DNA of 64,000 nt, from contig NZ_JACFXW010000001.1 in assembly GCF_014158035.1 (NCBI RefSeq), positions 1,054,001-1,118,000 on the forward strand, read 5' to 3'. The DNA comes from Rhizobium sp. G21. GTDB taxonomy: Bacteria; Pseudomonadota; Alphaproteobacteria; Rhizobiales; Rhizobiaceae. Shown piece by piece: positions 1-64,000 of the stretch (positions are counted from its first letter, which is position 1; each line of letters begins with the position of its first letter). The translations under genes and the position numbers were made by a program. Below the pieces are notes generated by a model. That model did not search any database and was not told the DNA's origin. It worked only from the letters and a program-made list of their open reading frames with translations.

Positions 1-1063
1 TCTCGCGAATGCCGCCGCGGCCGAGCTTGACATTATGCCCCTTCACCGCGATTTCCCCATGCCCCTTATGCACATGGATCTGCCGCTTGATCGAATGAAT
101 GTCGGCGATCGCCGCGTAGTCGAGATATTTGCGGAACACGAAAGGCGTCAACTCTTTGAGGAAACGCTCGCCTGCCTGGAGATCGCCCGCGATCGGCCGC
201 GCCTTGATATAGGCCGCCCGCTCCCAATTTTGCCCTCTGCCCTCGTAATAGAGGATCGCCGCCTCCACCGGGATCGCGAGCGGCGTCGAACCCGGATCGG
301 GCCTGAGTCGAAGATCGGTCCGGAACACATAGCCGTCGCCGGTGCGATCCTGAAGTATGCGGATCAGCCGTCTCAGCAGCCGCGCGAATGTCTCCGTCCC
401 CTCGTCGGGATCGACGAGAATGCCTGCCTCCGGCTCATAGAACACCACGATATCGATGTCGGAGGAGTAGTTGAGCTCGAAGCCGCCGAGCTTTCCCATG
501 CCGAGCACGATCAGCCCGGACCCTTGCGACGGTTGGCCGGGATCGGCGAGCACCAGCTTGTCGGCTTGCGCGCCCGCCAGCAGCAGATGATCGATTGCCG
601 CCGCCGTCGCCGCACCGGCGAACAGGCTCAGGCTCCGCGTCGTCTCCGCCGCCGTCATGATCTCGGCGAGATCGGCGAGCGCGATCAGAAAGGCCGCCCG
701 CCGTTTCGCCTGCCGCAGCGCCGTCATCAACTCGGCCTCGGTCCGCCCGCGCCAGCGCTCACGCGTCTCGGCAATCAACGTCTCGATTTCCCAGGCCGGA
801 TCGGTTGTCAGGGCTTCGGCCAGAAGACCGGGATTGATGCGGGCGGTGTCGCGCAGAAAAGGCGACAGAGTCATGGCAGCGACCACGAAATCCCGGGCCG
901 GACTGTCCCCCGACAGAAGCGCCGCGATATCAGGCTGTTCCTTCGCCCAATCCTTGAGATCGGCCAGCGCCGATTTCACCGCCTGCTGCGACAGCGGCAG
1001 GATGGGGTTGGTCGTGAGATCCAAAATGCGCCGCCCCTCCGCGCCGCCGCTCTTCTCCGTCAT
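1..1063 (-). CDS. glnE: Bifunctional glutamine synthetase adenylyltransferase/deadenylase, N-terminal part
   Basis: GlnE adenylylates and deadenylylates glutamine synthetase in response to PII, so it controls nitrogen assimilation in the cytoplasm. The minus-strand frame from the ATG at 1063 (GGAGG upstream) runs off the left edge after about 354 codons. It carries the first nucleotidyltransferase signature GMGKLGGFELNYSSDID near residue 186, and KLGRGGIRE at the window edge, both characteristic of GlnE. The second (C-terminal) transferase domain lies outside the window. In rhizobia glnE follows the histidine kinase gene downstream of degP, as here, except that a two-gene nucleotidyltransferase module lies between them. 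Confidence 0.95.
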   Translation of the reverse strand, partial: MTEKSGGAEGRRILDLTTNPILPLSQQAVKSALADLKDWAKEQPDIAALLSGDSPARDFVVAAMTLSPFLRDTARINPGLLAEALTTDPAWEIETLIAETRERWRGRTEAELMTALRQAKRRAAFLIALADLAEIMTAAETTRSLSLFAGAATAAAIDHLLLAGAQADKLVLADPGQPSQGSGLIVLGMGKLGGFELNYSSDIDIVVFYEPEAGILVDPDEGTETFARLLRRLIRILQDRTGDGYVFRTDLRLRPDPGSTPLAIPVEAAILYYEGRGQNWERAAYIKARPIAGDLQAGERFLKELTPFVFRKYLDYAAIADIHSIKRQIHVHKGHGEIAVKGHNVKLGRGGIRE

Positions 1064-1082
1064 CCGACCTCCTCGGCATTCC

Positions 1083-1742
1083 CTACTGCGCCGCCGACCG
1101 CAACGCCTCAAGGCAGAGGTCGACGGCGACGGGACGCAAATCCTCGAAGGCAGGTTTTACGGCGAGATCGGCGATGACGCCATGGAGAAATTCGGGGCTG
1201 GCGGAAAGCACGGCGCGTTCGGCGCGGCGAACTTCGTCTGGAAATGCTTGGAGCGCCGAAAGCACCTGGCGCCTGTCGGCTCGCCAAGCCGCTGCTATAT
1301 CGAACATGTCGCGCGGCAGGAGCGAGGCTCCTCGAAAGTAGACCTTCTTCGCCAGGATCTCTCCGATCGTCTCCACCCGGGTGGATAGACCGAGCACATC
1401 AAGTCTGCGATGAGGTGCCGTTGTAAGATCGGGACAGGCAATGAAATCAATCTCGCCCGCAGCGCCGAACGACAGCTTGAGAAATCGCACACCATCGCCA
1501 TGATAGGCTGCCAGGCCTTGGACAAATCCGATATTGCCCTTGCCAGGGTCCAGATACGCCAGCAGCTGCGGATCGGGGAGAAAAACATCGATGTCATGAC
1601 TTTCTCGATGGCCTATCTGCAACATCAAGGCCGTTCCGCCACCAAATGACCACCGATCCAGAAAGCCGGCGCGTCCGAGAATTTCATTCGCTTTCAGAAA
1701 CAGGTCTTGCCAACCGCCGCTCAAGCGGCCCGGCCCAGCCAT
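1083..1742 (-). CDS. AbiEii/AbiGii-type nucleotidyltransferase, putative type IV toxin
   Basis: A protein of about 219 residues with the DUF1814/AbiEii nucleotidyltransferase core: GGTALMLQIGHRESHDIDVF holds the GG...SxDID metal-binding signature. In characterised AbiE systems the AbiEii protein is a toxin that transfers nucleotides to tRNA acceptor ends. The ATG at 1742 is preferred to the one at 1757 because the latter lies deeper inside the upstream partner gene (ends 1721). The overlap implies translational coupling. The partner is not a recognisable AbiEi, so the pair may be a divergent AbiE-like module. It is inserted between glnE and a histidine kinase gene that are adjacent in related genomes. 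Confidence 0.75.
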   Translation of the reverse strand: MAGPGRLSGGWQDLFLKANEILGRAGFLDRWSFGGGTALMLQIGHRESHDIDVFLPDPQLLAYLDPGKGNIGFVQGLAAYHGDGVRFLKLSFGAAGEIDFIACPDLTTAPHRRLDVLGLSTRVETIGEILAKKVYFRGASLLPRDMFDIAAAWRADRRQVLSALQAFPDEVRRAERAVLSASPEFLHGVIADLAVKPAFEDLRPVAVDLCLEALRSAAQ

Positions 1743-1987
1743 GTCCGGCCCGTCCAATTGTCGAAGTCAGCTGCAGCCTGAGCAAGGCGCTCATCGGAGA
1801 TGCCGTGCTCCCCAGCAAATTGCCGCTGTAGATCTGCATCGACTTCATAGAGAAAGGAGGCGGCATGTCCCGGCATGGCCTTCATGCGCTTTAGATCGAG
1901 AAGCAGTGAAGCAATCTGTTTCCCGCTGAGCTTGCGGGCATAGGAGGCGTTCACAGTGGCCAAAATCAGCGGTTCGACACTCGCCAT
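1721..1987 (-). CDS. Small protein upstream of the AbiEii-like toxin, candidate antitoxin
   Basis: An 88-residue protein starting at the ATG at 1987, preceded by GGAGG seven bases upstream; this start is favoured over an in-frame start at 2023 that lacks such a site. The frame overlaps the nucleotidyltransferase gene by about 22 bases. I recognise no family: it has no winged-helix AbiEi signature, and the sequence is mostly helical and rich in Ala, Leu and Lys/Arg. Its position and overlap are those of an antitoxin or partner protein; that role is inference. Confidence 0.55.
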   Translation of the reverse strand: MASVEPLILATVNASYARKLSGKQIASLLLDLKRMKAMPGHAASFLYEVDADLQRQFAGEHGISDERLAQAAADFDNWTGRTWLGRAA

Positions 1988-2038
1988 AGACTTATCCTCC
2001 GAGTGATGGTCGAAGAGTCTCACGCGCCTTCGGTTGCG

Positions 2039-3447
2039 TCAACCCACCGGAAACACCATCGTCACCGCAAGCCCCGGATGCGCCGCCCCCGCCTTCGTCG
2101 GCGCAAGCTCCACCCGGCCGCCATGCAGTTCCATCACCGCCACCGTCAGCGCCAGCCCGAGCCCCGTGCCAGGCTTCGAGCGGCTTTCGTCCAGGCGAAA
2201 GAAGCGTTTGACCACATCGCCATATTTGTCCTCGGGAACCCCTGGCCGCGATCGGCCACCGTCACCCGCACGCCCTCGGCGCCGAGCGTCACCGAAAGCG
2301 TGATCACAGACGCGTCGGGATTGTCGCCATATTTCATGGCGTTGTCGATCAGGTTGGAAATGGCTTGGCCGATCAGTTCACGGTTGCCGCGCACGGTGAT
2401 GTCGGGCGCGATCATCCGGTCCAGCCGGAAGCCGGCGTCTTCGGCCACGGGTTCATAGAGTTCGCCGAACTCCTCGGCGACCTCGGACAGATTGACCACA
2501 GACATTTCCGCCGCCGCTGAACCCGCCTCTACCCTGGAAATCATCAGAAGCGCGTTGAAGGTGCGGATCAGCTGGTCGGTGTCGCCGATCACCTCTTCGA
2601 GCGCGACGCGGTAGTCCTCGGCGTCATCGGCCTTGGCGAGGGCGTTTTCCGCCTTGTTGCGCAGTCGGGTCAGCGGCGTCTTGAGGTCATGGGCGATGTT
2701 GTCGGAGACCTGCCTGAGGCCCTCGTTCAGCCGCTCCATGCGGGCGAGCATCACGTTCAGCGATCCGGCCAGTCGATCGAACTCGTCGCCCGACCCGGTT
2801 TCCGGCAGGCGTTGCGATAGGTCGCCGGCCATGATCTTCTGGGCGGCGAGCGAGGTCCGGTCGATGCGCCGCAGAGCATTGCGGCCGATCGCAAACCAGA
2901 TCACCAGCGCGCCGACGCCCATCACCCCAAGCGCCAGCATCAGCGCCTTGCGCACCAGGAGGCGGGCGTTTTCCGGCTCGCCGACATCGCGGCCCACCAG
3001 CACGCGCAAGCCGTTTTCGAAGCGGATCACATGGGCGATGGCCTGATGCCGGTCCTTCTTGGCCGTCTCGCCGAAACGATTGTAGAGAAAGGGCTTGTCG
3101 GTCCAGCCCTCTTCGTTGAGCACGCCGGCCTGCAAGCCCGCCACATTGCCGGCGAGGATTTCGCCGCTCGGCCCGGCGATCACATAGAGATTGGCGCCGG
3201 GCTGATGCGAGCGGCGCTCCAGCACGCGCAGCAACGAGGCGACGCCGCCTTCGGTATAGATATCCTCGAGCTGGTTGACCTCTTCGGTAATAGATTCCTT
3301 CATCCGCGCCTGCAACTGGCCGTCGGAAATCGAAGTGACATACAGCACCAGCACCGCCGCGCAGGCGGAAAACAGCAAGAGATAGATGGCGGAGAGGCGG
3401 ACGGCGGTATGGCGATAGAGCAGCCTCAGGCGCGCCAGCGCAGCCAT
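2039..3447 (-). CDS. Sensor histidine kinase (one frameshift near the C-terminus)
   Basis: An inner-membrane sensor kinase: a transmembrane segment near residues 15-35, a periplasmic sensor region, a second membrane segment near 165-190, a HAMP linker, the H-box NIAHDLKTPLTRL and an N-box with NLIDNAMKYGD. After VADRGQG the frame shifts. One G appears to be missing in the C4 run at 2239-2242 (plus strand), and restoring it gives the expected RFFRLDESRSKPGTGLGLAL (F- and G2-boxes) up to a TGA at 2039. Without correction the frame ends at 2146. It overlaps the response regulator stop codon (TGATG), so the two form an operon. Its genomic position matches the kinase between degP and glnE in rhizobia. 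Confidence 0.85.
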
Positions 3448-4124
3448 CACGCCTCGTCCTTGATCATATAGCCCGCGCCGCGAATGGTCTTCAGCAGGGA
3501 CTTTTCGAAATCCTTCTCGATCTTGCCGCGCAGGCGCGACACATGCACGTCGATCACATTGGTCTGCGGATCGAAATGGTAGTCCCAGACATTTTCGAGC
3601 AGCATGGTGCGCGTCACCACCTGGCCGGCATTCTTCATCAGATATTCGAGCAGGCGATATTCGCGCGGCTGCAGCACGATCTCCTTGCCGGCCCGGCGCA
3701 CCTCGTGCGAGAGCCGGTCGAGTTCGAGATCGCCGACCCTATAGATCATGTCCTGCTCGGGCAGAGCGCGGCGGCGGCCGAGAACCTCCACGCGCGCCAG
3801 AAGCTCCGTGAAGGAATAGGGTTTGGGCAGATAGTCGTCGCCGCCGGCGCGCAGTCCTGTCACTCGGTCATCGACCTGCCCGAGCGCCGACAGGATCAGC
3901 GCCGGCGTATTGTTGTTGCGGCGGCGAAGCTCCGAGATCACCGACAGCCCGTCTCGCCGCGGCAGCATGCGGTCGACGATCAGCACGTCATAGCCGTTTT
4001 CGGCGGCCATGAAGAGACCCGCTTCGCCGTCGCTGGCATGATCGATCGTATGTCCCGCCTCGCGAAAAGCCTTGACGAGATAGCTCGCCGCGTCGAGATC
4101 GTCTTCGATGATGAGTATTTTCAT
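3447..4124 (-). CDS. OmpR-family two-component response regulator
   Basis: A 225-residue cytoplasmic regulator with an N-terminal receiver domain (EDD acidic pocket at residues 7-9, phospho-acceptor Asp51 in VDRMLPRRDG, conserved Lys in LPKPY) and a C-terminal winged helix (YRLLEYLMKNAGQVVTR, then DVHVSRLRGKIE). The cognate kinase overlaps its 3' end, so both are co-transcribed. It lies just downstream of degP, with a strong intrinsic terminator between. That neighbourhood suggests an envelope-stress role, but the target genes are not visible here. Confidence 0.9.
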   Translation of the reverse strand: MKILIIEDDLDAASYLVKAFREAGHTIDHASDGEAGLFMAAENGYDVLIVDRMLPRRDGLSVISELRRRNNNTPALILSALGQVDDRVTGLRAGGDDYLPKPYSFTELLARVEVLGRRRALPEQDMIYRVGDLELDRLSHEVRRAGKEIVLQPREYRLLEYLMKNAGQVVTRTMLLENVWDYHFDPQTNVIDVHVSRLRGKIEKDFEKSLLKTIRGAGYMIKDEA

Positions 4125-4150
4125 GGCCGGGAAATTAAGGCGAGAGCATC

Positions 4151-4180
4151 AAAAGCGAAAGCCCCGTCGGGGGCTTTCGC
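4151..4180 (-). terminator. Intrinsic terminator of degP
   Basis: A perfect 11 bp stem (GCGAAAGCCCC paired with GGGGCTTTCGC) with a 4-base loop, followed on the minus strand by TTTT. It lies 17 bases past the degP stop codon and before the regulator gene, so it separates degP transcription from the two-component operon. Confidence 0.85.
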
Positions 4181-4196
4181 GGTTCGGATCGGAAGG

Positions 4197-5789
4197 TCAG
4201 CCGATCGGCAGGGCCACGAAGCGGTTGCCGGTCTGGTCCTGGATCTGGAACAGCGCCTTCTTGCGGCCGTCCCTCTTGGCGTCCTCGACGATCTTCTTGA
4301 TGTCGGAGGGCGACTTGATCTCCTGGTTGTTCACCGAGGTGATCTTCTGCCCCTCCTTTACGCCCTTGTCGGCCGCGTCGGAGTCCGGGTTGACCGAGGT
4401 GATCGCCACACCCTTGCCGTCGTCGGTGGGGGCGACGATAAGGCCGAGTTGGTCGAGCGTCAGTTCGGCCGGCGCGGCCTGCTCGTCGGAGCCCTGATCC
4501 TGTTGCGGCTCGGCCGAAGCAACCTTCGGATCGGTCGGCAGCGTGCCGAGCGTCACCTTGACGCTGACCAGCTTGCCGTCGCGCCAGACGGAGATGTCCG
4601 CCACCTTGCCGGGGTCCATGGCGCCGATCTTGCGGGCCAGTTCCTTGGGACCCTTGACCGGATCGCCATCGACGGCGGTGATCACATCGCCCACCTTGAT
4701 GCCGGCCTTGGCGCCGGGAGAATCGCCCGTGGGCTCATTGACCAGCGCGCCGGCGGCTTCCGCCAGGCCGAGCGAGTCGGCGACGTCCTGGGTCACGGGC
4801 TCGATCTTGACGCCCAGCCAGCCGCGCTGAATTTCGCCGCCCTTCATCAGCTTGCCGACCACATCCTTGGCCACCGAGGCCGGAATGGCGAAGGCGATGC
4901 CGACATTGCCGCCCGACGGCGAGAAAATCGCGGTGTTGATGCCGACCACTTCGCCCTGCAGGTTGAAGGTCGGGCCGCCGGAATTGCCCCGGTTCACCGC
5001 CGCGTCGACCTGCAGATAGTCGTCATAGGGGCCGGAGCCGATGTCGCGGCCGCGAGCCGAGACGATGCCGGCGGTCACGGTGCCGCCGAGGCCGAAGGGA
5101 TTGCCGACAGCCACCACCCAATCGCCGACCCGCGTCTTGCTGTCGTCGGCGAACTGCACATAGGTGAACTTGCGCTTGGCGTCGACCTTCAAAACCGCGA
5201 GATCGGTGCGCGGATCACGGCCCACCAGCTTGGCGCCGAGTTCGGAGCCGTCATTCATCACCACCGTGAAGGCGCTGCCGCCGTCGACGACATGGTTGTT
5301 GGTCACAAGATAGCCGTCCTCGGTGATGAAGAAGCCCGAACCCTGCGAGGTCGGACGCAGACGCGGCTTGTCGCCACGCTTGCCGTGATTTCGCCAGTAG
5401 TCGCGCTCCTGGTCGCCGCGCTGGCTATACTGGTCGCCGCCGCCGAATTCCTTGAAAAAGCGCTTCAGCGGATGATCGTCCGGGAGGTCTTCGAAATTCT
5501 GGCCGCCGAAATTGGGACCGAAATTGAAGTTGAAGCCGTTGGACGCGTCCTCGGAGGCCGGCTGGGCGCGGCTTTCGACACGCACAGACACGACGGCCGG
5601 GGTCACGGCGGAGACGACGTCGGCGAAGCTCGGCACCTGCGGCGGCGCCGTCAGTTTCACCGCCTCGGCATGCGCCGTGTTGAACGCCATCGGCGCGCCG
5701 GTCACGAGCACGGCGGTCGCCATGCCGGCGATGGTGCCGGCCTTGAGGAGAGAAGTCAGCGAAAAGCGTGAAGCGGTCTTTCCGGTCAT
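4197..5789 (-). CDS. degP: Periplasmic serine protease of the Do/DegP family
   Basis: A 530-residue HtrA-type protease/chaperone for misfolded envelope proteins. An N-terminal signal peptide ends near residue 41 (NTAHA-E). The trypsin-like domain has its catalytic triad at His166 (NNHVVDGG), Asp196 (RTDLAVL) and Ser270 (NRGNSGGP). Two PDZ domains follow (about 300-400 and 435-525). AAGGA precedes the ATG at 5789. It is transcribed in the same direction as the ccm genes upstream and the two-component pair downstream, the arrangement described for rhizobia. Confidence 0.95.
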   Translation of the reverse strand: MTGKTASRFSLTSLLKAGTIAGMATAVLVTGAPMAFNTAHAEAVKLTAPPQVPSFADVVSAVTPAVVSVRVESRAQPASEDASNGFNFNFGPNFGGQNFEDLPDDHPLKRFFKEFGGGDQYSQRGDQERDYWRNHGKRGDKPRLRPTSQGSGFFITEDGYLVTNNHVVDGGSAFTVVMNDGSELGAKLVGRDPRTDLAVLKVDAKRKFTYVQFADDSKTRVGDWVVAVGNPFGLGGTVTAGIVSARGRDIGSGPYDDYLQVDAAVNRGNSGGPTFNLQGEVVGINTAIFSPSGGNVGIAFAIPASVAKDVVGKLMKGGEIQRGWLGVKIEPVTQDVADSLGLAEAAGALVNEPTGDSPGAKAGIKVGDVITAVDGDPVKGPKELARKIGAMDPGKVADISVWRDGKLVSVKVTLGTLPTDPKVASAEPQQDQGSDEQAAPAELTLDQLGLIVAPTDDGKGVAITSVNPDSDAADKGVKEGQKITSVNNQEIKSPSDIKKIVEDAKRDGRKKALFQIQDQTGNRFVALPIG

Positions 5790-5918
5790 GGTTCTAGTCC
5801 TTCATCGTCAGGCGGAGCGGGGGCTCCAGTTCAGATCCTTAAGATGGGATTAGATCTAGCGCGCGCCACCTTGCGGCATTCTTTCCGGGGGTGAAATTTT
5901 GGTAATGTGCAAAAGAAC

Positions 5919-6377
5919 TCAGTCTTCTCGTTGCAAAAGCGCGTCCAGCTTGCGCTGCTCCTCTGCGCTGAGGTCCTGTGCCCCGACTGAGATTCTTCTG
6001 CGACGCAATTGGACAAGCACCACCCCTGCCCCTATCGCCGCCAGCGCGACCGGCATGCCCCAAAGCAGGAGCGTGTGTTCGGACAATCTCGGCTTCAACA
6101 GAACGAATTCGCCGTAGCGCGACACCAGATAATCGATCACCTCGTCGTCGCTGTCGCCGGCCGTCAGCCGTTCGCGCACCAGCAATCTGAGGTCTTTGGC
6201 GAGATCGGCGTTGGAGTCGTCGATCGACTGGTTCTGACAAACCATGCAGCGCAATTGCGCCGACAGCCCCCGCGCCCGCGCCTCGAGCGCCGGATCCTTC
6301 AGCACCTCGTCGGGATTGACGGCGAAAGCCGGCGCCGCCGCCAACAGCAGCAGAAAGGCAGCGACGAGCCTCCTCAT
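5919..6377 (-). CDS. ccmH: Cytochrome c maturation protein CcmH (CycL)
   Basis: A 152-residue thiol protein of cytochrome c maturation. It has a cleavable N-terminal signal, then the heme-ligation motif LRCMVCQNQ (Cys44 and Cys47) on the periplasmic side, and one C-terminal membrane anchor near residues 103-125. It reduces apocytochrome c CXXCH thiols together with CcmF. The start at 6377 forms an ATGA overlap with the end of ccmF; an upstream in-frame extension to 6527 is a shadow of ccmF. Confidence 0.95.
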
Positions 6378-8385
6378 TCCGCAGCCTCCAGGATGCCCGG
6401 CGCAGCGATCGGCCGCGCCCGTTTCGAGGGCGCCCCGATGCGGAGACGCCGATCCGACAGCGACACGAAGCCGCCGATCATCATCACCACCGCCCCGCCC
6501 CAGATGAACAGGATCCACGGCTTCCACCAGATGCGCACCACGTGTTCGCCTTCGGGGTTCTTGTCGCCGATCGAGATGTAGAGCTGCGACGCGCCGAAGG
6601 TGATGATGCCGGCTTCCGTCGTCGGCATCTGGCGGGCGGTGTAGATGCGCTTGGCGCTGTTGGTTTCCGCCACGACGACGCCATCGCGCAGCACCGAAAA
6701 ATGCGCAGCGTCCTCGATGTAGTTCGGTCCCCTGCCCGCGCGCTCGTCGTCGAAGCGCACCGTATAGACGCCGTTTTCAGTCGTGTCGCCCGGCTTCATT
6801 TCGAGAATATGTTCGGTCGACCACGCGGTGGTCAGCACCACGCCCAAAACCGATACGCCGAGGCCGAGATGGGCGAGCATCGTGCCGAAAGCCGAGCGCG
6901 GCAGACCGGCAAGCCGCCGAAGGCCATTGGCGAAGCCTGCCTTGGCGAAACCGGCGCGCTGCCAGAGATCGACGAGCGCGCCGGTCACCAGCCAGAAACC
7001 GGCGATCAGCCCGAGCGCCGCCAGCATCGGCCCATCGCCGCGCGCCACCCAGACAGCAACCCCGAGACAGAGCGACAGCGCAAAGGCGAGCCCAAGCCGG
7101 CGGCTCGCCGCTTTCAAGTCGCCGCGCTTCCAGGCCAGCAGCGGCCCGAAGGGCAGCACGACGAACAGCGGCGCCATCAGCCAGCTGAAGGCGATATTGA
7201 AGAAGGGCGCGCCGACCGAAATCTTCTCGCCGGTCAGCGATTCAAGCAGCAGCGGATAGAGCGTTCCGGTCAGGATCGCCCCTGTCGCGACAACGAGAAT
7301 AACGTTGTTGAGCACCAGCGCCCCTTCGCGCGACACCGGCTGGAACAGACCGCCGGGCGCGAGCGACGCGGATCTCAGCGCAAACAGCGCAAAGGCGCCG
7401 CCGATGAAGATCGACAGAATGACCAGAATGAACACGCCGCGCGAGGGATCGCTGGCAAAGGCATGCACCGAGGTCAGCACGCCCGAGCGCACCAGGAAGG
7501 TGCCGAGCAGCGACAGCGAGAAGGTCATGATCGCGAGCAGCACGGTCCAGATCTTCAGCGCATCGCGCTTTTCCATCACCAGCGCCGAATGCAGAAGCGC
7601 GGTGCCGGCGAGCCAGGGCATGAAGGAGGCGTTTTCGACCGGATCCCAAAACCACCAGCCGCCCCAGCCGAGTTCGTAATATGCCCAATAGGAGCCCATG
7701 GCGATGCCGGCGGTCAGGAAGGTCCAGGCGAGCAGCGTCCACGGCCTCACCCAGCGCGCCCAGGCGGCGTCGATCCGCCCTTCGATCAGGGCGGCGACGG
7801 CGAAGGAGAAGCAGACGGAGAAGCCGACATAGCCGAGATAGAGCAGCGGCGGATGGATCGCCAGGCCGAAATCCTGCAGCACCGGGTTGAGGTCGCGACC
7901 CTCCGCCGGCGGGGGGTCAGTTCGGCGATGCCGAAGGTGCGCAGGAAGGGATTGGAGGTCAGCAGGATGAACAGCAGGAAGGCGACGGTGATCCATCCCT
8001 GCACGGCCAGCGCATTGGCCTTCAGGCTCTTGGGCAGATTGCCGCCGAAGCCCGCCACCAGCGCCGAGAAAAAGGCGAGGATCAACAGCCAGAGCATCAT
8101 CGATCCCTCGTGATTGCCCCAGACGCCGGAAATCTTGTAGACCATCGGCATCAGCGAATGCGAATTCTCCCAGACATTGATGACGGAGAAATCCGAGGTC
8201 ACATAGGCCCAGGTCAGCGCGAGATAGGACAGCCCGATCAGCGTAAAACTCGCCAGCGCCCCGGTAGTCCCCACCGCCATCAGTCGCGCCTCGTTGCGAA
8301 AAGCGCCGACCACCGGCAAGGTCGACTGCAACAGCGCCGCGGCGAGCGCGCAGGCGAGCAGAAAATGCCCGAGTTCGACGATCAT
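6374..8385 (-). CDS. ccmF: Heme lyase subunit CcmF (CycK), one frameshift
   Basis: A large multi-pass membrane protein that attaches heme to apocytochrome c. The first part (8385 to about 7920) has the typical N-terminus with [11 protein letters not shown] and [13 protein letters not shown]. The second part holds the WWD heme-handling motif ([19 protein letters not shown]) and the large periplasmic domain. A single missing base near 7911-7920, beside a run of six G on the plus strand, moves the frame within [14 protein letters not shown]. Restored, the length is about 670 residues, normal for the family. It overlaps ccmE and ccmH by four bases each, so this is a tight operon. Confidence 0.93.
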
Positions 8386-8837
8386 TGGATCTTCTCCTTG
8401 CCGCTCATGGTCACACCCTTGGCCTTCAGCCGGTCGGCGACGTCCTTGGGCATATAGGTCTCGTCATGTTTGGCGAGCACGGTGTCGGCCACGAAGGTCG
8501 GCGGCGCCATGCTGGTCATCCGCCCCTCCGCCACCACGCCCTGCCCCTCGCGAAACAGATCCGGCAGGATGCCGGTATAGGCGACCGAAACCTGGCCGAT
8601 CGTATCCGTCACCACGAAATTCTCATGCATGCCCTGCCCGCGCTTCCAGGAGCCGACTTCCACCAGCCCGCCAAGCCGAATGCGCGTGTCCGGCTTCAGG
8701 TTCGCCTTGGCGAGATCGGACGGCACGTAAAAATAGGCGACCGACTGGCTGAAAGCGAACATCACCAGGAGAACCGCGGCGATCAGAAAGCTCACGCCGC
8801 CGCCGATCAAGGCCAGCCTCTTCTGCTTGCGGGTCAT
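8382..8837 (-). CDS. ccmE: Heme chaperone CcmE (CycJ)
   Basis: A 151-residue periplasmic heme chaperone with an N-terminal membrane anchor (residues 8-30) and an OB-fold. The covalent heme-binding histidine is His124 in AKHDETYMP, with the partner Tyr128 of the HXXXY motif. It delivers heme to the CcmF/CcmH complex. Start and stop overlap ccmI and ccmF by four bases each. Confidence 0.95.
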
Positions 8838-9964
8838 GGGGTCGCTCCCTCCATCGGCGCGCCCACCTCGCGCGCCAGCGCCATCAGCGCCTTGCCATTG
8901 TCGGTGTTCGCGGGGAAAGCCGCAAGACCCCGCTTCAACGCTTCACCAGCCTTGGCCGGGTCGCCCAGCACCATGTAGGAGCGGATCAACCGCTGCCAGC
9001 CCTCGAAATTGGCCGGCTCGTCTGTCAGCCGCGCATCGAGCGATTCGACCATGGTGCGGATCATCTGCATGCGGTCGGCGTCGTTCAGTCCGGCCGCCGC
9101 CTCGACATCCGCCGCCGAAGGGTTGCCGGGCGCGGCCGGATTGGCCGCTTCGGCCTTGAACCGCATGATCTGCGCGGCGACGATCTCCTGCCAGGGCGCA
9201 TCCTGGGACGCCGAGGCCGCCAGCGCCTCGAGATCGGCGATCGCCTTGGCTCTGTCGCCGGCTTGCCCCTCGGCCAGCGCAAGATAGAAGCGGGCGCGCG
9301 CATCCGCCGGGTCGAGCTTCAAGGCTTCCATGAAGGCCGCGCCGGCGTCCTTGGTCACCATGCCCTGATTGCCAGCCGCGATCGCCTCGCCCAGCGCGCC
9401 GTAAAGCTCGGCGCTGCCGCCCTGATAGCGGATGGCGTTTCGATAAGCGTCCGCCGCGTCTTCCGTGCGCATGCGGCGCATATAGATCGGCGCGAGCAGC
9501 GCCCAGCCGCGTCCGTCGGTCGGATTGGCTGCGAGATGCGCTTCGGTCTTGGCGATCAGCACATTGATGTCGGGATCGGCCTCGTTCATGCGCATGGCGA
9601 GCGGCAGATCCGGAAATTCTGGATTGCCGGTGCGCAGATAGAGAAGTCCTGCCGCCGCCGGCAGGAACAGACAGAGAAACAGGATGACGCCCACCGCCGC
9701 GCCGCGCGACAAGCCCGCGCCGCCGCCTTCGCTCTTTTCGCTGGCTGCGATCAGCCGGCGGGCGATCTCGGCGCGCGCCTGCTTTGCCTGGTCGGCCTCG
9801 ATCAGGCCGGCGGCCTGGTCTCGGTCGATCTCGGCGAGCTGGTCGCGATAGACTTCGGCGTCGTTGGCCGACGCCGGCAAGGCGGCCGCCGGCCGCCGCA
9901 TCAGCGGGGCGGCGACGATGAATGCGGCGATGACCGCGATGGGTAGCGATACGATCCAAAACAT
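8834..9964 (-). CDS. ccmI: Cytochrome c biogenesis apocytochrome chaperone CcmI (CycH)
   Basis: About 376 residues: two membrane segments (roughly 1-22 and 85-105) separated by a cytoplasmic loop with a leucine-zipper-like [11 protein letters not shown] region, then a periplasmic TPR domain (about 130-360) that binds apocytochrome c C-termini. I chose the ATG at 9964, which gives the family-typical beginning MFWIV; a TTG four codons earlier is possible. It is the first gene of the ccmIEFH operon. Confidence 0.92.
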
Positions 9965-10061
9965 GATGGATATCAACTAACGAAAGCCGCGCGGCGTGAA
10001 AATGCGCCAGATCAAGGAATTCGCTGTCGGGAGACGATTGGCCGCATTCCCGAGGTCAATT

Positions 10062-10547
10062 TCACGTGAGAGGCGTCCAGGCTCCGTTGCCCATACGGCA
10101 GGCGGCGCCGCGCGCAGTCACCGCGCCGCTCTTGGCGGCCAGCACGTGAGAATATTGACGGCAATTCTGCGAGCCCACCTGATAAGGCGCCGCCGCCGTC
10201 ACTTCGCCCTTCAGTCCGTTGCCGCTCCAAACCACCGCCTGGCCGTTCGGCGCCGCTTCCAGCGCCTTGTATTCCGCTTCCAGCGCCCGCGCTTTATCGG
10301 CCTCCGACAGTTTCACGCCCGGCATCCGCGCCACGAGCCCGCCCTTCAGGGCCTGCAGATAAAAGGCCGGCGGCTCCGGCCTGTCCGACAGTTCATACCC
10401 GGTTGCGTCGGAAATCTTTTCGCCGGTCTTGTCGAGCCGGGTTGAGCCTGATGTGGTGGCGCAGGACGCGACGGAAACCGCGACGAGCGCGAGAACGGAG
10501 AAACGGGCGGTCACACCAAATGCAGTCACGAAATTCATTCTTGTCAT
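10062..10547 (-). CDS. Outer-membrane lipoprotein, surface-antigen-like
   Basis: A 161-residue protein with a lipoprotein signal (VSVASCATT; lipobox Cys near residue 29) followed by a small secreted domain containing QNCRQYSHV and GAACRMGNGAWTPL. The latter resembles the C-terminal part of the Rickettsia 17 kDa surface-antigen-like family common in Alphaproteobacteria. Function is unknown. Translation is placed at the ATG at 10547, since the frame upstream has no signal-like sequence. It stands alone between the ccm operon and a TA-like pair. Confidence 0.7.
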   Translation of the reverse strand: MTRMNFVTAFGVTARFSVLALVAVSVASCATTSGSTRLDKTGEKISDATGYELSDRPEPPAFYLQALKGGLVARMPGVKLSEADKARALEAEYKALEAAPNGQAVVWSGNGLKGEVTAAAPYQVGSQNCRQYSHVLAAKSGAVTARGAACRMGNGAWTPLT

Positions 10548-10662
10548 CACGGATTTGCGGGCAGTCCTGCGGCGCAGAGATGGCCGCAATATGACACGGA
10601 TGAAACGAGAAATATATTCGTTTTGATGGAAATGATGGCGTGGGCGCTCCACAGCGCATTCG

Positions 10663-11229
10663 TCAACCACGATCATAATGCGAGGGTGCTTTTATTGAGG
10701 CACAATCGAGGTTTCCGCAAATGTCGCCGCTACTGCGGAAAGCGGAATATACATCGCTTTGTAACCCTTCCTGATCCTGATCGGCTTCGGTGAACGTCTT
10801 AAATCCGAAGGCTTCGTATATTTCCTGAACGCGCGCATTGAAGGCGTGTAGCGTCATCGCGTACACTCCAACATTCTCCCTAACCGACAATGCGCTCTCA
10901 AATGCGTTTAGCATCATGGTGAGACCCAAGCCCTTCGGCGCATTCTTGTCGCGCCCGATCATGGTCAGATAAATGGTAGGGATTGCAGCAAATCGACCAA
11001 ACTTCTTGTCTGCTTCGTCGCTCATGCCAGGCTTGAAGGTCATCGTTGTGAGGGCGTAAAATCCGAGCGGCGTCGGGCATCCGGCTCTACAGGAGACGAA
11101 CACGCGCTGGGCATAGCTTTTGTGGCTCTTGAGCGTGTTTATTCGGAAGAAGTTGTCGATCGGCTTCAGATCGCAGCAAAAAGCCCCTCGCGGATGATCA
11201 CCAAGGGGCTCAATGACAATCTCTTCCAT
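10663..11229 (-). CDS. GNAT-family acetyltransferase, candidate toxin
   Basis: A 188-residue GNAT protein of the type found in TA modules: DNFFRINTLKSHKSYAQRVFV near the N-terminus, GFYALTTMTF, the acetyl-CoA segment GRDKNAPKGLGLTMM, and ALHAFN...YEAFGFK. In characterised relatives (TacT, AtaT) such enzymes acetylate aminoacyl-tRNA. A 57-residue gene ends nine bases upstream on the same strand and would be the antitoxin. That partner is not a typical ribbon-helix-helix DUF1778 protein, so the pairing is unusual. The start codon is the ATG at 11229, and a terminator-like hairpin lies inside the first 20 codons. Codon use is less GC-biased than the flanking ccm and feu genes. Confidence 0.75.
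   Translation of the reverse strand: MEEIVIEPLGDHPRGAFCCDLKPIDNFFRINTLKSHKSYAQRVFVSCRAGCPTPLGFYALTTMTFKPGMSDEADKKFGRFAAIPTIYLTMIGRDKNAPKGLGLTMMLNAFESALSVRENVGVYAMTLHAFNARVQEIYEAFGFKTFTEADQDQEGLQSDVYSAFRSSGDICGNLDCASIKAPSHYDRG
11178..11210 (-). promoter_or_regulatory. Terminator-like hairpin inside the 5' end of the GNAT gene, possible attenuator
   Basis: On the minus strand AGCCCCT and AGGGGCT form a 7 bp stem around a 15-base loop that contains the palindrome TGATCA, followed directly by TTTTT. It sits at about codons 7-18 of the GNAT gene and downstream of the small upstream gene. It could end most transcripts after the antitoxin and lower toxin synthesis. It also encodes protein, so a chance hairpin is possible. 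Confidence 0.4.
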
Positions 11230-11237
11230 AGGCGGAC

Positions 11238-11411
11238 TTATTTAGATTGCGTCATAAAACGCGCGCGCGATTTGCGAATGAGTTTGGCTAAGCTGGGCAC
11301 AGACTCTGCGTTCTCGTCAACCGCCGCCGCTTTCAATTGTTCAAATTTCGCCGTATCGACCACGACAGGCATCGGCGTGAACTCGCCGTCATCTTTGAGA
11401 AGAGCTACCAT
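11238..11411 (-). CDS. Small protein upstream of the GNAT gene, candidate antitoxin
   Basis: A 57-residue protein (start MVALLKDDGEF, end ARFMTQSK) from the ATG at 11411 with GGAGG five bases upstream. The C-terminal SLAKLIRKSRARF looks like an amphipathic basic helix. It shows no family I can name. Spacing to the GNAT gene is eight bases, so the two are almost certainly co-transcribed. Antitoxin function is inferred only from the arrangement. Confidence 0.6.
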   Translation of the reverse strand: MVALLKDDGEFTPMPVVVDTAKFEQLKAAAVDENAESVPSLAKLIRKSRARFMTQSK

Positions 11412-11543
11412 GATGGCCTCCGTGCGGCGCGCAGGAAAAACATGGAACAAAGATGGTGTGCAGCCTGCAGGCTTTCATCTATAATTATCGCATAAAGAGC
11501 CACCGTGCAAGAGATTCAAACTCCATACAACCTCCGATAGATT

Positions 11544-13052
11544 CTAGATATCTTCAGAATCTGTTGGAACTACAATGCCGGACCTATGCTCAACCACCCC
11601 ACCGCCGTCACCCCCAATCATTGGCAGGATCAGTTCCGCCCTCAACCCGCCGGCCTCGGCCCGCGACAGCGTGAACACGCCCTGATATTCCGAGACGATT
11701 TCAGACACGATCGACAGGCCGAGCCCGGTGCCCGGCTTGCTCTCGTCCAGCCGGCGTCCGCGCTTCATCGCTTCCGTGATCTGGTCGGGCTCGAGGCCGG
11801 GGCCGTCGTCCTCCACCGCCACGAGCGCCCAGTTCTTGCGGGCCGCATCCTGACCGACCCGGCCGGGCGGCGCGGGCGTCACGGTCACCGACACGGTCGA
11901 GGCGGCGAAGCGGCCGGCGTTTTCGAGCAGATTGCCGATGGTTTCCTCGAGATCCTGCGCTTCCATCGCGAGTTTCAGCCCACGCCCGGTCATCGATAGC
12001 GTGAATTCCTTGCCGTCGTTGAGCTTGCGCATCACGCGCAGCAAGCGCTCCAGCACCGGCTCCACCTCGGTGCGGGCCAGGATGCTCTCGCGCTGGGCGG
12101 CGATGCGGGCGCGGTTGAGATAGGATTGCACCTGCGCCCGCATGATCTCGGCCTGGCTCTTCACCAGCGCATTATGCGGCGAGGCCATCTGGTCGGCGTC
12201 GTTGAGCAGCACGGCGATGGGCGTCTTGAGCGAATGGGCGAGATTGCCCACCTGCATGCGCGCCCGCTCCATCACCCGCTTGTTGCTCTCGATCAGCGCG
12301 TTGACTTCGACGGCCAGCGGCTGGATTTCAAGCGGCAGATCGTCGTCCAGTCTTTCAGCCTCGCCGTTGCGGATGCGGGCGAGCGAACGTCTGACGCGGT
12401 CGAGCGGCTTCAACCCGATCAGGATCACCAGCGCGTTGAGCCCGAGCGAACCGATGCTGAACAGGCCGAGCGACAGATAGAGATTGCGGTTGAAGGCGGC
12501 GACGTCGTTCTCGACCGTCCGGTGGTTGCCGATCATCCGGAAACGCACGGTTCGATAGACGGCTTCGGGAAGTTCGGTGGCGTTGGCGTCGATATCCTCG
12601 GGCGCGCCCTCGTCGAGACTGATCTCGGCTTCGGCCACCCGCACCGGATTGCCGGCGCTGTCGGTGGCGGCGTAATAGCGCTCGAAGCGTTGGTTGAACG
12701 GCGCGGATTCGTTGGTCGCCGTCGGCACCGTCACCCCTTCGAAGCTCGGCGAGGTCAACGGCTCTGTCTGATAGTCGCCGAGCGGCAGCACTGCCCAGTA
12801 CCAGCCCGATCCCAATTGCTGGAAGCCGAGTTCGCTCATCTGCGGCGATCCCGTCAGTTTGCGGCTGTCGGGATCGATCGACACCGAATTGATCGCCGAA
12901 TAGAGCTGGGCGCGCAGAAGATCATGCAGATTCTTCTCGGCGCTGCGTTCGTAGAGCGTGGAAATGACGAAGCCCATGATCACGACCCCGATCGCCGACC
13001 ATACGGTCGTGTAGATCAGGACGCGGCCGGTGAGCGAGCGCAGCCTATCCAT
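11544..13052 (-). CDS. feuQ: Sensor histidine kinase FeuQ
   Basis: About 502 residues: a membrane segment at 8-32, a periplasmic domain of about 140 residues, a second membrane segment near 190-212, HAMP, the H-box NLAHSLKTPIAVL, the N-box NLLENAGRFA, and G-boxes EDDGPGLEP and GTGLGLSIV. In Sinorhizobium meliloti FeuQ controls FeuP activity and through it cyclic glucan export and symbiosis. The ATG at 13052 overlaps the feuP stop by 8 bases; the longer upstream frame is a shadow of feuP. The assignment rests on the strong FeuP match of its partner. Confidence 0.85.
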   Translation of the reverse strand: MDRLRSLTGRVLIYTTVWSAIGVVIMGFVISTLYERSAEKNLHDLLRAQLYSAINSVSIDPDSRKLTGSPQMSELGFQQLGSGWYWAVLPLGDYQTEPLTSPSFEGVTVPTATNESAPFNQRFERYYAATDSAGNPVRVAEAEISLDEGAPEDIDANATELPEAVYRTVRFRMIGNHRTVENDVAAFNRNLYLSLGLFSIGSLGLNALVILIGLKPLDRVRRSLARIRNGEAERLDDDLPLEIQPLAVEVNALIESNKRVMERARMQVGNLAHSLKTPIAVLLNDADQMASPHNALVKSQAEIMRAQVQSYLNRARIAAQRESILARTEVEPVLERLLRVMRKLNDGKEFTLSMTGRGLKLAMEAQDLEETIGNLLENAGRFAASTVSVTVTPAPPGRVGQDAARKNWALVAVEDDGPGLEPDQITEAMKRGRRLDESKPGTGLGLSIVSEIVSEYQGVFTLSRAEAGGLRAELILPMIGGDGGGVVEHRSGIVVPTDSEDI

Positions 13053-13713
13053 TGGTGTTGGGCTGGATGCGGTAGCCGAGGCCGCGCACGGTCTCGATGA
13101 TGTCGATGCCCATCTTCTTGCGCAGACGGCCGACAAACACTTCGATCGTGTTGGAATCACGGTCGAAATCCTGATCGTACATATGCTCGACCAGTTCGGT
13201 GCGCGACACGACCTGGCCCATGTGATGCATCAGATAGGACAGAAGCCGGAATTCGTGCGAGGTGAGTTTCAGCGCGCTTCCATTCACCGTCACGCGGCTG
13301 CTCTTGGTGTCGAGCTTCACCGGCCCGCAGCTGAGTTCAGAGCTCGCATGGCCCGCAGCGCGGCGGATCAGCGCCCGCAGCCGCGCCTGCACTTCTTCCA
13401 TGTGGAAGGGTTTGGCGACATAGTCGTCGGCGCCGGCGTCGATGCCCGCCACCTTGTCGCTCCAGCGGTCGCGCGCCGTGAGCAACAAGACCGGCATCTT
13501 GCGCCCGGCCGCGCGCCATTTTTCAAGCACGGTGATGCCGTCCATTTCGGGCAGGCCGATATCCAGGATCACCGCGTCATAGGGTTCGTTTTCGCCGAGA
13601 TAATGGCCCTCTTCGCCGTCATAGGCCTGGTCGACCACATAGCCGGCTTCCTTCAGCGTGTCGGCGAGTTGGCGGTTGAGATTCTGGTCATCTTCGACGA
13701 CGAGTATGCGCAT
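13045..13713 (-). CDS. feuP: Response regulator FeuP
   Basis: A 222-residue OmpR-family regulator: receiver domain with EDD at 7-9, phospho-acceptor Asp51 (LDIGLPEMDG) and conserved Lys in VAKPF; winged helix ending in EVFVGRLRKKMG and ETVRGLGYRI. The stretch ARDRWSDKVAGIDAGADDYV and the segment HASSEL are typical of rhizobial FeuP. It forms an operon with feuQ downstream; a small secreted protein gene lies just upstream. Confidence 0.9.
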   Translation of the reverse strand: MRILVVEDDQNLNRQLADTLKEAGYVVDQAYDGEEGHYLGENEPYDAVILDIGLPEMDGITVLEKWRAAGRKMPVLLLTARDRWSDKVAGIDAGADDYVAKPFHMEEVQARLRALIRRAAGHASSELSCGPVKLDTKSSRVTVNGSALKLTSHEFRLLSYLMHHMGQVVSRTELVEHMYDQDFDRDSNTIEVFVGRLRKKMGIDIIETVRGLGYRIQPNTNG

Positions 13714-13743
13714 CGGAACTCCTCGGATAGCCGGGCCTGCGTA

Positions 13744-14082
13744 TCAATAATCCATGGGAATGCGCAAGCGGACTTTCTTCGGCCGTCCGTTCTGCTTGAT
13801 CACCAGCATGGTGACCACGCAGACGCCCTGGTTGCGATTGGCCCGCACCGACAGGAGTTCGCCGCCGGTCATGGCCATCGCCTGATTGACCGCGCCGGCG
13901 CAACCGGCGCGGTTGTTGGCGCGCATCCGCCTCGGCGCCGGCGCATATTCATCCGCAAACACCGGGCCGTCCTGGAGATAGAGCATCTGCGCGGGCGTAT
14001 ACTGCTTGGCCGGCGCCGGCAGATCGCCGGTGGGGCCGAGCATGAGGCTCGCGGCCAGAAGGGAGGGCAGGAAAGCGGCCAT
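13744..14082 (-). CDS. Small periplasmic protein upstream of feuPQ, FeuN-like
   Basis: A 112-residue secreted protein with an N-terminal signal (LPSLLAASLMLG) and a compact C-terminal half ending VTMLVIKQNGRPKKVRLRIP, a PepSY-like beta segment. Two cysteines (CAGAV and GVCVV) could form a disulfide. In S. meliloti a small periplasmic protein, FeuN, restrains FeuQ-FeuP signalling. This gene has the right size, location signal and place, 30 bases upstream of feuP, to be its counterpart. Function is inferred from context, not from clear sequence identity. Confidence 0.6.
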   Translation of the reverse strand: MAAFLPSLLAASLMLGPTGDLPAPAKQYTPAQMLYLQDGPVFADEYAPAPRRMRANNRAGCAGAVNQAMAMTGGELLSVRANRNQGVCVVTMLVIKQNGRPKKVRLRIPMDY

Positions 14083-14183
14083 GGGCAGTTGCGGTTCCGT
14101 GTAAGGCGTTTGACTTGCGCCCTTTCTAGAGCAGCAACAATGAATGGCGAATGAATGTGTCCTTCAGCTTCGATTGGGTCGGC

Positions 14184-14390
14184 TCAGGACACGCGCCGAT
14201 CGGCGCTCAGCCGCCCGTAGATCGCCAACAAACCGCCTGCCGCGCCGGCCAGCGTCGTCAGCGCCTCGACGAGATCATGCTCCATGCCGGGCGCGAGAGG
14301 CGACCCCGCCGCCTGCAAGACACTGGCGAGAATCGCCACCAGCGCTCCCCAGACGGTCTTGGATTGATGCCATGCTTTCGTGTCGTCCAT
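14184..14390 (-). CDS. Holin-like small membrane protein, last gene of the GTA-like set
   Basis: A 68-residue protein with two hydrophobic segments (WGALVAILASVLQAAG and LTTLAGAAGGLLAIYG) separated by an acidic turn, resembling small holin-type proteins found at tail ends of alphaproteobacterial prophages. AAGGA eight bases upstream favours the ATG at 14390 over the one at 14414. It starts 26 bases beyond the g15 stop on the same strand, so it is likely co-transcribed and may help release particles. Holin function is inferred. Confidence 0.55.
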   Translation of the reverse strand: MDDTKAWHQSKTVWGALVAILASVLQAAGSPLAPGMEHDLVEALTTLAGAAGGLLAIYGRLSADRRVS

Positions 14391-14415
14391 GGTGTCGTCC
14401 TTTCCTGGCTCCATG

Positions 14416-17400
14416 TCAGATTGGCAGTGTGGCGTGCGCGGGCAGTCCGGCCGCCACGCGTGCGCCCCTCTGGCGCACGCGGATCGTCAAGGCGGTTTGC
14501 GGCGCGCCGAAATCGGCGATTTCGTCGTCGGCCGCATAGAGGGCCTCGGGATCGTTCACATGCAGGCTGCGGACCACCTCGCCATGCCTGACGATGTCCA
14601 ACCGATAGGCTTCGCGAACCTCGTCGAGCGGAATGTCATCGCCGTCCCAGCCATCGGCGTTGATGCGGCCGCGGCGGATCCATTTGAAGCGAATATCGCC
14701 GTCCGGCTCGCGCCAGCCGCGCAGATGAACCGGCGCGAGCGGCGTCGCCGCCCTTTCGCCGCCGGAGAAGACGTAAGGCCCGACCCGCCCGCCCGCGGCG
14801 CCCGCCGTTTCGGTGATCCAGTTCAGCGTCAAGCCGGCCTCGGTTCCTTTCAGCCCGAGCGATCGGACGGCGTCGTCGAGAAGCACGAATCGAGCGCCGC
14901 TCTCTGCGCCGGCGGCCAAGGCGTCGTCGGTCCCAAACAGACCGCGCAGCAATCCGTGCAGGCGCCAGACATCGGCTTCGATTTCCTCGGCGCTCTGGAA
15001 GGCGATGATCTCCCAGCCGCCATTTCCGGCAGCGATCGCCGCGCGGTTCGCGCCATTCAGAAGCGCAGACCTCGACACGCTTTCCACAGCGCCGGACGTC
15101 ATGCGCACGGTCACCGCATTGGCGTGGTCGATCACCGCCGTCGGACCCGCGCCGAGCGCCGTCGTCAACCGTCCCAGGCTGGCGCGCCGCGACAGCGTCA
15201 ACCGCCCCTCGTAATTGTCTGCGCCCGACGACACGGACATCCGCGTCCGCCGCCAGGGCGACGCCGCCACTGCGGCCATCGCGAAATCCTGGTCTTCGCC
15301 GTCGCCCAGCCTCGGCAGATCCATCAGCGCCACGAGGGGCCGATAGACCGCATTGGCGGCTCCCCCGCGCGGCTGACGCCGCGCCCTCACCGTCGTCGCC
15401 AGGCTCTCGCCGCCGGATCCGGCCTCGCGCGCCGTCACGCGCCTGACATCGCCATCCTCGATGCGGGTGATCAGAAACCGCCCCTCCGGGCCATCGGCCA
15501 GTTCGACGACATCGCCGGGCTCATGCGCGAGCGCCAACGGCGGCAGGCGGAAGCCGATCTGCCGCCGTCCCAGCCGGTGATCCCTCAGCATCGCGTCCAC
15601 CGTGGCTTGCGCCGCCTGTTCATCGAGCGTTCCGGCCAGCGAAATGCTCAGCGCGCGCTGATGGGCGGGCTCGGCCCGCCGGGAACGCACGCTCGCCGGT
15701 TCATGCTCGTTGTCCTCCGCCTGATAGGTGAGGATCGCTTCGGAGGCGTAGTCGCCGTCCTGCCCCAGCGTTTCCGACCACAGCGGCTCGTCCTCGGTCT
15801 CCGCCAGCACGTCGATCACCGCCGCCGGCGCCGAGGCGAGATCCCGCGACCGGAAGGTGAGCCGTCCCGCCGCCTCCGTCACGTCCAGCCGATAGGCGGT
15901 GAGAAGCGGCTCGATCAGCGTCCGGGCCGAACTCTGCTGGCCCATCACATAGCCCTGGAGATTTCCCGAGACGGCTGCGACATCCACCTCGCCGATCTCG
16001 CAATCCCGAGCGATCGCCGCGATCACCGTCGCCAGCGTTCCCGCTCCCAGCCGCCCGTTCAGCCAATGGCCGGTACGCCAGTTTTCTCCATCGGCGAAGA
16101 TATCGGGGTCCTCCGGAAAGCTCGGCGCGGCGCGCGCATCCCAGGTCCAAAGAAACACATGCCCCGGATCGACCATGCCGTCCGGCGCCCCGCTCCCGTT
16201 CCAATGGCTCAGATGCGCATTGAGAAACCGCCGCGGCGTCTCGTCCGACCGGACCCCGCTCGAAAAATACGGTATCTCGGATTCCGACGATTTCGGTCGA
16301 CGAACACATTCGGCTGGTTGCCGCCGCGGTCGATCGCCGGGCAACCGAGCTCGGTGAACCAGATCGGCTTCATCCGCGCCGTCCAGCCGGTTGGCGACGT
16401 CAGTTCCGCTCCGCCCACGCGGTCATGATGCCGGTGCGCCCACCAGTTCTCGATATCCTTGTAGCGGTAGACCCAGGGCTTGCCCGCCAAGCCGTCGCTG
16501 ATCGGGCTGCGGATGCGCGCCGCCCGGTCGGCGCTCGCGTAATACCAGTCATAGCCCTCGCCGCTCTCGATCGCCGCCCGCATCGCCGCCTCGTCGTCGG
16601 CGATCACGGCGCCGTCCGGATGGGCGTGGGTCAAATCCTCGTCCTGAAAATCCGACAGCGGCATGTAATTGTCGATACCGACGGCGTCGATCGCAGGCGA
16701 AGCCCAGAGCGGATCGAGGTGAAAGAGGCGGTCGCCCGTCCCGTCTTGCGGCTGATGGCCGAAATATTCGCTCCAGTCCGCCCCATAGGTCAGCTTGGTC
16801 GAGGGCCCGAGAATGGCCCTGACATCCTCCGCCAGCTCCACGAGCGCCGCCACGAAGGGATAATTCCCCGAGGCATCGCGGATCTGGGTCAGCCCTCGCA
16901 ACTCCGAGCCGATGATGAAACCATCGACCCCGCCCGCCGCCTGCGCCAGCAGGGCATAATGCAGCACCAGCCGCCGATAGCCCTCGTCGGCGCCCTCATG
17001 GCGCACGCTCTCGCCATCGACCTCGAAATCTCCCGCCTCGGCCGCGCCCATGAAGGCCAGCGCCTGCGCCGCACCCTCAGCCGTCCTGTCGGCGCTGTCG
17101 GGCCGGCCGGCCGCCGGATGGCAGGTGATGCGTCCGCGCCAGGGAAAGGCCGCCTGCTCGCCCCAGCCATAGGGGTCCGGCAGACCATTGCCCGGGGAAT
17201 GTCCATCATCAGGAACGGATAGAGATAGACGCCGAGCCCGCGCGCCTTGAGGTCGCGGATCGCCTGGATCACGCTCCGGTCATCGGGCGTGCCGCCATAG
17301 GCGGGCCCCCGAACTCGACGAGATCAGATGCGCCGAGACGCGGTCGCGACCGCAGACCCTCCAGGCGGGATCTTCCTCGTGGCGCACGCGCGTTTCCACG

Positions 17401-18256
17401 CCCGGCCGCACACGGCAATGCCCGGCCCGGAGATCGCTCCCGAACCAGGACACCACCAGCGCCGCCCGTTCGAGATGCGGGCAGAGCGCCTGCAATTCAT
17501 CCAGCGACGCCTCCCAATCGGTGGCTCGTCGCAACTGGTTGCGGTTGATCTTGCGCCCGCGGTCCTCGCCGGTCTTCTCCGTGGCCACCTCCGTCGCATA
17601 ACCGTGTTCGGTCGCGCCGGGAATGATCGTCACCGCCCTGATCCGACTCTCGAGCGGATCGATCACCCGCAACACTTCGAATTGCAGCACCGGAATGCGA
17701 TTGCCGAAGGCGTCGAGCGGCATGCGCTCGAACACCACATAGGCGAGCCCCCGAAAGGCCGGCGCATTCCCGCCCCCTGCTTGGCCTCGATCAGGGGATC
17801 GGGGCCCTGGCCCTCCGTCCCCTCGTAGAAACGGATCTCGTAATCCGTCTGGTCGATCTCCATCCCGTCGGCCCAGATCCTCCTGATGGCGGCGATCGGC
17901 CCCTCCGCGAGACCGACGGCGATATTGGCGAAGTAGCGATAGGTCTCCACCCGCGGCCCCGTCGCCTTGGAGCCCGACCGCTCCTTGCTCACCTCTTCCT
18001 CGAAGCGCGTCGCCCAGATCAACGTGCCGCCGATCCGCATCGTCCCATAGACCCGCGGGATCGCCGTCCCCTCTTCCGCGCCCGCGATCCGCGCATTGGC
18101 GAGCCGGCTGCTCTCGATCGTCGTCAGGCCCGAAATCAGGCTGCGGTCGATCACATTGCCCGCCAAAGCCCCCGCCGCCCGCCCGATGATCGCGCCGACA
18201 GGGCCGAACACTCCGCCGAGCGCCGCGCCGGCGGCCTGCAAAACCAATGTCGCCAT
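14416..18256 (-). CDS. GTA g15 host-specificity/tail tip protein with TIM-barrel domain (four frameshifts)
   Basis: Restored length is about 1,280 residues, close to RcGTA g15. The N-terminus AALGGVFGPVGAIIGRAAGA opens the tail-hub region. The middle part has the GTA TIM-barrel domain (LTYGADWSEYFGHQ, DAVGIDNYMPLSDF, KPIWFTELGCPAID). The C-terminal part is the phage tail_3-like region. Four single-base losses in G/C runs break the frame near 17769-17771, 17306-17310, 17191-17194 and 16294-16296; restoring one base each joins the pieces seamlessly. The uniform lesions suggest sequence error. It is separated from g14 by a block of TA and LysE genes. Confidence 0.88.
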
Positions 18257-18363
18257 GAGATTGTCCTTAAACAGCTAAGGGATCGGACGACGCTGCTCGC
18301 GCGCCGATCGTTCTGACTTTGAGAAGATATGAAGATGAGGGCAAAGAGGCCCGCAACAGGCGC

Positions 18364-18735
18364 TCACTCGGGGCCGAAAGGCCCTTTTAGGGCGCCGACC
18401 AGCGCCTCGACCCCCAGGATCACCGCCGGCAAATCCCGGGTTACGGTGGTCCAGACAAGGTCGAGATTGATGTCGAAATAGCCGTGAACCAATTGATTGC
18501 GCACGCCGCGCATTGCTTTCCATGGCAGGGCTGGATGCAAACCGGCGAAACCAGGATCGACGCGCTGCAACTACACGACAGCCTCGCCCATGACGATCAG
18601 GCTCATCACCACCGCCTGCTGGGTTCTGCGATCACCCCGGAATGCCTCGATGGTCATTCCATCACAAAACCCCACCGCCTTGCGCCCCGCCCGGAGAATA
18701 TGTCCGAGATAGTCGGCGGCGGTTCGATTGGTCAT
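18364..18735 (-). pseudogene. HepT-like toxin (DUF86) with an in-frame amber stop
   Basis: HepT proteins are HEPN ribonuclease-type toxins paired with MNT nucleotidyltransferase antitoxins. The frame starts at an ATG overlapping the MNT stop (ATGA) with MTNRTAADYLGHI and continues to MSLIVMGEAVV, where a TAG (complement of 18571-18573) interrupts it. It then resumes in the same frame with LQRVDPGFA and the catalytic RNQLVHGYF (RX4HxY), ending normally at 18364. A single A-to-T change of a Lys codon explains the stop. Unlike most lesions in this window it is a substitution, so it looks like genuine loss of the toxin. Confidence 0.8.
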
Positions 18736-19160
18736 AAGGGCTCAGCCTCGGCCAGCACCTCTGCCCGTATCGCCGGAGGCAGATCTTGTGGCGTCCTGAG
18801 ATCGACGCCGACGCCCAGCATCTCCTCCAATTCCTGCCGAAGTCCGCCGAGATCGAACAAAGACGCGCCGGGCTCGGCGTCGACGAGAATATCAAGGTCG
18901 CTGTCCGGCCGATCCTGCCCGGTCAGCGCAGAGCCGAACAGACGCGGATTGCTCAAGCGATAGCGCGACACGGCATCCCGGACATCGCCAAGCCGCGCGG
19001 CCAACCGCTCCGACGGCTTCAGGGCCACGGCGTCCGACGCTAGTGCGCTTTCAAGCACCCGCCGCGCTTCGTCCTCGACCGTCCTGCCGCTCCTCTGCGC
19101 CCGCGCCTGCAATTGCTCGAGCGCGGCCGCATCCAGATCTTCGATCGTCACCAGGCCCAT
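18732..19160 (-). CDS. MNT-type nucleotidyltransferase antitoxin with N-terminal RHH-like domain
   Basis: 142 residues from the ATG at 19160 (GGAGG upstream). Residues 1-40 (DLDAAALEQLQARAQRSGRT then EARRVLESAL) look like a FitA/Arc-type ribbon-helix-helix antitoxin. Residues 65-140 carry the minimal nucleotidyltransferase signature GS-X10-DXD (FGSALTGQDRPDSDLDILVD). In the MNT/HepT system the antitoxin AMPylates the HEPN toxin. A fused DNA-binding half would add autorepression. It overlaps hepT by four bases. The fusion is unusual; standalone MNT antitoxins are about 100 residues. Confidence 0.75.
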   Translation of the reverse strand: MGLVTIEDLDAAALEQLQARAQRSGRTVEDEARRVLESALASDAVALKPSERLAARLGDVRDAVSRYRLSNPRLFGSALTGQDRPDSDLDILVDAEPGASLFDLGGLRQELEEMLGVGVDLRTPQDLPPAIRAEVLAEAEPL

Positions 19161-19381
19161 ATCAAGCCTCCAGTTGAGAGACAGTCTAAGCTCCGGTTCG
19201 GAGAACCGCAAGTTCGGCCTAAGTCACCCTCGCTGCAGCGCCCGCGGATGCAACACCAATGACTCTGAGATGAGAGAGAACGGCGGCTCCCGCGCGAGCA
19301 ATCACTACGGTTGCAACCAAGGGAAAAGAACGTCACATTCGCCTCAGCGAAGGTCAGGCGCAGAAGACGACCGCGCCACCC

Positions 19382-19415
19382 TTGACAATCGAGCAAATGT
19401 ACAACTACTTATACA
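19382..19415 (+). promoter_or_regulatory. Candidate promoter/operator of the HigBA-like module
   Basis: TTGACA at 19382-19387 is followed after 18 bases by TACTTA, and an imperfect inverted repeat TGTA-N10-TACA spans 19398-19415, overlapping the -10 region. This AT-rich stretch lies directly before the toxin start at 19425 and would suit repression by the XRE-type antitoxin. It is predicted only. Confidence 0.45.
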
Positions 19416-19424
19416 GGCAATTGA

Positions 19425-19772
19425 ATGCGCAAGCGCATCGTCTGGATGGGATTGTCATTCGACGACATCAGGGAATTCCCCGCCGCCGCCCGACGGCAGG
19501 CGGGCCATGACCTCAACCTTATCCAGGCGGGCCTGCCGCCCATGGACTGGAAAGCGTTTTCCACGGTCGGTCCCGGAGCTTACGAGATCCGCATCAAGTC
19601 AGACGACAACCAGTACCGCGTCTTCTATGTCGCGAAATTCGAAGAGGCGATCTATGTGCTGCATTGTTTCGTCAAGAAGAGCCGGAAGACCGCTGCCTTC
19701 GATGTCGAGATCGGCCAGCAGCGCTACAAGGCAATGAAAAAGCTGAGAGAACAGATGAAGGAAGGCGCATGA
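19425..19772 (+). CDS. HigB/Gp49-like RelE-superfamily toxin
   Basis: A 115-residue protein of the phage-derived Gp49-like HigB family: IVWMGLSFDDIREFPAAARR, GLPPMDWKAFSTVGPG, YEIRIKSDDNQYRVFYVAKF and YVLHCFVKKSRKTA are the family blocks. Such toxins cleave mRNA at the ribosome. The first ATG gives the family-typical N-terminus. It is followed by an XRE antitoxin gene with ATGA overlap, the reversed toxin-first order of higBA. It is one of several TA modules inside the GTA-like locus and is read on the opposite strand. Confidence 0.9.
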   Translation: MRKRIVWMGLSFDDIREFPAAARRQAGHDLNLIQAGLPPMDWKAFSTVGPGAYEIRIKSDDNQYRVFYVAKFEEAIYVLHCFVKKSRKTAAFDVEIGQQRYKAMKKLREQMKEGA

Positions 19773-20137
19773 CGACAGTTCACGACATCGGCCATGTCAC
19801 GCCGGAGAACGCCAACATCTTCGCGGAACTCGGTTTCGCCGCGGATGAAGCCGAACGGCTTCAGACGGACTCGGAAGCCCGCATCACCGCCGCCATCGCC
19901 ATCAAGAAAAGCCTGATGGCGGAAATCGCCGCCTGGATTCGCGACGGCCGGCTGAAACAGGCCGAAGCCGCCGAACGCCTCAACGTCTCCCGCCCGCGCG
20001 TCTCCGACGTCGTCAATATGAAAGTGTCTAAATTCACCATCGACACCCTGATCGACATGGCCCAGCGCATCGGGAAAACGGTCGAGGTGACGGTCAGAAA
20101 CTCCGAGACTGCGGAGCGCGTCGCAGGGGCGCGATGA
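19769..20137 (+). CDS. HigA-like XRE-family antitoxin
   Basis: A 122-residue protein whose C-terminal half has a helix-turn-helix (RLKQAEAAERLNVSRPRVSD), followed by the dimerisation strand TVEVTVRN. It should neutralise the preceding toxin and repress the operon. The start overlaps the toxin stop by four bases (ATGA). A longer frame from 19664 lies within the toxin gene and is not used. Confidence 0.9.
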   Translation: MTTVHDIGHVTPENANIFAELGFAADEAERLQTDSEARITAAIAIKKSLMAEIAAWIRDGRLKQAEAAERLNVSRPRVSDVVNMKVSKFTIDTLIDMAQRIGKTVEVTVRNSETAERVAGAR

Positions 20138-20143
20138 GCACGC

Positions 20144-20770
20144 TCACCCCCGCTGCAGCGCCAGATTGACGCCTAGCCCGCACAGCACAGTCCCGCCCGC
20201 GCGCCGCATCAGCTTCTGCGCGCCGCTCGACCGCTTCAGCCGCTCGGTCACCAGCCCCGCGAAGAGCACGCAGACAATGTCGGCCGACGTGAAGATCAGG
20301 TTCACCGCGCTGCCGAGGATCGCCAGTTGCAGCCAGACGGGGAAGCCTGCGCCGGCGTCGACGAATTGCGGCAGGAAGGCGAGAAAGAAGATCGCCGTCT
20401 TCGGGTTCAGCACCTCCACCAGCATGCTCTCGATGAGCGCCGCCCGGCCGCTTGTCATCGCGCCCGCTTCCGCCGCCGGCTGATCCTTCGCCACGATCAT
20501 CCGAAAGCCGAGCCAGACGAGATAGGCCGCGCCCGCCAGCTTCACGACGAGGTAAAGCGCCGGCACCGCATGAAACAGGATCGACAGCCCGGCGGCTGCC
20601 GCAAACACATGCGCATAGCAGCCGAGATGAATGCCGAGCGCCGCCATCAGCCCCGCCTTTCGCCCCCGCGCCAGCGTCTGCCCCGCCGCATAAAGCATCG
20701 CCGGCCCCGGCACATAGGCGAAGACGAAGGTGGTCGCGAAGAAGGCGGCGAGCAGGGACAAAGACGGCAT
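20144..20770 (-). CDS. LysE/RhtB-family amino acid exporter
   Basis: A 208-residue inner-membrane protein with five or six hydrophobic segments and the family's N-terminal pattern (FVFAYVPGPAMLYAAGQTLARGRKAG) and LNPKTAIFFLAFLPQF. LysE-type carriers export amino acids or their analogues; the substrate cannot be predicted. It converges with the HigBA-like pair and lies between TA modules in the g14/g15 gap. Confidence 0.85.
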   Translation of the reverse strand: MPSLSLLAAFFATTFVFAYVPGPAMLYAAGQTLARGRKAGLMAALGIHLGCYAHVFAAAAGLSILFHAVPALYLVVKLAGAAYLVWLGFRMIVAKDQPAAEAGAMTSGRAALIESMLVEVLNPKTAIFFLAFLPQFVDAGAGFPVWLQLAILGSAVNLIFTSADIVCVLFAGLVTERLKRSSGAQKLMRRAGGTVLCGLGVNLALQRG

Positions 20771-20885
20771 GAGCGCTCCGGGACTCTTCTGCCGGACCTC
20801 ACGAGACGGAACAGCCGGCCCCGCCCCGTCACGGCCACCTGATCACGCGGCGGAGGTGTTGTCAAAACTCCGCCTGCGGAAGCAT

Positions 20886-21310
20886 TTACACGTCCCGCCA
20901 AGGGTTGACGACCTCAACGCCCGTCAGATCGAAATCCTTCGTGTTGCGCGGGTCACGATCGTCGCGCCTACCGAAAGGGCGATCGCAGCGATTTGCCCAT
21001 CGAATTGCGACATCGTCCTCCCTTGCGACCGCCTGTCCGCCATGATCGATGCAAAGCGTTCAGCCGCGGGCGCGTCGAACGGCAGTATCCTGCCCAGAAA
21101 CGCGTCGTGCAACAACAGGCCGATCTCGCGCTCCAGAAGCATGCGCCGCCGACCTTCGGGTAGAAGCTTCACCCCATAGAGAATCTCAGCGACCGTCACA
21201 GCCGAAATATACTGACTGCGAGCCGGATGCGACGCGACCCATGCGAGAACGCCTGGATCGGGCTTGATCGACACGAGGTCCGAGATGACATTCGTGTCGA
21301 GGAAAAACAT
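20886..21310 (-). CDS. FitB/VapC-like PIN-domain toxin (one frameshift near the end)
   Basis: A PIN-domain ribonuclease: MFFLDTNVISDL with the first catalytic Asp, SAVTVAEILYGV with Glu, and MSQFDGQIAAIA with the second Asp, then VTR. The frame breaks near 20946-20952; adding one base restores NTKDFDLTGVEVVNPW and a stop at 20886. Total length is then about 141 residues, normal for FitB. The start overlaps the FitA-like antitoxin stop (TGATG). Both genes of this pair carry a frameshift, so functional status is uncertain. Confidence 0.8.
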
Positions 21311-21565
21311 CAGCTCGGCGTCACCCGCTCGGCCATGGCCGCGCGATCTGGGAGAGCGAGATCTTCTCCGCCGAACCGGGCCACCTTGTCACGAATGAAG
21401 GCAGCGAGATTGTCAGTCTTGGGCGTCGCGGCGCGCTCCGTATCGAGCGCGGCTTCGAAGCACCGCCTTTGCTTCATCGGCGAGCGTGCGGCCGTTTTCT
21501 CGCGCGCGTTCTTCCAGCGCCGCCTCCGCGTCCTTGTCCAAACCGTCGATCGTAATCAGGCCCAT
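21310..21565 (-). CDS. FitA-like RHH antitoxin (one frameshift)
   Basis: Starts MGLITIDGLDKDAEAALEER, then ARENGRTLADEAKAVL, a classical FitA ribbon-helix-helix antitoxin N-terminus that binds the operon promoter. Near 21456-21461 one extra base shifts the frame. Removing it gives EAALDTERAATPKTDNLAAF and a C-terminal toxin-binding tail ending at 21310. About 84 residues when restored. It is followed immediately by the PIN-domain toxin. Confidence 0.75.
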
Positions 21566-21621
21566 CGCAAGCCCCCGTGCTGAAACGGCAGTCTACCGCC
21601 GCCACCGGGCTCCCGCAACAC

Positions 21622-22056
21622 TCAAAACCGGAACACGCCCGCGATCCGCCGCCGCCAGGCCGGCGCGAGCGGGCTTTCCACCACGCCGGTCTGCTCACAG
21701 GCGTGAATGAAGCGGTCTGCGCCGGAGACGATGCCGAGATGCTGGGCGGCCATGCCCCGCCTGAGCCGGAACACCAGCACGTCCCCCATCCGCAGCGTGG
21801 CCTCGGCGCAGGCCGGGCCGAAATGACGGGTCGCGGCCTGCAGCAGACGCTCCTCGCCCGATCGCTCCGCCCAGTCGCGGCCATAGGGGCCGGGCTCCTC
21901 GGGCTCTTGGCCCCGCATTTCACGCCAGACGCCGCGGATCAGGCCGAGGCAATCGCAGCCGATCCGGCTGAAACCCTGATGCCGATAGGGCGCGCCGATC
22001 CATGTCCGCGCGATCGCCGCCGCCCGCTCGCCCGCGCTGTCGTCGGCCTCAGTCAT
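21622..22056 (-). CDS. GTA g14 cell-wall peptidase (NlpC/P60)
   Basis: About 144 residues with the NlpC/P60 catalytic pattern: Cys in IGCDCLGLIRGVWRE, His in GMAAQHLGIVSG, and a further polar residue in FIHACE. In RcGTA this tail peptidase opens peptidoglycan during DNA entry. The ATG at 22056 overlaps the g13 stop by eight bases. Order g12-g13-g14 is as in RcGTA; the next structural gene, g15, is displaced by TA genes. Confidence 0.92.
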   Translation of the reverse strand: MTEADDSAGERAAAIARTWIGAPYRHQGFSRIGCDCLGLIRGVWREMRGQEPEEPGPYGRDWAERSGEERLLQAATRHFGPACAEATLRMGDVLVFRLRRGMAAQHLGIVSGADRFIHACEQTGVVESPLAPAWRRRIAGVFRF

Positions 22057-22930
22057 AGAGCGGCCGTCCGTCATGCTCGGTCTCCCCGTCGGCGTAGGAA
22101 TAGGCGAAATCCGCGCCCGGCATATGCGGAAATCCTCTGAAGTTCAGCGCATTGCCGAAGCGGTCGCGGCAGGTCTCGAACCGCTTGTCGCAGCCTTCGA
22201 GCAGGCTCACCGCGTCGCCGGGCTCGGGAGGCGCCGCTATCGGCTGCCAGAGCGCGAGCCGCATCCGCCCGTCTCTCCGCTGCGCCCCGTCGACATCGAC
22301 CGCCAGCCCCGCAAGCGCTCCGCTTTCCACCGTCATCACCCCGCCCGCGAGCCGGGCCGGCGCGGCGCCGCCAAGGCCCTCCACCGTCACGCTCGATCGA
22401 TCGGCGGAAATCACCACGCCCGCATGCCGAAATGCGCTGGCCGCAAGCCCGCATCGGGCGTCGCAAAAGCCCGCGTCGCAGCGATGGCCATAGACGCGCC
22501 CCTGCACCTGACCGAGGCGGTGCGAAAGCCCCCGCAATTCCGCCCTGAAGTCGCTCTCGCTCCTCGCCACCTCGCCGATCTCGTAGCGCCTGAGCCGCAT
22601 ATGCTGCGCCGGCGCCTGCCAGTTGACGAGATAGAGGTCCACCGTCGCGCCGTCATAGCGGCCCGCCGCGATATCCTCTGCGCTGATGACGTCCGACGAC
22701 AGCGCCCCGAGCGTCTCGGAGGATGCCGCCGCCAGCCCGCTCTCGCTCTCGTCGTCGCCCGCCGCAAAGCCGCTCGCGGCGAGAAAGGTCACGCCCGCAA
22801 ATGTCAGATCATGGTCGTGATCGGTGAAGCCCAGCGCCACGCCATCCCGGCGAGTCACCTTCCAGGCATTGGCGAGCGTCGTCGCCTCGCCGGCGATATG
22901 GGTTGCAAGCGCCTCCGGAATGCGCCTCAT
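22049..22930 (-). CDS. GTA g13 tail hub protein (DUF2163)
   Basis: A 293-residue DUF2163 protein with the diagnostic beginning (TTLANAWKVTRRDGVALGFT-DHDHDL) and the cysteine-containing segments GHRCDAGFCDARCG and EGCDKRFETCRDRFGN, which in RcGTA relatives are linked to an iron-sulfur-binding hub. It belongs to the tail baseplate. It overlaps g12 and g14. Confidence 0.93.
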   Translation of the reverse strand: MRRIPEALATHIAGEATTLANAWKVTRRDGVALGFTDHDHDLTFAGVTFLAASGFAAGDDESESGLAAASSETLGALSSDVISAEDIAAGRYDGATVDLYLVNWQAPAQHMRLRRYEIGEVARSESDFRAELRGLSHRLGQVQGRVYGHRCDAGFCDARCGLAASAFRHAGVVISADRSSVTVEGLGGAAPARLAGGVMTVESGALAGLAVDVDGAQRRDGRMRLALWQPIAAPPEPGDAVSLLEGCDKRFETCRDRFGNALNFRGFPHMPGADFAYSYADGETEHDGRPLYD

Positions 22931-23563
22931 GGCCGGATCTCCACCAGCGGGATCGACGGGATGCGGCCCGCCTGAAACGCGTCGAGGTCGATATCGAGCC
23001 TGTCCGTATCGAAACGAACAGGCGTATCGAAGCGAAACCCGGCCTTGATCACCGCGCCCTCGCCCGGCGTCGCCGAGGCCGAAAACGTCACCATCCCCGT
23101 CTCCGCCGCCACCGAAAAATCCGCCCCGTCAATCTCGACGCCGTCGACGGAAATCCGCACGCTGGCCGCCAACGGCTTCTCGATCGTCCTGACGCTCTCG
23201 CCGCCGGCGTCTCGATAGGTCTTCCTGAGCTGGAAATTCCGCGTTTCGCCATCCCCGTCCCGATCCGCTGATCGCCGGGCCCAACCGCCTCATGCGGCCC
23301 GCCGCTCTTGAAATCGAAGGGATCGGTGAAGCGGAACCCATAGAGCTGTCCCGCCCGCGCCTCGAAAAAAGCAAGCGTTTCATAGAGATCGGCCAGCGTC
23401 TTCATGCTCGATCCCACATCATAACGCCGCCGCGCATCCCGCCACCGCCTGTTGCGCGCCTCGCGCCCATTGGACAAAGACACGATCTCCGTCCGCCTCT
23501 CCGGCCCGCGCGCGCGCCGAGCGCCAACCTGAGCGGAAACTGCACCTCGTGAAATGCGGTCAT
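22927..23563 (-). CDS. GTA g12 distal tail protein (DUF2460), two frameshifts
   Basis: A DUF2460 protein of about 212 residues when restored. It starts MTAFHEVQFPLRLALGA (AAGGAG upstream), continues GPERRTEIVSLSNGREARNR after one missing C near 23503, and YGFRFTDPFDFKSG. After a missing G near 23253-23256 it runs on to SVRISVDGVEIDGADFSV and the family ending RIPSIPLVEIRP. The 4-base overlap with g13 supports one transcript. A MazEF module separates it from g11. Confidence 0.88.
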
Positions 23564-23978
23564 GGATGATCTCCTTGGGGGAAGTGATATCGGGGGCGTG
23601 GAAAATTGACGCGCAATCAACCGCACACGGTATGACGAACTTTGCTTTGTTGCGTTTCCAGTCCTGCGAGAAAGATCGTGACGCGACAGCCTTTAGGCGC
23701 CGATAGGTTCTCAGAAGTGTTCGGAACCATGCCGCAGATAACAAGGAGTTATTGGCCAAGATCAGTGACATCAGGTGGTCACGCCGTGAGCCACTAAAAT
23801 TGTGGTGAACAGCCGAGATTATTGGGAAACTTGTCCTCGGACGCGCCATGCGCTGCCGCTTGAGCATTGGGCCTTCGCACTGATATCAACCACAGAATTT
23901 CGCCGAGGAAGGCGCGTCTGTCTGATCAAGAACATTCTCGGAAAGGCGGAGATGCCCAGGGATTTGCGCCCCGCGACC
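23564..23978. other. Gene-free stretch between g12 and MazF
   Basis: About 415 bases, visibly less GC-rich than the GTA genes. No frame has recognisable protein character, and no hairpin or repeat stands out. It probably came in with the mazEF module. Confidence 0.5.
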
Positions 23979-24338
23979 TCAAGACGGATCGATGATGCCT
24001 ACAACCTTGGCAACGATTTCATCGACCGTGTCTGCGTCTAGCGTGTCGACATAGCGCGCTGTCTTCTGGAGAACACGGGACACGATGTCGAAGCTTCTGA
24101 CATGATTGCAAAGCGCGACCCCATTGGTCTCGTGTCCTGCAATATTCACCGCCATGCCCGCTTTCCGAGCGAATTGGCCGCCAGTTGTAACGACGATGGT
24201 CAAGCACATGCCGAGAGCGTTGACCTCACGAGGCGAAATCACCACGCAGCGATGCGTGTCTCGCATCTCGTTTCCCACGACCGGATTGAGGTCAATAAGA
24301 AAAACATCACCGCGTTTGGGAACATGACTCCGCACCAT
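23979..24338 (-). CDS. MazF/PemK-type endoribonuclease toxin
   Basis: A 119-residue toxin with the MazF core: PKRGDVFLIDLNPVVGNEMR, then RCVVISPREVNALG and TGVALCNHVRSFDI-type strands, ending ARYVDTLDADTVDEIVAKV. MazF enzymes cut mRNA or tRNA at short motifs. Its ATG overlaps the MazE stop (TGATG). It sits between tail genes g11 and g12 and has lower GC than they do. Confidence 0.92.
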   Translation of the reverse strand: MVRSHVPKRGDVFLIDLNPVVGNEMRDTHRCVVISPREVNALGMCLTIVVTTGGQFARKAGMAVNIAGHETNGVALCNHVRSFDIVSRVLQKTARYVDTLDADTVDEIVAKVVGIIDPS

Positions 24339-24600
24339 CAGAGAATTTCATTCCCCACAGGACCGCCTGTGTCCCATCCCGCAGCTTGCCTGCTCAGTTC
24401 GATCATCTCGTCCGACCCTTCAAGCAGTTCTGCAAGGGTGTATTTTTCTTTGACTTAAGCGGCGTCGCGACCAGAGCGCCGTTGTCCACGACTAAGGTGA
24501 GTTCAGCCCCAACGTCCACGCCGAGCATTTTCAGAAGCGCAGGAGGAATGCTGAATACTGCGGCGCCGCCCTGGCGGCGAATCTTTGCTGTGTTGGACAT
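24338..24600 (-). CDS. MazE-type antitoxin (AbrB fold), one frameshift
   Basis: Starts MSNTAKIRRQGGAAVFSIPP, the swapped-hairpin AbrB/MazE DNA-binding fold, then LGVDVGAELTLVVDNGALVA. One base is missing in the T5 run at 24443-24447. Restoring it yields KYTLAELLEGSDEMIELS and a C-terminal toxin-binding tail with GPVGNEIL, stopping exactly at the mazF start. Restored length is about 87 residues. Confidence 0.85.
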
Positions 24601-24745
24601 ATCGCCTTCCCATTGGTGTGCTACATATATAGCACCGTCCTATTTTTCGCAAGGCGATGATGGAGCCATCGGTGGAAGACAGTTACGCCGGAACCAAATT
24701 GTGGGACATTGACGAAGACCTGGCTGCATTGGCATTCGACTTTGC

Positions 24746-25279
24746 TCACACCCCGCGCCGTCCCCTGGCAGCCGCCCGCGCCAGCATCGCGTTGATCTGC
24801 TGCTCGGACCGCCGGAAGCTGGCCGCATCGGTGGCCTGCACATTGAAGACGATCTGGGTTCCACCGCCCGCGCCCGCCACGCCGAGGCGTCCGTCGGCGC
24901 CGTGGCTCAAAGGCAGGATGGCCTCGGCGCCGGCTTCGCCCATCAGGCCCAGCCCGTCGCCGGCGCCGAAATAAGTCGGGCCGTTGACGACGCCGCCCTT
25001 GGCGTAGGCTGTCGCGCTTGTGAGCGTCTGGGTCAGGCTGGAAACGCCCGACGACAACGCGCTTTGCAGCGGCGCGAGCCCGGCGTCGAGCGCGATCGAC
25101 GAGAAACGCGTGGCGATCGAGGCCAGCACCGCGTTCAGCCCGTTGCCTTCGAGCGCAGCGCCCTTGAGCGCACTTGTCAAAGCCGCGCCAAAAGCGCGCG
25201 AGCGCGCCTCGAGCCCATCCAGCGTGTCGGTCAGCGCGCCGGCGAGATCGAGGCTCGCCTCCAGGTCATCGTCAGCCAT
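24746..25279 (-). CDS. GTA g11 tail tape measure protein
   Basis: A 177-residue alpha-helical protein ending in the glycine-rich GGVVNGPTYF, LMGEAGAEAILPLS and QIVFNVQATDAASFRRSEQQ blocks that mark phage and GTA tape-measure C-termini. GTA tape measures are short, matching a short tail. It overlaps g10.1 upstream by eight bases. Next in the gene order should be g12, here displaced by mazEF. Confidence 0.88.
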   Translation of the reverse strand: MADDDLEASLDLAGALTDTLDGLEARSRAFGAALTSALKGAALEGNGLNAVLASIATRFSSIALDAGLAPLQSALSSGVSSLTQTLTSATAYAKGGVVNGPTYFGAGDGLGLMGEAGAEAILPLSHGADGRLGVAGAGGGTQIVFNVQATDAASFRRSEQQINAMLARAAARGRRGV

Positions 25280-25460
25280 AAGTCCCTCCTTGTTCCACCT
25301 TCGCCGGCTCGTCCGGCCAGGCCGCCATCAGCGCGGCGAGATCGCCGCGCCCCAGCGGGCGTCGCTGCGGCCCGCCCAGCAGCACGGTCAGTTCCCTCAC
25401 TGTCATCGACCAGAAATCCCTGGGCGTGAGCCGCAGCCGACCGAGGCCCGCCTCCATCAC
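25272..25460 (-). CDS. GTA g10.1-like tail assembly protein (rcc01693 family)
   Basis: A 62-residue frame with LGRLRLTPRDFWSMTVRELT, the core of the small protein encoded between g10 and g11 in RcGTA-like clusters. The family's FPW motif appears just upstream in the same frame (GFPWRQVMEAG), so translation probably begins before the GTG at 25460, possibly inside the end of g10; no clear start is visible there. It probably acts as a tail assembly chaperone. Confidence 0.75.
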   Translation of the reverse strand: MMEAGLGRLRLTPRDFWSMTVRELTVLLGGPQRRPLGRGDLAALMAAWPDEPAKVEQGGTYG

Positions 25461-25858
25461 CTGCCGCCAGGGAAAACCGGCGCCGGGCTTGTCGGACCCT
25501 GCGCCGGCGGCTGAAAAGGGCTGCTGGCCCCGCCTGCCGCCTCCGTCAGAAAGGCCGAAGCGAGAAGCTCCGCCGTCAGCCGCACCGCGCCTTCCAGTCC
25601 GCCCTCGATGCTGAGATCGGCGAGATCCTCGTCGTCGAGCCGGTTTCCGCCGCCGCGCAGGCCGGCGGCGAGGATCGTCATGACGTCGCGCGTCGACAGC
25701 CTGCCACCCGAAAAACGCCCGGCGAGATCGGCGATATTGTCGACGCCGAAGCCGGTTTCCAGTTCGGCGATGGCGCCGAGCGTCAGGCAGAGAATACGGC
25801 GCTCGCCATCGATCACCGCTTCCACCTCGCCGCGCCGCCGGTTGGCCCGGCCGCTCAC
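25457..25858 (-). CDS. GTA g10 tail tube assembly chaperone (Phage_TAC_11)
   Basis: About 133 residues. It starts with a GTG at 25858 that overlaps the g9 stop (GTGA) and gives the family pattern ANRRRGEVEAVIDGERR, LTLGAIAELETGFGVDNI, then LAAGLRGGGNRLDDEDLADL. In-frame sequence upstream of 25858 is a shadow of g9. The overlap with both neighbours indicates coupled translation. Confidence 0.88.
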   Translation of the reverse strand: MSGRANRRRGEVEAVIDGERRILCLTLGAIAELETGFGVDNIADLAGRFSGGRLSTRDVMTILAAGLRGGGNRLDDEDLADLSIEGGLEGAVRLTAELLASAFLTEAAGGASSPFQPPAQGPTSPAPVFPGGR

Positions 25859-26265
25859 GCCAGCGCTCCGAAACTCAATTGACCCGCCGATTCCAATGCC
25901 AGATCGAACAGCACCTCGCCGTCGAACTGGCCGTAATAATCGAGCGCGGCGATCTGGAACGGCCCGGTCACCTGGCCGAAATCGGGAATGACGATCCGCC
26001 AGTCGAGCACGCTGCCGGCGAAGAAGGCAGCGCGCACCGTCGCGTCGGACGCCTGATCCTTGAAGATGCCGGAGCCGGACACGGCCGCCTTCTTGACCCC
26101 GCCGCCGTCGAGCAATTCCCGCCAGCGTCCGGCGCTTTCGGCGTCGGTGGCGTCGATCACCGCCGCATTGAAGGCGATGCGGCGCGAGCGCAGCCCCGCC
26201 ACCGTCTCGTAACTGTCGCCATTGTGGATCTTGAGCAGCAGATCCTTGCCGCGCTGGGCTGTCAT
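25855..26265 (-). CDS. GTA g9 major tail protein (TP901-1 family)
   Basis: A 136-residue major tail tube protein: MTAQRGKDLLLKIHNGDSYE, RSRRIAFNAAVIDATDAESA and VSGSGIFKDQASD are typical of the TP901-1/RcGTA g9 family. It forms the tail tube through which DNA passes. Intact, unlike several neighbours. A block with an MFS transporter and TacAT lies between it and g8. Confidence 0.93.
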   Translation of the reverse strand: MTAQRGKDLLLKIHNGDSYETVAGLRSRRIAFNAAVIDATDAESAGRWRELLDGGGVKKAAVSGSGIFKDQASDATVRAAFFAGSVLDWRIVIPDFGQVTGPFQIAALDYYGQFDGEVLFDLALESAGQLSFGALA

Positions 26266-26361
26266 GCGCCTGTCCTTTCTTACTGGGATAACCGGTGTCG
26301 CCCTCGCCTTGCGGCGGCGGGCGGCGGCGCCTATGCTGGCGTCGCATTCAAAGAGATTTTC

Positions 26362-27548
26362 ATGACGTCGCCATCCGCCGCGCGCTTTCGCCTTCTCGCG
26401 CCCCTGGCGCTCTGCCAGATCATCGGCTGGGGAACGACCTTCGATATGCCCGGCGCGCTCGGCCGCATCATCGCCGCCGATCTCGGCTTTTCCAACGAGG
26501 CGGCCTTCGCGGGCCTGAGCGTGATGATGATCGTCTCGGGCCTTGCCGGCCCCTGGGCCGGCCGGCTTTGAAGGCGCGCGGCGCGCGTTTCTGCCTGATC
26601 ACAGGCGCCTGCGCCATGGGCGCGGGCCTGACGATCATCGCCGCCGCGCAGGGTCTTTTTCTCTATGGGCTCGGCTGGCTGGCAGTCGGGCTGGGCGCGG
26701 CGCTCGGTCTCTCGGCCTCCGCCCACACCGCCGTGGTCGAGCGCGAAGGCCTCCGCGCCAAGGCGTCGATCTCGCTGATGATGATCGTCACCGGCCTGTC
26801 GGCGGCCGTGTTCTGGCCGCTTCTCAGCCTCGTCAATGCAAGCTTCGGCTGGCGCGCAGCGGTGCTGATGGGCACCGCCCTGCAGATCGGCCTCTGCGTT
26901 CCGCTCTATCTGCTCGCGCTCCCCGATGCGCCGCCACAGCCGCCCCAGGAAACGCAATCTCCCACATCGGCGCCTGCCGAGACCGCCAAAGCCGGACGCG
27001 CCACCTTCCTGCTGCTCGCCGCCGTCTCGACCTTGTTCACGCTAGTCACCTTCGGCCTGTCGCCGATCCTGATCGCGCTGTTGACCGCCAGCGGCGCGGC
27101 CCCGGCGCTCGCGCTCAGCCTCGCCTCGTTCCGCTCGGCGCTCGGCGTCACCGCCCGGCTCGGCGATCTCCTCCTGGGCAAGCTCAGCACGCCGCCGCGC
27201 GCCATGGCAGGCGCCTGCCTTCTCTTGCTCGTCGCCTTCGCTGCGCTCGCCTTCGGCGCGCCGTCGCTTACGGCCCTTATCCTGTTCATCGGCCTTTACG
27301 GCTTCGGCTCCGGCGTCGGCACGGTGGCCCGCACCGTCCTGCCGCTCAGCCACTTTTCGGCGGCGGATTTCGGGCTGATGTCCAGCCGCATCGCGCTGCC
27401 GCAAAACATCGCCACCGCCTTCGCCCCCGTCGCCATGACCGCCCTTCTTGATCGCGGCGGCCCCATGGCCGCATTGTCGGCGGCGGCGCTGCTCACGCTG
27501 GCCGCGCTCGCCTGCCTGTGGGGGCTTCAGAGAGGGAGGCGCTCATGA
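26362..27548 (+). CDS. Major facilitator superfamily transporter (one frameshift)
   Basis: About 395 residues with 11-12 membrane segments. The N-terminus PLALCQIIGWGTTFDMPGAL precedes a break at the TTT run 26567-26569, where one T is missing; the next frame continues LKARGARFCLITGACAMG and runs to the end. The substrate is unknown. It is read opposite to the GTA genes and its stop overlaps that of the convergent acetyltransferase (shared TCATGA). Confidence 0.82.
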
Positions 27549-28063
27549 CTCCGGGTCAAGCGCCGCGATCAGGTCACGCATCGGCAGGATCAGCGCCCGG
27601 TCGAGCCCCTAACCTTGCGAAAGCCCCATCTCAGGTAAAATGCTTCGGCGGCTTCGTCGAGCGCATGCACCAGCACCGCCCGCGCCCCGACATGATCGGC
27701 GGCGAGCGTCGCCACCGTCAGCGCATGAGCCAGCATGGCCCCGCCCAGTCCCTGGCCCTGGCATCGCTGATCGACGGCCAGACGGCCGAGCACGATTACC
27801 GGGATCAATCGCGGCGCGCCATGGCCGCCGATCGCCCTGTCCACACTCGCCCGCTCGATATCTCCGGCGGCCAGCGAACAATAAGCGACGACGCGCTCTC
27901 GCTCGTCGGCGATTACATAGGTGCGGGCAAAGCCTTCGCTCTCGCTGGCCAGCCCCAATTTTTGCAGATAGTCATCCAGCGACGGCTGCCCGCAGTGAAA
28001 CTCGGCGACCTGATGGCGCGCTGACAGTTTCGCCGGGCGCCGATAGAGCGTCAATCGAGCCAC
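27543..28063 (-). CDS. TacT/AtaT-like GNAT toxin (one frameshift near the end)
   Basis: A GNAT acetyltransferase of the DUF1778-linked toxin class: FHCGQPSLDDYLQKLGLASE, RTYVIADERERVVAYCSLAA, the acetyl-CoA loop RLAVDQRCQGQGLGGAML, and AEAFYLRWGFRKV. Relatives block translation by acetylating aminoacyl-tRNA. The GTG at 28063 overlaps the antitoxin gene. One base missing in the C4 run at 27606-27609 shifts the last 23 codons; restored, it reads LDRALILPMRDLIAALDPES. Confidence 0.88.
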
Positions 28064-28326
28064 TCCCGCGTCCGGCGCATCAGACGCTTGAGCCCATCGT
28101 TCACGCTTGCGGGTTCGGCCAGAAGCGCGTCGATCTCGTCGAACACCTCGTCCGATAGCGTCAGCCGCGTCCGCTCCATCAGCGCCTGTTCGGCCGCCGC
28201 CTGCGCAACTTCGGTCACGAAGGCGGTCATCGTCTTGCCCTTCAGCGCCGCCGCCTGCTGAATGGTCTTCAGCGCCGAAGCCTCCATGCGAAATGTCACC
28301 GTCTCGGTCTTGCGGATCGCGCCCAT
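28051..28326 (-). CDS. TacA-like DUF1778 RHH antitoxin
   Basis: A 91-residue ribbon-helix-helix protein: AIRKTETVTFRMEASALKTI is the DNA-binding strand and first helix, followed by KGKTMTAFVTEVAQAAAEQAL and a C-terminal toxin-neutralising tail. AGGAG precedes the ATG at 28326. It overlaps the GNAT toxin gene by 13 bases, the classical TacAT order. The module lies between g8 and g9. Confidence 0.9.
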   Translation of the reverse strand: MGAIRKTETVTFRMEASALKTIQQAAALKGKTMTAFVTEVAQAAAEQALMERTRLTLSDEVFDEIDALLAEPASVNDGLKRLMRRTREWLD

Positions 28327-28367
28327 CGAAAAGCTCCTGCTCATCAGGGCAAAAGCCGAACACAACG

Positions 28368-28775
28368 TCATGACATTGTCAATACACTCACCGCGGCGCG
28401 CACCCCAATCTCGACCACGACAGCCCCGCTCCCCTCCTTCCGCCGTGCGGCGGATGTCCTGAGCGCCAGCCGCGCCAGCCCGCCGCCCTCGAGCGCCAGA
28501 TCGGCGCCGTCGAGCGTCCGGGCTGCGCAGGCGGCGATCGCCTGCGCCTCGGCTCGCCCCGTCGCCCGCGACCAGGCTTCGAAACTCAGCAGATGCTCCT
28601 CGACGCCCTCCGCGAGCGGTTTCGCCTCGCTTTTTGACAGGAGCAGATAGGGCATGGCGCGCGCGCTGCGGCGATGGTCGAATACGCCGTCCGCGCCCAC
28701 CAGCGCCATCAGTTCGGCGTCGGCGGTGAGCCTCGCGAAAACAGCCTTTTGCAGAGGGTTCAAAAACGCGCTCAT
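28368..28775 (-). CDS. GTA g8 tail terminator protein (DUF3168)
   Basis: A 135-residue DUF3168 protein: FLNPLQKAVFARLTADAELM, GVFDHRRSARAMPYLLL and EEHLLSFEAWSRATGRAEAQ are family blocks. It caps the tail tube at the head-tail junction. The start overlaps the g7 stop (ATGA). Confidence 0.92.
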   Translation of the reverse strand: MSAFLNPLQKAVFARLTADAELMALVGADGVFDHRRSARAMPYLLLSKSEAKPLAEGVEEHLLSFEAWSRATGRAEAQAIAACAARTLDGADLALEGGGLARLALRTSAARRKEGSGAVVVEIGVRAAVSVLTMS

Positions 28776-29107
28776 ATCTCTCCCTCCGTCACGCGGCAGA
28801 CGAGAAAGCGGCCGGTCTCATCAGGATCATGCAGCGTGCGGATCACGAACACCCGCCCACCCTTGCGAAAGCGCATGCCGGGTTGGACCACGCCGCTCCA
28901 GCGGATCCAGATGCGATGGGTGATCGTCTGGCGCTCGACGCCGCCGGTTTCCGCGACCGTATCGGCCACCGGCTCGATCCTCGCCCAGAGGCTGGCCGCA
29001 ACGGCGTGACTCCGCGTCACCCCGCCCTGCCCGTCCGGCGTCTCCACGGCTGACTCCAGGTCAAGCCGCACTGTCAATTGCCCGGCGTCGAAGAAGCGCG
29101 TCAGCAT
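28772..29107 (-). CDS. GTA g7 head closure protein
   Basis: A 111-residue phage head-closure/head-tail adaptor: GGVTRSHAVAASLWARIEPV, THRIWIRWSGVVQPGMRF and FVIRTLHDPDETGRFLVC. It seals the capsid portal before tail joining. It lies between g6 and g8 in an overlapping arrangement. Confidence 0.92.
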   Translation of the reverse strand: MLTRFFDAGQLTVRLDLESAVETPDGQGGVTRSHAVAASLWARIEPVADTVAETGGVERQTITHRIWIRWSGVVQPGMRFRKGGRVFVIRTLHDPDETGRFLVCRVTEGEI

Positions 29108-29108
29108 G

Positions 29109-29678
29109 TCAGAGCCTCATCATCCGATAGGGCGCGATCAACCGGTCGTAACCATCCGGCACGCCCGCCGGCTGCATCTCGGTGGAAACGACGGCGCGAA
29201 AGCCGTGCATCAGCGCCACATGCGTCAGCATCGCCCGCTTCAGCGTGTCGGGAATATCGGCGCCTGTGTCGCCGAAGCCGGCGGTAAAATCCACCTCGAC
29301 GCCGTTCACCGCGCCCCGCGTCTCCGGCCGCCGCTTCAGCCACAGCCGCGCCGGCCGCGCCGCGCCGTCGAGCACATGCCCAGCGAGATCGACAAGCCCC
29401 TCGGCGCCGTCGGCGTCGAAGATCCTGACCGCATCCACCGCCGTCACCGGCCCCCGCGCAATCTCGATCAGCCCCGTCTCGGGCCAGCGATCGAGATAAA
29501 GCCGCATCGGCCGGCGGACGAGCGCAAGCCCGCTCACTTGTTCGAGATGCTCGCGCGCGGTCGCGATCAGGCTCGTGATCAGCCCGTCCTCGTCCGTGTG
29601 ATCGATCTTCAGATGCGCCTTGGCCTGGGCGAGTGTCAGCGGCTCGGCGCCGGGCGGCGCGAGGTTGATGATGGTCAT
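29109..29678 (-). CDS. GTA g6 head-tail connector (gp6-like)
   Basis: A 189-residue connector: EPLTLAQAKAHLKIDHTDED, ITSLIATAREHLEQVSGLAL, then DIPDTLKRAMLTHVALMHGF and RLIAPYRMMRL at the end. The start is placed at the ATG at 29678 preceded by AAGGA; a TTG five codons earlier is less likely. It forms the adaptor ring under the portal. Confidence 0.92.
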   Translation of the reverse strand: MTIINLAPPGAEPLTLAQAKAHLKIDHTDEDGLITSLIATAREHLEQVSGLALVRRPMRLYLDRWPETGLIEIARGPVTAVDAVRIFDADGAEGLVDLAGHVLDGAARPARLWLKRRPETRGAVNGVEVDFTAGFGDTGADIPDTLKRAMLTHVALMHGFRAVVSTEMQPAGVPDGYDRLIAPYRMMRL

Positions 29679-29749
29679 GGGAGGTCCTTGCAATGGAAAA
29701 TCATGGGCGTGACGGCGCCAAACCCCGGCGCCGTCAATCTTGCGGGCCC

Positions 29750-30995
29750 TCAGCTCGCCGAAAACTTCACCAGCTTGATCGCCTCGAAATTCTGCACGCC
29801 GCCGCCGACCCGCTTGGTGGTGTAAAACAGCACATAGGGTTTGGCCGAATAGGGGTCGCGCAGCACCCGCACGCCGAGACGGTCGACGACCAGATAGCCG
29901 GCGCGGAAATCGCCGATGGCGATCGCCAGCGCATTGGCGGCGATGTCGGGCATATGCTCGGCCTCGGCCACCGGAAAACCCATCAGCGAGGCCGGCTCGC
30001 CCACCGCCGCCGGCGGACGCCAGAGATAGTTGCCGTCGGCGTCCTTGAATTTGCGGATCGCGGCTTGCGTGGTGCGGTTCATGAGATAGGTGGCGTTCTG
30101 GCGATGGCCGGCCTTCAGCGCATAGGCCGCGTCGATCAGCACGTCGGCCGGACCGGACGACGAGAAAGCGCCCGCCGCGCCGGTGGCGACATAGCCGAGA
30201 TTGCCCCAGCTCCAGCCGGCATTGGCCACCGCCGTATAGGCGAGCACGCCCTTGGGCTTGGACACGCCGTTGCCGGTCACGAAGGCGGCGCTTTCCTGTT
30301 CGGCGAAAGCGATCTCCACCTCCGAAGCAATCCAGTTCTCGATGTCGACGGCGGCGTCGTCGAGCAGCGTTTGCGTCGCCGCAGGCATGGCGTAGAGCTC
30401 CATCGTCTCGAAGGAAAGCTCGGTCAGCGCTGCCGCCGCCGTCTCCGTCCGCGCCGCCGTCTCCGCCGCCCAGCCGGTGGTCATGCCCGAGGTCGAGAAC
30501 GGCTTTTTCAGCACAGGAGTGGAGACCTGCCGCACTGTCGCCAGCGCCCTGATCGGCGAGACCACGGCCAGCCTGCGGCCGATCTCGCCATCGGTCTCCT
30601 CGGGCACGAGATAGCCGCCATCGGCATTCGATCCCGCCGACATCGCCTTCTGTTCGAGCGACCGCAGCCCCGCCTCGTCGCCGCGACGGATATAGGCTTC
30701 GAACGCGCTCTTATGCTCGCCGCGCTCGGCCCCGTCGCGCACCGCCCGAGAGACGCGGCCGCGCCTGTTTCAGCGTCAACTGGTCGAGCATGGATTTCTG
30801 CTCGTCGACCGCCTTGTTGATGCGCTCCACCTTGTCGCGGGTCACGACGTCGGCGCTCAGCTTGCGCTCGATCTCGTCGAGCCTGACGTCATTGGCCTCC
30901 TTGAAGGCGTCGAACGCATGCATGAAGCCGTCAAAGGCGTCCGCAATCGCATCCGGCGCCGCCTTGATCTCGGGGCTCATATGGGCGTGGGTCAT
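29750..30995 (-). CDS. GTA g5 HK97-family major capsid protein (one frameshift)
   Basis: Restored length is about 415 residues. Residues 1-90 are a coiled-coil scaffolding region (AHMSPEIKAAPDAIADAFDG, DVRLDEIERKLSADVV). The mature capsid region has the HK97 signatures MSAGSNADGGYLVPEE, GVSKPKGVLAY and FRAGYLVVDRLGVRVLRDP. Near 30745-30765 the frame changes by a net extra base (or two lost) within a region of G/C runs. The ATG at 30995 has AAAGGA upstream and a strong terminator-like hairpin just before it. g4, normally adjacent, is separated by repeats and an IS element. Confidence 0.9.
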
Positions 30996-31012
30996 TCCAG
31001 GTCCTTTCCATG

Positions 31013-31036
31013 AAAAAAGGGCCCCGAAGGACCCTT
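31013..31036 (-). terminator. Terminator-like hairpin 18 bases upstream of the capsid start
   Basis: On the minus strand AAGGGTCC-TTCG-GGGCCCTT forms an 8 bp stem with a UUCG tetraloop followed by T6. It would stop transcripts arriving from g4 or the IS element just before the capsid ribosome binding site. It could also stabilise a processed capsid mRNA. Confidence 0.75.
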
Positions 31037-31070
31037 GGTGAAGATGAAATTTGAAAATGGGTCCGTGGGC

Positions 31071-31183
31071 GGGGTCGCACCCCTCTCCGCCGTCATCCTC
31101 GCCATTGCGCCGAGAATCTAATAAATCTAACAAAATCAATATTTTGAAGATGCCCTAAACAGGCCCGAGCATGACGGCGGCGG
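31071..31183. repeat. Palindromic intergenic repeat A, copy 1 (degenerate)
   Basis: It begins CTCCGCCGTCATCCTCG and ends GGCCCGAGCATGACGGCGG, the two ends being inverted copies, so the whole unit can fold. It resembles the mosaic intergenic repeats common in Hyphomicrobiales. The middle of this copy is AT-rich and diverged from copies 2 and 3. Confidence 0.7.
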
Positions 31184-31261
31184 CTATTGTGGTCGGTCTA
31201 TGGGCAACGCCTTCTACCCCATGCCGGGACGTTCGCCCCTCCAGAGAGCGGAGGGGTCACA

Positions 31262-31349
31262 CCCCTCTCCGCCGTCATCCTCGGCCTTGTGCCGAGGATC
31301 TAAGCCATCGAACAAAATCAAGGCGTTCGCAGATGCTCGGGCCTGTCCC
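31262..31349. repeat. Intergenic repeat A, copy 2, truncated by the IS element
   Basis: It starts CCCCTCTCCGCCGTCATCC, continues GCCGAGGATCTAAGCCATCG and GATGCTCGGGCCTGTCCC, and then stops abruptly at the left end of the IS. The missing distal arm (CGAGCATGACGG) is present in copies 1 and 3. Confidence 0.75.
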
Positions 31350-32630
31350 ACTGCTGTCCGGTTTAGCCAAAGGGCAGCGGCAGGGCCAATTGTCGGGGAT
31401 CAGAAGACGGTCGTTCCGGCGGTGATTTGAGCGTCGTTAGACTGCGCCTCTCCATGATGTTGAGGCGCACGAGTCGGGCGAAGGCGAGCGGTTGACGGAC
31501 AGCCTGCTGCCGGGATTGCCCCAGGCGCAGCAGGATGTGGGCGATCAGGGCCACGAAGATTTGAATGCGCACGGCGTTCTCCGAGCGGCCGAGAAAGTGG
31601 CGGATTTTCAGGTTCTGCTTGATCCATTTGAAGAAGAGTTCGATCTGCCAACGCTGTTTGTAGAGGTCCGCGATCTCCTCGGCCGGCGCATCGAGATCGT
31701 TGGTCACGAGCCTCAGGATCTTGCCGGTGGACAGCTGGATGGTGACGACGCGCACCGGGTCCTGAAAAGGGTTTTTGCGGCAACTGGCCAAGCGCTCCGG
31801 CAGATGCCCGATGGCGTCGGCAATGATGCCCTCTCGATTGCGGCGGGGCTTGCGGAAGCGTGTTTCATTGTTGAGCCGAAGAGGGGTGTTGGCCTTCAAT
31901 CGGGTGACGAAACGGGCGCCGCATTGATCGATCTTGGCCCACCAGCCGAAGTCATAGTAAGCGAGATCAAAGACATAGGTGACGCCGAACAGGATCGTCG
32001 CGTCCCTCGCCGGCAGGATGTCGTTGGTCTTCTGGCCGGTGATCGCAGCGTCCACGGGCGCATCGGCGAGCGGATCATAGGCGACATGCACCTTGATCGC
32101 CTGCTTGCCGCCGATCATGTCGGCCCAACCGCCGCAGAGCGAGGAGACCTTGATGCGGGTGGCGTCGATGAGGCGCACGCTGTCGCGCATATGACGGCGG
32201 GTGCGCCGGGAGGCGGTCTCGGCCATGCGGGAAAACAGCGCTGCGAAAAGAGCTGCAGGCCGCTTGGCATTGGCGTCGGCCAGGGTGGCGCGGGCAATCG
32301 TGCGTCCGCCGACATGGTAAAGCCGCGTCTTCTGGCTGGCCAGCCCCGCCTCGATCTCCCTCAGGCTGACCGCGCCCGCCAACTGGGCGAACAGCAGCGC
32401 CAGGAACTGGCTTTTGGTCGTCAGTTTGCGGACGCGCCGGTCGGCTTTATGTTCATCCACAAGTTAGTCGAAGAGTGCCCAGGGAATATGCTGTTGAAGC
32501 TGGTGAAAAACGCTATTCTCATGCCGCATGACATTGAGCTCCACTTGGTGTCCAGAACGCCGCGAAACGTCTGAAACCGCGTAGAATCAATGTCATGCGC
32601 CTTGTCCAGAAATTTAAACCGGACAGCAGT
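31350..32630 (-). mobile_element. IS4-type insertion sequence, 1,281 bp
   Basis: Bounded by a perfect 16 bp terminal inverted repeat: ACTGCTGTCCGGTTTA at 31350-31365 and its complement at 32615-32630. It contains one transposase frame on the minus strand. No target-site duplication is visible, and the two flanks belong to different, partial copies of repeat A. That suggests recombination between two IS copies, or a nested insertion, rather than a simple insertion. Confidence 0.9.
31363..32529 (-). pseudogene. IS4-family DDE transposase with an early in-frame stop
   Basis: The frame starts MRHENSVFHQLQQHIPWALF, then a TAA (complement of 32464-32466) interrupts at about residue 22. From a GTG at 32460 it is open for 365 residues: DUF4372-like N-terminus, DDE catalytic blocks with LIDATRIKV, VFDLAYYDFGWW and the Y-(2)-R-(3)-E-(6)-K signature in YKQRWQIELFFKWIKQNLK. 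A CAA-to-TAA change would explain the stop. Re-initiation at the GTG could still give an almost full-length protein, so loss of activity is not certain. Confidence 0.8.
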
Positions 32631-32716
32631 GGCCTTGTGCCGAGGATCTGAGCCATCGACAAAATCAAGACGTTGCAGATGCTCGGGACAGGCCCGAGCA
32701 TGGCGGCGGCGGCAAA
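32631..32716. repeat. Intergenic repeat A, copy 3, truncated at the left by the IS element
   Basis: It begins GGCCTTGTGCCGAGGATC directly at the IS right end and carries the internal segment GAGCCATCGACAAAATCAAG, then GGGACAGGCCCGAGCATGGC. It lacks the left arm that copy 2 retains. Together copies 2 and 3 amount to more than one full repeat. Confidence 0.75.
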
Positions 32717-32740
32717 TATGGTCTTTCCATGGGCCACGGC

Positions 32741-32883
32741 GTGCAAAGCCCCTCATCCCCTAACGGGACCTTCTCCCCGCGCATGCGGGGAGAAGGAGGA
32801 CGGAGCGCCGACATTGCCCCGATCGCCCTTCGCCCCGCAGGCGCGGGGAGAAGGTGGCGGCAGCCGGATGAGGGGCCGTGCAC
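32741..32883. repeat. Palindromic intergenic repeat B
   Basis: Outer arms GTGCAAAGCCCCTCATCC and GGATGAGGGGCCGTGCAC are near-perfect inverted copies. Inner hairpins CTTCTCCCCGC...GCGGGGAGAAGG occur in both halves. This resembles dispersed rhizobial palindromic elements. A shortened copy lies at 61250-61330. The following 170 bases up to the protease gene contain nothing I recognise. Confidence 0.7.
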
Positions 32884-33055
32884 GACGCTTCAACGCGACC
32901 CCAACCACCTAGCTCAGCGCCTCGATCCCCTTGCGCCGGATCAGATCGAGCAGCACCAGCGCCCTATCCGCAATCCCGGCGCGCCGAACGAATTTCGTCC
33001 TCCACCGGGTCATGGAGATGCGCATGCCGACATCCGCCGATCGGCAAACTCTAGT

Positions 33056-33598
33056 TCATTGTGCGACAGCTTCAAGCCGTCGCGTCGCCTCGCGTATCCG
33101 GCCCGCAAGCCCCAGCGCCTTCACCGCGCTCACCCGCGCGCCCGGCAGCATGGGAAAAGTGACGATCGAAATCTCCCAGAGATCCGCCTCAAGGATCCGC
33201 CGCACGCCGCTTTTCGGATCCGCTCTGGCCCGCACCGTCTCGAAGCCGATCGACAACCCGTCGAGCGCTTTAGTGCGCATCAATTCGCGCACCTCCCGCG
33301 CCCGCGCCACGCCGTCGGACAGCAGCCCCTCGACATAGAGCCCGCGCCCATCCTCGCGGATCGTCCGCCACACGCCGATCGGCTCGGCCGGATCATGCTG
33401 ATAGAGCATCCTGACGCCTTCAGCCCCGCGCCGCGCCAGCGATTTCAGAAAGGCCCCGCGCTCGACGCTGTCGCGGCCGAGATCGGTCTCGCCGAACAGG
33501 CTGGCGTAACCGGAAAAGGCGCCGCTGGCGTCCAGCATCTTCAGTTCGGGCAAGGTTAAGCGTCGCCCGGCGCGTCCGCCGATCGCGGTTCTGATCAT
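33056..33598 (-). CDS. GTA g4 prohead protease (HK97 family)
   Basis: A 180-residue capsid maturation protease: FSGYASLFGETDLGRDSVERGAF opens the fold, the catalytic His lies in MLYQHDPAEPIGVW, and Ser lies in DGLSIGFETV, followed by LWEISIVTFPMLPGA. It cleaves the capsid N-terminal scaffold. GGAG lies seven bases before the ATG at 33598. In canonical clusters g5 follows directly; here 2 kb of repeats and an IS intervene. Confidence 0.92.
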   Translation of the reverse strand: MIRTAIGGRAGRRLTLPELKMLDASGAFSGYASLFGETDLGRDSVERGAFLKSLARRGAEGVRMLYQHDPAEPIGVWRTIREDGRGLYVEGLLSDGVARAREVRELMRTKALDGLSIGFETVRARADPKSGVRRILEADLWEISIVTFPMLPGARVSAVKALGLAGRIREATRRLEAVAQ

Positions 33599-33779
33599 GA
33601 TAAAACTCCTGGGTTTTGAGCTGGGCGCGCCGAATTGACAGCCCCTGAAGCCTATGGTGGACTATCGACATGAAGGCGGCTTTTGGTCATCCGACAACGG
33701 AGACAGCGCGCCGGGGTTCACATTAAAAGCTGCTCGACGATTTCGCCGAGGCGGTGTCGAACCTGAGGGGAGAGCCGAT

Positions 33780-34127
33780 TTGACCAAGGTCGATGTCCAT
33801 GTCGCCGAGCCCTTCTCCGCATCCCGGCGTCGCATTCTCGATGCGCTGGCGCAGTCGGACGCCGGCGAGACCGTCGACGAATTCCACATCGTGTTTCCCG
33901 ACTGGACGACGCTCGCCTCGGTCATGACGCCGAGCCGTCTCACGCTGTTGCGCCATCTCCATGCGCATCCCGGGTCCAGCGTCGCGGATCTGGCGCGCGG
34001 CCTCAAGCGCGACGACACGCGGGTGCAGGAAGACGTCGAGGCGCTGACGGCCGCCGGACTGATCGATCGAGACGATTTCGGCCTCAGCGCCGCCTATAGC
34101 GAAATCCGCGCGTCGATTGCGCTGTAA
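33780..34127 (+). CDS. Winged-helix regulator resembling TumA/HVO_A0114 antitoxins
   Basis: About 115 residues from a TTG at 33780 that overlaps a preceding TGA (ATTTGACC), with GAGGGGAGA upstream. The C-terminal half is a winged helix (SRLTLLRHLHAHPGSSVADL, KRDDTRVQEDVEALTAAGLI) of the HVO_A0114-like group often paired with TumE (DUF6516) toxins. In front lies a short frame ending KLLDDFAEAVSNLRGEPI, possibly the tail of a degraded toxin. A read-through start at 33654 is possible. Antitoxin role is inferred. Confidence 0.65.
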   Translation: MTKVDVHVAEPFSASRRRILDALAQSDAGETVDEFHIVFPDWTTLASVMTPSRLTLLRHLHAHPGSSVADLARGLKRDDTRVQEDVEALTAAGLIDRDDFGLSAAYSEIRASIAL

Positions 34128-34140
34128 GGATCCGGCTCGG

Positions 34141-34467
34141 TCAGGAAGGTTCACCCCTTCCCCGCCCCCACCGTTTCGCCAGCCGCTCGATCAACCCCAG
34201 CCCCCACCAGGCGCTCACGCTCACGCCTGCGGCCCCCGTCAGCATCACCTCGGATGGCGAAAGCGACCCGGCCACGCCCATGCGCTGGGCCAGCCACACG
34301 CCGGCCGGGCCGCCGAAGACGACGCCGGCGATCAGGCCGGTGGCGAACCGGGCGGCGGCCTCGCGGGTTCCGCGCGGCAGCATATAGACGAGCGACAGCG
34401 CCGCTCCCGCCGAGGCGCCGGCGGCGCGCTCCATCCAGAAGCCGGGGTCCTGGGTCAGGTCAGCCAT
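34141..34467 (-). CDS. GTA g3.5-like membrane protein (DUF6107)
   Basis: A 108-residue protein from the ATG at 34467: ADLTQDPGFWMERAAGASAG, then hydrophobic segments SLVYMLPRGTREAAARFA, LIAGVVFGGPAGVWLA and AAGVSVSAWWGLGLIERL. It corresponds in place and character to the small gene between portal and protease in Hyphomicrobiales GTA-like clusters. Its exact role is unknown. Confidence 0.75.
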   Translation of the reverse strand: MADLTQDPGFWMERAAGASAGAALSLVYMLPRGTREAAARFATGLIAGVVFGGPAGVWLAQRMGVAGSLSPSEVMLTGAAGVSVSAWWGLGLIERLAKRWGRGRGEPS

Positions 34468-34835
34468 CGTTAACAGTTTCACGGTAAGGTCCATCCAGTT
34501 GTTCAGGCAGGTCATCGGCGTCTCCTCCCGTTCCCGAGGCGGCGCCGCGACGTCGAAAAAGCGAGTCTCCTGAATCGCTTGGCCGAACGCGCTGAGACGG
34601 CGGTTTCACACCGCGCGCGCCCGCCAGAGCCGGGCCTTCACGCGCCTCATGAACCGCCTGCCGGAGCGTGTCTGGCATCCTCTGGAACATCATGATTTCA
34701 TTGTCGTCTTGATCCGCCGCGCCTTTCTCGCCGCCGGTTTCGGCCCCGCTGAGGGCTCTATCATTTTGAGTCAATCGCTCTGGACAAGTCCCTCAAAACG
34801 CTTAGCTTTAGGCTTGAAGCATCAAGGAGCCGCCC
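34468..34835. other. Stretch without a recognised gene between g3.5 and the oxygenase gene
   Basis: A minus-strand frame of 104 codons (34460-34774, TTG start) is open but matches nothing I know, lacks a ribosome binding site and is rich in charged low-complexity sequence. I treat it as non-coding or a remnant. The region separates divergent g3.5 and oxygenase genes and should contain both promoters. Confidence 0.35.
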
Positions 34836-35809
34836 ATGTCCGATTTCCCCGTGATCGATCTCGCCGCCTTCGAGGCCGCCGATCCTGATAAAAAGCGGCA
34901 GATGGGGCGGGAGGTAGACCGCATCTGCCGCGCGTCCGGCTTCCTCGCGGTCGTCAACCACGGGATTTCGGACGAAACCATTTCGAATGCGTGGGCGCCG
35001 CCCGCGCCTTTTTCGATCTGCCCTATGAGCTCAAGGATCAGGCGCGCGCCCCCTATCCGGGCTATCCCTACGGCTATCTCGGCCCGGGCGCCGAGGCGCT
35101 CGCCCGCTCCAAGGGCGTGGAAAGCCCGCCCGATCTCAAGGAAAGTTTCAATGGCGGCCCGCTCTCGGCGCCCGAAGGGCTCACCGATGAAGAGGCGCTG
35201 AATTTCTGCTATGCGCCGACCATCTGGCCGCGCGATCCACAGGGTTTCCGGGGCGATTGGGAGGCCTATTACAGCGCCGTCACCGATCTCGCCGCACGCA
35301 TCATGCGCGTCTTCGCCGTGGCGCTCGATCTCGATGAAGCCTATTTCGAACCCTTCATCGCCAATCCCATCTCGGCGCTGAGGGCGCTGAATTACCCCGA
35401 ACTCACCGCCCCGCCGCCCGAGGGCCAGTTGCGCGCCGGCGCGCATACCGATTACGGCAGCCTGACCATCCTTCTGCCGCAGCCCGGCTCGCGGGGGCTG
35501 GAAATCCTGACGCCGGAAGGCGCATGGCGCGAAGTGCCCCCGTCGACGGCGCCTTCGTCATCAATATCGGCGATCTCATGGCCCGCTGGACAAACGACCG
35601 CTGGGTCTCCACGCTGCACCGCGTCGTCAACGTCCCCCGACCAAGGCGGCCTCGACCGCCGCCAATCGCTCGCCTTCTTCCACCAGCCCGACTGGTTCGC
35701 CGCCATCGAAACCCTGCCCTCCTGCCTGGCGGAGGGCGAGACGCCGAAATACGAGCCGGTGCTGTCGGGGCCGTATTTGATGGGGAAGTTTAGGAAGACG
35801 GTGGTGTGA
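34836..35809 (+). CDS. Isopenicillin N synthase-like Fe(II)/2-oxoglutarate-type dioxygenase (three frameshifts)
   Basis: About 325 residues when restored: SDFPVIDLAAFEAADPD, FLAVVNHGISDE, ARAFFDLPYELKDQA, the metal-binding HTDYGSLTIL, a second His in STLHRVVN, and the co-substrate-binding RQSLAFF. Frame breaks: one G missing at 34992-34994, one C missing at 35537-35541, and a compensating change in the C5 run at 35634-35638. Bacterial members act on diverse small molecules; the substrate is unknown. It sits between g3.5 and the SIR2-STAND gene, on the strand opposite to the GTA genes. Confidence 0.85.
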
Positions 35810-35921
35810 TGGCGGGTATTTGGGCGTGGTAGGGCGGGGGATCCGATAGTGGGTTGGCGCCAGAATCGGACCTATTACGTTCACTGAGTGGCGATTGGTG
35901 TTCGCTGCGAATTAACTACCA

Positions 35922-36068
35922 ATGATCTGCTTATTCAATATCACATCCACAAGCGCAGGGCTTAATATGTCAAGCATCGAAAGACTGGCGATGGAACCCA
36001 ATCGTTTTGACTGCTCAAACTCAATAGCTAAACTAATACAGCTTGTGGAAGATCACTTTTTGCAGTGA
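35922..36068 (+). CDS. Possible 48-residue small protein upstream of the SIR2-STAND gene
   Basis: An ATG at 35922 opens a frame ending RFDCSNSIAKLIQLVEDHFLQ, with a second possible ATG at 35967 (MSSIERLAMEPN). It lies in an AT-rich 280-base interval, 58 bases before the large gene. No family is recognised and no strong ribosome binding site is visible, so it may be only a leader or chance frame. Confidence 0.3.
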   Translation: MICLFNITSTSAGLNMSSIERLAMEPNRFDCSNSIAKLIQLVEDHFLQ

Positions 36069-36125
36069 CAACCCCCACATGTCCGCAGTATTGCTTTGAT
36101 ATGGCGGGCCAACGCGCCTCAGCGC

Positions 36126-39100
36126 ATGTGGATGAGCATGATTGAAATCGCGGACCATTACTTCTTCGACAGCTCTGCGCTGCTCGACCGACTTAGCAAC
36201 GGCGTTAGGGTCTCTACCAAAGAGGTCGTGTTCGTGGTCGGCGCACCTTTGACCGCTCCCTACGGTGGAAATCCAGGTGTTGACGACGTCAACGCGGTCA
36301 TACAGCTAATCCGTGACGAATTCTCGGCGGAAAGCGAAAACCTGCGCAGGCTTGACGCAGATATTCACGCCAGCGACAACCGCTATCAGGCGGCCTTCCG
36401 CTTCCTGCAAGGACGGCGTGGTCAGGACACGGCGAACGAGGTGATCAGGAAAGCGGTGTTGAACGCCCACAACGGGTTGCGGAGCGAAAGAAATGACGTG
36501 GCTCGTTGGCCGGACGCCCAACTTGCACCTCTTGAAGAAAGCATCGGGGAATGGGACCTCAGCCCGGGCGTTGCAGCGCTTGGCGAATTGCTCGCGATTA
36601 AGGACACTCCGTTTGGCAAACTGGCGATTACGTCAAATTTCGATCCGCTGGTAGAAATTGCAACGAGGGCGGCGGGTGGAAAAAGTTGGAGAACGTCTCT
36701 ACATGTCGACGGCGATTTCAGCCTGAGCCAAGCCCCCGGTTGCCAAGTCTTGCATATCCATGGCCATTGGCAAGGTACCGATACGCTTCACACAGGAAAC
36801 CAGTTGCTCCAGACACGCCCGTTCCTGAAGAATGCTCTCTTGCGATACATGCAGGACAAGCTCGTAGTCGTCATTGCCTACGGAGGGTGGCAGGATATTT
36901 TCACAGGTGCGCTTCAAAGCTTGGTCAGCGATCCTTCTACTTATCCGGAGGTGCTTTGGGCTTTCTACGAACAGGCCCCCGAACTCAACAGCTACTTGAG
37001 GTCCGTACTGACTCCAGGTCTAGATCGCAATCGCGTGACCCTCTACGGAGGGGTGGACTGTCATGCATTTTTTCCGGAACTGCTGAACAGATGGAAAACC
37101 TCGCCGACTGCACCCGAGCGGTTGCCCTTCTCGGCTCGGCCTTCGGCCGCTCCCGAAACGCCAATCCGCCTCAGGTCCTCGGAAAGCGACCGTCCACCCA
37201 ACATTGAGGTCTGGGTCGGTCGCGAAGCGGAGGTAAGAGCACTGGAGGCATCGTCTGCCAAGGTCGTCATCGTTTCGGGTATCGGTGGACAGGGCAAATC
37301 CACACTTGCCGCACACTATCTGCGTCTCGTCTCTGAGGGCGGCACTCAGTACACTCATTGGGACTGGCGAGACTGTAAGGAGGAAGGCGACCGAATCCGA
37401 ACCCAGCTGTTAGCCGCGATTGAGAGAATTTCCTTGAACAGTCTTTCAGCCGAAACCTTGGGGGCGGCGTCAGACGCGGACATAGTCGAAGCGTTCATCA
37501 GCGTCGCCGAAGACACCGCGTGCGTATTCGTGTTCGACAATGTGGACAGCTATGTGGACCTCGTCAACGAAGTATTTATTGGCATCCTCGACAAGCTCGT
37601 AAGGAAATTCTCGCGTTCCGCGACCAAGAGTCGGATTATCATCACATGCCGCCCGCGCGCGGCTTACGACATCGTATCCATTATTACCATCCCGCTCACC
37701 GGCCTTACTTTGAAGGAAACCGTCGAGCTTTTCGACCAACGAACGGGAAGAGGAAAGACAAACTCTGCCCAGATTGAAACCGCGCATTCCATGACCGAAG
37801 GACACGCGTTTTGGCTTGACATGATGGCAGTGCAGGTCGGTCGAGCCCCGGGTGTGACTCTCAAAAGTATATTGGAAGACACACGTAGGGGACGGGAAGG
37901 CCCCACAAATCTTCTAGCTTCGATTTGGAAGACCCTACCTGAACGCGAAAAGGTCGTGCTTCGTGCAATGGCAGAAACAATGCGACCGGAAGATGAAGAT
38001 CTCATCGCCGACGTCGTGTCCGGGAAGCTTAATTTCAAGAACTTTAAGAAGGCGCTGAAGTCACTCGTCAACCTCAACCTCGTGCTGGTGAAGCCGGAGA
38101 GGAACTCGCCCGATCTGTTTGACCTTCATCCCTTAGTGCGCCAGTTTGTCCGTCTGACTTTCGACCGCCGCGATCGGTTAGGATTCATCAAAATCGTCCT
38201 TGTCCAATACGGCAACATAATAAAGGGCATCGGGTCCGCGCTTGGCGTCCATCTTCCCCTATCGCTCCTTGAAAGATGGTCGCAGAAGGCGGAACTCGAA
38301 ATTGAAGCAGGTATGCTAGTTGACGCTTTGGAGACCCTCGCCTCGGCATATGACGCTCTGATCGGTGGTGGACACACAGAGGAGTTTGTCCGGGTGGCGC
38401 GAAAACTGTTTCAGACAAACAACTGGGCCGACCTCCGCGAGCTTCCAAAATTTGACGGCGTCTGCGCTGCCATGATCTCAGGCCTAAGCGATCTGGAGGA
38501 ATTTTCTGACGTAGATGACATGCTGCAAAAGTACGAGCAGACCATCAGCATCAAAACGGCGCGGTACATTAAATTCTGTGACATCAAATCACACTATCTT
38601 TGGCAACGCAAGAAATTCGACGAAGCAATAGAGTGGGCAACCAAAGGCGACGACCTCAAGAAGTCGTCGCACGTTGACACCCTTTATGACTGCGAGCACA
38701 ATCTAGCTTTAGCACGCAGAGACGGAGGTGATCCAGGGAAAGCGCTAGAATACTTCACCCGTAATTCGTCACTTGAAGTAATGCTTGATCCAGACGATAC
38801 GTCGATCGAAAGCGCTTCATTGCTCGGCAACACAGGTCGTTGTCTGCAACTCATGGGCCGCTTGGATGAGGCTCTGACATGCCTGAAGAAATCTGCACGC
38901 ATCCTTGAGACAGACGGGAGTGCGCATCGCCTTGGTAATCAGGCTTTCGCTCGCCAATGGATCGGGGAAGTGTTCCGGACGAAGGGCGACCGGGACACCG
39001 CTTTTTTATTTTTCTGTGATGCCGAGCAACTTGTTATTAAGGCATTCCCAGGTCGGGCGAGGGAGCTGCGTTCCGCTATCGAAATCCTCTTCCAGGGCGA

Positions 39101-39194
39101 ACCATTGCCCTCCATATCTCCAGCCGACACTCAAAGGCGAGTCAGCCGGTGGATACAGGGACGCAACAATTGGAACGGGCACGCCATAGCATAA
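36126..39194 (+). CDS. SIR2-STAND NTPase-TPR protein, candidate antiphage defence effector
   Basis: About 1,022 residues. The N-terminal 270 residues form a SIR2-like domain (VVFVVGAPLTAPYGGNPGV, ITSNFDPLVEIA, VLHIHGHW, VVVIAYGGWQDIF), an NAD-consuming effector in known defence proteins. A STAND/NB-ARC NTPase follows: Walker A GIGGQGKST near residue 388, Walker B CVFVFDNVD near 467, RIIITCRP sensor, then a winged helix. Residues about 740-1000 look like TPR helices (FDEAIEWATKGDDLKKSSH, GKALEYFT, LDEALTCLKKSARILE). Domain order matches Avs-type proteins. Codon use is clearly less GC-rich than neighbours, and the gene has no frameshift. Start uncertain: ATGs at 36126, 36132 and 36138; a TTG at 36096 is less likely. 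Confidence 0.85.
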   Translation: MWMSMIEIADHYFFDSSALLDRLSNGVRVSTKEVVFVVGAPLTAPYGGNPGVDDVNAVIQLIRDEFSAESENLRRLDADIHASDNRYQAAFRFLQGRRGQDTANEVIRKAVLNAHNGLRSERNDVARWPDAQLAPLEESIGEWDLSPGVAALGELLAIKDTPFGKLAITSNFDPLVEIATRAAGGKSWRTSLHVDGDFSLSQAPGCQVLHIHGHWQGTDTLHTGNQLLQTRPFLKNALLRYMQDKLVVVIAYGGWQDIFTGALQSLVSDPSTYPEVLWAFYEQAPELNSYLRSVLTPGLDRNRVTLYGGVDCHAFFPELLNRWKTSPTAPERLPFSARPSAAPETPIRLRSSESDRPPNIEVWVGREAEVRALEASSAKVVIVSGIGGQGKSTLAAHYLRLVSEGGTQYTHWDWRDCKEEGDRIRTQLLAAIERISLNSLSAETLGAASDADIVEAFISVAEDTACVFVFDNVDSYVDLVNEVFIGILDKLVRKFSRSATKSRIIITCRPRAAYDIVSIITIPLTGLTLKETVELFDQRTGRGKTNSAQIETAHSMTEGHAFWLDMMAVQVGRAPGVTLKSILEDTRRGREGPTNLLASIWKTLPEREKVVLRAMAETMRPEDEDLIADVVSGKLNFKNFKKALKSLVNLNLVLVKPERNSPDLFDLHPLVRQFVRLTFDRRDRLGFIKIVLVQYGNIIKGIGSALGVHLPLSLLERWSQKAELEIEAGMLVDALETLASAYDALIGGGHTEEFVRVARKLFQTNNWADLRELPKFDGVCAAMISGLSDLEEFSDVDDMLQKYEQTISIKTARYIKFCDIKSHYLWQRKKFDEAIEWATKGDDLKKSSHVDTLYDCEHNLALARRDGGDPGKALEYFTRNSSLEVMLDPDDTSIESASLLGNTGRCLQLMGRLDEALTCLKKSARILETDGSAHRLGNQAFARQWIGEVFRTKGDRDTAFLFFCDAEQLVIKAFPGRARELRSAIEILFQGEPLPSISPADTQRRVSRWIQGRNNWNGHAIA

Positions 39195-39404
39195 TGCCAG
39201 ACAACCCAAGATCGCAGGATAATTAAATGAGCCTACGCACTCGAGGCGCTGCGAGATTTCAAGCCAAAACATTTGGAGTTCGATGGCTTTTTAACAGTGA
39301 CTCCCGAGCATCAGAGTAATTTCAAAGCAACGACAACTCAGTCATTCAGCGCCGTGAACGTCCGCAACATGGGACACTCTACGACTCGTCGCCTACAGCC
39401 CCCC

Positions 39405-40559
39405 TCAATACCCCACCGCCTCCCGCTTCTCCGCATCCGTCAAGAACCCCGCCGCCCCCACTCTCGCCCACAGCGCATCCCGCTCGGCTGAGAGCCCCGA
39501 GGCCTGGTCGAGATCGTGGCTCAGCCTGATCTCCTCGCCAAAAATCTCCGAGAGAAACCCCGAGAAGGCCGAGGCCGTGCGGGCGGCGAGCGGCAGCACG
39601 GTCAGCCGCCAGAAGGCGCGGTTGGCTTCGGCGTAATTGGCGTAGGTGTTGTCGCCGGGCAGGCCGAGCAGCAGCGGCGGCACGCCGAGCGCGAGCGCGA
39701 TGTCGCGGGCCGCGCCGTTCTTGGCCTCGAAGAAATCCATCTCGCGCGGCGTCAGCGCCATGGATTTCCAGTCGAGCCCGCCTTCGAGCAGCATCGGCCG
39801 CCCCGCCCGCGCCGGGCCCGAATAGCCCTCGGCGAGCTCCGCCTTCAGCCGCTCATATTGGTCGGGGCTCAGATTGCCGCCCTCGCGCGGCTGATAGACC
39901 AGCGCGCCCGAGGGCCGGGCGGAATTCTCGATCAGCGCCGCGTTCCATTCGCCGGCGCGGTTAGAGAGGTCGAGCGCCGTCAGCGCCGCCGACAGCGGCG
40001 CAAAGCCCAGGTGATCGTCGAGCGGATGAAAGAGTTTGAGATGCAGCAGCCGCCCCTCGCCGAGAGCCGGATAGCGCCGGCCGCGGCCGCCGGCGGTGTA
40101 GTCATAGGCCTCGGCCCAGCCATCGGCGCCCTCGATCACCCTGATGCGATCGGGCCTCAGCAGATGCAGTTCGGCCAGCCGCGTCCCGGCCTTCACCGGC
40201 AGCGCATAGCCGTTGCCGGAGATCAGCAGATGGCCAAACAGCGCCTCGAAAAACTCCGCCCCCGACTGGCGCGGATTGGGCGCGGCGATGAGCGCGAGCG
40301 CCGGATGCGCCGCCGCCTCGCGCCCTCCCACATGGCAGAGCCAGGCGAGCGAGGCGGCGGCCTCGGCGATCAGCCGCACGCCGCGATGGGCGATCGGGTT
40401 CTTCATGAAACCCTCGCGGGCGAGCGCGGCGTAGGATTTCTCCCGCCACACCACCCGCCCCTCGCCGGCGAAGGCGATCAGGCTTTCGAGCCCCTTGCGC
40501 TCGGCCGGCGCGGTGTCCTCCCGGCGTCGCCGCCAGGGCAAGAAAGATGTATTTTTCAT
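39405..40559 (-). CDS. GTA g3 portal protein (HK97 family)
   Basis: A 384-residue portal: KNPIAHRGVRLIAEAAASLA, LLISGNGYALPVKAG, HLKLFHPLDDHLGFAPLSA, ALGVPPLLLGLPGDNTYANY and EANRAFWRLTVLPLA are HK97 portal blocks. It forms the DNA entry ring. The start is placed at the ATG at 40559 (AAGG upstream). Terminase, its usual upstream neighbour, is 18 kb away, and g3.5 is displaced by the STAND and oxygenase genes. Confidence 0.92.
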   Translation of the reverse strand: MKNTSFLPWRRRREDTAPAERKGLESLIAFAGEGRVVWREKSYAALAREGFMKNPIAHRGVRLIAEAAASLAWLCHVGGREAAAHPALALIAAPNPRQSGAEFFEALFGHLLISGNGYALPVKAGTRLAELHLLRPDRIRVIEGADGWAEAYDYTAGGRGRRYPALGEGRLLHLKLFHPLDDHLGFAPLSAALTALDLSNRAGEWNAALIENSARPSGALVYQPREGGNLSPDQYERLKAELAEGYSGPARAGRPMLLEGGLDWKSMALTPREMDFFEAKNGAARDIALALGVPPLLLGLPGDNTYANYAEANRAFWRLTVLPLAARTASAFSGFLSEIFGEEIRLSHDLDQASGLSAERDALWARVGAAGFLTDAEKREAVGY

Positions 40560-40626
40560 CGTCGGATTTACCTTATGTTCAACGCGTCGTGGCAGCTTCG
40601 GCACAGGGAAAGGAGGTCCACCGGCC

Positions 40627-40923
40627 ATGGCTAATTTCATCCACGCGCGTCAGGGGCTCAACAAGGGCGACATCGTCGTCGTCCAGTGTTCGCATCAATG
40701 CAATGTCTTCCTGATGGACGATCAGAATTTCGAGGCCTACAAGAAAAGGGCCAAATTCACCTTCTTCGGCGGCCACGCCAAGCTGTTCCCGGTCAAGCTG
40801 CCGGCGCCCGCCTCGGGCCATTGGAACGTGGTGATCGATCTCGGCGGCAGGCAGGCCGAAATCAGCCACCAGATCAGTTATATCCGCCAGCCGCAGCCGC
40901 AGCGCGCCGCCGCCCAGGCGTGA
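40627..40923 (+). CDS. DUF1883 domain protein
   Basis: A 98-residue protein (ATG at 40627, AAAGGAGG upstream) with GDIVVVQCSHQCNVFLMDDQ, FTFFGGHAKLFPVKL and HWNVVIDLGGRQAEISHQIS, which I recognise as the DUF1883 family. These are short beta-rich proteins; some relatives are fused to TIR domains. Function is unknown. Divergent from the portal gene across 67 bases. Confidence 0.8.
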   Translation: MANFIHARQGLNKGDIVVVQCSHQCNVFLMDDQNFEAYKKRAKFTFFGGHAKLFPVKLPAPASGHWNVVIDLGGRQAEISHQISYIRQPQPQRAAAQA

Positions 40924-40936
40924 GGCGCCGCGCTCT

Positions 40937-41824
40937 TCAGGTATGCAGCCGCAGTTTTCCGGTCACGGGATCGCGCTCCATTCCGGGGTTGTGGGTCACG
41001 GCCGGCCAGAGCTCGGCATAGCCGTCCGGCGTCGAAAACAGCGCGTTGCACATCACCTCGGCGGTATAGGCCATGCCCGGCGCGAGAAATTGCGGCGGGC
41101 GTCCATCGTAATAGAGCAGGAAGCAGAGATAGCCCTTGCCCGCCATATAGGCGAGCATCTCGTCGAGCCCGCCGCCCAGCTGCGCGAGGCCTTTCTGGTG
41201 CATCTCGGCGACGATGAAGCGGATCGCCTTGCGGTCGAGCAGGTCGCCCGCGCCCCTGAGGATCAGCTGCTCGGCGCCTTCGGTGTCGATCTTGACCAGC
41301 CGCGCGCCGTCGAGCCCGCGCTCGGCCAGCACCGCGTCCAGCGTCGTGGTCCGCATCGTTCTCGCCCCGCCGCTCATGCCGGCGTCGCCGTTGAACTTCA
41401 CCGGGTCCCACAGCGCGTTGCCGCCCGAACTCTTGGCGTTGAAGAAGAATTCCGCGTCGCGCTCCGCCTCCGCCAGCGGCCGGTCGACAATGTCGATGAC
41501 CTCCAGCCCGTTCAGCCGGCATTGCAGCCTTATGCGGTCGATATTCTTGGGGTCGGGCTCGGCCGAGATCACTCGTCCCCCGGGGCCGACGAGCAGGCCG
41601 CCGAGCACCGAGAAATACCCGACATTGGCGCCGATATCGACCAACACGTCCCCCGGCCTCAGCGCCAGGCGAAACAGATTGGTCACGTCGGGCTCATAGG
41701 CCCCGCCGGCGCGCAGAAACTGCAGGATGTGGTTCTCGTTGACGTTCTGATCGTCGTGGCGGAAATGCATCTCGGTCAGCGGACGCTCCATGCCCCTGAT
41801 GCGAAACTTGTAGTCGGTCTCCAT
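40937..41824 (-). CDS. FkbM-family methyltransferase
   Basis: A 295-residue SAM-dependent methyltransferase of the FkbM type: DVLVDIGANVGYFSVLGGLL (motif I), GRVISAEPDPKNIDRIRLQC (motif II), LVKIDTEGAEQLILRGA and FIVAEMHQKGL. FkbM enzymes methylate hydroxyl groups of glycans or natural products; the substrate here is unknown. It converges with the DUF1883 gene (13 bases apart). No frameshift. Confidence 0.9.
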   Translation of the reverse strand: METDYKFRIRGMERPLTEMHFRHDDQNVNENHILQFLRAGGAYEPDVTNLFRLALRPGDVLVDIGANVGYFSVLGGLLVGPGGRVISAEPDPKNIDRIRLQCRLNGLEVIDIVDRPLAEAERDAEFFFNAKSSGGNALWDPVKFNGDAGMSGGARTMRTTTLDAVLAERGLDGARLVKIDTEGAEQLILRGAGDLLDRKAIRFIVAEMHQKGLAQLGGGLDEMLAYMAGKGYLCFLLYYDGRPPQFLAPGMAYTAEVMCNALFSTPDGYAELWPAVTHNPGMERDPVTGKLRLHT

Positions 41825-41948
41825 GCGCTCACCCCGGCGAATCCTTTGCCGGAGAAAACCATGCGGAGCCTGCCCGGAGCCGTCGCAGGCCGCCCCGTCG
41901 GATCGGGAAGATCGGGAGCCGAGCCGGCCCGGCTCCCCGCGCGCGTCG

Positions 41949-42587
41949 TCAGCCGGCCATCATGCGTCCGGTCCCGGTCCGGTCGAGACGCTGCGCGATG
42001 GCCTTGCGGGCGTTGTCCATTCCGCCCTGGCGCGCATCCGGCCCCATCGCCAGCCCGTCGGCATGGATCACGACGATATCGATGATGCCGATGAAGGCCA
42101 GCAGGTTGCGCAGATGCGGCTCCTGCGAATCCATCGACGCGGCCGGGCCGTCCCGGTAAACGCCGCCCTGCGCCAGGATCACGACGGCGCGTTTTCCCGT
42201 CATCAGGCCCCTGGGCCCCGCTTCCCCATAGCTGAAGGTCACCCCCGCCCGCAGCACATGGTCGAACCACGCCTTGAGCGTCGAGGGCATGCCGAAATTA
42301 TACATCGGCGCGCCGATCACGATCGTGTCGGCGGCGACGAGTTCAGCCACGAGCTGGTCCGACAGCGCCAGCGCCGCGGCTTGTCCGGCCGTCGCCGGCG
42401 GCTGTCCGCGCAGGGCGGCGGCGCCGTCGCCGTCGAGATGCGCCACCGGGTCGCGGGCGAGATCGCGCGTCACGATGCGCGGCGCGTCGCCGGCGCGTCC
42501 GAGGGCTTCGAGGGCGAAATCGACCAGTTCGTTCGACGCGGACGCTGATCCGAGGATGCTGTTCTTGAGAACGAGAATATTCGTCAT
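41949..42587 (-). CDS. FMN-dependent NADH-azoreductase/quinone reductase
   Basis: A 212-residue flavodoxin-fold enzyme: ILVLKNSILGSASASNELVD binds the FMN phosphate, IVIGAPMYNFGMPSTLKAWF is the AzoR signature, and VVILAQGGVYRDG completes the flavin site. AzoR-type enzymes reduce quinones and azo compounds by two electrons. Start ATG at 42587. A LysR regulator gene is divergent across 104 bases and probably controls it. Confidence 0.92.
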   Translation of the reverse strand: MTNILVLKNSILGSASASNELVDFALEALGRAGDAPRIVTRDLARDPVAHLDGDGAAALRGQPPATAGQAAALALSDQLVAELVAADTIVIGAPMYNFGMPSTLKAWFDHVLRAGVTFSYGEAGPRGLMTGKRAVVILAQGGVYRDGPAASMDSQEPHLRNLLAFIGIIDIVVIHADGLAMGPDARQGGMDNARKAIAQRLDRTGTGRMMAG

Positions 42588-42592
42588 TGCCG

Positions 42593-42626
42593 TATTCCTA
42601 TGCGTTGAATGCCGGGCTAAGGAATA
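42593..42626. promoter_or_regulatory. Inverted repeat between azoreductase and LysR gene, candidate operator
   Basis: TATTCCT at 42593-42599 and AGGAATA at 42620-42626 form an inverted repeat with a 20-base gap in the divergent intergenic region, positioned for a LysR-type regulator. Confidence 0.4.
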
Positions 42627-42691
42627 GTGATGCTTTGGCGGCGCCAGTAGCCGCCGTCTGGGCACAACACTGTTGCTTCCAGAGGAACGCG

Positions 42692-43582
42692 ATGATCGAA
42701 ATCGAGGATATGCGGGCTTTTGTCGAAGTCGCGGGCGGCGGCGGCTTCACGCGGGCGGCGGCCAGGCTCGGCGTCGCCAAGTCGGTGGTGAGCAGGCGCA
42801 TCGCCAAGATGGAGCGCGACCTCGGCGTTCAACTTCTGTCGCGCAGCACGCGCGGCGTCACCCTCACCGAAGCCGGCGCCGAGTTCCGGCAGCGCAGCGA
42901 GCTGATCATCGGCGCCTTCGACGAGGCCCGCGACGCCGCCGCCGCGCATCGGGGCCAGGTCGCCGGCAAATTGCGGCTCGCGGCGCCCACCGCCTTCGCC
43001 CGCCTGCTGGCGCCGACGCTGGTGCAGATGGGACAGACCCACCCCAGGCTCGAAATCGACGTCTCCTTCACCGACAGGGTGGTGGATATGATCGCCGAGC
43101 GCTTCGATGTCGCGATCCGGATCGGCGCCCTGCCGGATTCCAGCCTGATGGCCCGGCGCATCGCGCCGATACGCTCGGTCGTCGCCGCCAGCCCGGATTA
43201 TTTGGAGAAGATGGGCCGGCCGGAAACCCCGGCCGATCTGGCCCGTCATTCCTGCCTGCTCTACGCCATGTCTCCGGTCGGCGGCTGGAGCTTCCGGATC
43301 GGCGGGCGCTGGACGCAGATCCAGGTCGCCGGCCGCTTCCGGTCCGACAATGGCGAGACCATCGTCGATTGGGCCGTGGCCGGGCTCGGCGTCTGCAATT
43401 CGCCGTCCTTCCTGGTCGAGGACCAGATCGCCGACGGCAGGCTCGAACAGTTGTTCACCGACTACCCGACGCCGGAATTCGGCATTTACGTCGTCAGGCC
43501 GCCGGGCGGCGAAGCGACCGCGCGCGTGAAGCTGCTGACGGATTCGCTGGCCGAACGGCTCAGCCGCTGCCCCGGTCGCTGA
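42692..43582 (+). CDS. LysR-family transcriptional regulator
   Basis: 296 residues from the ATG at 42692 (AGAGGA upstream). N-terminal helix-turn-helix (GGFTRAAARLGVAKSVVSRR, LLSRSTRGVTLTEAG) and a substrate-binding domain (DVSFTDRVVDMIAERFDVAI, SSLMARRIAPIRSVVAAS). It is divergent from the azoreductase gene, the usual arrangement for a quinone- or electrophile-responsive activator. The longer frame from 42587 has no such start signal. Confidence 0.92.
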   Translation: MIEIEDMRAFVEVAGGGGFTRAAARLGVAKSVVSRRIAKMERDLGVQLLSRSTRGVTLTEAGAEFRQRSELIIGAFDEARDAAAAHRGQVAGKLRLAAPTAFARLLAPTLVQMGQTHPRLEIDVSFTDRVVDMIAERFDVAIRIGALPDSSLMARRIAPIRSVVAASPDYLEKMGRPETPADLARHSCLLYAMSPVGGWSFRIGGRWTQIQVAGRFRSDNGETIVDWAVAGLGVCNSPSFLVEDQIADGRLEQLFTDYPTPEFGIYVVRPPGGEATARVKLLTDSLAERLSRCPGR

Positions 43583-43603
43583 CATCCCCGGCTGCGCCCG
43601 TTT

Positions 43604-44515
43604 TCATGGCGTCAGGCGCTGGCGCAGGTCGTCCAGCAGCCAGCTTCCGGCCCGCCCCAGCGGACGATTGCGCATATGCGCCGCATAGATCGGCAATGTC
43701 TCGGCGCGGGACGGCGCGTCGCCGGAGAGATCGAGCGCCTTCAGGCGACCCGCCGCCAGGTGCTGGTCGACGAGATAGGGCGGCATCCTGCACCAGCCGA
43801 ATCCTGCGAGCAGAAAATCCAGGCGGCGGGCAATATCCACGAATCTCCAGACCCGGCTGCTGATCACCCCGTAATTCGGCCCTTCGGCGCCGAGGGCGTC
43901 GGACAGGACGAGCTGGATATGGGCGTGGAGATCGTCACGGCTCAGCGGACGCGCCAGACGGGCCAGCGGATGCTCCGCCGCCGCCACGGGAATGAGCCTG
44001 CGATCCATCAGCGGATAGGCCATCAGATCGTCCGGGACCGTCGGCAGCAGCAGACAGAAGGCCAGCGACGCCGATCCCGACCGCAGCCGCCGCTCGGCGC
44101 CTCCCAGCCCTTCGGTGAAAAACGACACCGGCAGGTCGGGAAATCTGTCCCGCAACGCCCGCATGCTGTCGATCAGCGGCTCGGTCGGCACGAGCGGATC
44201 GATGGCGAGCGTCAGCGACGCCTCTAGCCCCTGCCGCGTTCCGGCGGCGATGGCTTCGAAACGCTGCGCGCTCGCCAGGATCGCACGCGCCTGCTCGACG
44301 AGCACGCGTCCCACCGGCGTCAGCACCGGCCGCTGCCGGCTGCGGTCGAAAAGCTCGACGCCCTGATTGTCCTCGAGCGCCCTGATCGACTGGCTGATGG
44401 CCGATTGAACCCGGCCGAGCGCCCGCCCCGCGGCGCCGAACCCGCCCTCGTCGCTCACCGTCACCAGGATTCGCAGCTGGTCCAGCGTCAGGCTCTCGAT
44501 CACGCCCATCTCCAT
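43604..44515 (-). CDS. LysR-family transcriptional regulator
   Basis: 303 residues: LTLDQLRILVTVSDEGGFGA, GRVQSAISQSIRALEDNQG, LFDRSRQRPVLTPVG (winged HTH), then an effector domain (FPDLPVSFFTEGLGGAERRL, GFGWCRMPPYLVDQHLAAG). It converges with the other LysR gene and diverges from a second azoreductase gene at 44638, its probable target. Confidence 0.92.
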   Translation of the reverse strand: MEMGVIESLTLDQLRILVTVSDEGGFGAAGRALGRVQSAISQSIRALEDNQGVELFDRSRQRPVLTPVGRVLVEQARAILASAQRFEAIAAGTRQGLEASLTLAIDPLVPTEPLIDSMRALRDRFPDLPVSFFTEGLGGAERRLRSGSASLAFCLLLPTVPDDLMAYPLMDRRLIPVAAAEHPLARLARPLSRDDLHAHIQLVLSDALGAEGPNYGVISSRVWRFVDIARRLDFLLAGFGWCRMPPYLVDQHLAAGRLKALDLSGDAPSRAETLPIYAAHMRNRPLGRAGSWLLDDLRQRLTP

Positions 44516-44527
44516 TTATGATCGTCT

Positions 44528-44544
44528 TGATCACTATTTGATCA
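44528..44544. promoter_or_regulatory. Paired TGATCA palindromes in the LysR/azoreductase intergenic region
   Basis: TGATCA occurs at 44528-44533 and 44539-44544, centres 11 bases (one helical turn) apart, in an AT-rich stretch just upstream of the LysR start. It could be an autoregulatory site. Predicted only. Confidence 0.35.
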
Positions 44545-44637
44545 GTTTTTGTGACTGGCGTCATCCCGTAAATCTCTGCCGGAGCCGCAGGCAACGCGGC
44601 GCCCTAGACGCAATCAATCGACCCTTCAGGAGTTCCC

Positions 44638-45258
44638 ATGCCCACCTTGCTCGTCGTCAATGCCAGTCCCCGCGGAGACCAGTCCCTATCGCGCGGGCTG
44701 TCGGCGATGTTCGTCGACCGCTGGCGCGCCAACAATCCGGATGGCCGGGTGATCGAACGCGACCTGATGGAGAGCAATCTGCCCTTCGTGACCATGCCCT
44801 GGCTCGGCGCCTATTTCACCCCCGCCGACCGCCAGTCGGCGGAGATGCAAGACATGCTGCGCCTGTCGGACGCGCTCGTCGACGAAATCCTCGCCGCCGA
44901 TCACATCGTCATCGGCACGCCGGTCTACAACTACAATATTCCGGCGGTGCTCAAGGCCTATATCGATCACATCGTCCGCAAGGGCCGGACGCTCGGCTTT
45001 TCCGGCGAAGGGCTGGTTCATGGCAAGGCCTGCACCGTGGCGATGGCGTCGGGCGGCGTCTACACCGAAGACTCGCCGATCCGCGACCGCGACATCGCCA
45101 CGACCTATCTCAGGCTGATCCTCGCGGTGATCGGCATCGAGGACGTCACGGTCGTGGCCGGCGGCAACGCCAAGTCCGTCGATATGGGCCAGATGTCGCG
45201 CGAGGCCTTCCTCGAGAGTTTCGCAGCCGAGATCGCCGCGGCCGCGGCCGCGGCCTGA
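44638..45258 (+). CDS. FMN-dependent NADH-azoreductase/NAD(P)H oxidoreductase
   Basis: A 206-residue flavodoxin-fold reductase: [40 protein letters not shown] and [13 protein letters not shown]. It is related to, but clearly different from, the azoreductase at 41949-42587. The C-terminus is a run of alanines. Divergent LysR gene upstream; converges with the PAS-GGDEF-EAL gene. Confidence 0.92.
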
Positions 45259-45284
45259 GCGGACCGAAACGCTGCAGTCCCGCG

Positions 45285-46958
45285 TCAGGTGGCCAGGGCC
45301 AGCACGTCTTCGGCCGGCATCGGACGGCCATAGCGGTAGCCCTGTCCCGACGGGCATCCCATTTCCAGCAGCGCGTCGGCCTGGGCTTCCGTCTCGATGC
45401 CTTCGGCGATCGTGTCCAGGCCGAGATCCGAGCTCATCGCCACCAGAGCGCGGATGATGGCGGCGTTGGACGACTTGTGCTCCAGCCCGCCGACGAAGGC
45501 CTTGTCGATCTTCAGCGTGGTCAGGGGAAAGCGTTGCAACGAGCTCAACGACGCGAAACCGGTGCCGAAATCGTCGAAGGCCACGCCCACGCCCATGTCG
45601 CGGATGGCGGCGAAGGTCTCGAATGTCCGGTCGTCGTCGGCCAGCGCGATCTGTTCCGTCACCTCCAGCTCCAGCAGGTCGGATCGCAGCGCATGGTCGC
45701 GCAGCGCGCTCTCGATCTTGTCGCACAGGTTCAGGGCGCGAAACTGCGCGGGAAACAGGTTGACGCTGACCTTGTAGTCCCCGCCGCCGCGATTGAGGCG
45801 CGCCGCCATCGAGGCGGCTTCTTCCAGCGTCCACCAGCCGATATCCAGCGCCAGCGCGCTCTGCTCGAGAGCGGGCAGGAAGGCCGCCGGCGACATCAGC
45901 CCGCGGACGGGATGCGCCCAGCGGATCAGCGCTTCGAAGCCGGTGATCCTGCTGGTCCGCAGGTCGACCTGCGGCTGATAGAACATCTTCAATTCATTGT
46001 CGCGCAACGCCCGTCGCAACTCGTCGCGCAGGGCGCGGCGCGCCTGGGCCTCGGAGCGCATGGACGGCTCGAAGATGCGGAAACTGCCTGCCGCCGCCGC
46101 CTTGGCGCGATAGAGCGCGAAGTCGGCAGAGGCGAGCAGTTCGTCGGCGTCCACGCCATGCTGCGGGGCCAGCGCCACGCCGGCGCTCGCCGAGAGGTCG
46201 AGAGACAGCGGCCCGAGCGTGAACGGCTTGCGGAAGGCGTGCAGGATCGCCCGGACCTCCGCATCGACCTCCGTCGCCTCCGATGCCGGAAACAGCACGG
46301 CGAATTCGTCGCCGCCCAGCCGCGCCAGCGGCACGTCGGCGCTGAGCAGATAGGACAGGCGCACGCCGACCGCCTGCAGCAGGCTGTCGCCCACGGCATG
46401 GCCATGCGTGTCGTTGACCTCCTTGAACCCGTCGAGATCAATCAGCGCGGCCGCCGCGGATCTGCCGGCGATCAGCGTGTCCTGCAACAGCGCCATGAAC
46501 TGATGCTTGTTGTAGAGGCCGGTCAACGTATCCTGCGACGCCAGGCGCAGAAGGCGCGCCTCGCGCTCCCGGCGTTCGGAAATGTCGCGGATCACCGCGC
46601 CCGCGCAATGGCCCCGTCGCCCCTCCCAGACCGACAGGGTGATCTCGATGGGAAATTCGACGCCGTTCTTCTTGAGCGCGAACACTTCCACGGTTCTGCC
46701 GCCGAGATTGGGCTGCTCGCCCTTGGCGACGCGGGTGAAGCCGGCCAGATGCGCGCCGCGCATCCGCTCGGGCACGATGATGGTGATCGGCTGCCCGACC
46801 AACTCGTCCCGCGCATAGCCGAACAGGCTGCAGGCGGCGGGATTGACGAATTCGATCACGCCCCGGCTGTTGACGGAAATGAGCGACAGATAGGTTGCTT
46901 CCGCAAAATCCAGAACATTGGTCGAGATGTAATCCGCTTCCATGGCTTTCCGATCCAT
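45285..46958 (-). CDS. PAS-GGDEF-EAL cyclic-di-GMP signalling protein
   Basis: About 557 residues: a PAS domain (SLISVNSRGVIEFVNPAACS, residues about 20-130), GGDEF (TLTGLYNKHQFMALL, intact LGGDEFAVLF) and EAL (GFEALIRWAHPVRGLMSP, SVNLFPAQFR, FDDFGTGFASLSSLQRF, KIDKAFV, IAEGIETEAQ). Both catalytic motifs are intact, so it could make or degrade c-di-GMP under PAS control. There is no membrane segment, so it is cytoplasmic. The ATG at 46958 is chosen; a GTG at 46994 sits too close to GGAGG. Confidence 0.92.
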   Translation of the reverse strand: MDRKAMEADYISTNVLDFAEATYLSLISVNSRGVIEFVNPAACSLFGYARDELVGQPITIIVPERMRGAHLAGFTRVAKGEQPNLGGRTVEVFALKKNGVEFPIEITLSVWEGRRGHCAGAVIRDISERREREARLLRLASQDTLTGLYNKHQFMALLQDTLIAGRSAAAALIDLDGFKEVNDTHGHAVGDSLLQAVGVRLSYLLSADVPLARLGGDEFAVLFPASEATEVDAEVRAILHAFRKPFTLGPLSLDLSASAGVALAPQHGVDADELLASADFALYRAKAAAAGSFRIFEPSMRSEAQARRALRDELRRALRDNELKMFYQPQVDLRTSRITGFEALIRWAHPVRGLMSPAAFLPALEQSALALDIGWWTLEEAASMAARLNRGGGDYKVSVNLFPAQFRALNLCDKIESALRDHALRSDLLELEVTEQIALADDDRTFETFAAIRDMGVGVAFDDFGTGFASLSSLQRFPLTTLKIDKAFVGGLEHKSSNAAIIRALVAMSSDLGLDTIAEGIETEAQADALLEMGCPSGQGYRYGRPMPAEDVLALAT

Positions 46959-47183
46959 CGCGCCGAGCTCTGTCGTCTGCGGCGATATTACCACACCTCC
47001 GTTAGAAACTTCTGATTTATCTCAAACGATGTTACCGGCGCGGAAAGCTTTTCTGCGCCCCAGCCGCCGGCCGGCGGAGCGAAATCGCCGCCGGCGTCCG
47101 TCGGGCGGCGCCCGCTGCGGAACCTAACGCTCATCCTGCCGTTTGTGATGTTGACCACCCACACGCACTGAAGAGGCGCCATC

Positions 47184-48766
47184 ATGGCCGACAAGACCCC
47201 CGCCCCCGCACGACGACCGACGCCGGCATCCCGGTCCAGAGCGACGAACATTCGCTCACGATAGGGCGCGACGGCCCGATCGTCCTGAACGATCACTATC
47301 TGATCGAGCAGATGGCGAATTTCAATCGCGAGCGCATTCCCGAGCGCCAGCCGCACGCCAAGGGCAGCGGCGCCTTCGGCCGCTTCGAGGTGACGCAGGA
47401 CATCAGCAAATTCACCAAGGCGAAATTCCTGCAGCCCGGCGCGAAAGTCGAGACGGCGGTCCGCTTCTCCACCGTCGCGGGCGAGCGCGGCAGTCCCGAC
47501 ACCTGGCGCGATCCGCGCGGCTTCTCGGTGAAATTCTACACCGAAGACGGCAATTTCGACATGGTCGGCAACAACACGCCGATCTTCTTCATCCGCGACC
47601 CGATGAAATTCCAGCATTTCATCCGCAGCCAGAAGCGCCGGGCCGACAACGGTCTGCGCGATCACGACATGCAGTGGGACTTCTGGACGCTCAGCCCCGA
47701 AAGCGCGCATCAGGTGACCTATCTGATGGGCGATCGCGGCGTGCCGAAAAACTGGCGCGAGATGAACGGCTATGGCAGCCACACCTATATGCTGATCAAC
47801 GAAGCGGGCGACAAATTCTGGGTCAAGTGGCATTTCCACACCGATCTGGGCGACGGCAACGCGCATCTGACGCAACAGGCCGCCGATGAAATGGCCGGCC
47901 AGGACGGCGACTATCACCGTCGCGACCTGTTCGATCACATCGACAAGGGCGAATTCCCCAGCTGGACGCTGAAATTCCAGGTCATGCCGTTCGAAGACGC
48001 CCGCACCTATCGCATCAATCCGTTCGACCTGACCAAAATCTGGCCGCACAAGGATTATCCCCTGATCGAGGTCGGCAAGCTCACCCTCGACACCAATCCC
48101 AAAGACTGGGACACCCAGATCGAGCAACTGGCCTTCGAGCCCAACAATATGGTGCCCGGCATCGGCCTCAGCCCCGACAAGATGCTGCTCGCGCGCGGAT
48201 TTTCCTATGCGGACGCCCATCGCGCCCGGCTCGGGGTCAATTACAAGCAGATCCCGGTCAATCAGGCCAAGGCGGCCGAGGTCCATTCCTATTCGCGCGC
48301 CGGACGCGGGCGAACCGTCAACGCGGTCGATCCGGTCTATGCGCCCAATTCCTACGGCGGTCCCGGCGCGCAACCGCAAACCGGAGGCGAAGCGACGTGG
48401 ATGGCCGACGGCGACATGGTCCGCGCGGCCTACACCTTGCGCCAGGACGATGACGACTGGAGCCAGCCCGGCGCGCTGGTGCGCGAGGTCATGGACGATG
48501 CGCAGCGCGAACGCTTCGTGAAGAACGTCGCCGGGCATCTCGCCAAGGGCGTCAGCGAACCCATCCTGCAGCGCGCCTTCGATTACTGGCGCAATGTCGA
48601 CAAGGACATCGGCGACCGGATCGAAAAGGCCGCCCGCGATCTCGTCGGCGGCGCTTCGAAGGCTCCGGGCATGGCGAGCGCCAAATCGATCTCCGGCTAT
48701 CAGGGCATTCCCGAGACAGCCTCGATCGCCCGGGGCGAAGGCCAGAAAAACGCCGCGGCCGAGTAA
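47184..48766 (+). CDS. katA: Heme catalase (one frameshift near the start)
   Basis: A catalase of about 527 residues that degrades hydrogen peroxide. It starts MADKTPAPA; one C is missing at about 47209-47211, after which [17 protein letters not shown] continues. Active-site His lies in [12 protein letters not shown], Asn in [14 protein letters not shown], and the proximal heme Tyr in [20 protein letters not shown] precedes the ATG at 47184. From 47312 on the frame is unbroken. The symbol follows the monofunctional catalase type; paralogue identity is not certain. Confidence 0.92.
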
Positions 48767-49241
48767 CGCGACGCCCGAACACGCCGCTCTGATTTCCTCG
48801 ATCCCATCTCCGACGTTCCACCGTCGGAGGCGGAGATCGAGAAAACCGCATTCGGGCCCCCGGTCCGGGTGACGGGCGGCCGACGCAACCTCGACGCCGG
48901 CCGAAGGGTCGGCCTCGACGCCCGGTCACTCGCTCGCGAAATCGGCTGGGTCTCGGATCGAGACAAACACGATGGTCGGATCTGGCAAGCGTCTAACGAT
49001 GCTGGCGGCCGATCGGCCATCCCTGACGTTGGATGCGCCCGGCTCTGGCTGAGGTCGCGTAAGCGCCAAAAGGAGAGATGAGCTGCGTTGAGTTTAGAGG
49101 CTGAAAAGGGGCCGGAAGCAGACTGTCCGCTTATGTTCGGTACCACGACAAGCCGCCATGTCCACAGTGCGCTGCAGGCCTTGCTAAACCTGGACCAGTT
49201 CGCCTTCTACACCTGAAGCGTGGAAACGTCGAGGTCGGCCT
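48767..49241. other. Intergenic stretch downstream of catalase
   Basis: About 475 bases without a recognisable gene. An 8 bp stem-loop (CTCCGACG, 6-base loop, CGTCGGAG) at 48808-48829 may serve as a catalase terminator, though no T run follows. The rest shows no family-like translation. Confidence 0.4.
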
Positions 49242-50021
49242 TTAGTTAGCGCGGCATGCAGGGATGGCGCGCGTCGCTGCAATGATTTCATTGCGAGCGT
49301 CCGGCGAAGACATGCGCAAGGTCGACCAATAGGCGGCGCCGCCGCTGTTGGGTTTTGCGGTGCTCCCGCCGATGGGCTTACCGTCCCTTACAAGCTTGGC
49401 AATGATCTTGACGCCGCATTGCAGATTCACGTCGGGATTGGTGACCTCGGCCTCAGTCACAAACTGGCAACCGGGCGGATTTGCTTCGCTATAGGAATCT
49501 CTGTCGTGATAGGACAGCTGCAGCAGGCCAAGGCTGTATTGAAATTGGCCTGGTTCCCACAGCACAGTCTTAGTCTTGTAGTCCGACTCCGGCCTAGCCA
49601 TCGCGGTCAGTAGCTCCCGCCAGAAGGCAGCACGGCCTTCATTGTTGGTGCTGGCATAGCCGGGGCAGAAGACGTCGATGTCGGCGGGCATGATCGCGGT
49701 GAGTGCATGGCCCGAGGGTATAAGCGAGCGCAGCTTCGTTCGCACGGTCGCCGGCGACATCGTCAGATCGACCGCACCATCTTCAGCGGTTAGGCATGTT
49801 GCCGCGAATAGCTTCGCCTCTTTCTGCGTGGTGTGGCCATGTGCCTTCCATGCCCGGGTACATTTGGGTTCTTTGCCGCCTGTCGCCAGCGGCGTCACAT
49901 GTGCAACAACCGGCGGCATCTGCACGACCTCAGCCGGCGCCTCCTTCCTCACGCATCCTCCGATTAACGGCGTGATCGTTATGCAGGCTGCCATGGTCAA
50001 GGCACGTTGCGTCATCCGCAT
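49242..50021 (-). CDS. Lipoprotein with lytic transglycosylase-like domain
   Basis: About 259 residues. A lipoprotein signal (ACITITPLIGGC) precedes a C-terminal lysozyme-like domain: ARPESDYKTKT supplies a possible catalytic Glu, YSLGLLQLSYHD resembles the GLxQ motif of SLT enzymes, and NLQCGVKIIAKLV plus AAYWSTLR match the later motifs. It would act on peptidoglycan in the periplasm. The ATG at 50021 has AGGTGA upstream; a GTG at 50030 is possible. It follows directly the exported protein gene at 50031-50928, so the two form an operon. Confidence 0.6.
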   Translation of the reverse strand: MRMTQRALTMAACITITPLIGGCVRKEAPAEVVQMPPVVAHVTPLATGGKEPKCTRAWKAHGHTTQKEAKLFAATCLTAEDGAVDLTMSPATVRTKLRSLIPSGHALTAIMPADIDVFCPGYASTNNEGRAAFWRELLTAMARPESDYKTKTVLWEPGQFQYSLGLLQLSYHDRDSYSEANPPGCQFVTEAEVTNPDVNLQCGVKIIAKLVRDGKPIGGSTAKPNSGGAAYWSTLRMSSPDARNEIIAATRAIPACRAN

Positions 50022-50030
50022 GTCTGTCAC

Positions 50031-50928
50031 CTATTTTTTGATGAGGGCGTGCAGAGCTTGCACCTGGCCGGCCCAACTTTTCAGATCCATGTGCTGGGGA
50101 TCGTCATGGACGCCGTCGATGCCTTCATCGATGTTAAAATGGTAGGCGGGCATGAGCCATTTGCCCGCCTGATAGCTTGCCGTGAAATAAAGGAGCGCAA
50201 GCCTCTTCTCCTGGGCTTTGGTGAGCCCCGGGACGGGTGCCTCCACGCGCCCACGATCCCTTCGGCTTAAGTCTTGGCTGCGTGTTTTCAACATGCACGA
50301 AGAGCGACCGCGCTGCGGGAATATGTTCCGTCTCCCCGGCTTGTCCCTGCGTAGCTCGAGCTTTATTCCGGACATCGGCCGTTCTTCGCCCCAAACATGG
50401 AAGATCAACGATTGACCGTCGCGGCTGGTGATCGCGTTCACCTTGTCACAAAGATCGCTTTTCGACCATGAAGCGGAAAGATCGTTCCAGCCATAGCTTG
50501 ACTCGTCCATATTCTTTGGGAAGTCCTTTGCCTTGGGGATTTCGGGCCAGCTGGTGTCATGAATGACAAAGTAGCGGACCTTGGACGCGCTCCCTTGACC
50601 AGGCCTTCCCCTACGTACTTCGGGGCAATATCATTCGCTAAAAGATACTCTTTGAGTTGCTGGTCCGAGATGTCGATTGGTTTGCCAACATGTGCCACCA
50701 ACCAATCAGGTATCGGCTGTTCATCTGCGCCTTTGGCTTGCTCCGCACCTTGCGAAGCAGGCATTTCATCTGTGTTGCAATGTCGCCCGCGAAATCGAGC
50801 TTTTCCTTGGAGAACTTGCATCCCCCATAAGGCGTGGTTGGATCCCACGGCGCACCCCACGCATGAGTCTCTGCAAGCAGAATTGCCGTTGCGATCGCAA
50901 ACGTCGAAATGATGTATTTCAATTGCAT
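50031..50928 (-). CDS. Exported protein, possibly amidase-like (two frameshifts)
   Basis: Restored length is about 299 residues. A signal peptide (YIISTFAIATAILLAETHAW) is followed by CLLRKVRSK, then after a missing base near 50735 by PIPDWLVAHVGKPIDI, and after another near 50583-50589 by VRYFVIHDTSWPEIP. The VIHDTS segment and the later PAYHFNIDEGIDGVHDDP resemble N-acetylmuramoyl-L-alanine amidase-type metal sites, but the match is loose. The next gene encodes a lysozyme-like lipoprotein, so a joint cell-wall role is plausible. Confidence 0.45.
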
Positions 50929-51421
50929 GTCATCCCCCGACACATGCCGCACAAGCATTGTATTGCAAATGCATCAGGCAATCAATTGGGGATTGCAGAG
51001 TTTTTCACGGGCTTTTTGGGCGCAGAGGGTGCCTGAGGGATGGGGCGGCATCCCCGCCTCTTCGGGTTGAGACAGGTCGAGCAGGCGACAAATACAACGA
51101 CGTTCTCACTCGACGCGCTGCGCGAGGGCAAGGGCAAGGGCACGCGACTAAAACCTAAGTACAAGCGCAATGGTTTTCCAATGACCGCTTCTGCCGCATT
51201 CGAGACCTGAGGTTTGGTCGTCGTTCGCCTTTTAGAGCCATTCGAACTCGAATGAGCGACGTCTGCTTTCGGGAAGATCCCACCGCAGCCCCTATGTCTG
51301 AAATGACGGCGCGTAGCTGCCTGGCAGCTATCTGTCCCGGAGCGTCACCTTCGGCCCCCGGACAACGCCACCAAACCCTCCCCGCCACATCTCCCTCGAC
51401 CCCCGGCCCTCGCCAGATCCG
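50929..51421. other. Intergenic stretch between the exported-protein operon and phzF-like gene
   Basis: About 490 bases. Short open frames on both strands have no recognisable character. It should contain the promoter of the minus-strand operon ending at 49242, and perhaps a terminator of the phzF-like gene, but I see no clear hairpin. Confidence 0.4.
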
Positions 51422-52207
51422 TCAAATCTCCGCATGGCCTTCGAGATAGAAGACGCATCGACCTCGCAGGGCGACGCGGTCGCCGTTCAGGCGGCAATCG
51501 ATCTCGCCGCCGCGCGCGGAGGCCTGATAGGCGCGGAGAGACGTCTTTTCGAGTCGGGCGGCCCAGTATGGGGCCAGCATGCAATGCGCGCCGCCGGTGA
51601 CGGGATCTTCGGCTATGCCCTTGGCCGGGGCGAAGTAGCGGCTCACGACGTCATAGCCGTCGTCGCCCGGGGCGGTGACGATGACGCCCGGCCGGTCGAG
51701 CGCTGCGACCGCCGTCAAATCGGGGGCGAGCGTCCGGACCGTCCGAGCATCGTCCATCACGGCGAGGTAGTTGAACGCATTGACCCAGACCTCCCGGGGC
51801 GCAACGCCCAGCGCCATCGCCAAAGCGGGCGGCGCCGGCGCCCGGACCGACGGTCTCGACGGGAAGTCCATCACATAGCCGTTTTCGTCGCGGATCACCG
51901 GCAGGGGGCCGCTTGCGGTGTCGAACACCACCTCGTCCAGCTCGGGCCTGAGACGCTCCATCACCACCGCCGCGGTCGCCAGCGTCGCATGACCGCACAG
52001 CGGCACCTCCACGGTCGGCGTGAACCAGCGCAGGCGATAGTCGCCCGGCCGCATCACCAGGAACGCCGTTTCCGCCAGGTTGTTCTCGGCGGAGATCGCC
52101 TGCATCGTGGAATCGTCGGGAAAGTCCGGCAACACCATGACGGCGGCGGGATTGCCGCGAAACCGCCGGCTGGTGAATGCATCGACTTGAAAAATGGGGA
52201 CGCGCAC
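51422..52207 (-). CDS. PhzF-family isomerase/epimerase-like protein
   Basis: About 261 residues from a GTG at 52207 with GGAGG nine bases upstream. PhzF fold motifs: RGNPAAVMVLPDFPDD, catalytic Glu46 in ENNLAETAFL, VEVPLCGHATLATAAV and the second-half GIAEDPVTGGAHCMLAPYW. PhzF homologues isomerise small metabolites; no phenazine genes are nearby, so the substrate is unknown. Confidence 0.9.
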   Translation of the reverse strand: MRVPIFQVDAFTSRRFRGNPAAVMVLPDFPDDSTMQAISAENNLAETAFLVMRPGDYRLRWFTPTVEVPLCGHATLATAAVVMERLRPELDEVVFDTASGPLPVIRDENGYVMDFPSRPSVRAPAPPALAMALGVAPREVWVNAFNYLAVMDDARTVRTLAPDLTAVAALDRPGVIVTAPGDDGYDVVSRYFAPAKGIAEDPVTGGAHCMLAPYWAARLEKTSLRAYQASARGGEIDCRLNGDRVALRGRCVFYLEGHAEI

Positions 52208-52372
52208 GCGTGAAATCCTCCTCGGAGCCCGAAGTCCAGACCTTGTGCCCGAGCGCGCCGCCCCTCGCAAGCGCCGCGTCGCGGAGAGAGAGGCGATCGC
52301 AAGTTCCGCCCGTCGCCCGGCGGTCGCGTCGAAGGCCCCTCGCCGCTCGTCGGTTCCTGCCCTTTTTCGACG

Positions 52373-52732
52373 TCAATCAGACCGAGTGGCGAAGGCTCTT
52401 TGCGCCGAGAGAACCTCGTCCCGATGATCTTCCGTCCATTGCAGGATCGCGCGGAGATGCGGCTCCAGGGATCGCCCGAGCGGCGAAATCTCATACACCA
52501 CCGCCACCGGCGCCGTGCTGACGACATGGCGGCTGATGAAGCCATTCGCTTCCAGTCTGCGAAGGGCCTGGGTCAACGCCTTCTGCGAAATGCCTTCGTT
52601 CGCCCTCTTCAAGGCGTTGAACCGCATGGGGCCGGCGCAGAGGGAGCCGAGGATCAGCAGCGTCCATTTGGTGGTGATCTCTTCCAGGATCGCCCTGTTC
52701 AGTTCCAGCCCTTCGCGGGAGGTCGTCGTCAT
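52373..52732 (-). CDS. HxlR-family transcriptional regulator
   Basis: A 119-residue winged-helix protein: KWTLLILGSLCAGPMRFNAL, GISQKALTQALRRLEANGFI and YEISPLGRSLEPHLRAI are HxlR hallmarks. It is divergent from the NmrA-like gene and is expected to sense aldehydes, quinones or disulfide stress and control that gene. Confidence 0.92.
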   Translation of the reverse strand: MTTTSREGLELNRAILEEITTKWTLLILGSLCAGPMRFNALKRANEGISQKALTQALRRLEANGFISRHVVSTAPVAVVYEISPLGRSLEPHLRAILQWTEDHRDEVLSAQRAFATRSD

Positions 52733-52749
52733 CGAGCAGGATACTCCAG

Positions 52750-52793
52750 GTTACCAGGTAACGTACAGGTGCGTAATTGCATTCACGTATAAT
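52750..52793. promoter_or_regulatory. Operator palindrome and -10 element between hxlR and nmrA-like genes
   Basis: GTTACC-A-GGTAAC at 52750-52762 is a perfect palindrome 18 bases upstream of the hxlR start. A consensus -10 box TATAAT lies at 52788-52793 on the plus strand, inside a second inverted repeat GTATA-N5-TATAC. This is the layout expected for HxlR repression of the divergent gene. Confidence 0.6.
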
Positions 52794-52834
52794 ATGTATA
52801 CCTAACTCGTCTCTCATCAACAAGGAGACGCAAA

Positions 52835-53787
52835 ATGCCCATCCAGGCGCATGACATCGACAGGGAGCACTCGCCCCGCAAGACCATACTCGTGTTCGGA
52901 GCGACCGGACAACAAGGGGCGCCGTCGCCTCGGCGCTGGGCCGAACCGGCTGGACGGTTCGGGCTCTCGTCCGCGATCCCGAAAGCGCGAAAGCGAAGGT
53001 CCTGGCGTCCCTCGGGGTCGAAGTCGTGCGTGGCGACCTCTCCGACAGCGCATCGATCAGATCGGCGATGTCCGGCGTCTACGGCGTCTTCAGCGTTCAA
53101 CCGAGTTCCGGGCAGGGAGAAGTCTACGGCGTCACCGACGAGCAGGAGGTGCGCTACGGGACGACGATCGCCGATATCGCGGCTGAGTGCGGCGTCGAGC
53201 ACCTCGTCTATACGTCGGTCAATGCCGCCGGCCCCGAAAAGACCGGCATGGGGCATTTCGACAGCAAATCGGAGATCGAGGCCCATATCCGCAAGCTCGA
53301 CCTCAAGAGCACGATCATCCGTCCGGCCGGCTTCATGGAACTGTTGATGCTGCCCGGAATGGGGCTCGACAAGGGATATTTCCTATCCTTCGTGCGCCCG
53401 GATCAGACAGCGCAGGTGATCGCAGTCCAGGACATCGGCAGGATCGTCGCCGGGATTTTCCAGAACCCGGATCGCTTCGTCGGCGAGACCATCGAGATCG
53501 CCGGCGACGAAATCACCGGGCAGCGTCTGCAGGACAGCTTGAGCCGCGCAGCCGGCAAACCGATCGCCTATAGCCGTTTCCCCGACAGCCTGTTGCGACA
53601 GAACAGTTTTCTCGATCGTCTCGCCGAACTGTTCGATGACGGACGACTTGCCGGACATGCCGACATCCCCCGCCTCGAGCAAGACTTCGGAAAGTTCCTC
53701 AGCTTCGACGAATGGTTAGCGGGGCCCGGCAAACCGCTTTTCGAGGCGGCCCTGGTCGCAGAAAACGCGCCCATCGCCCTTCGTTGA
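52835..53787 (+). CDS. NmrA-like NAD(P)-binding protein (one frameshift)
   Basis: About 317 residues when restored. The Rossmann motif LVFGATGQQG-GAVASALGRTGW is broken by one missing G at 52916-52919. The rest is intact: VEVVRGDLSDSASIRSAMSG, HLVYTSVNAAGPEKTGMGHF, STIIRPAGFMELLM and DIGRIVAGIF. NmrA-like proteins bind NAD(P) and act as redox sensors or quinone/isoflavone reductases. Divergent from hxlR. Confidence 0.88.
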
Positions 53788-53837
53788 TCCGCGCGACGGC
53801 GGCGCTCCCGCGCTGCCGTCCTTAAATACGCGATGTT

Positions 53838-53866
53838 GACGTGGCGGACGCAGGGTCCGCCACGTC
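53838..53866. terminator. Bidirectional hairpin between convergent nmrA-like and GST genes
   Basis: GACGTGGCGGAC, loop GCAGG, GTCCGCCACGTC: a perfect 12 bp stem midway between two convergent genes. There is no strong T run on either side, but position and stability suggest a shared terminator. Confidence 0.65.
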
Positions 53867-53897
53867 GTTCATCGAGAAGGTTCACGACGCCGGATGC

Positions 53898-54569
53898 TCA
53901 CAGCGTCACGCCGACGCTCGACAGGAAGCTGTCCATGCGGCGATCGACCTCGCGCTTGGTTTCGGCCCAGGCGGGAAACGACTGCAGAAGGTTGTCGTGC
54001 CACGCCATGAGATTGGGAAACTCCCGAAAGGGAGGCCTCGACCGGTCGATCTGCGAAAACGGACCGGCGATGTCGATATCGGCGAGGGTCAGGGTCTCTC
54101 CGACAATGAATGTGCGGCGCTCCAGGCGCTGGTCGAGCACTTTCGCCGCCGCGCGGAGCTTGCTCTCGGCGAAGTCGATCACGGGCTCGCTTTTCGGCAT
54201 GCCCGTGACCGTCTTGCCCACGCTCTCGTCGAACAGCGCCGTCGCAAAGACGCGCCACTGCTCCGCCGACCAGAACATCCATTGCAGAACCTGAAAACGC
54301 TCCTCCGCATTGGCTCCGGCCAAGGGCGAGTTCGTCTTGTCCGCCAGATACAGGTTGATCGCCGCCGCTTCGTAGAGAATGACGTCGCCGTCCTCCAGAA
54401 CCGGCGTCAGGCCATGCGGGTTGAGGCGTGACTTGAACGCGTCGGTCCGGCTTTCGCCCTTGAAAAGATCGACCATGACATGTTCGAGCTCGATACCCAT
54501 TATTTTCGCCGCCGTGGTCACGCGGCGCAAGCTGCCCGAGCCCGGATCGCCATAAATCTTCATCGTCAT
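53898..54569 (-). CDS. Glutathione S-transferase
   Basis: A 223-residue GST: thioredoxin-like N-terminal domain (MKIYGDPGSGSLRRVTTAAK, LNPHGLTPVLEDGDVILYEA) and all-helical C-terminal domain (RRTFIVGETLTLADIDIAGP, the conserved N-capping Asp). It conjugates or reduces electrophiles with glutathione. GGAAGAG precedes the ATG at 54569. A LysR gene diverges upstream. Confidence 0.93.
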   Translation of the reverse strand: MTMKIYGDPGSGSLRRVTTAAKIMGIELEHVMVDLFKGESRTDAFKSRLNPHGLTPVLEDGDVILYEAAAINLYLADKTNSPLAGANAEERFQVLQWMFWSAEQWRVFATALFDESVGKTVTGMPKSEPVIDFAESKLRAAAKVLDQRLERRTFIVGETLTLADIDIAGPFSQIDRSRPPFREFPNLMAWHDNLLQSFPAWAETKREVDRRMDSFLSSVGVTL

Positions 54570-54746
54570 ATCTCTTCCTCTCGGCTTGAGGACCGCTGCG
54601 GCCCAACGCAGGAAGCCTTTTCATATTCTCTTGAGGAATTGAATTGACGGTAAAGGCATAGACTCTATTCGAAATCGGCATAGATATGGACCAGCCGCGG
54701 CGCGACGTCAGGTTTGAGCCGCGCCCGTTCGACGGAGAAAGCGAAT

Positions 54747-55650
54747 ATGGACAGACTGGACGCAATGCGGGCGTTCGCGCGCGTCGTCGAGACCGGGAGC
54801 TTTTCACAGGCCGCGCGCGACCTGAGTGTGAGCCAACCAACGGTCAGCAAGCAGCTCGCGGCGCTCGAAGCGCGGCTGGGCGCCCAGCTGCTGACGAGAA
54901 GTTCGCGCGCGCTCACCGTCACGCTGGCCGGACAGGAATATTACGAAGCCGCGATCCGCATTCTCGAGGATATCCAGACCGTGGAGGAAAAACTGCTCGA
55001 AGGGCAGTCGTCGCCGTCGGGTCTCGTGCGGATAACCCTCGCTCCCGCCTTCGGCAGGATGTATGTCATACCAAAGCTTCCCGTCTTCAAAGAGCGCTTT
55101 CCGGACGTCTCGATCGACATCGAAGTCTCCGGCCGTCACGTCGATCTCGTCGAAGAGGGGATCGATATCGCCATCCGCATCGGTCACCTCTCGGACTCCG
55201 CTCTGCTGGCCCGGCGGATTGGCGATATGCGCATGATCACCGGGCGTCCGCCGACTATCTAGCCAGGCGCGGCGCGCCGCGAACGCTGGACGATCTGCAG
55301 GGCCACGAGCGGATCGGCTACGTCCATCAGGGCCACACGATCGGCTGGAATTTCACGGTCGAGGGCAAGGAGATCACCCTGGAAGGCGGCTGCGCCTTCC
55401 GCACCAACGATGCCGAACATGTCCGGGGCGCCGTGCTGGCCGGTCTCGGCATCGCCCATCACGCGAGCTGGCTGTTTCCGGATGTGCTCGCCTCCGGGGA
55501 AGTGGCGCGCGTTCTCGACGATTACGCCCCGCCCCTTCTTCCGATCAACGCGATCATCGCCGGGGGCGCCGCATGCCGTCTCGGGTGCGGCGTTTCATCG
55601 ATTTCCTCGCCGACATCTGCGCCGCGGAGCCCGAGTTGCGCATCGGATAG
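54747..55650 (+). CDS. LysR-family regulator divergent from GST (two frameshifts)
   Basis: About 301 residues when restored. HTH (DRLDAMRAFARVVETGSFSQ, SVSQPTVSKQLAALEARLGA) and effector domain (DVSIDIEVSGRHVDLVEEGI). One base is missing near 55240-55250, after which DYLARRGAPRTLDDLQGHER continues, and one near 55562-55568, after which RVRRFIDFLADICAAEPELR runs to the stop. It probably regulates the adjacent GST gene. Confidence 0.85.
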
Positions 55651-55687
55651 CCACCTCACAGCGCCGACGACGACCGACGGCGCAGAC

Positions 55688-55894
55688 CGCCCCCTTCACG
55701 CCAAGCTCCCCCTCGCCGCCTCCTCCACCCGATAATCCGCCGCGATCCGCATCTCCCGAAGCGGCCGAACGATCTCGATCGAGCGCTGATAATTCGGATG
55801 CGCCTTATAGGCCGCGAGCTGGGCCTCGTCTTCGAATTCGCCATAGACGACCAGGTCCGCTTCGCCGCCCAGCTGGTCGGTCGTCAAATTGGTC
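55688..55894. repeat. Direct repeat, left copy (part of a duplicated Dabb gene)
   Basis: About 207 bases nearly identical to 56499-56704, starting CGCCCCCTTCACGCCAAGC. It covers the C-terminal two thirds of the Dabb gene plus its 3' flank. Confidence 0.85.
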
Positions 55895-55929
55895 GCGGAC
55901 GGAGAAGAACAAACGATAGGACGGATCAC
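55696..55929 (-). pseudogene. Truncated duplicate of the Dabb-domain gene
   Basis: It encodes the same C-terminal part as the intact gene at 56506-56817 (TDQLGGEADLVVYGEFEDEA, YQRSIEIVRPLREMRIAADY), but about 80 bases of the N-terminal half are deleted. The residual 5' end (to 55929) has a GTG in place of the ATG and is out of frame. It is a decayed copy. Confidence 0.8.
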
Positions 55930-56011
55930 GCGAGCCTCCGCCGATGCTGGCTGGCCGCCATTGGCCCAAAGCAGACTTTCACTTCGAAGAACGCGACGCG
56001 GCGGTCTTGCT

Positions 56012-56410
56012 CTATCGAAACGTAAAGCCGTTACGCGCAGTTCTGAAAACTCCTCCAAACGCAAAGCCAAGAGCAAAGCCTGCGAGCGGCCAAACCCATC
56101 CCACTCCAGGCGTGCTAAAATAGCTATCCACCAGATCAGCCGCACTCATGAGGGCTGTTGAGCCAGTAGCGCCCGCAAACGCATAGGCGGGAACGTTGCG
56201 ACTGCGTGGTCTCCATGCGTGATAGAGGCCGGTTGTCATCGCGGCTGCCGAGAATATGAGGAAAAGCAGAAGATAGGACACCACGTTGTCAATAATCGGC
56301 TCGAATCCGTGACCAGCCACCGCTCTGCTGACGTTGACGAACGCCAGGAACGGGAATGGCGACAACACCAAGAGAACAAGCATGGTCACAACGGAATTGA
56401 CAGGGCGCAC
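56012..56410 (-). CDS. Small multi-pass membrane protein of unknown function
   Basis: A 132-residue protein with four hydrophobic segments (VVTMLVLLVLSPFPFLAFV, VVSYLLLFLIFSAAAMTTG, AYAFAGATGSTALMSA, VWPLAGFALGFAFGGVF). No family is recognised. The start is a GTG at 56410 or an ATG at 56383. It lies between the two copies of the Dabb gene, so it may have been carried in when the duplication formed. Confidence 0.55.
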   Translation of the reverse strand: MRPVNSVVTMLVLLVLSPFPFLAFVNVSRAVAGHGFEPIIDNVVSYLLLFLIFSAAAMTTGLYHAWRPRSRNVPAYAFAGATGSTALMSAADLVDSYFSTPGVGWVWPLAGFALGFAFGGVFRTARNGFTFR

Positions 56411-56498
56411 GGTTCACTTCCATCCAATTGGGGCAATGTTACCGTTCTGCGCCAAATCGAACAACCCGACCAATGTCTCCTCTTGGCGCAAAGCAACC

Positions 56499-56704
56499 CG
56501 CCCCCTCACGCCAAGCTCCCCCTCGCCGCCTCCTCCACCCGATAATCCACCGCGATCCTCAACTCCCTCAGCGGCCGAACGATCTCGATCGAGCGCTGAT
56601 AATTCGGATGCGCCTTATAGGCCGCGAGCTGGGCCTCGTCTTCGAATTCGCCATAGACGACCAGGTCCGCCTCGCCGCCCAGCTGGTCGGTCTTCAGGTT
56701 GGTC
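56499..56704. repeat. Direct repeat, right copy (within the intact Dabb gene)
   Basis: Partner of 55688-55894. A handful of substitutions distinguish them, such as CTCAACTCCCTCAGC here against GCATCTCCCGAAGC. Confidence 0.85.
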
Positions 56705-56817
56705 CCGATCTCGAGCAGGATCTTGTCGGGGATCTCGGTCAGGATGGAGAGACCGGCCTTGATGCGGTCGAGATCGGCCCTGTCGCGGGCGGAGAAGAAG
56801 ACGATATGGCGGATCAT
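56506..56817 (-). CDS. Dabb (stress-responsive alpha/beta barrel) domain protein
   Basis: A 103-residue ferredoxin-like dimeric barrel protein: IRHIVFFSARDRADLDRIKA, IPDKILLEIGTNLKTDQLGG, DLVVYGEFEDEAQLAAYKAH, then YQRSIEIVRPLRELRI. Such proteins are induced by stress or act as small-molecule-binding monooxygenase-like domains; the role here is unknown. A partial second copy lies 0.8 kb away. Confidence 0.85.
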   Translation of the reverse strand: MIRHIVFFSARDRADLDRIKAGLSILTEIPDKILLEIGTNLKTDQLGGEADLVVYGEFEDEAQLAAYKAHPNYQRSIEIVRPLRELRIAVDYRVEEAARGSLA

Positions 56818-56877
56818 GCGGGCCTCCGGGGATGCTGGCCCGCGCTTAGCACGGCCCCCGCGCCGCCTGCAACCGCC

Positions 56878-57490
56878 TCACTTGTACGACAGCGCCTTAT
56901 AGAACGCCCGCCCATGCCCGGCCAGCCGGTCGGCGCTTTCCAGCCCGTTGATGATGCGCCGCGCGCCGGCCCAGTCGTCGCTGTCGCCGTCGAAGAACTC
57001 CTTGAGCTTGCGCGTCGTGAACAGCCCCTCGATCATGCCGGCGATGATGATCTTCACGGCGATCTCCGGGTCGAGCGCCCGGTCGGGATCGGTGACGAGA
57101 TCGACGCCGAGCCGCTCGCCGAGCGCCGCGTAATTGCGCTTGTGGGTGAGCTGCACCAGCCCGCGGCCATACCAGCTCTTGCCGTCCGCGTCCCTGCGCC
57201 AATAGGGCGTCTTCACCCAGGGCAGTTTGCCGGCGTTCCAGGCGGTTTCCAGCCGCCTGATCGCCTGGTCGTCGGTGTTCGCCAGCGTCTCGCGCACCGC
57301 CTGCAGCGTGTGGGCGCTTTCGTGATAGGCGGTGGCGAGGATATAGGCCAGCCAGCGGTCGTCCTCCTCAGCATGCCCCCTCCCAGGCGTCGAGGATCGC
57401 CTCGGCCCCGTCGACCTGGCTCTGTCTCAGCCCGTTCGGAAACAGGCTTTCGCGGATGATCTCAAAAAAGAACGCCCTGTTGATGCTCAT
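56878..57490 (-). CDS. Glycoside hydrolase family 19-type lysozyme/endolysin (one frameshift)
   Basis: About 204 residues when restored: SINRAFFFEIIRESLFPNGL, then after the G5 run at 57376-57380 (net +1 or -2) DDRWLAYILATAYHESAHTL with the catalytic Glu, and KSWYGRGLVQLTHKRNYAAL, a GH19 hallmark. GGAGC precedes the ATG at 57490. Phage endolysins of this type release particles by cutting peptidoglycan. It lies 1.1 kb downstream of terminase on the same strand, so it may serve as the lysis gene of the GTA-like locus. Confidence 0.82.
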
Positions 57491-57591
57491 GGTGTGTTGC
57501 TCCTGTGTCGCGAGTGTTTTCGAACCGCTCGGGTGTGCATTGCTATCCGTCGCTCGCTGTGACGCTGCCGCTCGAGCCCGACCATGAGCAT

Positions 57592-57621
57592 AAAAAACCG
57601 GCTCGCATGAGCGCGAGCCGG
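57592..57621 (-). terminator. Intrinsic terminator of the lipoprotein gene
   Basis: On the minus strand CCGGCTCGC-GCTCAT-GCGAGCCGG followed by T6: a 9 bp GC-rich stem located 34 bases past the stop of the lipoprotein gene and about 100 bases before the lysozyme start. Confidence 0.85.
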
Positions 57622-57654
57622 GTGCATGGATGCGGATTTCTACAGCGTGGGTGT

Positions 57655-58515
57655 TCAATACTCCGATTCGATTTTCTGGTAATCGAACAAGCTCTTCATG
57701 GCGCCGTTGATCTGATCCTGGGTGAGAGGATGCGGCACGCCCAGAGTGTCAGGCTTTTCTGCGGGCGGCATCCCGGACCTCGGCTTCGGTTTCGGCGCGC
57801 CCGCAGCTGTCTTCTGCGGCTTCGCCCTCACAGTCTCGGGCGGTCCCAGCCGCTTGAAAACCATGTTGATCTCCCCTTCCGCGCCACTCGACACGGAGAC
57901 GAAGCCGGCGGGAACCGCAAAATGCTTGGATTTATATGTCGCCCCGCCGCTATTGATCCCCTCCGCCGAGGCAATTTTGGTCGTTTGCGAAATCGGCGGA
58001 TCTTCAATCGGAAGACTGACCACAGGCACGAGATTGTCAGGCCTCCGGCTGTAGTTCTGCTCGGCATAGGCCGCCCTCATCACGATCGCGCCGGTGTTAA
58101 GGTCGCCCGCCGGCCGGTTCATGCAGACATTGTTCGGGATGGCGGATATGGAGATCACCACGTTTTGCGTGACCGAATTTTCCGTCGTCCGGGATAGGTT
58201 GAGGCCGAAGACCCCGCTGACGGCGGTCGCGGTCGAGCCATCCAGATTGCCAAATCCGAAGGACGGCGCAAATCCCCGCCCCGTCGTCGATTTCAGCTTC
58301 ACCGCGAGCGCGATGACCCAGTTGCCCTCAAGAAACTTGGTCTTGTCTGCCCCCAGTTTTTCGACGCCGTCATGCACTTCGCACTGCACCTGTCGGATGA
58401 CGCGGTCAGCATCTCCGATGTCTTTGGCGCTCATTTCGGATGTCTCGACACTCGCGCAGCCCTGCAGCAGAAGCAAAGATAAGACTATGGCATATCCTTT
58501 ATTTGCAGAGATCAT
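57655..58515 (-). CDS. Lipoprotein of unknown function
   Basis: 286 residues with a lipoprotein signal (VLSLLLLQGCASVE). The folded part contains QVQCEVHDGVEKLGA, FLEGNWVIALAVKLK and NNVCMNRPAGDLNTGAIVMR, and the C-terminal region is proline-rich. I recognise no family with confidence; the overall design recalls outer-membrane-anchored assembly lipoproteins. GGGGGAAG precedes the ATG at 58515. It lies directly behind terminase. Confidence 0.55.
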   Translation of the reverse strand: MISANKGYAIVLSLLLLQGCASVETSEMSAKDIGDADRVIRQVQCEVHDGVEKLGADKTKFLEGNWVIALAVKLKSTTGRGFAPSFGFGNLDGSTATAVSGVFGLNLSRTTENSVTQNVVISISAIPNNVCMNRPAGDLNTGAIVMRAAYAEQNYSRRPDNLVPVVSLPIEDPPISQTTKIASAEGINSGGATYKSKHFAVPAGFVSVSSGAEGEINMVFKRLGPPETVRAKPQKTAAGAPKPKPRSGMPPAEKPDTLGVPHPLTQDQINGAMKSLFDYQKIESEY

Positions 58516-58605
58516 GTTCTTCCCCCTTTATAGTTGGACAGAATTCAACCATCGGAAGAATAAAAAATCAATAAAAAGTTGCTACACCCTCATAAACACA
58601 ACCAT

Positions 58606-59883
58606 CTACACGCCCCTCACCCTCGGCTCGCCCGCCCCCGTCAGCATCAGCGCCGTCAGCGCCCAGACCAGCGCGTCGAGCCGGTCGGGAGAGGCGCCGT
58701 TCGACAGGCCGTCGGGGCCGAAATCGCACATCTGGTCTTCGAGCGCCGGAAAGGCGCCGGCATGGGCGACGCGGCCCTGCTCGTAAAGCGCGGCTGCGGG
58801 TTCGGCGCGGGCCCGTTTGCCGCGCCGGGCCGAGACGGTGGAGATAGGCAGATTGGCGTCGGCGGCGCGTAAGACCGCCGTCACCATGTCGCCGCCCTGG
58901 TTGATCTCGGCGATCACCCGGTCGGCCTGGAAACGTCGATAGGCGCGGACGACGGCGTCAGCCCAGCGGGCCGGCGAGGCCTGCGCCACCGAGCAATCGG
59001 CCAGCACCACCGCGCGGCCATCCTCGCCGAAGCCGGCGACGACGACGCCGCAGCAGCTGTCTCGGGCGTTTTCCGACGCCGGCGGATCGACCGCCACGAC
59101 GATGCGCCGCATTGGCCCCGGCGCGCGGATGCGGCTCCGTTCGATCAGCGAGCGGCTCCACAGCGCATCGTCGCGATCCTCGATCATCTCGCCGTCGAGT
59201 TCCTGCCGGCCCAGCCGCGTGCCGCCATAGCGCTGTTCGAGCGCGGCGATGAAGCCCGGCGCGAGATTGTCGGCATTGTCGCGCGTCGAAAGCCGGGTCA
59301 GGACCGCGCCGGGCTCGGCGATCAGCCGCTTCAGAAGCGGCGTCGTCCGCGGCGTCGTCGTCGCCGCCTGGCGCGGATGCGGCCCCAGCCGGAGGCCGAA
59401 TTGCAGCATGTCCCAGGTTTCCTCGGCATGTTTCCATTTGCCGATCTCGTCGGCCCAGGCATAGTCGAATTGCGGCCCGCGCAGGCTTTCGGGATCTTCG
59501 GAGGAGAAGAGCTGCGCCGTCGAGCCGTTCGGCCAGACCAGCCGCCGTCGGCTCACCTCGAAGGACGGCCTGTCGACCCGGGCGATGCGCCAGATGCCGG
59601 AGACGCCATCCACCATCACCTCGCGGGCGTCGCCCAGCGTCTCGCCGATCAGGGCGATCCGCACCGGGCTTTCGCCGGTGGCCAGCGCCTGCACCCATTC
59701 GGCCCCGGCCCGGGTCTTGCCCGAGCCGCGCCCGCCGAGGATCAGCCAGCTCCGCCAGTCGCCCTTGGGCGGCCGCTGGTCGCGCCTCAGCGCATGCCGC
59801 GCTTCGAGCCGGAGCAGCGCCGGAACCGGCAGAGCGGTAAGGCCTTGGGCGGTCAGCGGCGGCAAGGCGAAGTGTTCGGCCAT
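58606..59883 (-). CDS. GTA g2 terminase large subunit
   Basis: 425 residues: ATPase domain with Walker A GGRGSGKT (residues 50-57), WADEIGKWKHAEETWDML (Walker B region), TTPRTTPLLKRLI (coupling motif), and a nuclease domain with VVAVDPPASENARDSCCGVV, ADRVIAEINQGGDMV and SPDRLDALVWALT. It packages DNA into the head. The ATG at 59883 is chosen; the upstream in-frame extension looks like the end of the preceding gene in a shifted frame. Confidence 0.93.
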   Translation of the reverse strand: MAEHFALPPLTAQGLTALPVPALLRLEARHALRRDQRPPKGDWRSWLILGGRGSGKTRAGAEWVQALATGESPVRIALIGETLGDAREVMVDGVSGIWRIARVDRPSFEVSRRRLVWPNGSTAQLFSSEDPESLRGPQFDYAWADEIGKWKHAEETWDMLQFGLRLGPHPRQAATTTPRTTPLLKRLIAEPGAVLTRLSTRDNADNLAPGFIAALEQRYGGTRLGRQELDGEMIEDRDDALWSRSLIERSRIRAPGPMRRIVVAVDPPASENARDSCCGVVVAGFGEDGRAVVLADCSVAQASPARWADAVVRAYRRFQADRVIAEINQGGDMVTAVLRAADANLPISTVSARRGKRARAEPAAALYEQGRVAHAGAFPALEDQMCDFGPDGLSNGASPDRLDALVWALTALMLTGAGEPRVRGV

Positions 59884-60412
59884 GCTCTGGTCACCCTCAC
59901 GGCCATCACTCTCAGGAGCCCGGGAGGCGCAAGTCTCGCTTGCCCTGTCGGAAGCCCGATCCGACGCCGTATCCGCATCAGCGCCGGCGTCAGTCCCGGC
60001 CTGCGCCAGACCTCCCTCAACCGCGCCGTCGCCCTGTCGCGCGCCCGGATGCGGCTCGGGGCCAGCGTCTGCCGCGACCGGACATCCGGCATTCACCTCC
60101 GCATCGGCGCCGCTCGTCGCCATCGCGCCAGCGGCGCCAGCGCCATCCGCCGCCTGCGAAACCGCCGCCGGGACCGATCCGTCCCGGGCCGATCCGCCTG
60201 CAGCCTCTCGCAGCCCTTGCACAACATCCCGAAAGCGATTCCGAGATGCGTGCAGACCCTTCGCCGCCATCAGCTCGTCTTTCACCCGTTCAAGCGCCTT
60301 CGCATTGTCATCGAGCGCTCGGCCGGCCTCTGCGTCGATCGCTTCATTTTTCTGCCGCAGCGTCCGCTGTGAGGCCCCCGGTCCAACCGTCCGTGATGGT
60401 CCCGACCCGGCG
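59884..60412 (-). other. Probable C-terminal continuation of the g1-like gene in a shifted frame
   Basis: In the terminase frame, sequence upstream of 59883 reads like protein (TLRQKNEAIDAEAGRALDDN, AKALERVKDELMAAKGLHAS, FRDVVQGLREAAGG) and then becomes Ala/Asp/Ser-rich. It is probably the C-terminal part of the g1-like protein, joined across a frameshift near 60413-60440 and ending in another frame just before terminase. Confidence 0.45.
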
Positions 60413-61054
60413 TCATGCCAATCGCGCCGCCTCGACCGGCGCCGCAGCCCATGGCCCGCCGTCGCCGGGCGACGCCGCCGCGCCGTCTGGCTCCCCGGAT
60501 CGTCCACACATGTCGGGGCCGGCGGTTTCCCGGGGCCGCAGAGAATCTTCAGCTATCCCCGCACTCTCAGGCCCATCCCGCGCCTCGCCCGGCTCACGCC
60601 GCTCGCGCATTTCCACCGCCAGTTCCCGGGCGCGGGCCTCGATCAGCCGCTCCACCCGCGCGGCCAGCGCCTTGTGCGCCTCGGCGCCGAAACTGGCCTC
60701 CTCGCGCGCCGCCCGTTCTTCGGCGAGCGCCCGCTGCAGGCTGTCGAGCTTTTCGATGGTGCGGACAATCTGCTGGATCGCCTCGCTCGCCGCCTTGGCG
60801 TCGGCCTTGGCGGTCTTGTGGTCCTCGCCCTCGGTCTCCATCAGCTGCTGCGCGCGGGCCCGCATGGCGCGAAACATCTTCAGCTCCTCGCCGAGTTCGG
60901 TGACGATCTCGGAGAGCATCCGCGCGAGCTCCCGCCCCTCCTCCCCAGCCGCCTTGATCTCCGGCGCCATCTCCGGCTCCCGGTCGCCCAAAAGCGCCCG
61001 CCCGATCAGCAGCTCCGCCGCGACATCCTCGAGGTTATCCAGATCGTCGGTCAT
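60413..61054 (-). CDS. GTA g1-like protein upstream of terminase (possible small terminase)
   Basis: In-frame part of 213 residues from the ATG at 61054: DDLDNLEDVAAELLIGRALL, EEGRELARMLSEIVTELGEE, a long charged coiled coil (EKLDSLQRALAEERAAREEA, LIEARARELAVEMRERREPG), then a low-complexity tail. Position directly before the large terminase matches RcGTA g1 (TerS). Sequence similarity to known TerS is not evident to me. The frame probably continues after a frameshift near its present end. Confidence 0.5.
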   Translation of the reverse strand: MTDDLDNLEDVAAELLIGRALLGDREPEMAPEIKAAGEEGRELARMLSEIVTELGEELKMFRAMRARAQQLMETEGEDHKTAKADAKAASEAIQQIVRTIEKLDSLQRALAEERAAREEASFGAEAHKALAARVERLIEARARELAVEMRERREPGEARDGPESAGIAEDSLRPRETAGPDMCGRSGEPDGAAASPGDGGPWAAAPVEAARLA

Positions 61055-61070
61055 GGAAAATTTTCCCAAC

Positions 61071-61093
61071 AAAAAAGGCGCGAGCCTCACGCC
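61071..61093 (-). terminator. Terminator-like hairpin just upstream of the g1-like gene
   Basis: On the minus strand GGCGTGAGGCTCGCGCC can form a 7 bp stem (one G-T pair) followed by T6, 17 bases before the g1 start codon. It may end transcription from the penicillin-binding protein gene and insulate the GTA set. Confidence 0.55.
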
Positions 61094-61249
61094 CACGCCT
61101 CATCCTATCGACACTATTTCCCGGCCTCGCCGCCTCCGGGAGCCAGTCCCGAGCCGCATTTACCGGATCATGTCATAACCCTACCAAATCACCGTCACGC
61201 CGTCAAGGACTTTTTCCTATTTTTGGATTTTACAGTCGTTTCGGTCGTG

Positions 61250-61330
61250 CTCCGCCCCTCATCTCCTGCAGGGATCTTCTACTCCTATCAAAGGCAGAAG
61301 GTGGCGGCAGCCGGATGAGGGGCTGTGCAC
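61250..61330. repeat. Intergenic repeat B, shortened copy
   Basis: It begins CCGCCCCTCATCTCCTGC and ends GCAGCCGGATGAGGGGCTGTGCAC-like sequence, matching the right arm of the element at 32741-32883 with the inner hairpins mostly lost. It lies between the GTA set and the penicillin-binding protein gene. Confidence 0.65.
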
Positions 61331-61354
61331 GCCATCAAACCAGCAAGGCCAAAA

Positions 61355-63528
61355 CTACCCCGCCTCCGCCACCGTCTCCGGCGACTTCAATTCCGGCGCC
61401 GTCTTCATCTTCTCCCCCAATTCCCTGAGCAACCGGCTGGTCGCCGTCGACAACAGCCTCGGCCGCTCGAACACCGGCAGGCCCGCCTTGGCGGCGTCCT
61501 CGGCCTTCTTGCGGGCTTCCTCGGCCACCACCGCCGGGTCGCGCTTTTCGGCTTCCGGGAACGGGTTTTCGACGCCGGGGATGGCGCGGAGCTCGACGCC
61601 CTGATGGGCGTAATCCATCAGCATCTTGAAAGTCATGGCGGGCAGCGAGCCGCCGGTCATGTTGTTGGTGGAGGTGTAGTCGTCGTTGCCGAACCAGACG
61701 GCGGCGGCGTAGTTGCCGGTGAAGCCGCAGAACCAGGCGTCGCGATAGGCCTGTGTCGTGCCGGTCTTGCCGGCGGTCAGCACGCCGTCGACGGCGGCCT
61801 TGCGGGCGGTGCCGACATAGGGGATGCGGGTCAGCATCTGGTTCATATAGGCGGCGGCGGTTTCCGACAGCACGCGCTTGGGCGGCGGGGCGTCGCGGCT
61901 GAAGTCGTAGAGCACCTTGCCGTCGTAATCCATGATCTGCTCGACGCCGTGGCGGCGCGATTCGTAACCGCCGGCGGGGAACACCGCGTAAGCCGTGGCC
62001 TGGTCCATCACCGTGACTTCGGAACTGCCGAGCGGAATGGTGACATCCTTGCGGATCGGCGTCTCGACGCCGAATTTCTTGGCCTCGTCGATGATCTGCT
62101 GGATGCCGTCCTTGCCGAACTTCTCCTTGGCGAAGCGCACCGGTATGGTGTTGATCGATTTGGCGATCGCCGTCTGCACGTCGATGCGGCCGGCATAGGA
62201 ATTGCCGTAATTGCCCGGGCACCAGTTGCCCCAGCAGATCGGCGCGTCGGTGATCGCCGTGGTCGGCGTCAGCCCCTTCTCCATGGCCAGCGAATAGGTG
62301 TAGATCTTGAAGGACGAGCCCGGCTGGCGCAGCGCCCGGGTGGCGCGGTTGAACTGCGTCTCGCCATAATCGCGGCCGCCGACCATGGCGCGCACGGCGC
62401 CGCCGTTTTCGATCATCACCAGCGCGCCCTGGCTGACGCGGTAGCTCTCGCCATATTGGCGCAGCCCCGTCTCCACCGCCTGTTCGGCGGCGTGCTGCAG
62501 GCTCATGTCGATGGTGGTGCGCACCACCAGCGAATGGTCGGTATAGTCGCGCGCCTGTTTCAGCACTTCCTCATAGGCCCAGTCGAGGAAGAAGTCGGGC
62601 GCCTCCTGCTTGCCGCGATCCACCGCCGTGGCCGGGTTGCGCCGCGCCTCGATCACCTCGCCCTCGGTCATCAGCCCGCCCTGGACGAGATTGGTCAGCA
62701 CTTCGTTGGCGCGGGCGCGGGCGGCCGGCAGGTTGACATGCGGCGCATATTTGGCCGGCGCCTTGAACAGGCCGGCCAGCATGGCGCTTTCGGCCAGGGT
62801 CAGATCGGTGATTTCCTTGCCGAAATAGAAGCGCGCCGCCGCCGCCGCCCCGAATGTGCCGCCGCCCATATAGGCGCGATCGAGATAGAGCGACAGGATT
62901 TCCTTCTTGGAATAATTGGCCTCCAGCCACAGCGACAGGAAGGCTTCCTTGATCTTGCGGTCGAAGGTGCGCTCGTTGGAGAGGAACAGGTTCTTGGCCA
63001 GCTGCTGGGTCAGGGTCGAGCCGCCCTGCACCACGCCGCCGGCGCGGGCGTTTTCGCTCATGGCGCGGGCCAGGCCGAGAAAATCGATGCCGAAATGGTC
63101 GAAGAAGCGGCGGTCCTCGGTCGCCAGCACCGCCTTGACGAGATGGTCGGGCAATTCGTCGATCGGCGCGGAATCCTCGTGGATGATGCCGCGATGGCCG
63201 ATCACGTTTCCGTAGCGATCGAGAAAGGTGACGGCGAAATCTGCTTCTTGCGCCAGTCGCTCTTGGCGATCTCGAAAGCGGGCTTGGCCAGCGCCAGCAT
63301 CGCCACCATGCCGACCGCGCCCCAGGTGAGCGCCTCGCCGGCCAGCTCCACCGGCAGCCGCTTCCAGCCCTTCACCTTGAATTTACGGAAGAAAATCGTG
63401 ACGTCTTCCCACCAGTCGACGAAATTGAACGAGGCGTTCCACAACGTCGAATCAATCCAGGCGTCGATGCGCAGCAGAATATGCTTCTTCAGGCGCGGTT
63501 CTCGTTCTTTCTGCGGGTCGTCGGCCAT
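61355..63528 (-). CDS. Class A penicillin-binding protein (transglycosylase/transpeptidase), one frameshift
   Basis: About 724 residues when restored. A cytoplasmic tail and membrane anchor ([20 protein letters not shown]) precede the GT51 domain ([20 protein letters not shown] with catalytic Glu, [33 protein letters not shown]) and the transpeptidase domain ([19 protein letters not shown] with active Ser, [28 protein letters not shown]). One G is missing near 63240, in [19 protein letters not shown]. It builds peptidoglycan. It is divergent from the cysteine-cluster gene. Confidence 0.92.
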
Positions 63529-63620
63529 TGGAAACTCACGCGTCCGTCAAAGCGATGGAAAATCAAGCCACGGGCATTTCGGATATTTCTAAACCGGGCG
63601 GCATTCTCTATACCACCGCG

Positions 63621-64000
63621 ATGACCGACACAGAACTGGAAAATACGGCGCCATTTTGGAAGACCAAGACGCTGCGCCAGATGACCGACACGGAATGGGA
63701 AAGCCTGTGCGACGGCTGCGGCCGCTGCTGTCTCAACAAGGTCGAGTTCGAAGACACCGGCGAGATCGTCTTCACCAATATCCGCTGCAAGATGCTCGAT
63801 CCGGTGAGCTGTCGCTGCATGGACTATGAAAACCGCCAGCAACATGTGCCGGATTGCATCCGACTGACCATCGAGGAGGTCGAAACCCTGCCCTGGCTGC
63901 CCCCACCTGCGGCTACCGCGTCGTGAAGGAAGGCCGTGATCTCGCCTGGTGGCACCCGCTGATCTCCGGCGACCCCGACACCGTCCACGCCGCCGGCATC
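63621..64000 (+). CDS. YcgN-family cysteine cluster protein, partial (one frameshift)
   Basis: The start of a UPF0260/YcgN protein: [40 protein letters not shown] and [20 protein letters not shown] contain the clustered cysteines thought to bind metal. One C is missing in the run at 63900-63904; beyond it [20 protein letters not shown] continues to the window edge. Function unknown. The ATG at 63621 gives the family-typical beginning; further upstream ATGs are possible. Confidence 0.88.

Follow-up and report, generated by a model that had tools for sequence, protein, structure and literature searches.

The head–tail cluster of RcGTA, the gene transfer agent (GTA) of Rhodobacter capsulatus, is given as about 14 kb (PMC9836097), and the adjacent-gene limit of GTA-Hunter as 8 kb (PMC6821227). 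For the Caulobacter GTA, GafZ is described as binding between the -35 and -10 elements, after which RNA polymerase passes terminators; in the same account, neither the sequence nor the predicted structure of GafZ resembles that of a known anti-terminator (PMC11150451). Why bacteria keep GTAs though the producers die is treated as an open question (PMC11841831).

We examined DNA of the soil bacterium Rhizobium sp. G21 (Rhizobiaceae); the window is the whole 64,000-nucleotide stretch analyzed. It carries an RcGTA-type g1–g15 set, all on the minus strand and in canonical order, across 47 kb (Table 1). Pfam matches, position, and tblastn together confirm the full GTA set in standard order on the minus strand that a sequence-only reading of this DNA had claimed. 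Genes were called with a purpose-made codon-bias caller, and the labels Mu-like, siphovirus-like, and resolvase were assigned by eye from ORFs. For comparison, we used 80 loci, including the two sisters of the G21 cluster; these are the best 80 of 302 and no random sample, and because contig ends cut some loci short, any count out of 80 is a minimum. Homologues of g1 were found by tblastn in 65 of them, and a small holin-like gene occupies the equivalent position past g15 in 13. The structural and lysis genes are of phage type, as a resident prophage would have them, but a prophage is very improbable here: GTA_TIM, Rcc01698_C, and GTA-gp10, all present in the window, are GTA-specific families, the neighboring genes recur in the sisters and in some relatives, GafYZ-like regulators are present, and no integrase or replication gene was seen among the scanned window proteins, a subset of the ORFs.

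Table 1. Features of the G21 locus in window coordinates
Feature	Position	Strand	Remarks
P_GTA element	61161–61221	-	-35 CTTGAC (61207), near-invariant spacer, -10 TAGGGT, conserved bases downstream
Intrinsic-terminator-like hairpin + U-tract	61067–61101	-	Leader before g1
g1-like gene (small terminase position)	60413–61054	-	No Pfam match; placed by position and tblastn homologues
g2 terminase large subunit	58606–59883	-	PF03237/PF17289; open frame extends to 60507
Terminator-like hairpin	57590–57621	-	Before endolysin
GH19-type endolysin, g2/g3	56878–57490	-	PF00182; two frames in G21 assembly
Dabb-domain gene	56506–56817	-	PF07876; adjoins endolysin; 36/80 loci
Variable g2/g3 cargo	40937–55972		FkbM methyltransferase, flavodoxin-like reductases, LysR regulators, GGDEF-EAL, catalase, PhzF, HxlR, NmrA, GST
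g3 portal	39405–40640	-	PF04860, E 6.4e-80
SIR2/NB-ARC/TPR (STAND-like) gene, g3/g3.5	36096–39194	+
g3.5-position gene, DUF6107	34141–34515	-	PF19602; g3.5 label by position
g4 prohead protease	33056–33598	-	PF04586
IS element with inverted ends, g4/g5	31330–32650	-	DDE_Tnp_1/DUF4372 transposase 31363–32460
Terminator-like hairpin + U-tract	31009–31036	-	Directly before capsid start
g5 capsid	29750–30995	-	PF05065; frameshift near 30740 in G21 assembly
g6–g8 (connector, head–tail completion)	28368–29693	-	PF05135, PF05521, PF11367; contiguous
g6	29109–29693	-
g7	28772–29107	-
g8	28368–28775	-
GNAT toxin + TacA-type antitoxin, g8/g9	27590–28326	-
MFS transporter, g8/g9	26362–27548	+	Pfam on cluster representative and homology; frameshifted in G21 assembly
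g9–g11 group (tail tube, chaperones, tape measure position)	24746–26265	-
g9 tail tube	25855–26265	-	PF06199
g10, GTA-gp10 family	25457–25858	-	PF11836
g10.1 TAC	25272–25457	-	PF09550
g11, tape measure position	24746–25279	-	No Pfam match; by position and tblastn homologues in relatives
PemK/MazF-type toxin, g11/g12	23979–24528	-	PF02452, E 4.4e-20; antitoxin-like frame upstream by eye
g12, DUF2460	22927–about 23563	-	PF09343; two frameshifts in G21 assembly
g13 hub	22049–22930	-	PF09931/PF09356
g14 NlpC/P60 peptidase	21622–22074	-	PF00877
g14/g15 block	18364–21583		VapC-like PIN with antitoxin-like frame; MNT/HepT; LysE-like transporter (by eye); Gp49/HTH_37, HigBA-like, plus strand
g15 (GTA_TIM, Phage-tail_3, Rcc01698_C)	14416–18256	-	Several frames in G21 assembly
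Small gene 3' of g15, holin-like by eye	14184–14390	-	No Pfam match

Seven blocks interrupt the set, measuring 18.0 kb at g2/g3, 4.9 kb at g3/g3.5, 0.5 kb at g3.5/g4, about 2.1 kb at g4/g5, 2.1 kb at g8/g9, about 1.2 kb at g11/g12, and 3.4 kb at g14/g15. These are the junctions at which blocks of unrelated genes had been reported from the sequence, and, as had also been stated, cargo cuts no structural gene in the G21 window. The endolysin part of the g2/g3 block is a standard resident of the cluster and not cargo, as it occurs in 69 of the 80 loci and in 68 of those 69 lies at g2/g3 on the GTA strand. Positions 41882–55679 of the same block have no match in Rhizobium sp. SG_E_25_P2, from which the g4/g5 IS element is also missing. 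The SIR2/NB-ARC/TPR gene was found in neither the sisters nor the 80 loci, and in PADLOC it gave only weak SIR2 matches. The FKL33 genome holds a relative of the window GGDEF-EAL gene and an HTH/RelE-type pair at g4/g5, where SG_E_25_P2 has a similar HTH ORF.

The GTA gene order recurs in the sisters; in SG_E_25_P2 it stands on a single contig, in about 37 kb. Across Rhizobiaceae, g2/g3 exceeds 600 bp in 67 of 70 clusters and g8/g9 in 44 of 69; together with g3/g3.5 these junctions are commonly open, and the premise that known clusters are compact single operons fails for this family. Seven of the 16 junctions never exceed 600 bp in any compared cluster, and those open across the family are those used in the G21 cluster. 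The terL–GTA_TIM span is 43.6 kb in G21 versus a median of 13.4 kb in 38 genomes. In the span count of the loci, the 10-kb flanks left out 8 of the 61 that had full flanks. The clade of G21 and its sisters is the extreme of a wider Rhizobiaceae tendency. Under the 8-kb adjacent-gene rule the cluster breaks at g2/g3 (18 kb) and holds together from g3 to g15; a spacing limit of this kind serves detection and does not define the cluster biologically, and rules based on it would lose g2 in clusters like this one. A search for gene-end copies, covering genes other than g12 and g15 in the 80 loci, 16 contig sets, and the window, found 3'-end duplicates of three GTA genes (g3 in SG_E_25_P2, g2 in G010, and g4 in G051) and none in the G21 window. 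Its remaining matches came from split genes and phage genes, apart from one short match internal to g10 in L035.

A misassembled or chimeric contig, a concern of the sequence-only reading, is exceedingly unlikely: the G21 genome is incomplete (86% complete) and contains indels, but the independent SG_E_25_P2 genome repeats the order on one contig, with long pieces at about 88–94% nucleotide identity, indicating that the gene order is real. In the G21 assembly g5, g12, and g15 each lie in more than one frame. Frameshifts also affect further genes, among them ccmF in the flank, for which FKL33 was the sole comparison, and one for a penicillin-binding protein. Both sisters have g5, g12, and g15 each in one frame, with g5 intact at 419 aa and g15 at 1282 aa. 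Median gene length is 186 aa in 160 kb of G21 versus 279 aa in 160 kb of a sister, a hint of indels scattered across the G21 genome, though genes of at least 400 aa are equally common in the two (16.2 per 100 kb each). That a compact cluster elsewhere makes this set a decaying second copy was tested and rejected. The second portal/capsid of the genome (about 92–96 kb of contig C1) sits in an ordinary siphovirus-like prophage, judged by eye from ORFs, and GTA_TIM gave two matches across the genome, both fragments of the one g15.

The frameshifts in g5, g12, and g15, along with the IS element within g4/g5, could also indicate a decaying, inactivated GTA remnant that collects insertions neutrally. 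We regard this as improbable, as neighboring genes are frameshifted too, the sisters are intact, and no GTA gene is cut by cargo, unlike in three other long-span genomes, where an insert has cut a GTA gene. The dN/dS values of the GTA genes range from 0.02 to 0.47 (g1, 0.32–0.42; g2, 0.12–0.15; g3, 0.10–0.11) and are low even in broken-frame pieces, at 0.02 for the C-terminal frame of the g5 capsid and 0.04–0.31 for the g12 pieces, the g15 pieces, and the capsid N-terminus. The GTA genes are retained under purifying selection, and the proposed island-like site, collecting cargo among selected particle genes, is supported.

The promoter element P_GTA lies before g1 in 60 of the 65 loci that have g1. 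Its spacer is near-invariant (59 loci), and the DNA farther upstream is without conservation; an IHF consensus upstream was considered and set aside, as only 7 of 59 loci have it. P_GTA reaches a PWM score of 49.7, whereas on both strands of 16 random 20-kb stretches no score exceeded -49, and the G21 genome has a single match at three or fewer mismatches. Among 61 genomes, 26 of 29 matches fall 0.5–1.8 kb upstream of a GTA terL match, on the terL strand, and a reversed-pattern control gave 0. Several families of the order have the element. In G036, two further P_GTA-like sites have no recognized GTA gene beside them.

The leader before g1 contains a terminator in 27 of 60 loci under a strict rule, versus 4.4 in shuffled sequence and 1 on the reverse strand, with 33 of 60 lacking one under this rule. 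An energy-based rule (41/60 real, 25/60 shuffled, 6 reverse) fails to discriminate, and the strict count was therefore used. Hairpins similar to that at the capsid start occur in L009, L010, L011, L075, and L083. A terminator precedes g9 in 24 of 71 loci (0.6 shuffled, 0 reverse), and none stands directly before g9 in the G21 window. By eye, this terminator sits 20-odd bases from the g9 start codon (within about 25 in many loci), so near that there is no room for a promoter between.

This placement bears on whether each module has its own promoter and is transcribed separately, with inserts tolerated for that reason. The MFS gene, present in 45 of the 80 loci, is antisense to the GTA genes in all 45, so collisions with a joint transcript are expected; a motif (TAGCA...AAGTGACA) is conserved at g8/g9 in 18 loci; and G051 has a second P_GTA copy before g3, which suggests that read-through of its 5-kb insert is insufficient. 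Separate promoters nevertheless seem rather unlikely to us, given the pre-g9 terminators, the GTA strand kept throughout, and the lack of P_GTA copies ahead of internal modules in the window or sisters. The g8/g9 motif was rejected as a common module promoter, as it is confined to that junction. Module promoters of another type may still exist, for the sigma-70 scan that found none above chance is a weak method. The option that transcription is no longer joint has so far found no support, the genes sharing one strand and P_GTA standing only before g1.

A GafY-like gene (Bac_DnaA_C, E 1.4e-12) and a GafZ-like gene (DUF6456, E 1.8e-43) are adjacent in the G21 genome, about 105 kb from the GTA cluster. 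We regard DUF6456 as a putative GafZ: Caulobacter is the sole positive in a DUF6456 search of 14 control genomes, and in G21 the gene adjoins the one with the DnaA domain. Across 61 genomes, 47 have both the regulator and GTA_TIM, 2 GTA_TIM only, 4 the regulator only, and 8 neither (Fisher P 6.6e-6, relatedness ignored); all four regulator-only genomes hold a GTA-type terL match.

The leader terminators and the GafY/GafZ-like genes suggest read-through, and the whole set may still be transcribed jointly. Our explanation, which we consider probable, is a retained RcGTA-type cluster opened by inserts at its module boundaries and read by anti-termination. The inserts, toxin–antitoxin (TA) modules and metabolic and regulatory cargo, lie mostly at the borders of assembly modules (terminase, portal, protease–capsid–head completion, tail tube–tape measure, and baseplate–fiber). 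RNA polymerase, recruited by GafY, would start at P_GTA; GafZ would load at the invariant -35/-10 spacer and make the polymerase ignore terminators, and a roughly 46-kb late-phage-like transcript would cross cargo on either strand. We propose that insertions are tolerated between genes and not inside them because the transcript reads through cargo.

Compatible with anti-termination, and no exclusive alternative to it, is a stabilized island in which embedded TA modules make it harmful to lose the costly locus and so bind cargo to the GTA. The window contains five TA-like modules, four in the GTA direction. In the GTA direction, ParD/ParE are found at g3/g3.5 in 33/32 of the 80 loci, and 10 loci have GNAT/TacA at g8/g9. 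Of eight TA queries, one or more match inside the cluster in 37 loci, and 25 of 54 loci with both g2 and g15 have a match. However, 43 of the 80 loci match none of the eight queries, and TA-type families also occur outside the cluster, with at least three among the first 25 of 30 families listed for 160 kb of a sister; for flank genes, the first 25 of 49 include at least two, and for 160 kb of G21, the first 25 of 56 include none. Enrichment of TA modules in the cluster over background is not established against these listings, and we hold this island to be possible, on a tentative footing. A further step, in which the locus is an insertion-tolerant genomic safe harbor with one promoter, processive anti-termination across 46 kb, and co-transcribed TA modules guarding the GTA, appears doubtful. 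The clade has kept selected particle genes in a cluster grown to three times its length, which argues for a real benefit or guarded retention. With P_GTA as a handle, GTA clusters can be found through their regulation, switchable clusters can be predicted, and anti-termination becomes testable beyond Caulobacter.

The G21 locus resembles RcGTA and the RcGTA-like clusters of Alphaproteobacteria in gene set, order, strand, and GTA-specific domains; it differs in its 47-kb extent with seven intervening blocks and in having an endolysin and a holin-like gene in or beside the cluster. With the GTA of Caulobacter crescentus, as described in PMC11150451, it shares separate gafY- and gafZ-like genes, a promoter before the first gene, conserved bases between -35 and -10, and a terminator-like element early in the unit. 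In G21, however, this is a hairpin in the leader ahead of g1, whereas the Caulobacter account places the terminator after gtaT as three 150-bp repeats, and the spacer differs from the Caulobacter palindrome (PMC11150451). In its one promoter, early terminator, and long structural-gene unit, the locus is also like the Q-type late units of lambda, but it is host-domesticated and carries foreign genes inside.

According to Pfam matches, g2, g3, a DUF6107 gene (g3.5 position), g4, g5, g6–g8, g9–g10.1, g12, g13, g14, and g15 all lie on the minus strand and follow the RcGTA order; g1 and g11 were placed through homologues in relatives. The sequence-only reading of an ordered set interrupted by blocks of unrelated genes is thereby upheld, with block contents read at the junctions tabulated below. 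The genome (5.45 Mb, 5 contigs), in which the window occupies C1:1054001-1118000, is 86% complete. The g2/g3 block contains a direct repeat, and short dispersed repeats, which we take to be RIME-like, lie around the IS element and upstream of g1.

Features of the cluster and of compared genomes (unprefixed positions refer to the window)
Feature	Location	Strand	Content or remark
g2/g3 block			endolysin, Dabb gene, ~15 kb metabolic and regulatory cargo
g3/g3.5 block			2OG-Fe oxygenase, SIR2/NB-ARC/TPR gene
STAND-like (SIR2/NB-ARC/TPR) gene	36096-39194	+	adjoins portal g3
g4/g5 block			IS element
g8/g9 block			GNAT/TacA pair, MFS gene
g11/g12 block			PemK-type toxin
g14/g15 block			VapC-like, LysE-like, Gp49/HTH_37, MNT/HepT genes
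212-bp direct repeat	55686-55897, 56496-56707		94% identical; includes parts of Dabb gene
Dispersed repeats	31068-31365, 32615-32896, 61293-61331		first two around IS, third upstream of g1
Leader terminator	61101-61067		predicted intrinsic terminator
RTX/cadherin-like repeat protein, FKL33	L094:1751-4990	-	1079 aa, at g3.5/g4
Partial g3 3' end, SG_E_25_P2	L090, contig 121404-121613		far edge of insert
Partial g2 3' end, G010	C12 106149-106280		far edge of insert
Partial g4 3' end, G051	C13 359612-359842		far edge of insert
Promoter-element copies, G051 (L137)	C13 347476, 354755		second between 5-kb insert and g3
Pattern sites, G036	C24:234744, C1:223613		no recognised GTA gene nearby
Mu-like prophage, G030	C4 2188673-2238483 (L127-L130)		~48 kb, by eye
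Siphovirus-like prophage, own genome	G000 C1 ~76-114 kb (L003, L004)		by eye

The gene order holds in alignment with Rhizobium sp. FKL33 and SG_E_25_P2, whose capsids, at 99% identity, make them the closest named relatives and place the host in the Rhizobiaceae. SG_E_25_P2 aligns in long pieces of ~88–94% identity, in identical order on a single contig; FKL33 has the same order over two contigs, and its contig break coincides with the IS position of the window. The SG_E_25_P2 cluster is ~37 kb long with a g2/g3 block of 9 kb, in which alignment found no counterpart of window 41882-55679, and the g4/g5 IS is missing from it. The STAND-like gene is absent from both sisters, where other genes occupy its place. 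At g3.5/g4, FKL33 carries a large repeat protein.

For Rhizobiaceae, the view that known clusters of this type are compact single operons did not survive a survey of the best 80 capsid relatives, with junctions wider than 600 bp counted as open. Open junctions are common among these relatives, mostly at module borders: g2/g3 is open in 67/70, g8/g9 in 44/69, and g3/g3.5 in 40/75. Rarer cases are g3.5/g4 (6/76), g11/g12 (6/64), g10.1/g11 (3/66), and g14/g15 (2/59), with single cases at g4/g5 (1/78) and g13/g14 (1/63). No junction exceeded 600 bp at g1/g2, g5/g6, g6/g7, g7/g8, g9/g10, g10/g10.1, or g12/g13. Several residents recur across the 80 loci: an endolysin (69, of which 68 at g2/g3), an MFS gene (45, on the opposite strand in all), a Dabb gene (36), ParD (33) and ParE (32) at g3/g3.5, and GNAT/TacA (10) at g8/g9. 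At least one of eight toxin–antitoxin queries matched within the cluster in 37 loci.

Among 38 genomes with terL and GTA_TIM on one contig, the distance between them ranges from 11.6 to 60.7 kb (median 13.4); it is 43.6 kb in the window. Seven spans exceed 20 kb, and in three of these inserted DNA splits a GTA gene: the portal in G030 (by a Mu-like prophage) and G055, and g15 in G040. In G010, ~86 residues are missing from the portal matches, next to a phage-like block. Only G051 and the two window-clade members have no gene split or shortened like this among the seven. We regard the case as special mainly because its cluster is expanded yet uncut by inserts, whereas G030, G055, G040, and G010 each have a split or shortened GTA gene. 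Partial 3'-end copies of g3, g2, and g4 at the far edges of inserts in SG_E_25_P2, G010, and G051, respectively, are a possible trace of insert arrival.

Frameshifts affect g5, g12, and g15 of the window, and also ccmF, a penicillin-binding protein, and further flanking genes; the frames are intact in the sisters (FKL33 alone in the case of ccmF). In random 160-kb regions, a coarse count gave 59 small ORFs in the window genome versus 29 in a sister, with a lower median gene length and equally many long genes, in partial agreement with assembly-wide frameshifts. Purifying selection, which the sequence-only reading had proposed to check, is indicated by dN/dS values of 0.02 (capsid) to 0.47 (g3.5-position gene) for GTA genes tested whole and 0.04–0.31 for the pieces of g12 and g15 and the N-terminal part of the capsid, each tested separately. 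Higher dS to the sisters in g13–g15 (0.36–0.76; window 14416-22930) than in g1–g11 (0.08–0.31) suggests recombination inside the cluster. The genome's other portal/capsid locus was considered as a second GTA and rejected, as it looks like an ordinary siphovirus-like prophage.

g1 is preceded by an element of 58 to 61 bases with the consensus ATAGGAAAATAATCCTTGACGGCGTnACGGTngTTTGrTAGGGTT..GGCAyAGTCGgAnA, present in 60/65 loci with g1 at ≤9 of 28 mismatches (52 at ≤7). Conservation is ~0.90 across the promoter, including the −35/−10 spacer, and 0.35 further upstream. A weight matrix run over the 80 loci found no element away from g1, the single further match (L053) also lying ~220 bp before g1. 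Across 61 genomes, a derived pattern matched 29 times, in 27 genomes; 26 of these sites lie 0.5–1.8 kb upstream of a GTA terL match on the same strand, and reversed-pattern controls gave zero matches. Of the three remaining sites, two lie in G036 and one precedes g3 in G051, a genome with a further, weaker site ahead of g2. At that stringency 34/61 genomes lack a match; among these, the matrix finds weaker sites in G030 and G005 and none in G040, where g15 is split.

Between this element and g1, a strict rule detects an intrinsic terminator in 27/60 loci (4.4 in shuffles, 1 in reverse). Terminator-like hairpins also precede g9 in 24/71 loci (0.6 in shuffles), ~20–25 bases ahead of the tail-tube start codon and with varying sequence, and the capsid gene in five loci and the window. 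In the literature we found, mostly outside subscription journals, the promoter element is unreported, as are leader terminators of Rhizobiales GTA clusters and toxin–antitoxin modules inside GTA clusters.

The window's genome encodes a DnaA-domain-IV-like protein adjoining a DUF6456 protein, ~105 kb away from the cluster. Of the 61 genomes, 47 have both DUF6456 and GTA_TIM, 2 have GTA_TIM only, 4 have DUF6456 only, and 8 have neither (Fisher P 6.6e-6, ignoring kinship among genomes); all 4 DUF6456-only genomes have a GTA-type terL match. For Rhizobiales GTAs, earlier work describes losses in nodulating lineages (PMC7363004) and phage relatives (PMC11409702). In Caulobacter, according to two reports, the GTA promoter is activated by GafY (DnaA-domain-like) together with GafZ, which binds between −35 and −10 and allows RNA polymerase to pass terminators (PMC11150451, PMC9632790). 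By analogy, a modified polymerase would read the entire GTA unit, cargo included, and inserts between genes may be tolerated for that reason. The STAND-like gene beside g3, although lacking in both sisters, deserves attention because an NLR-like system is reported to control GTA lysis in Caulobacter in a 2026 paper (PMC13236601).
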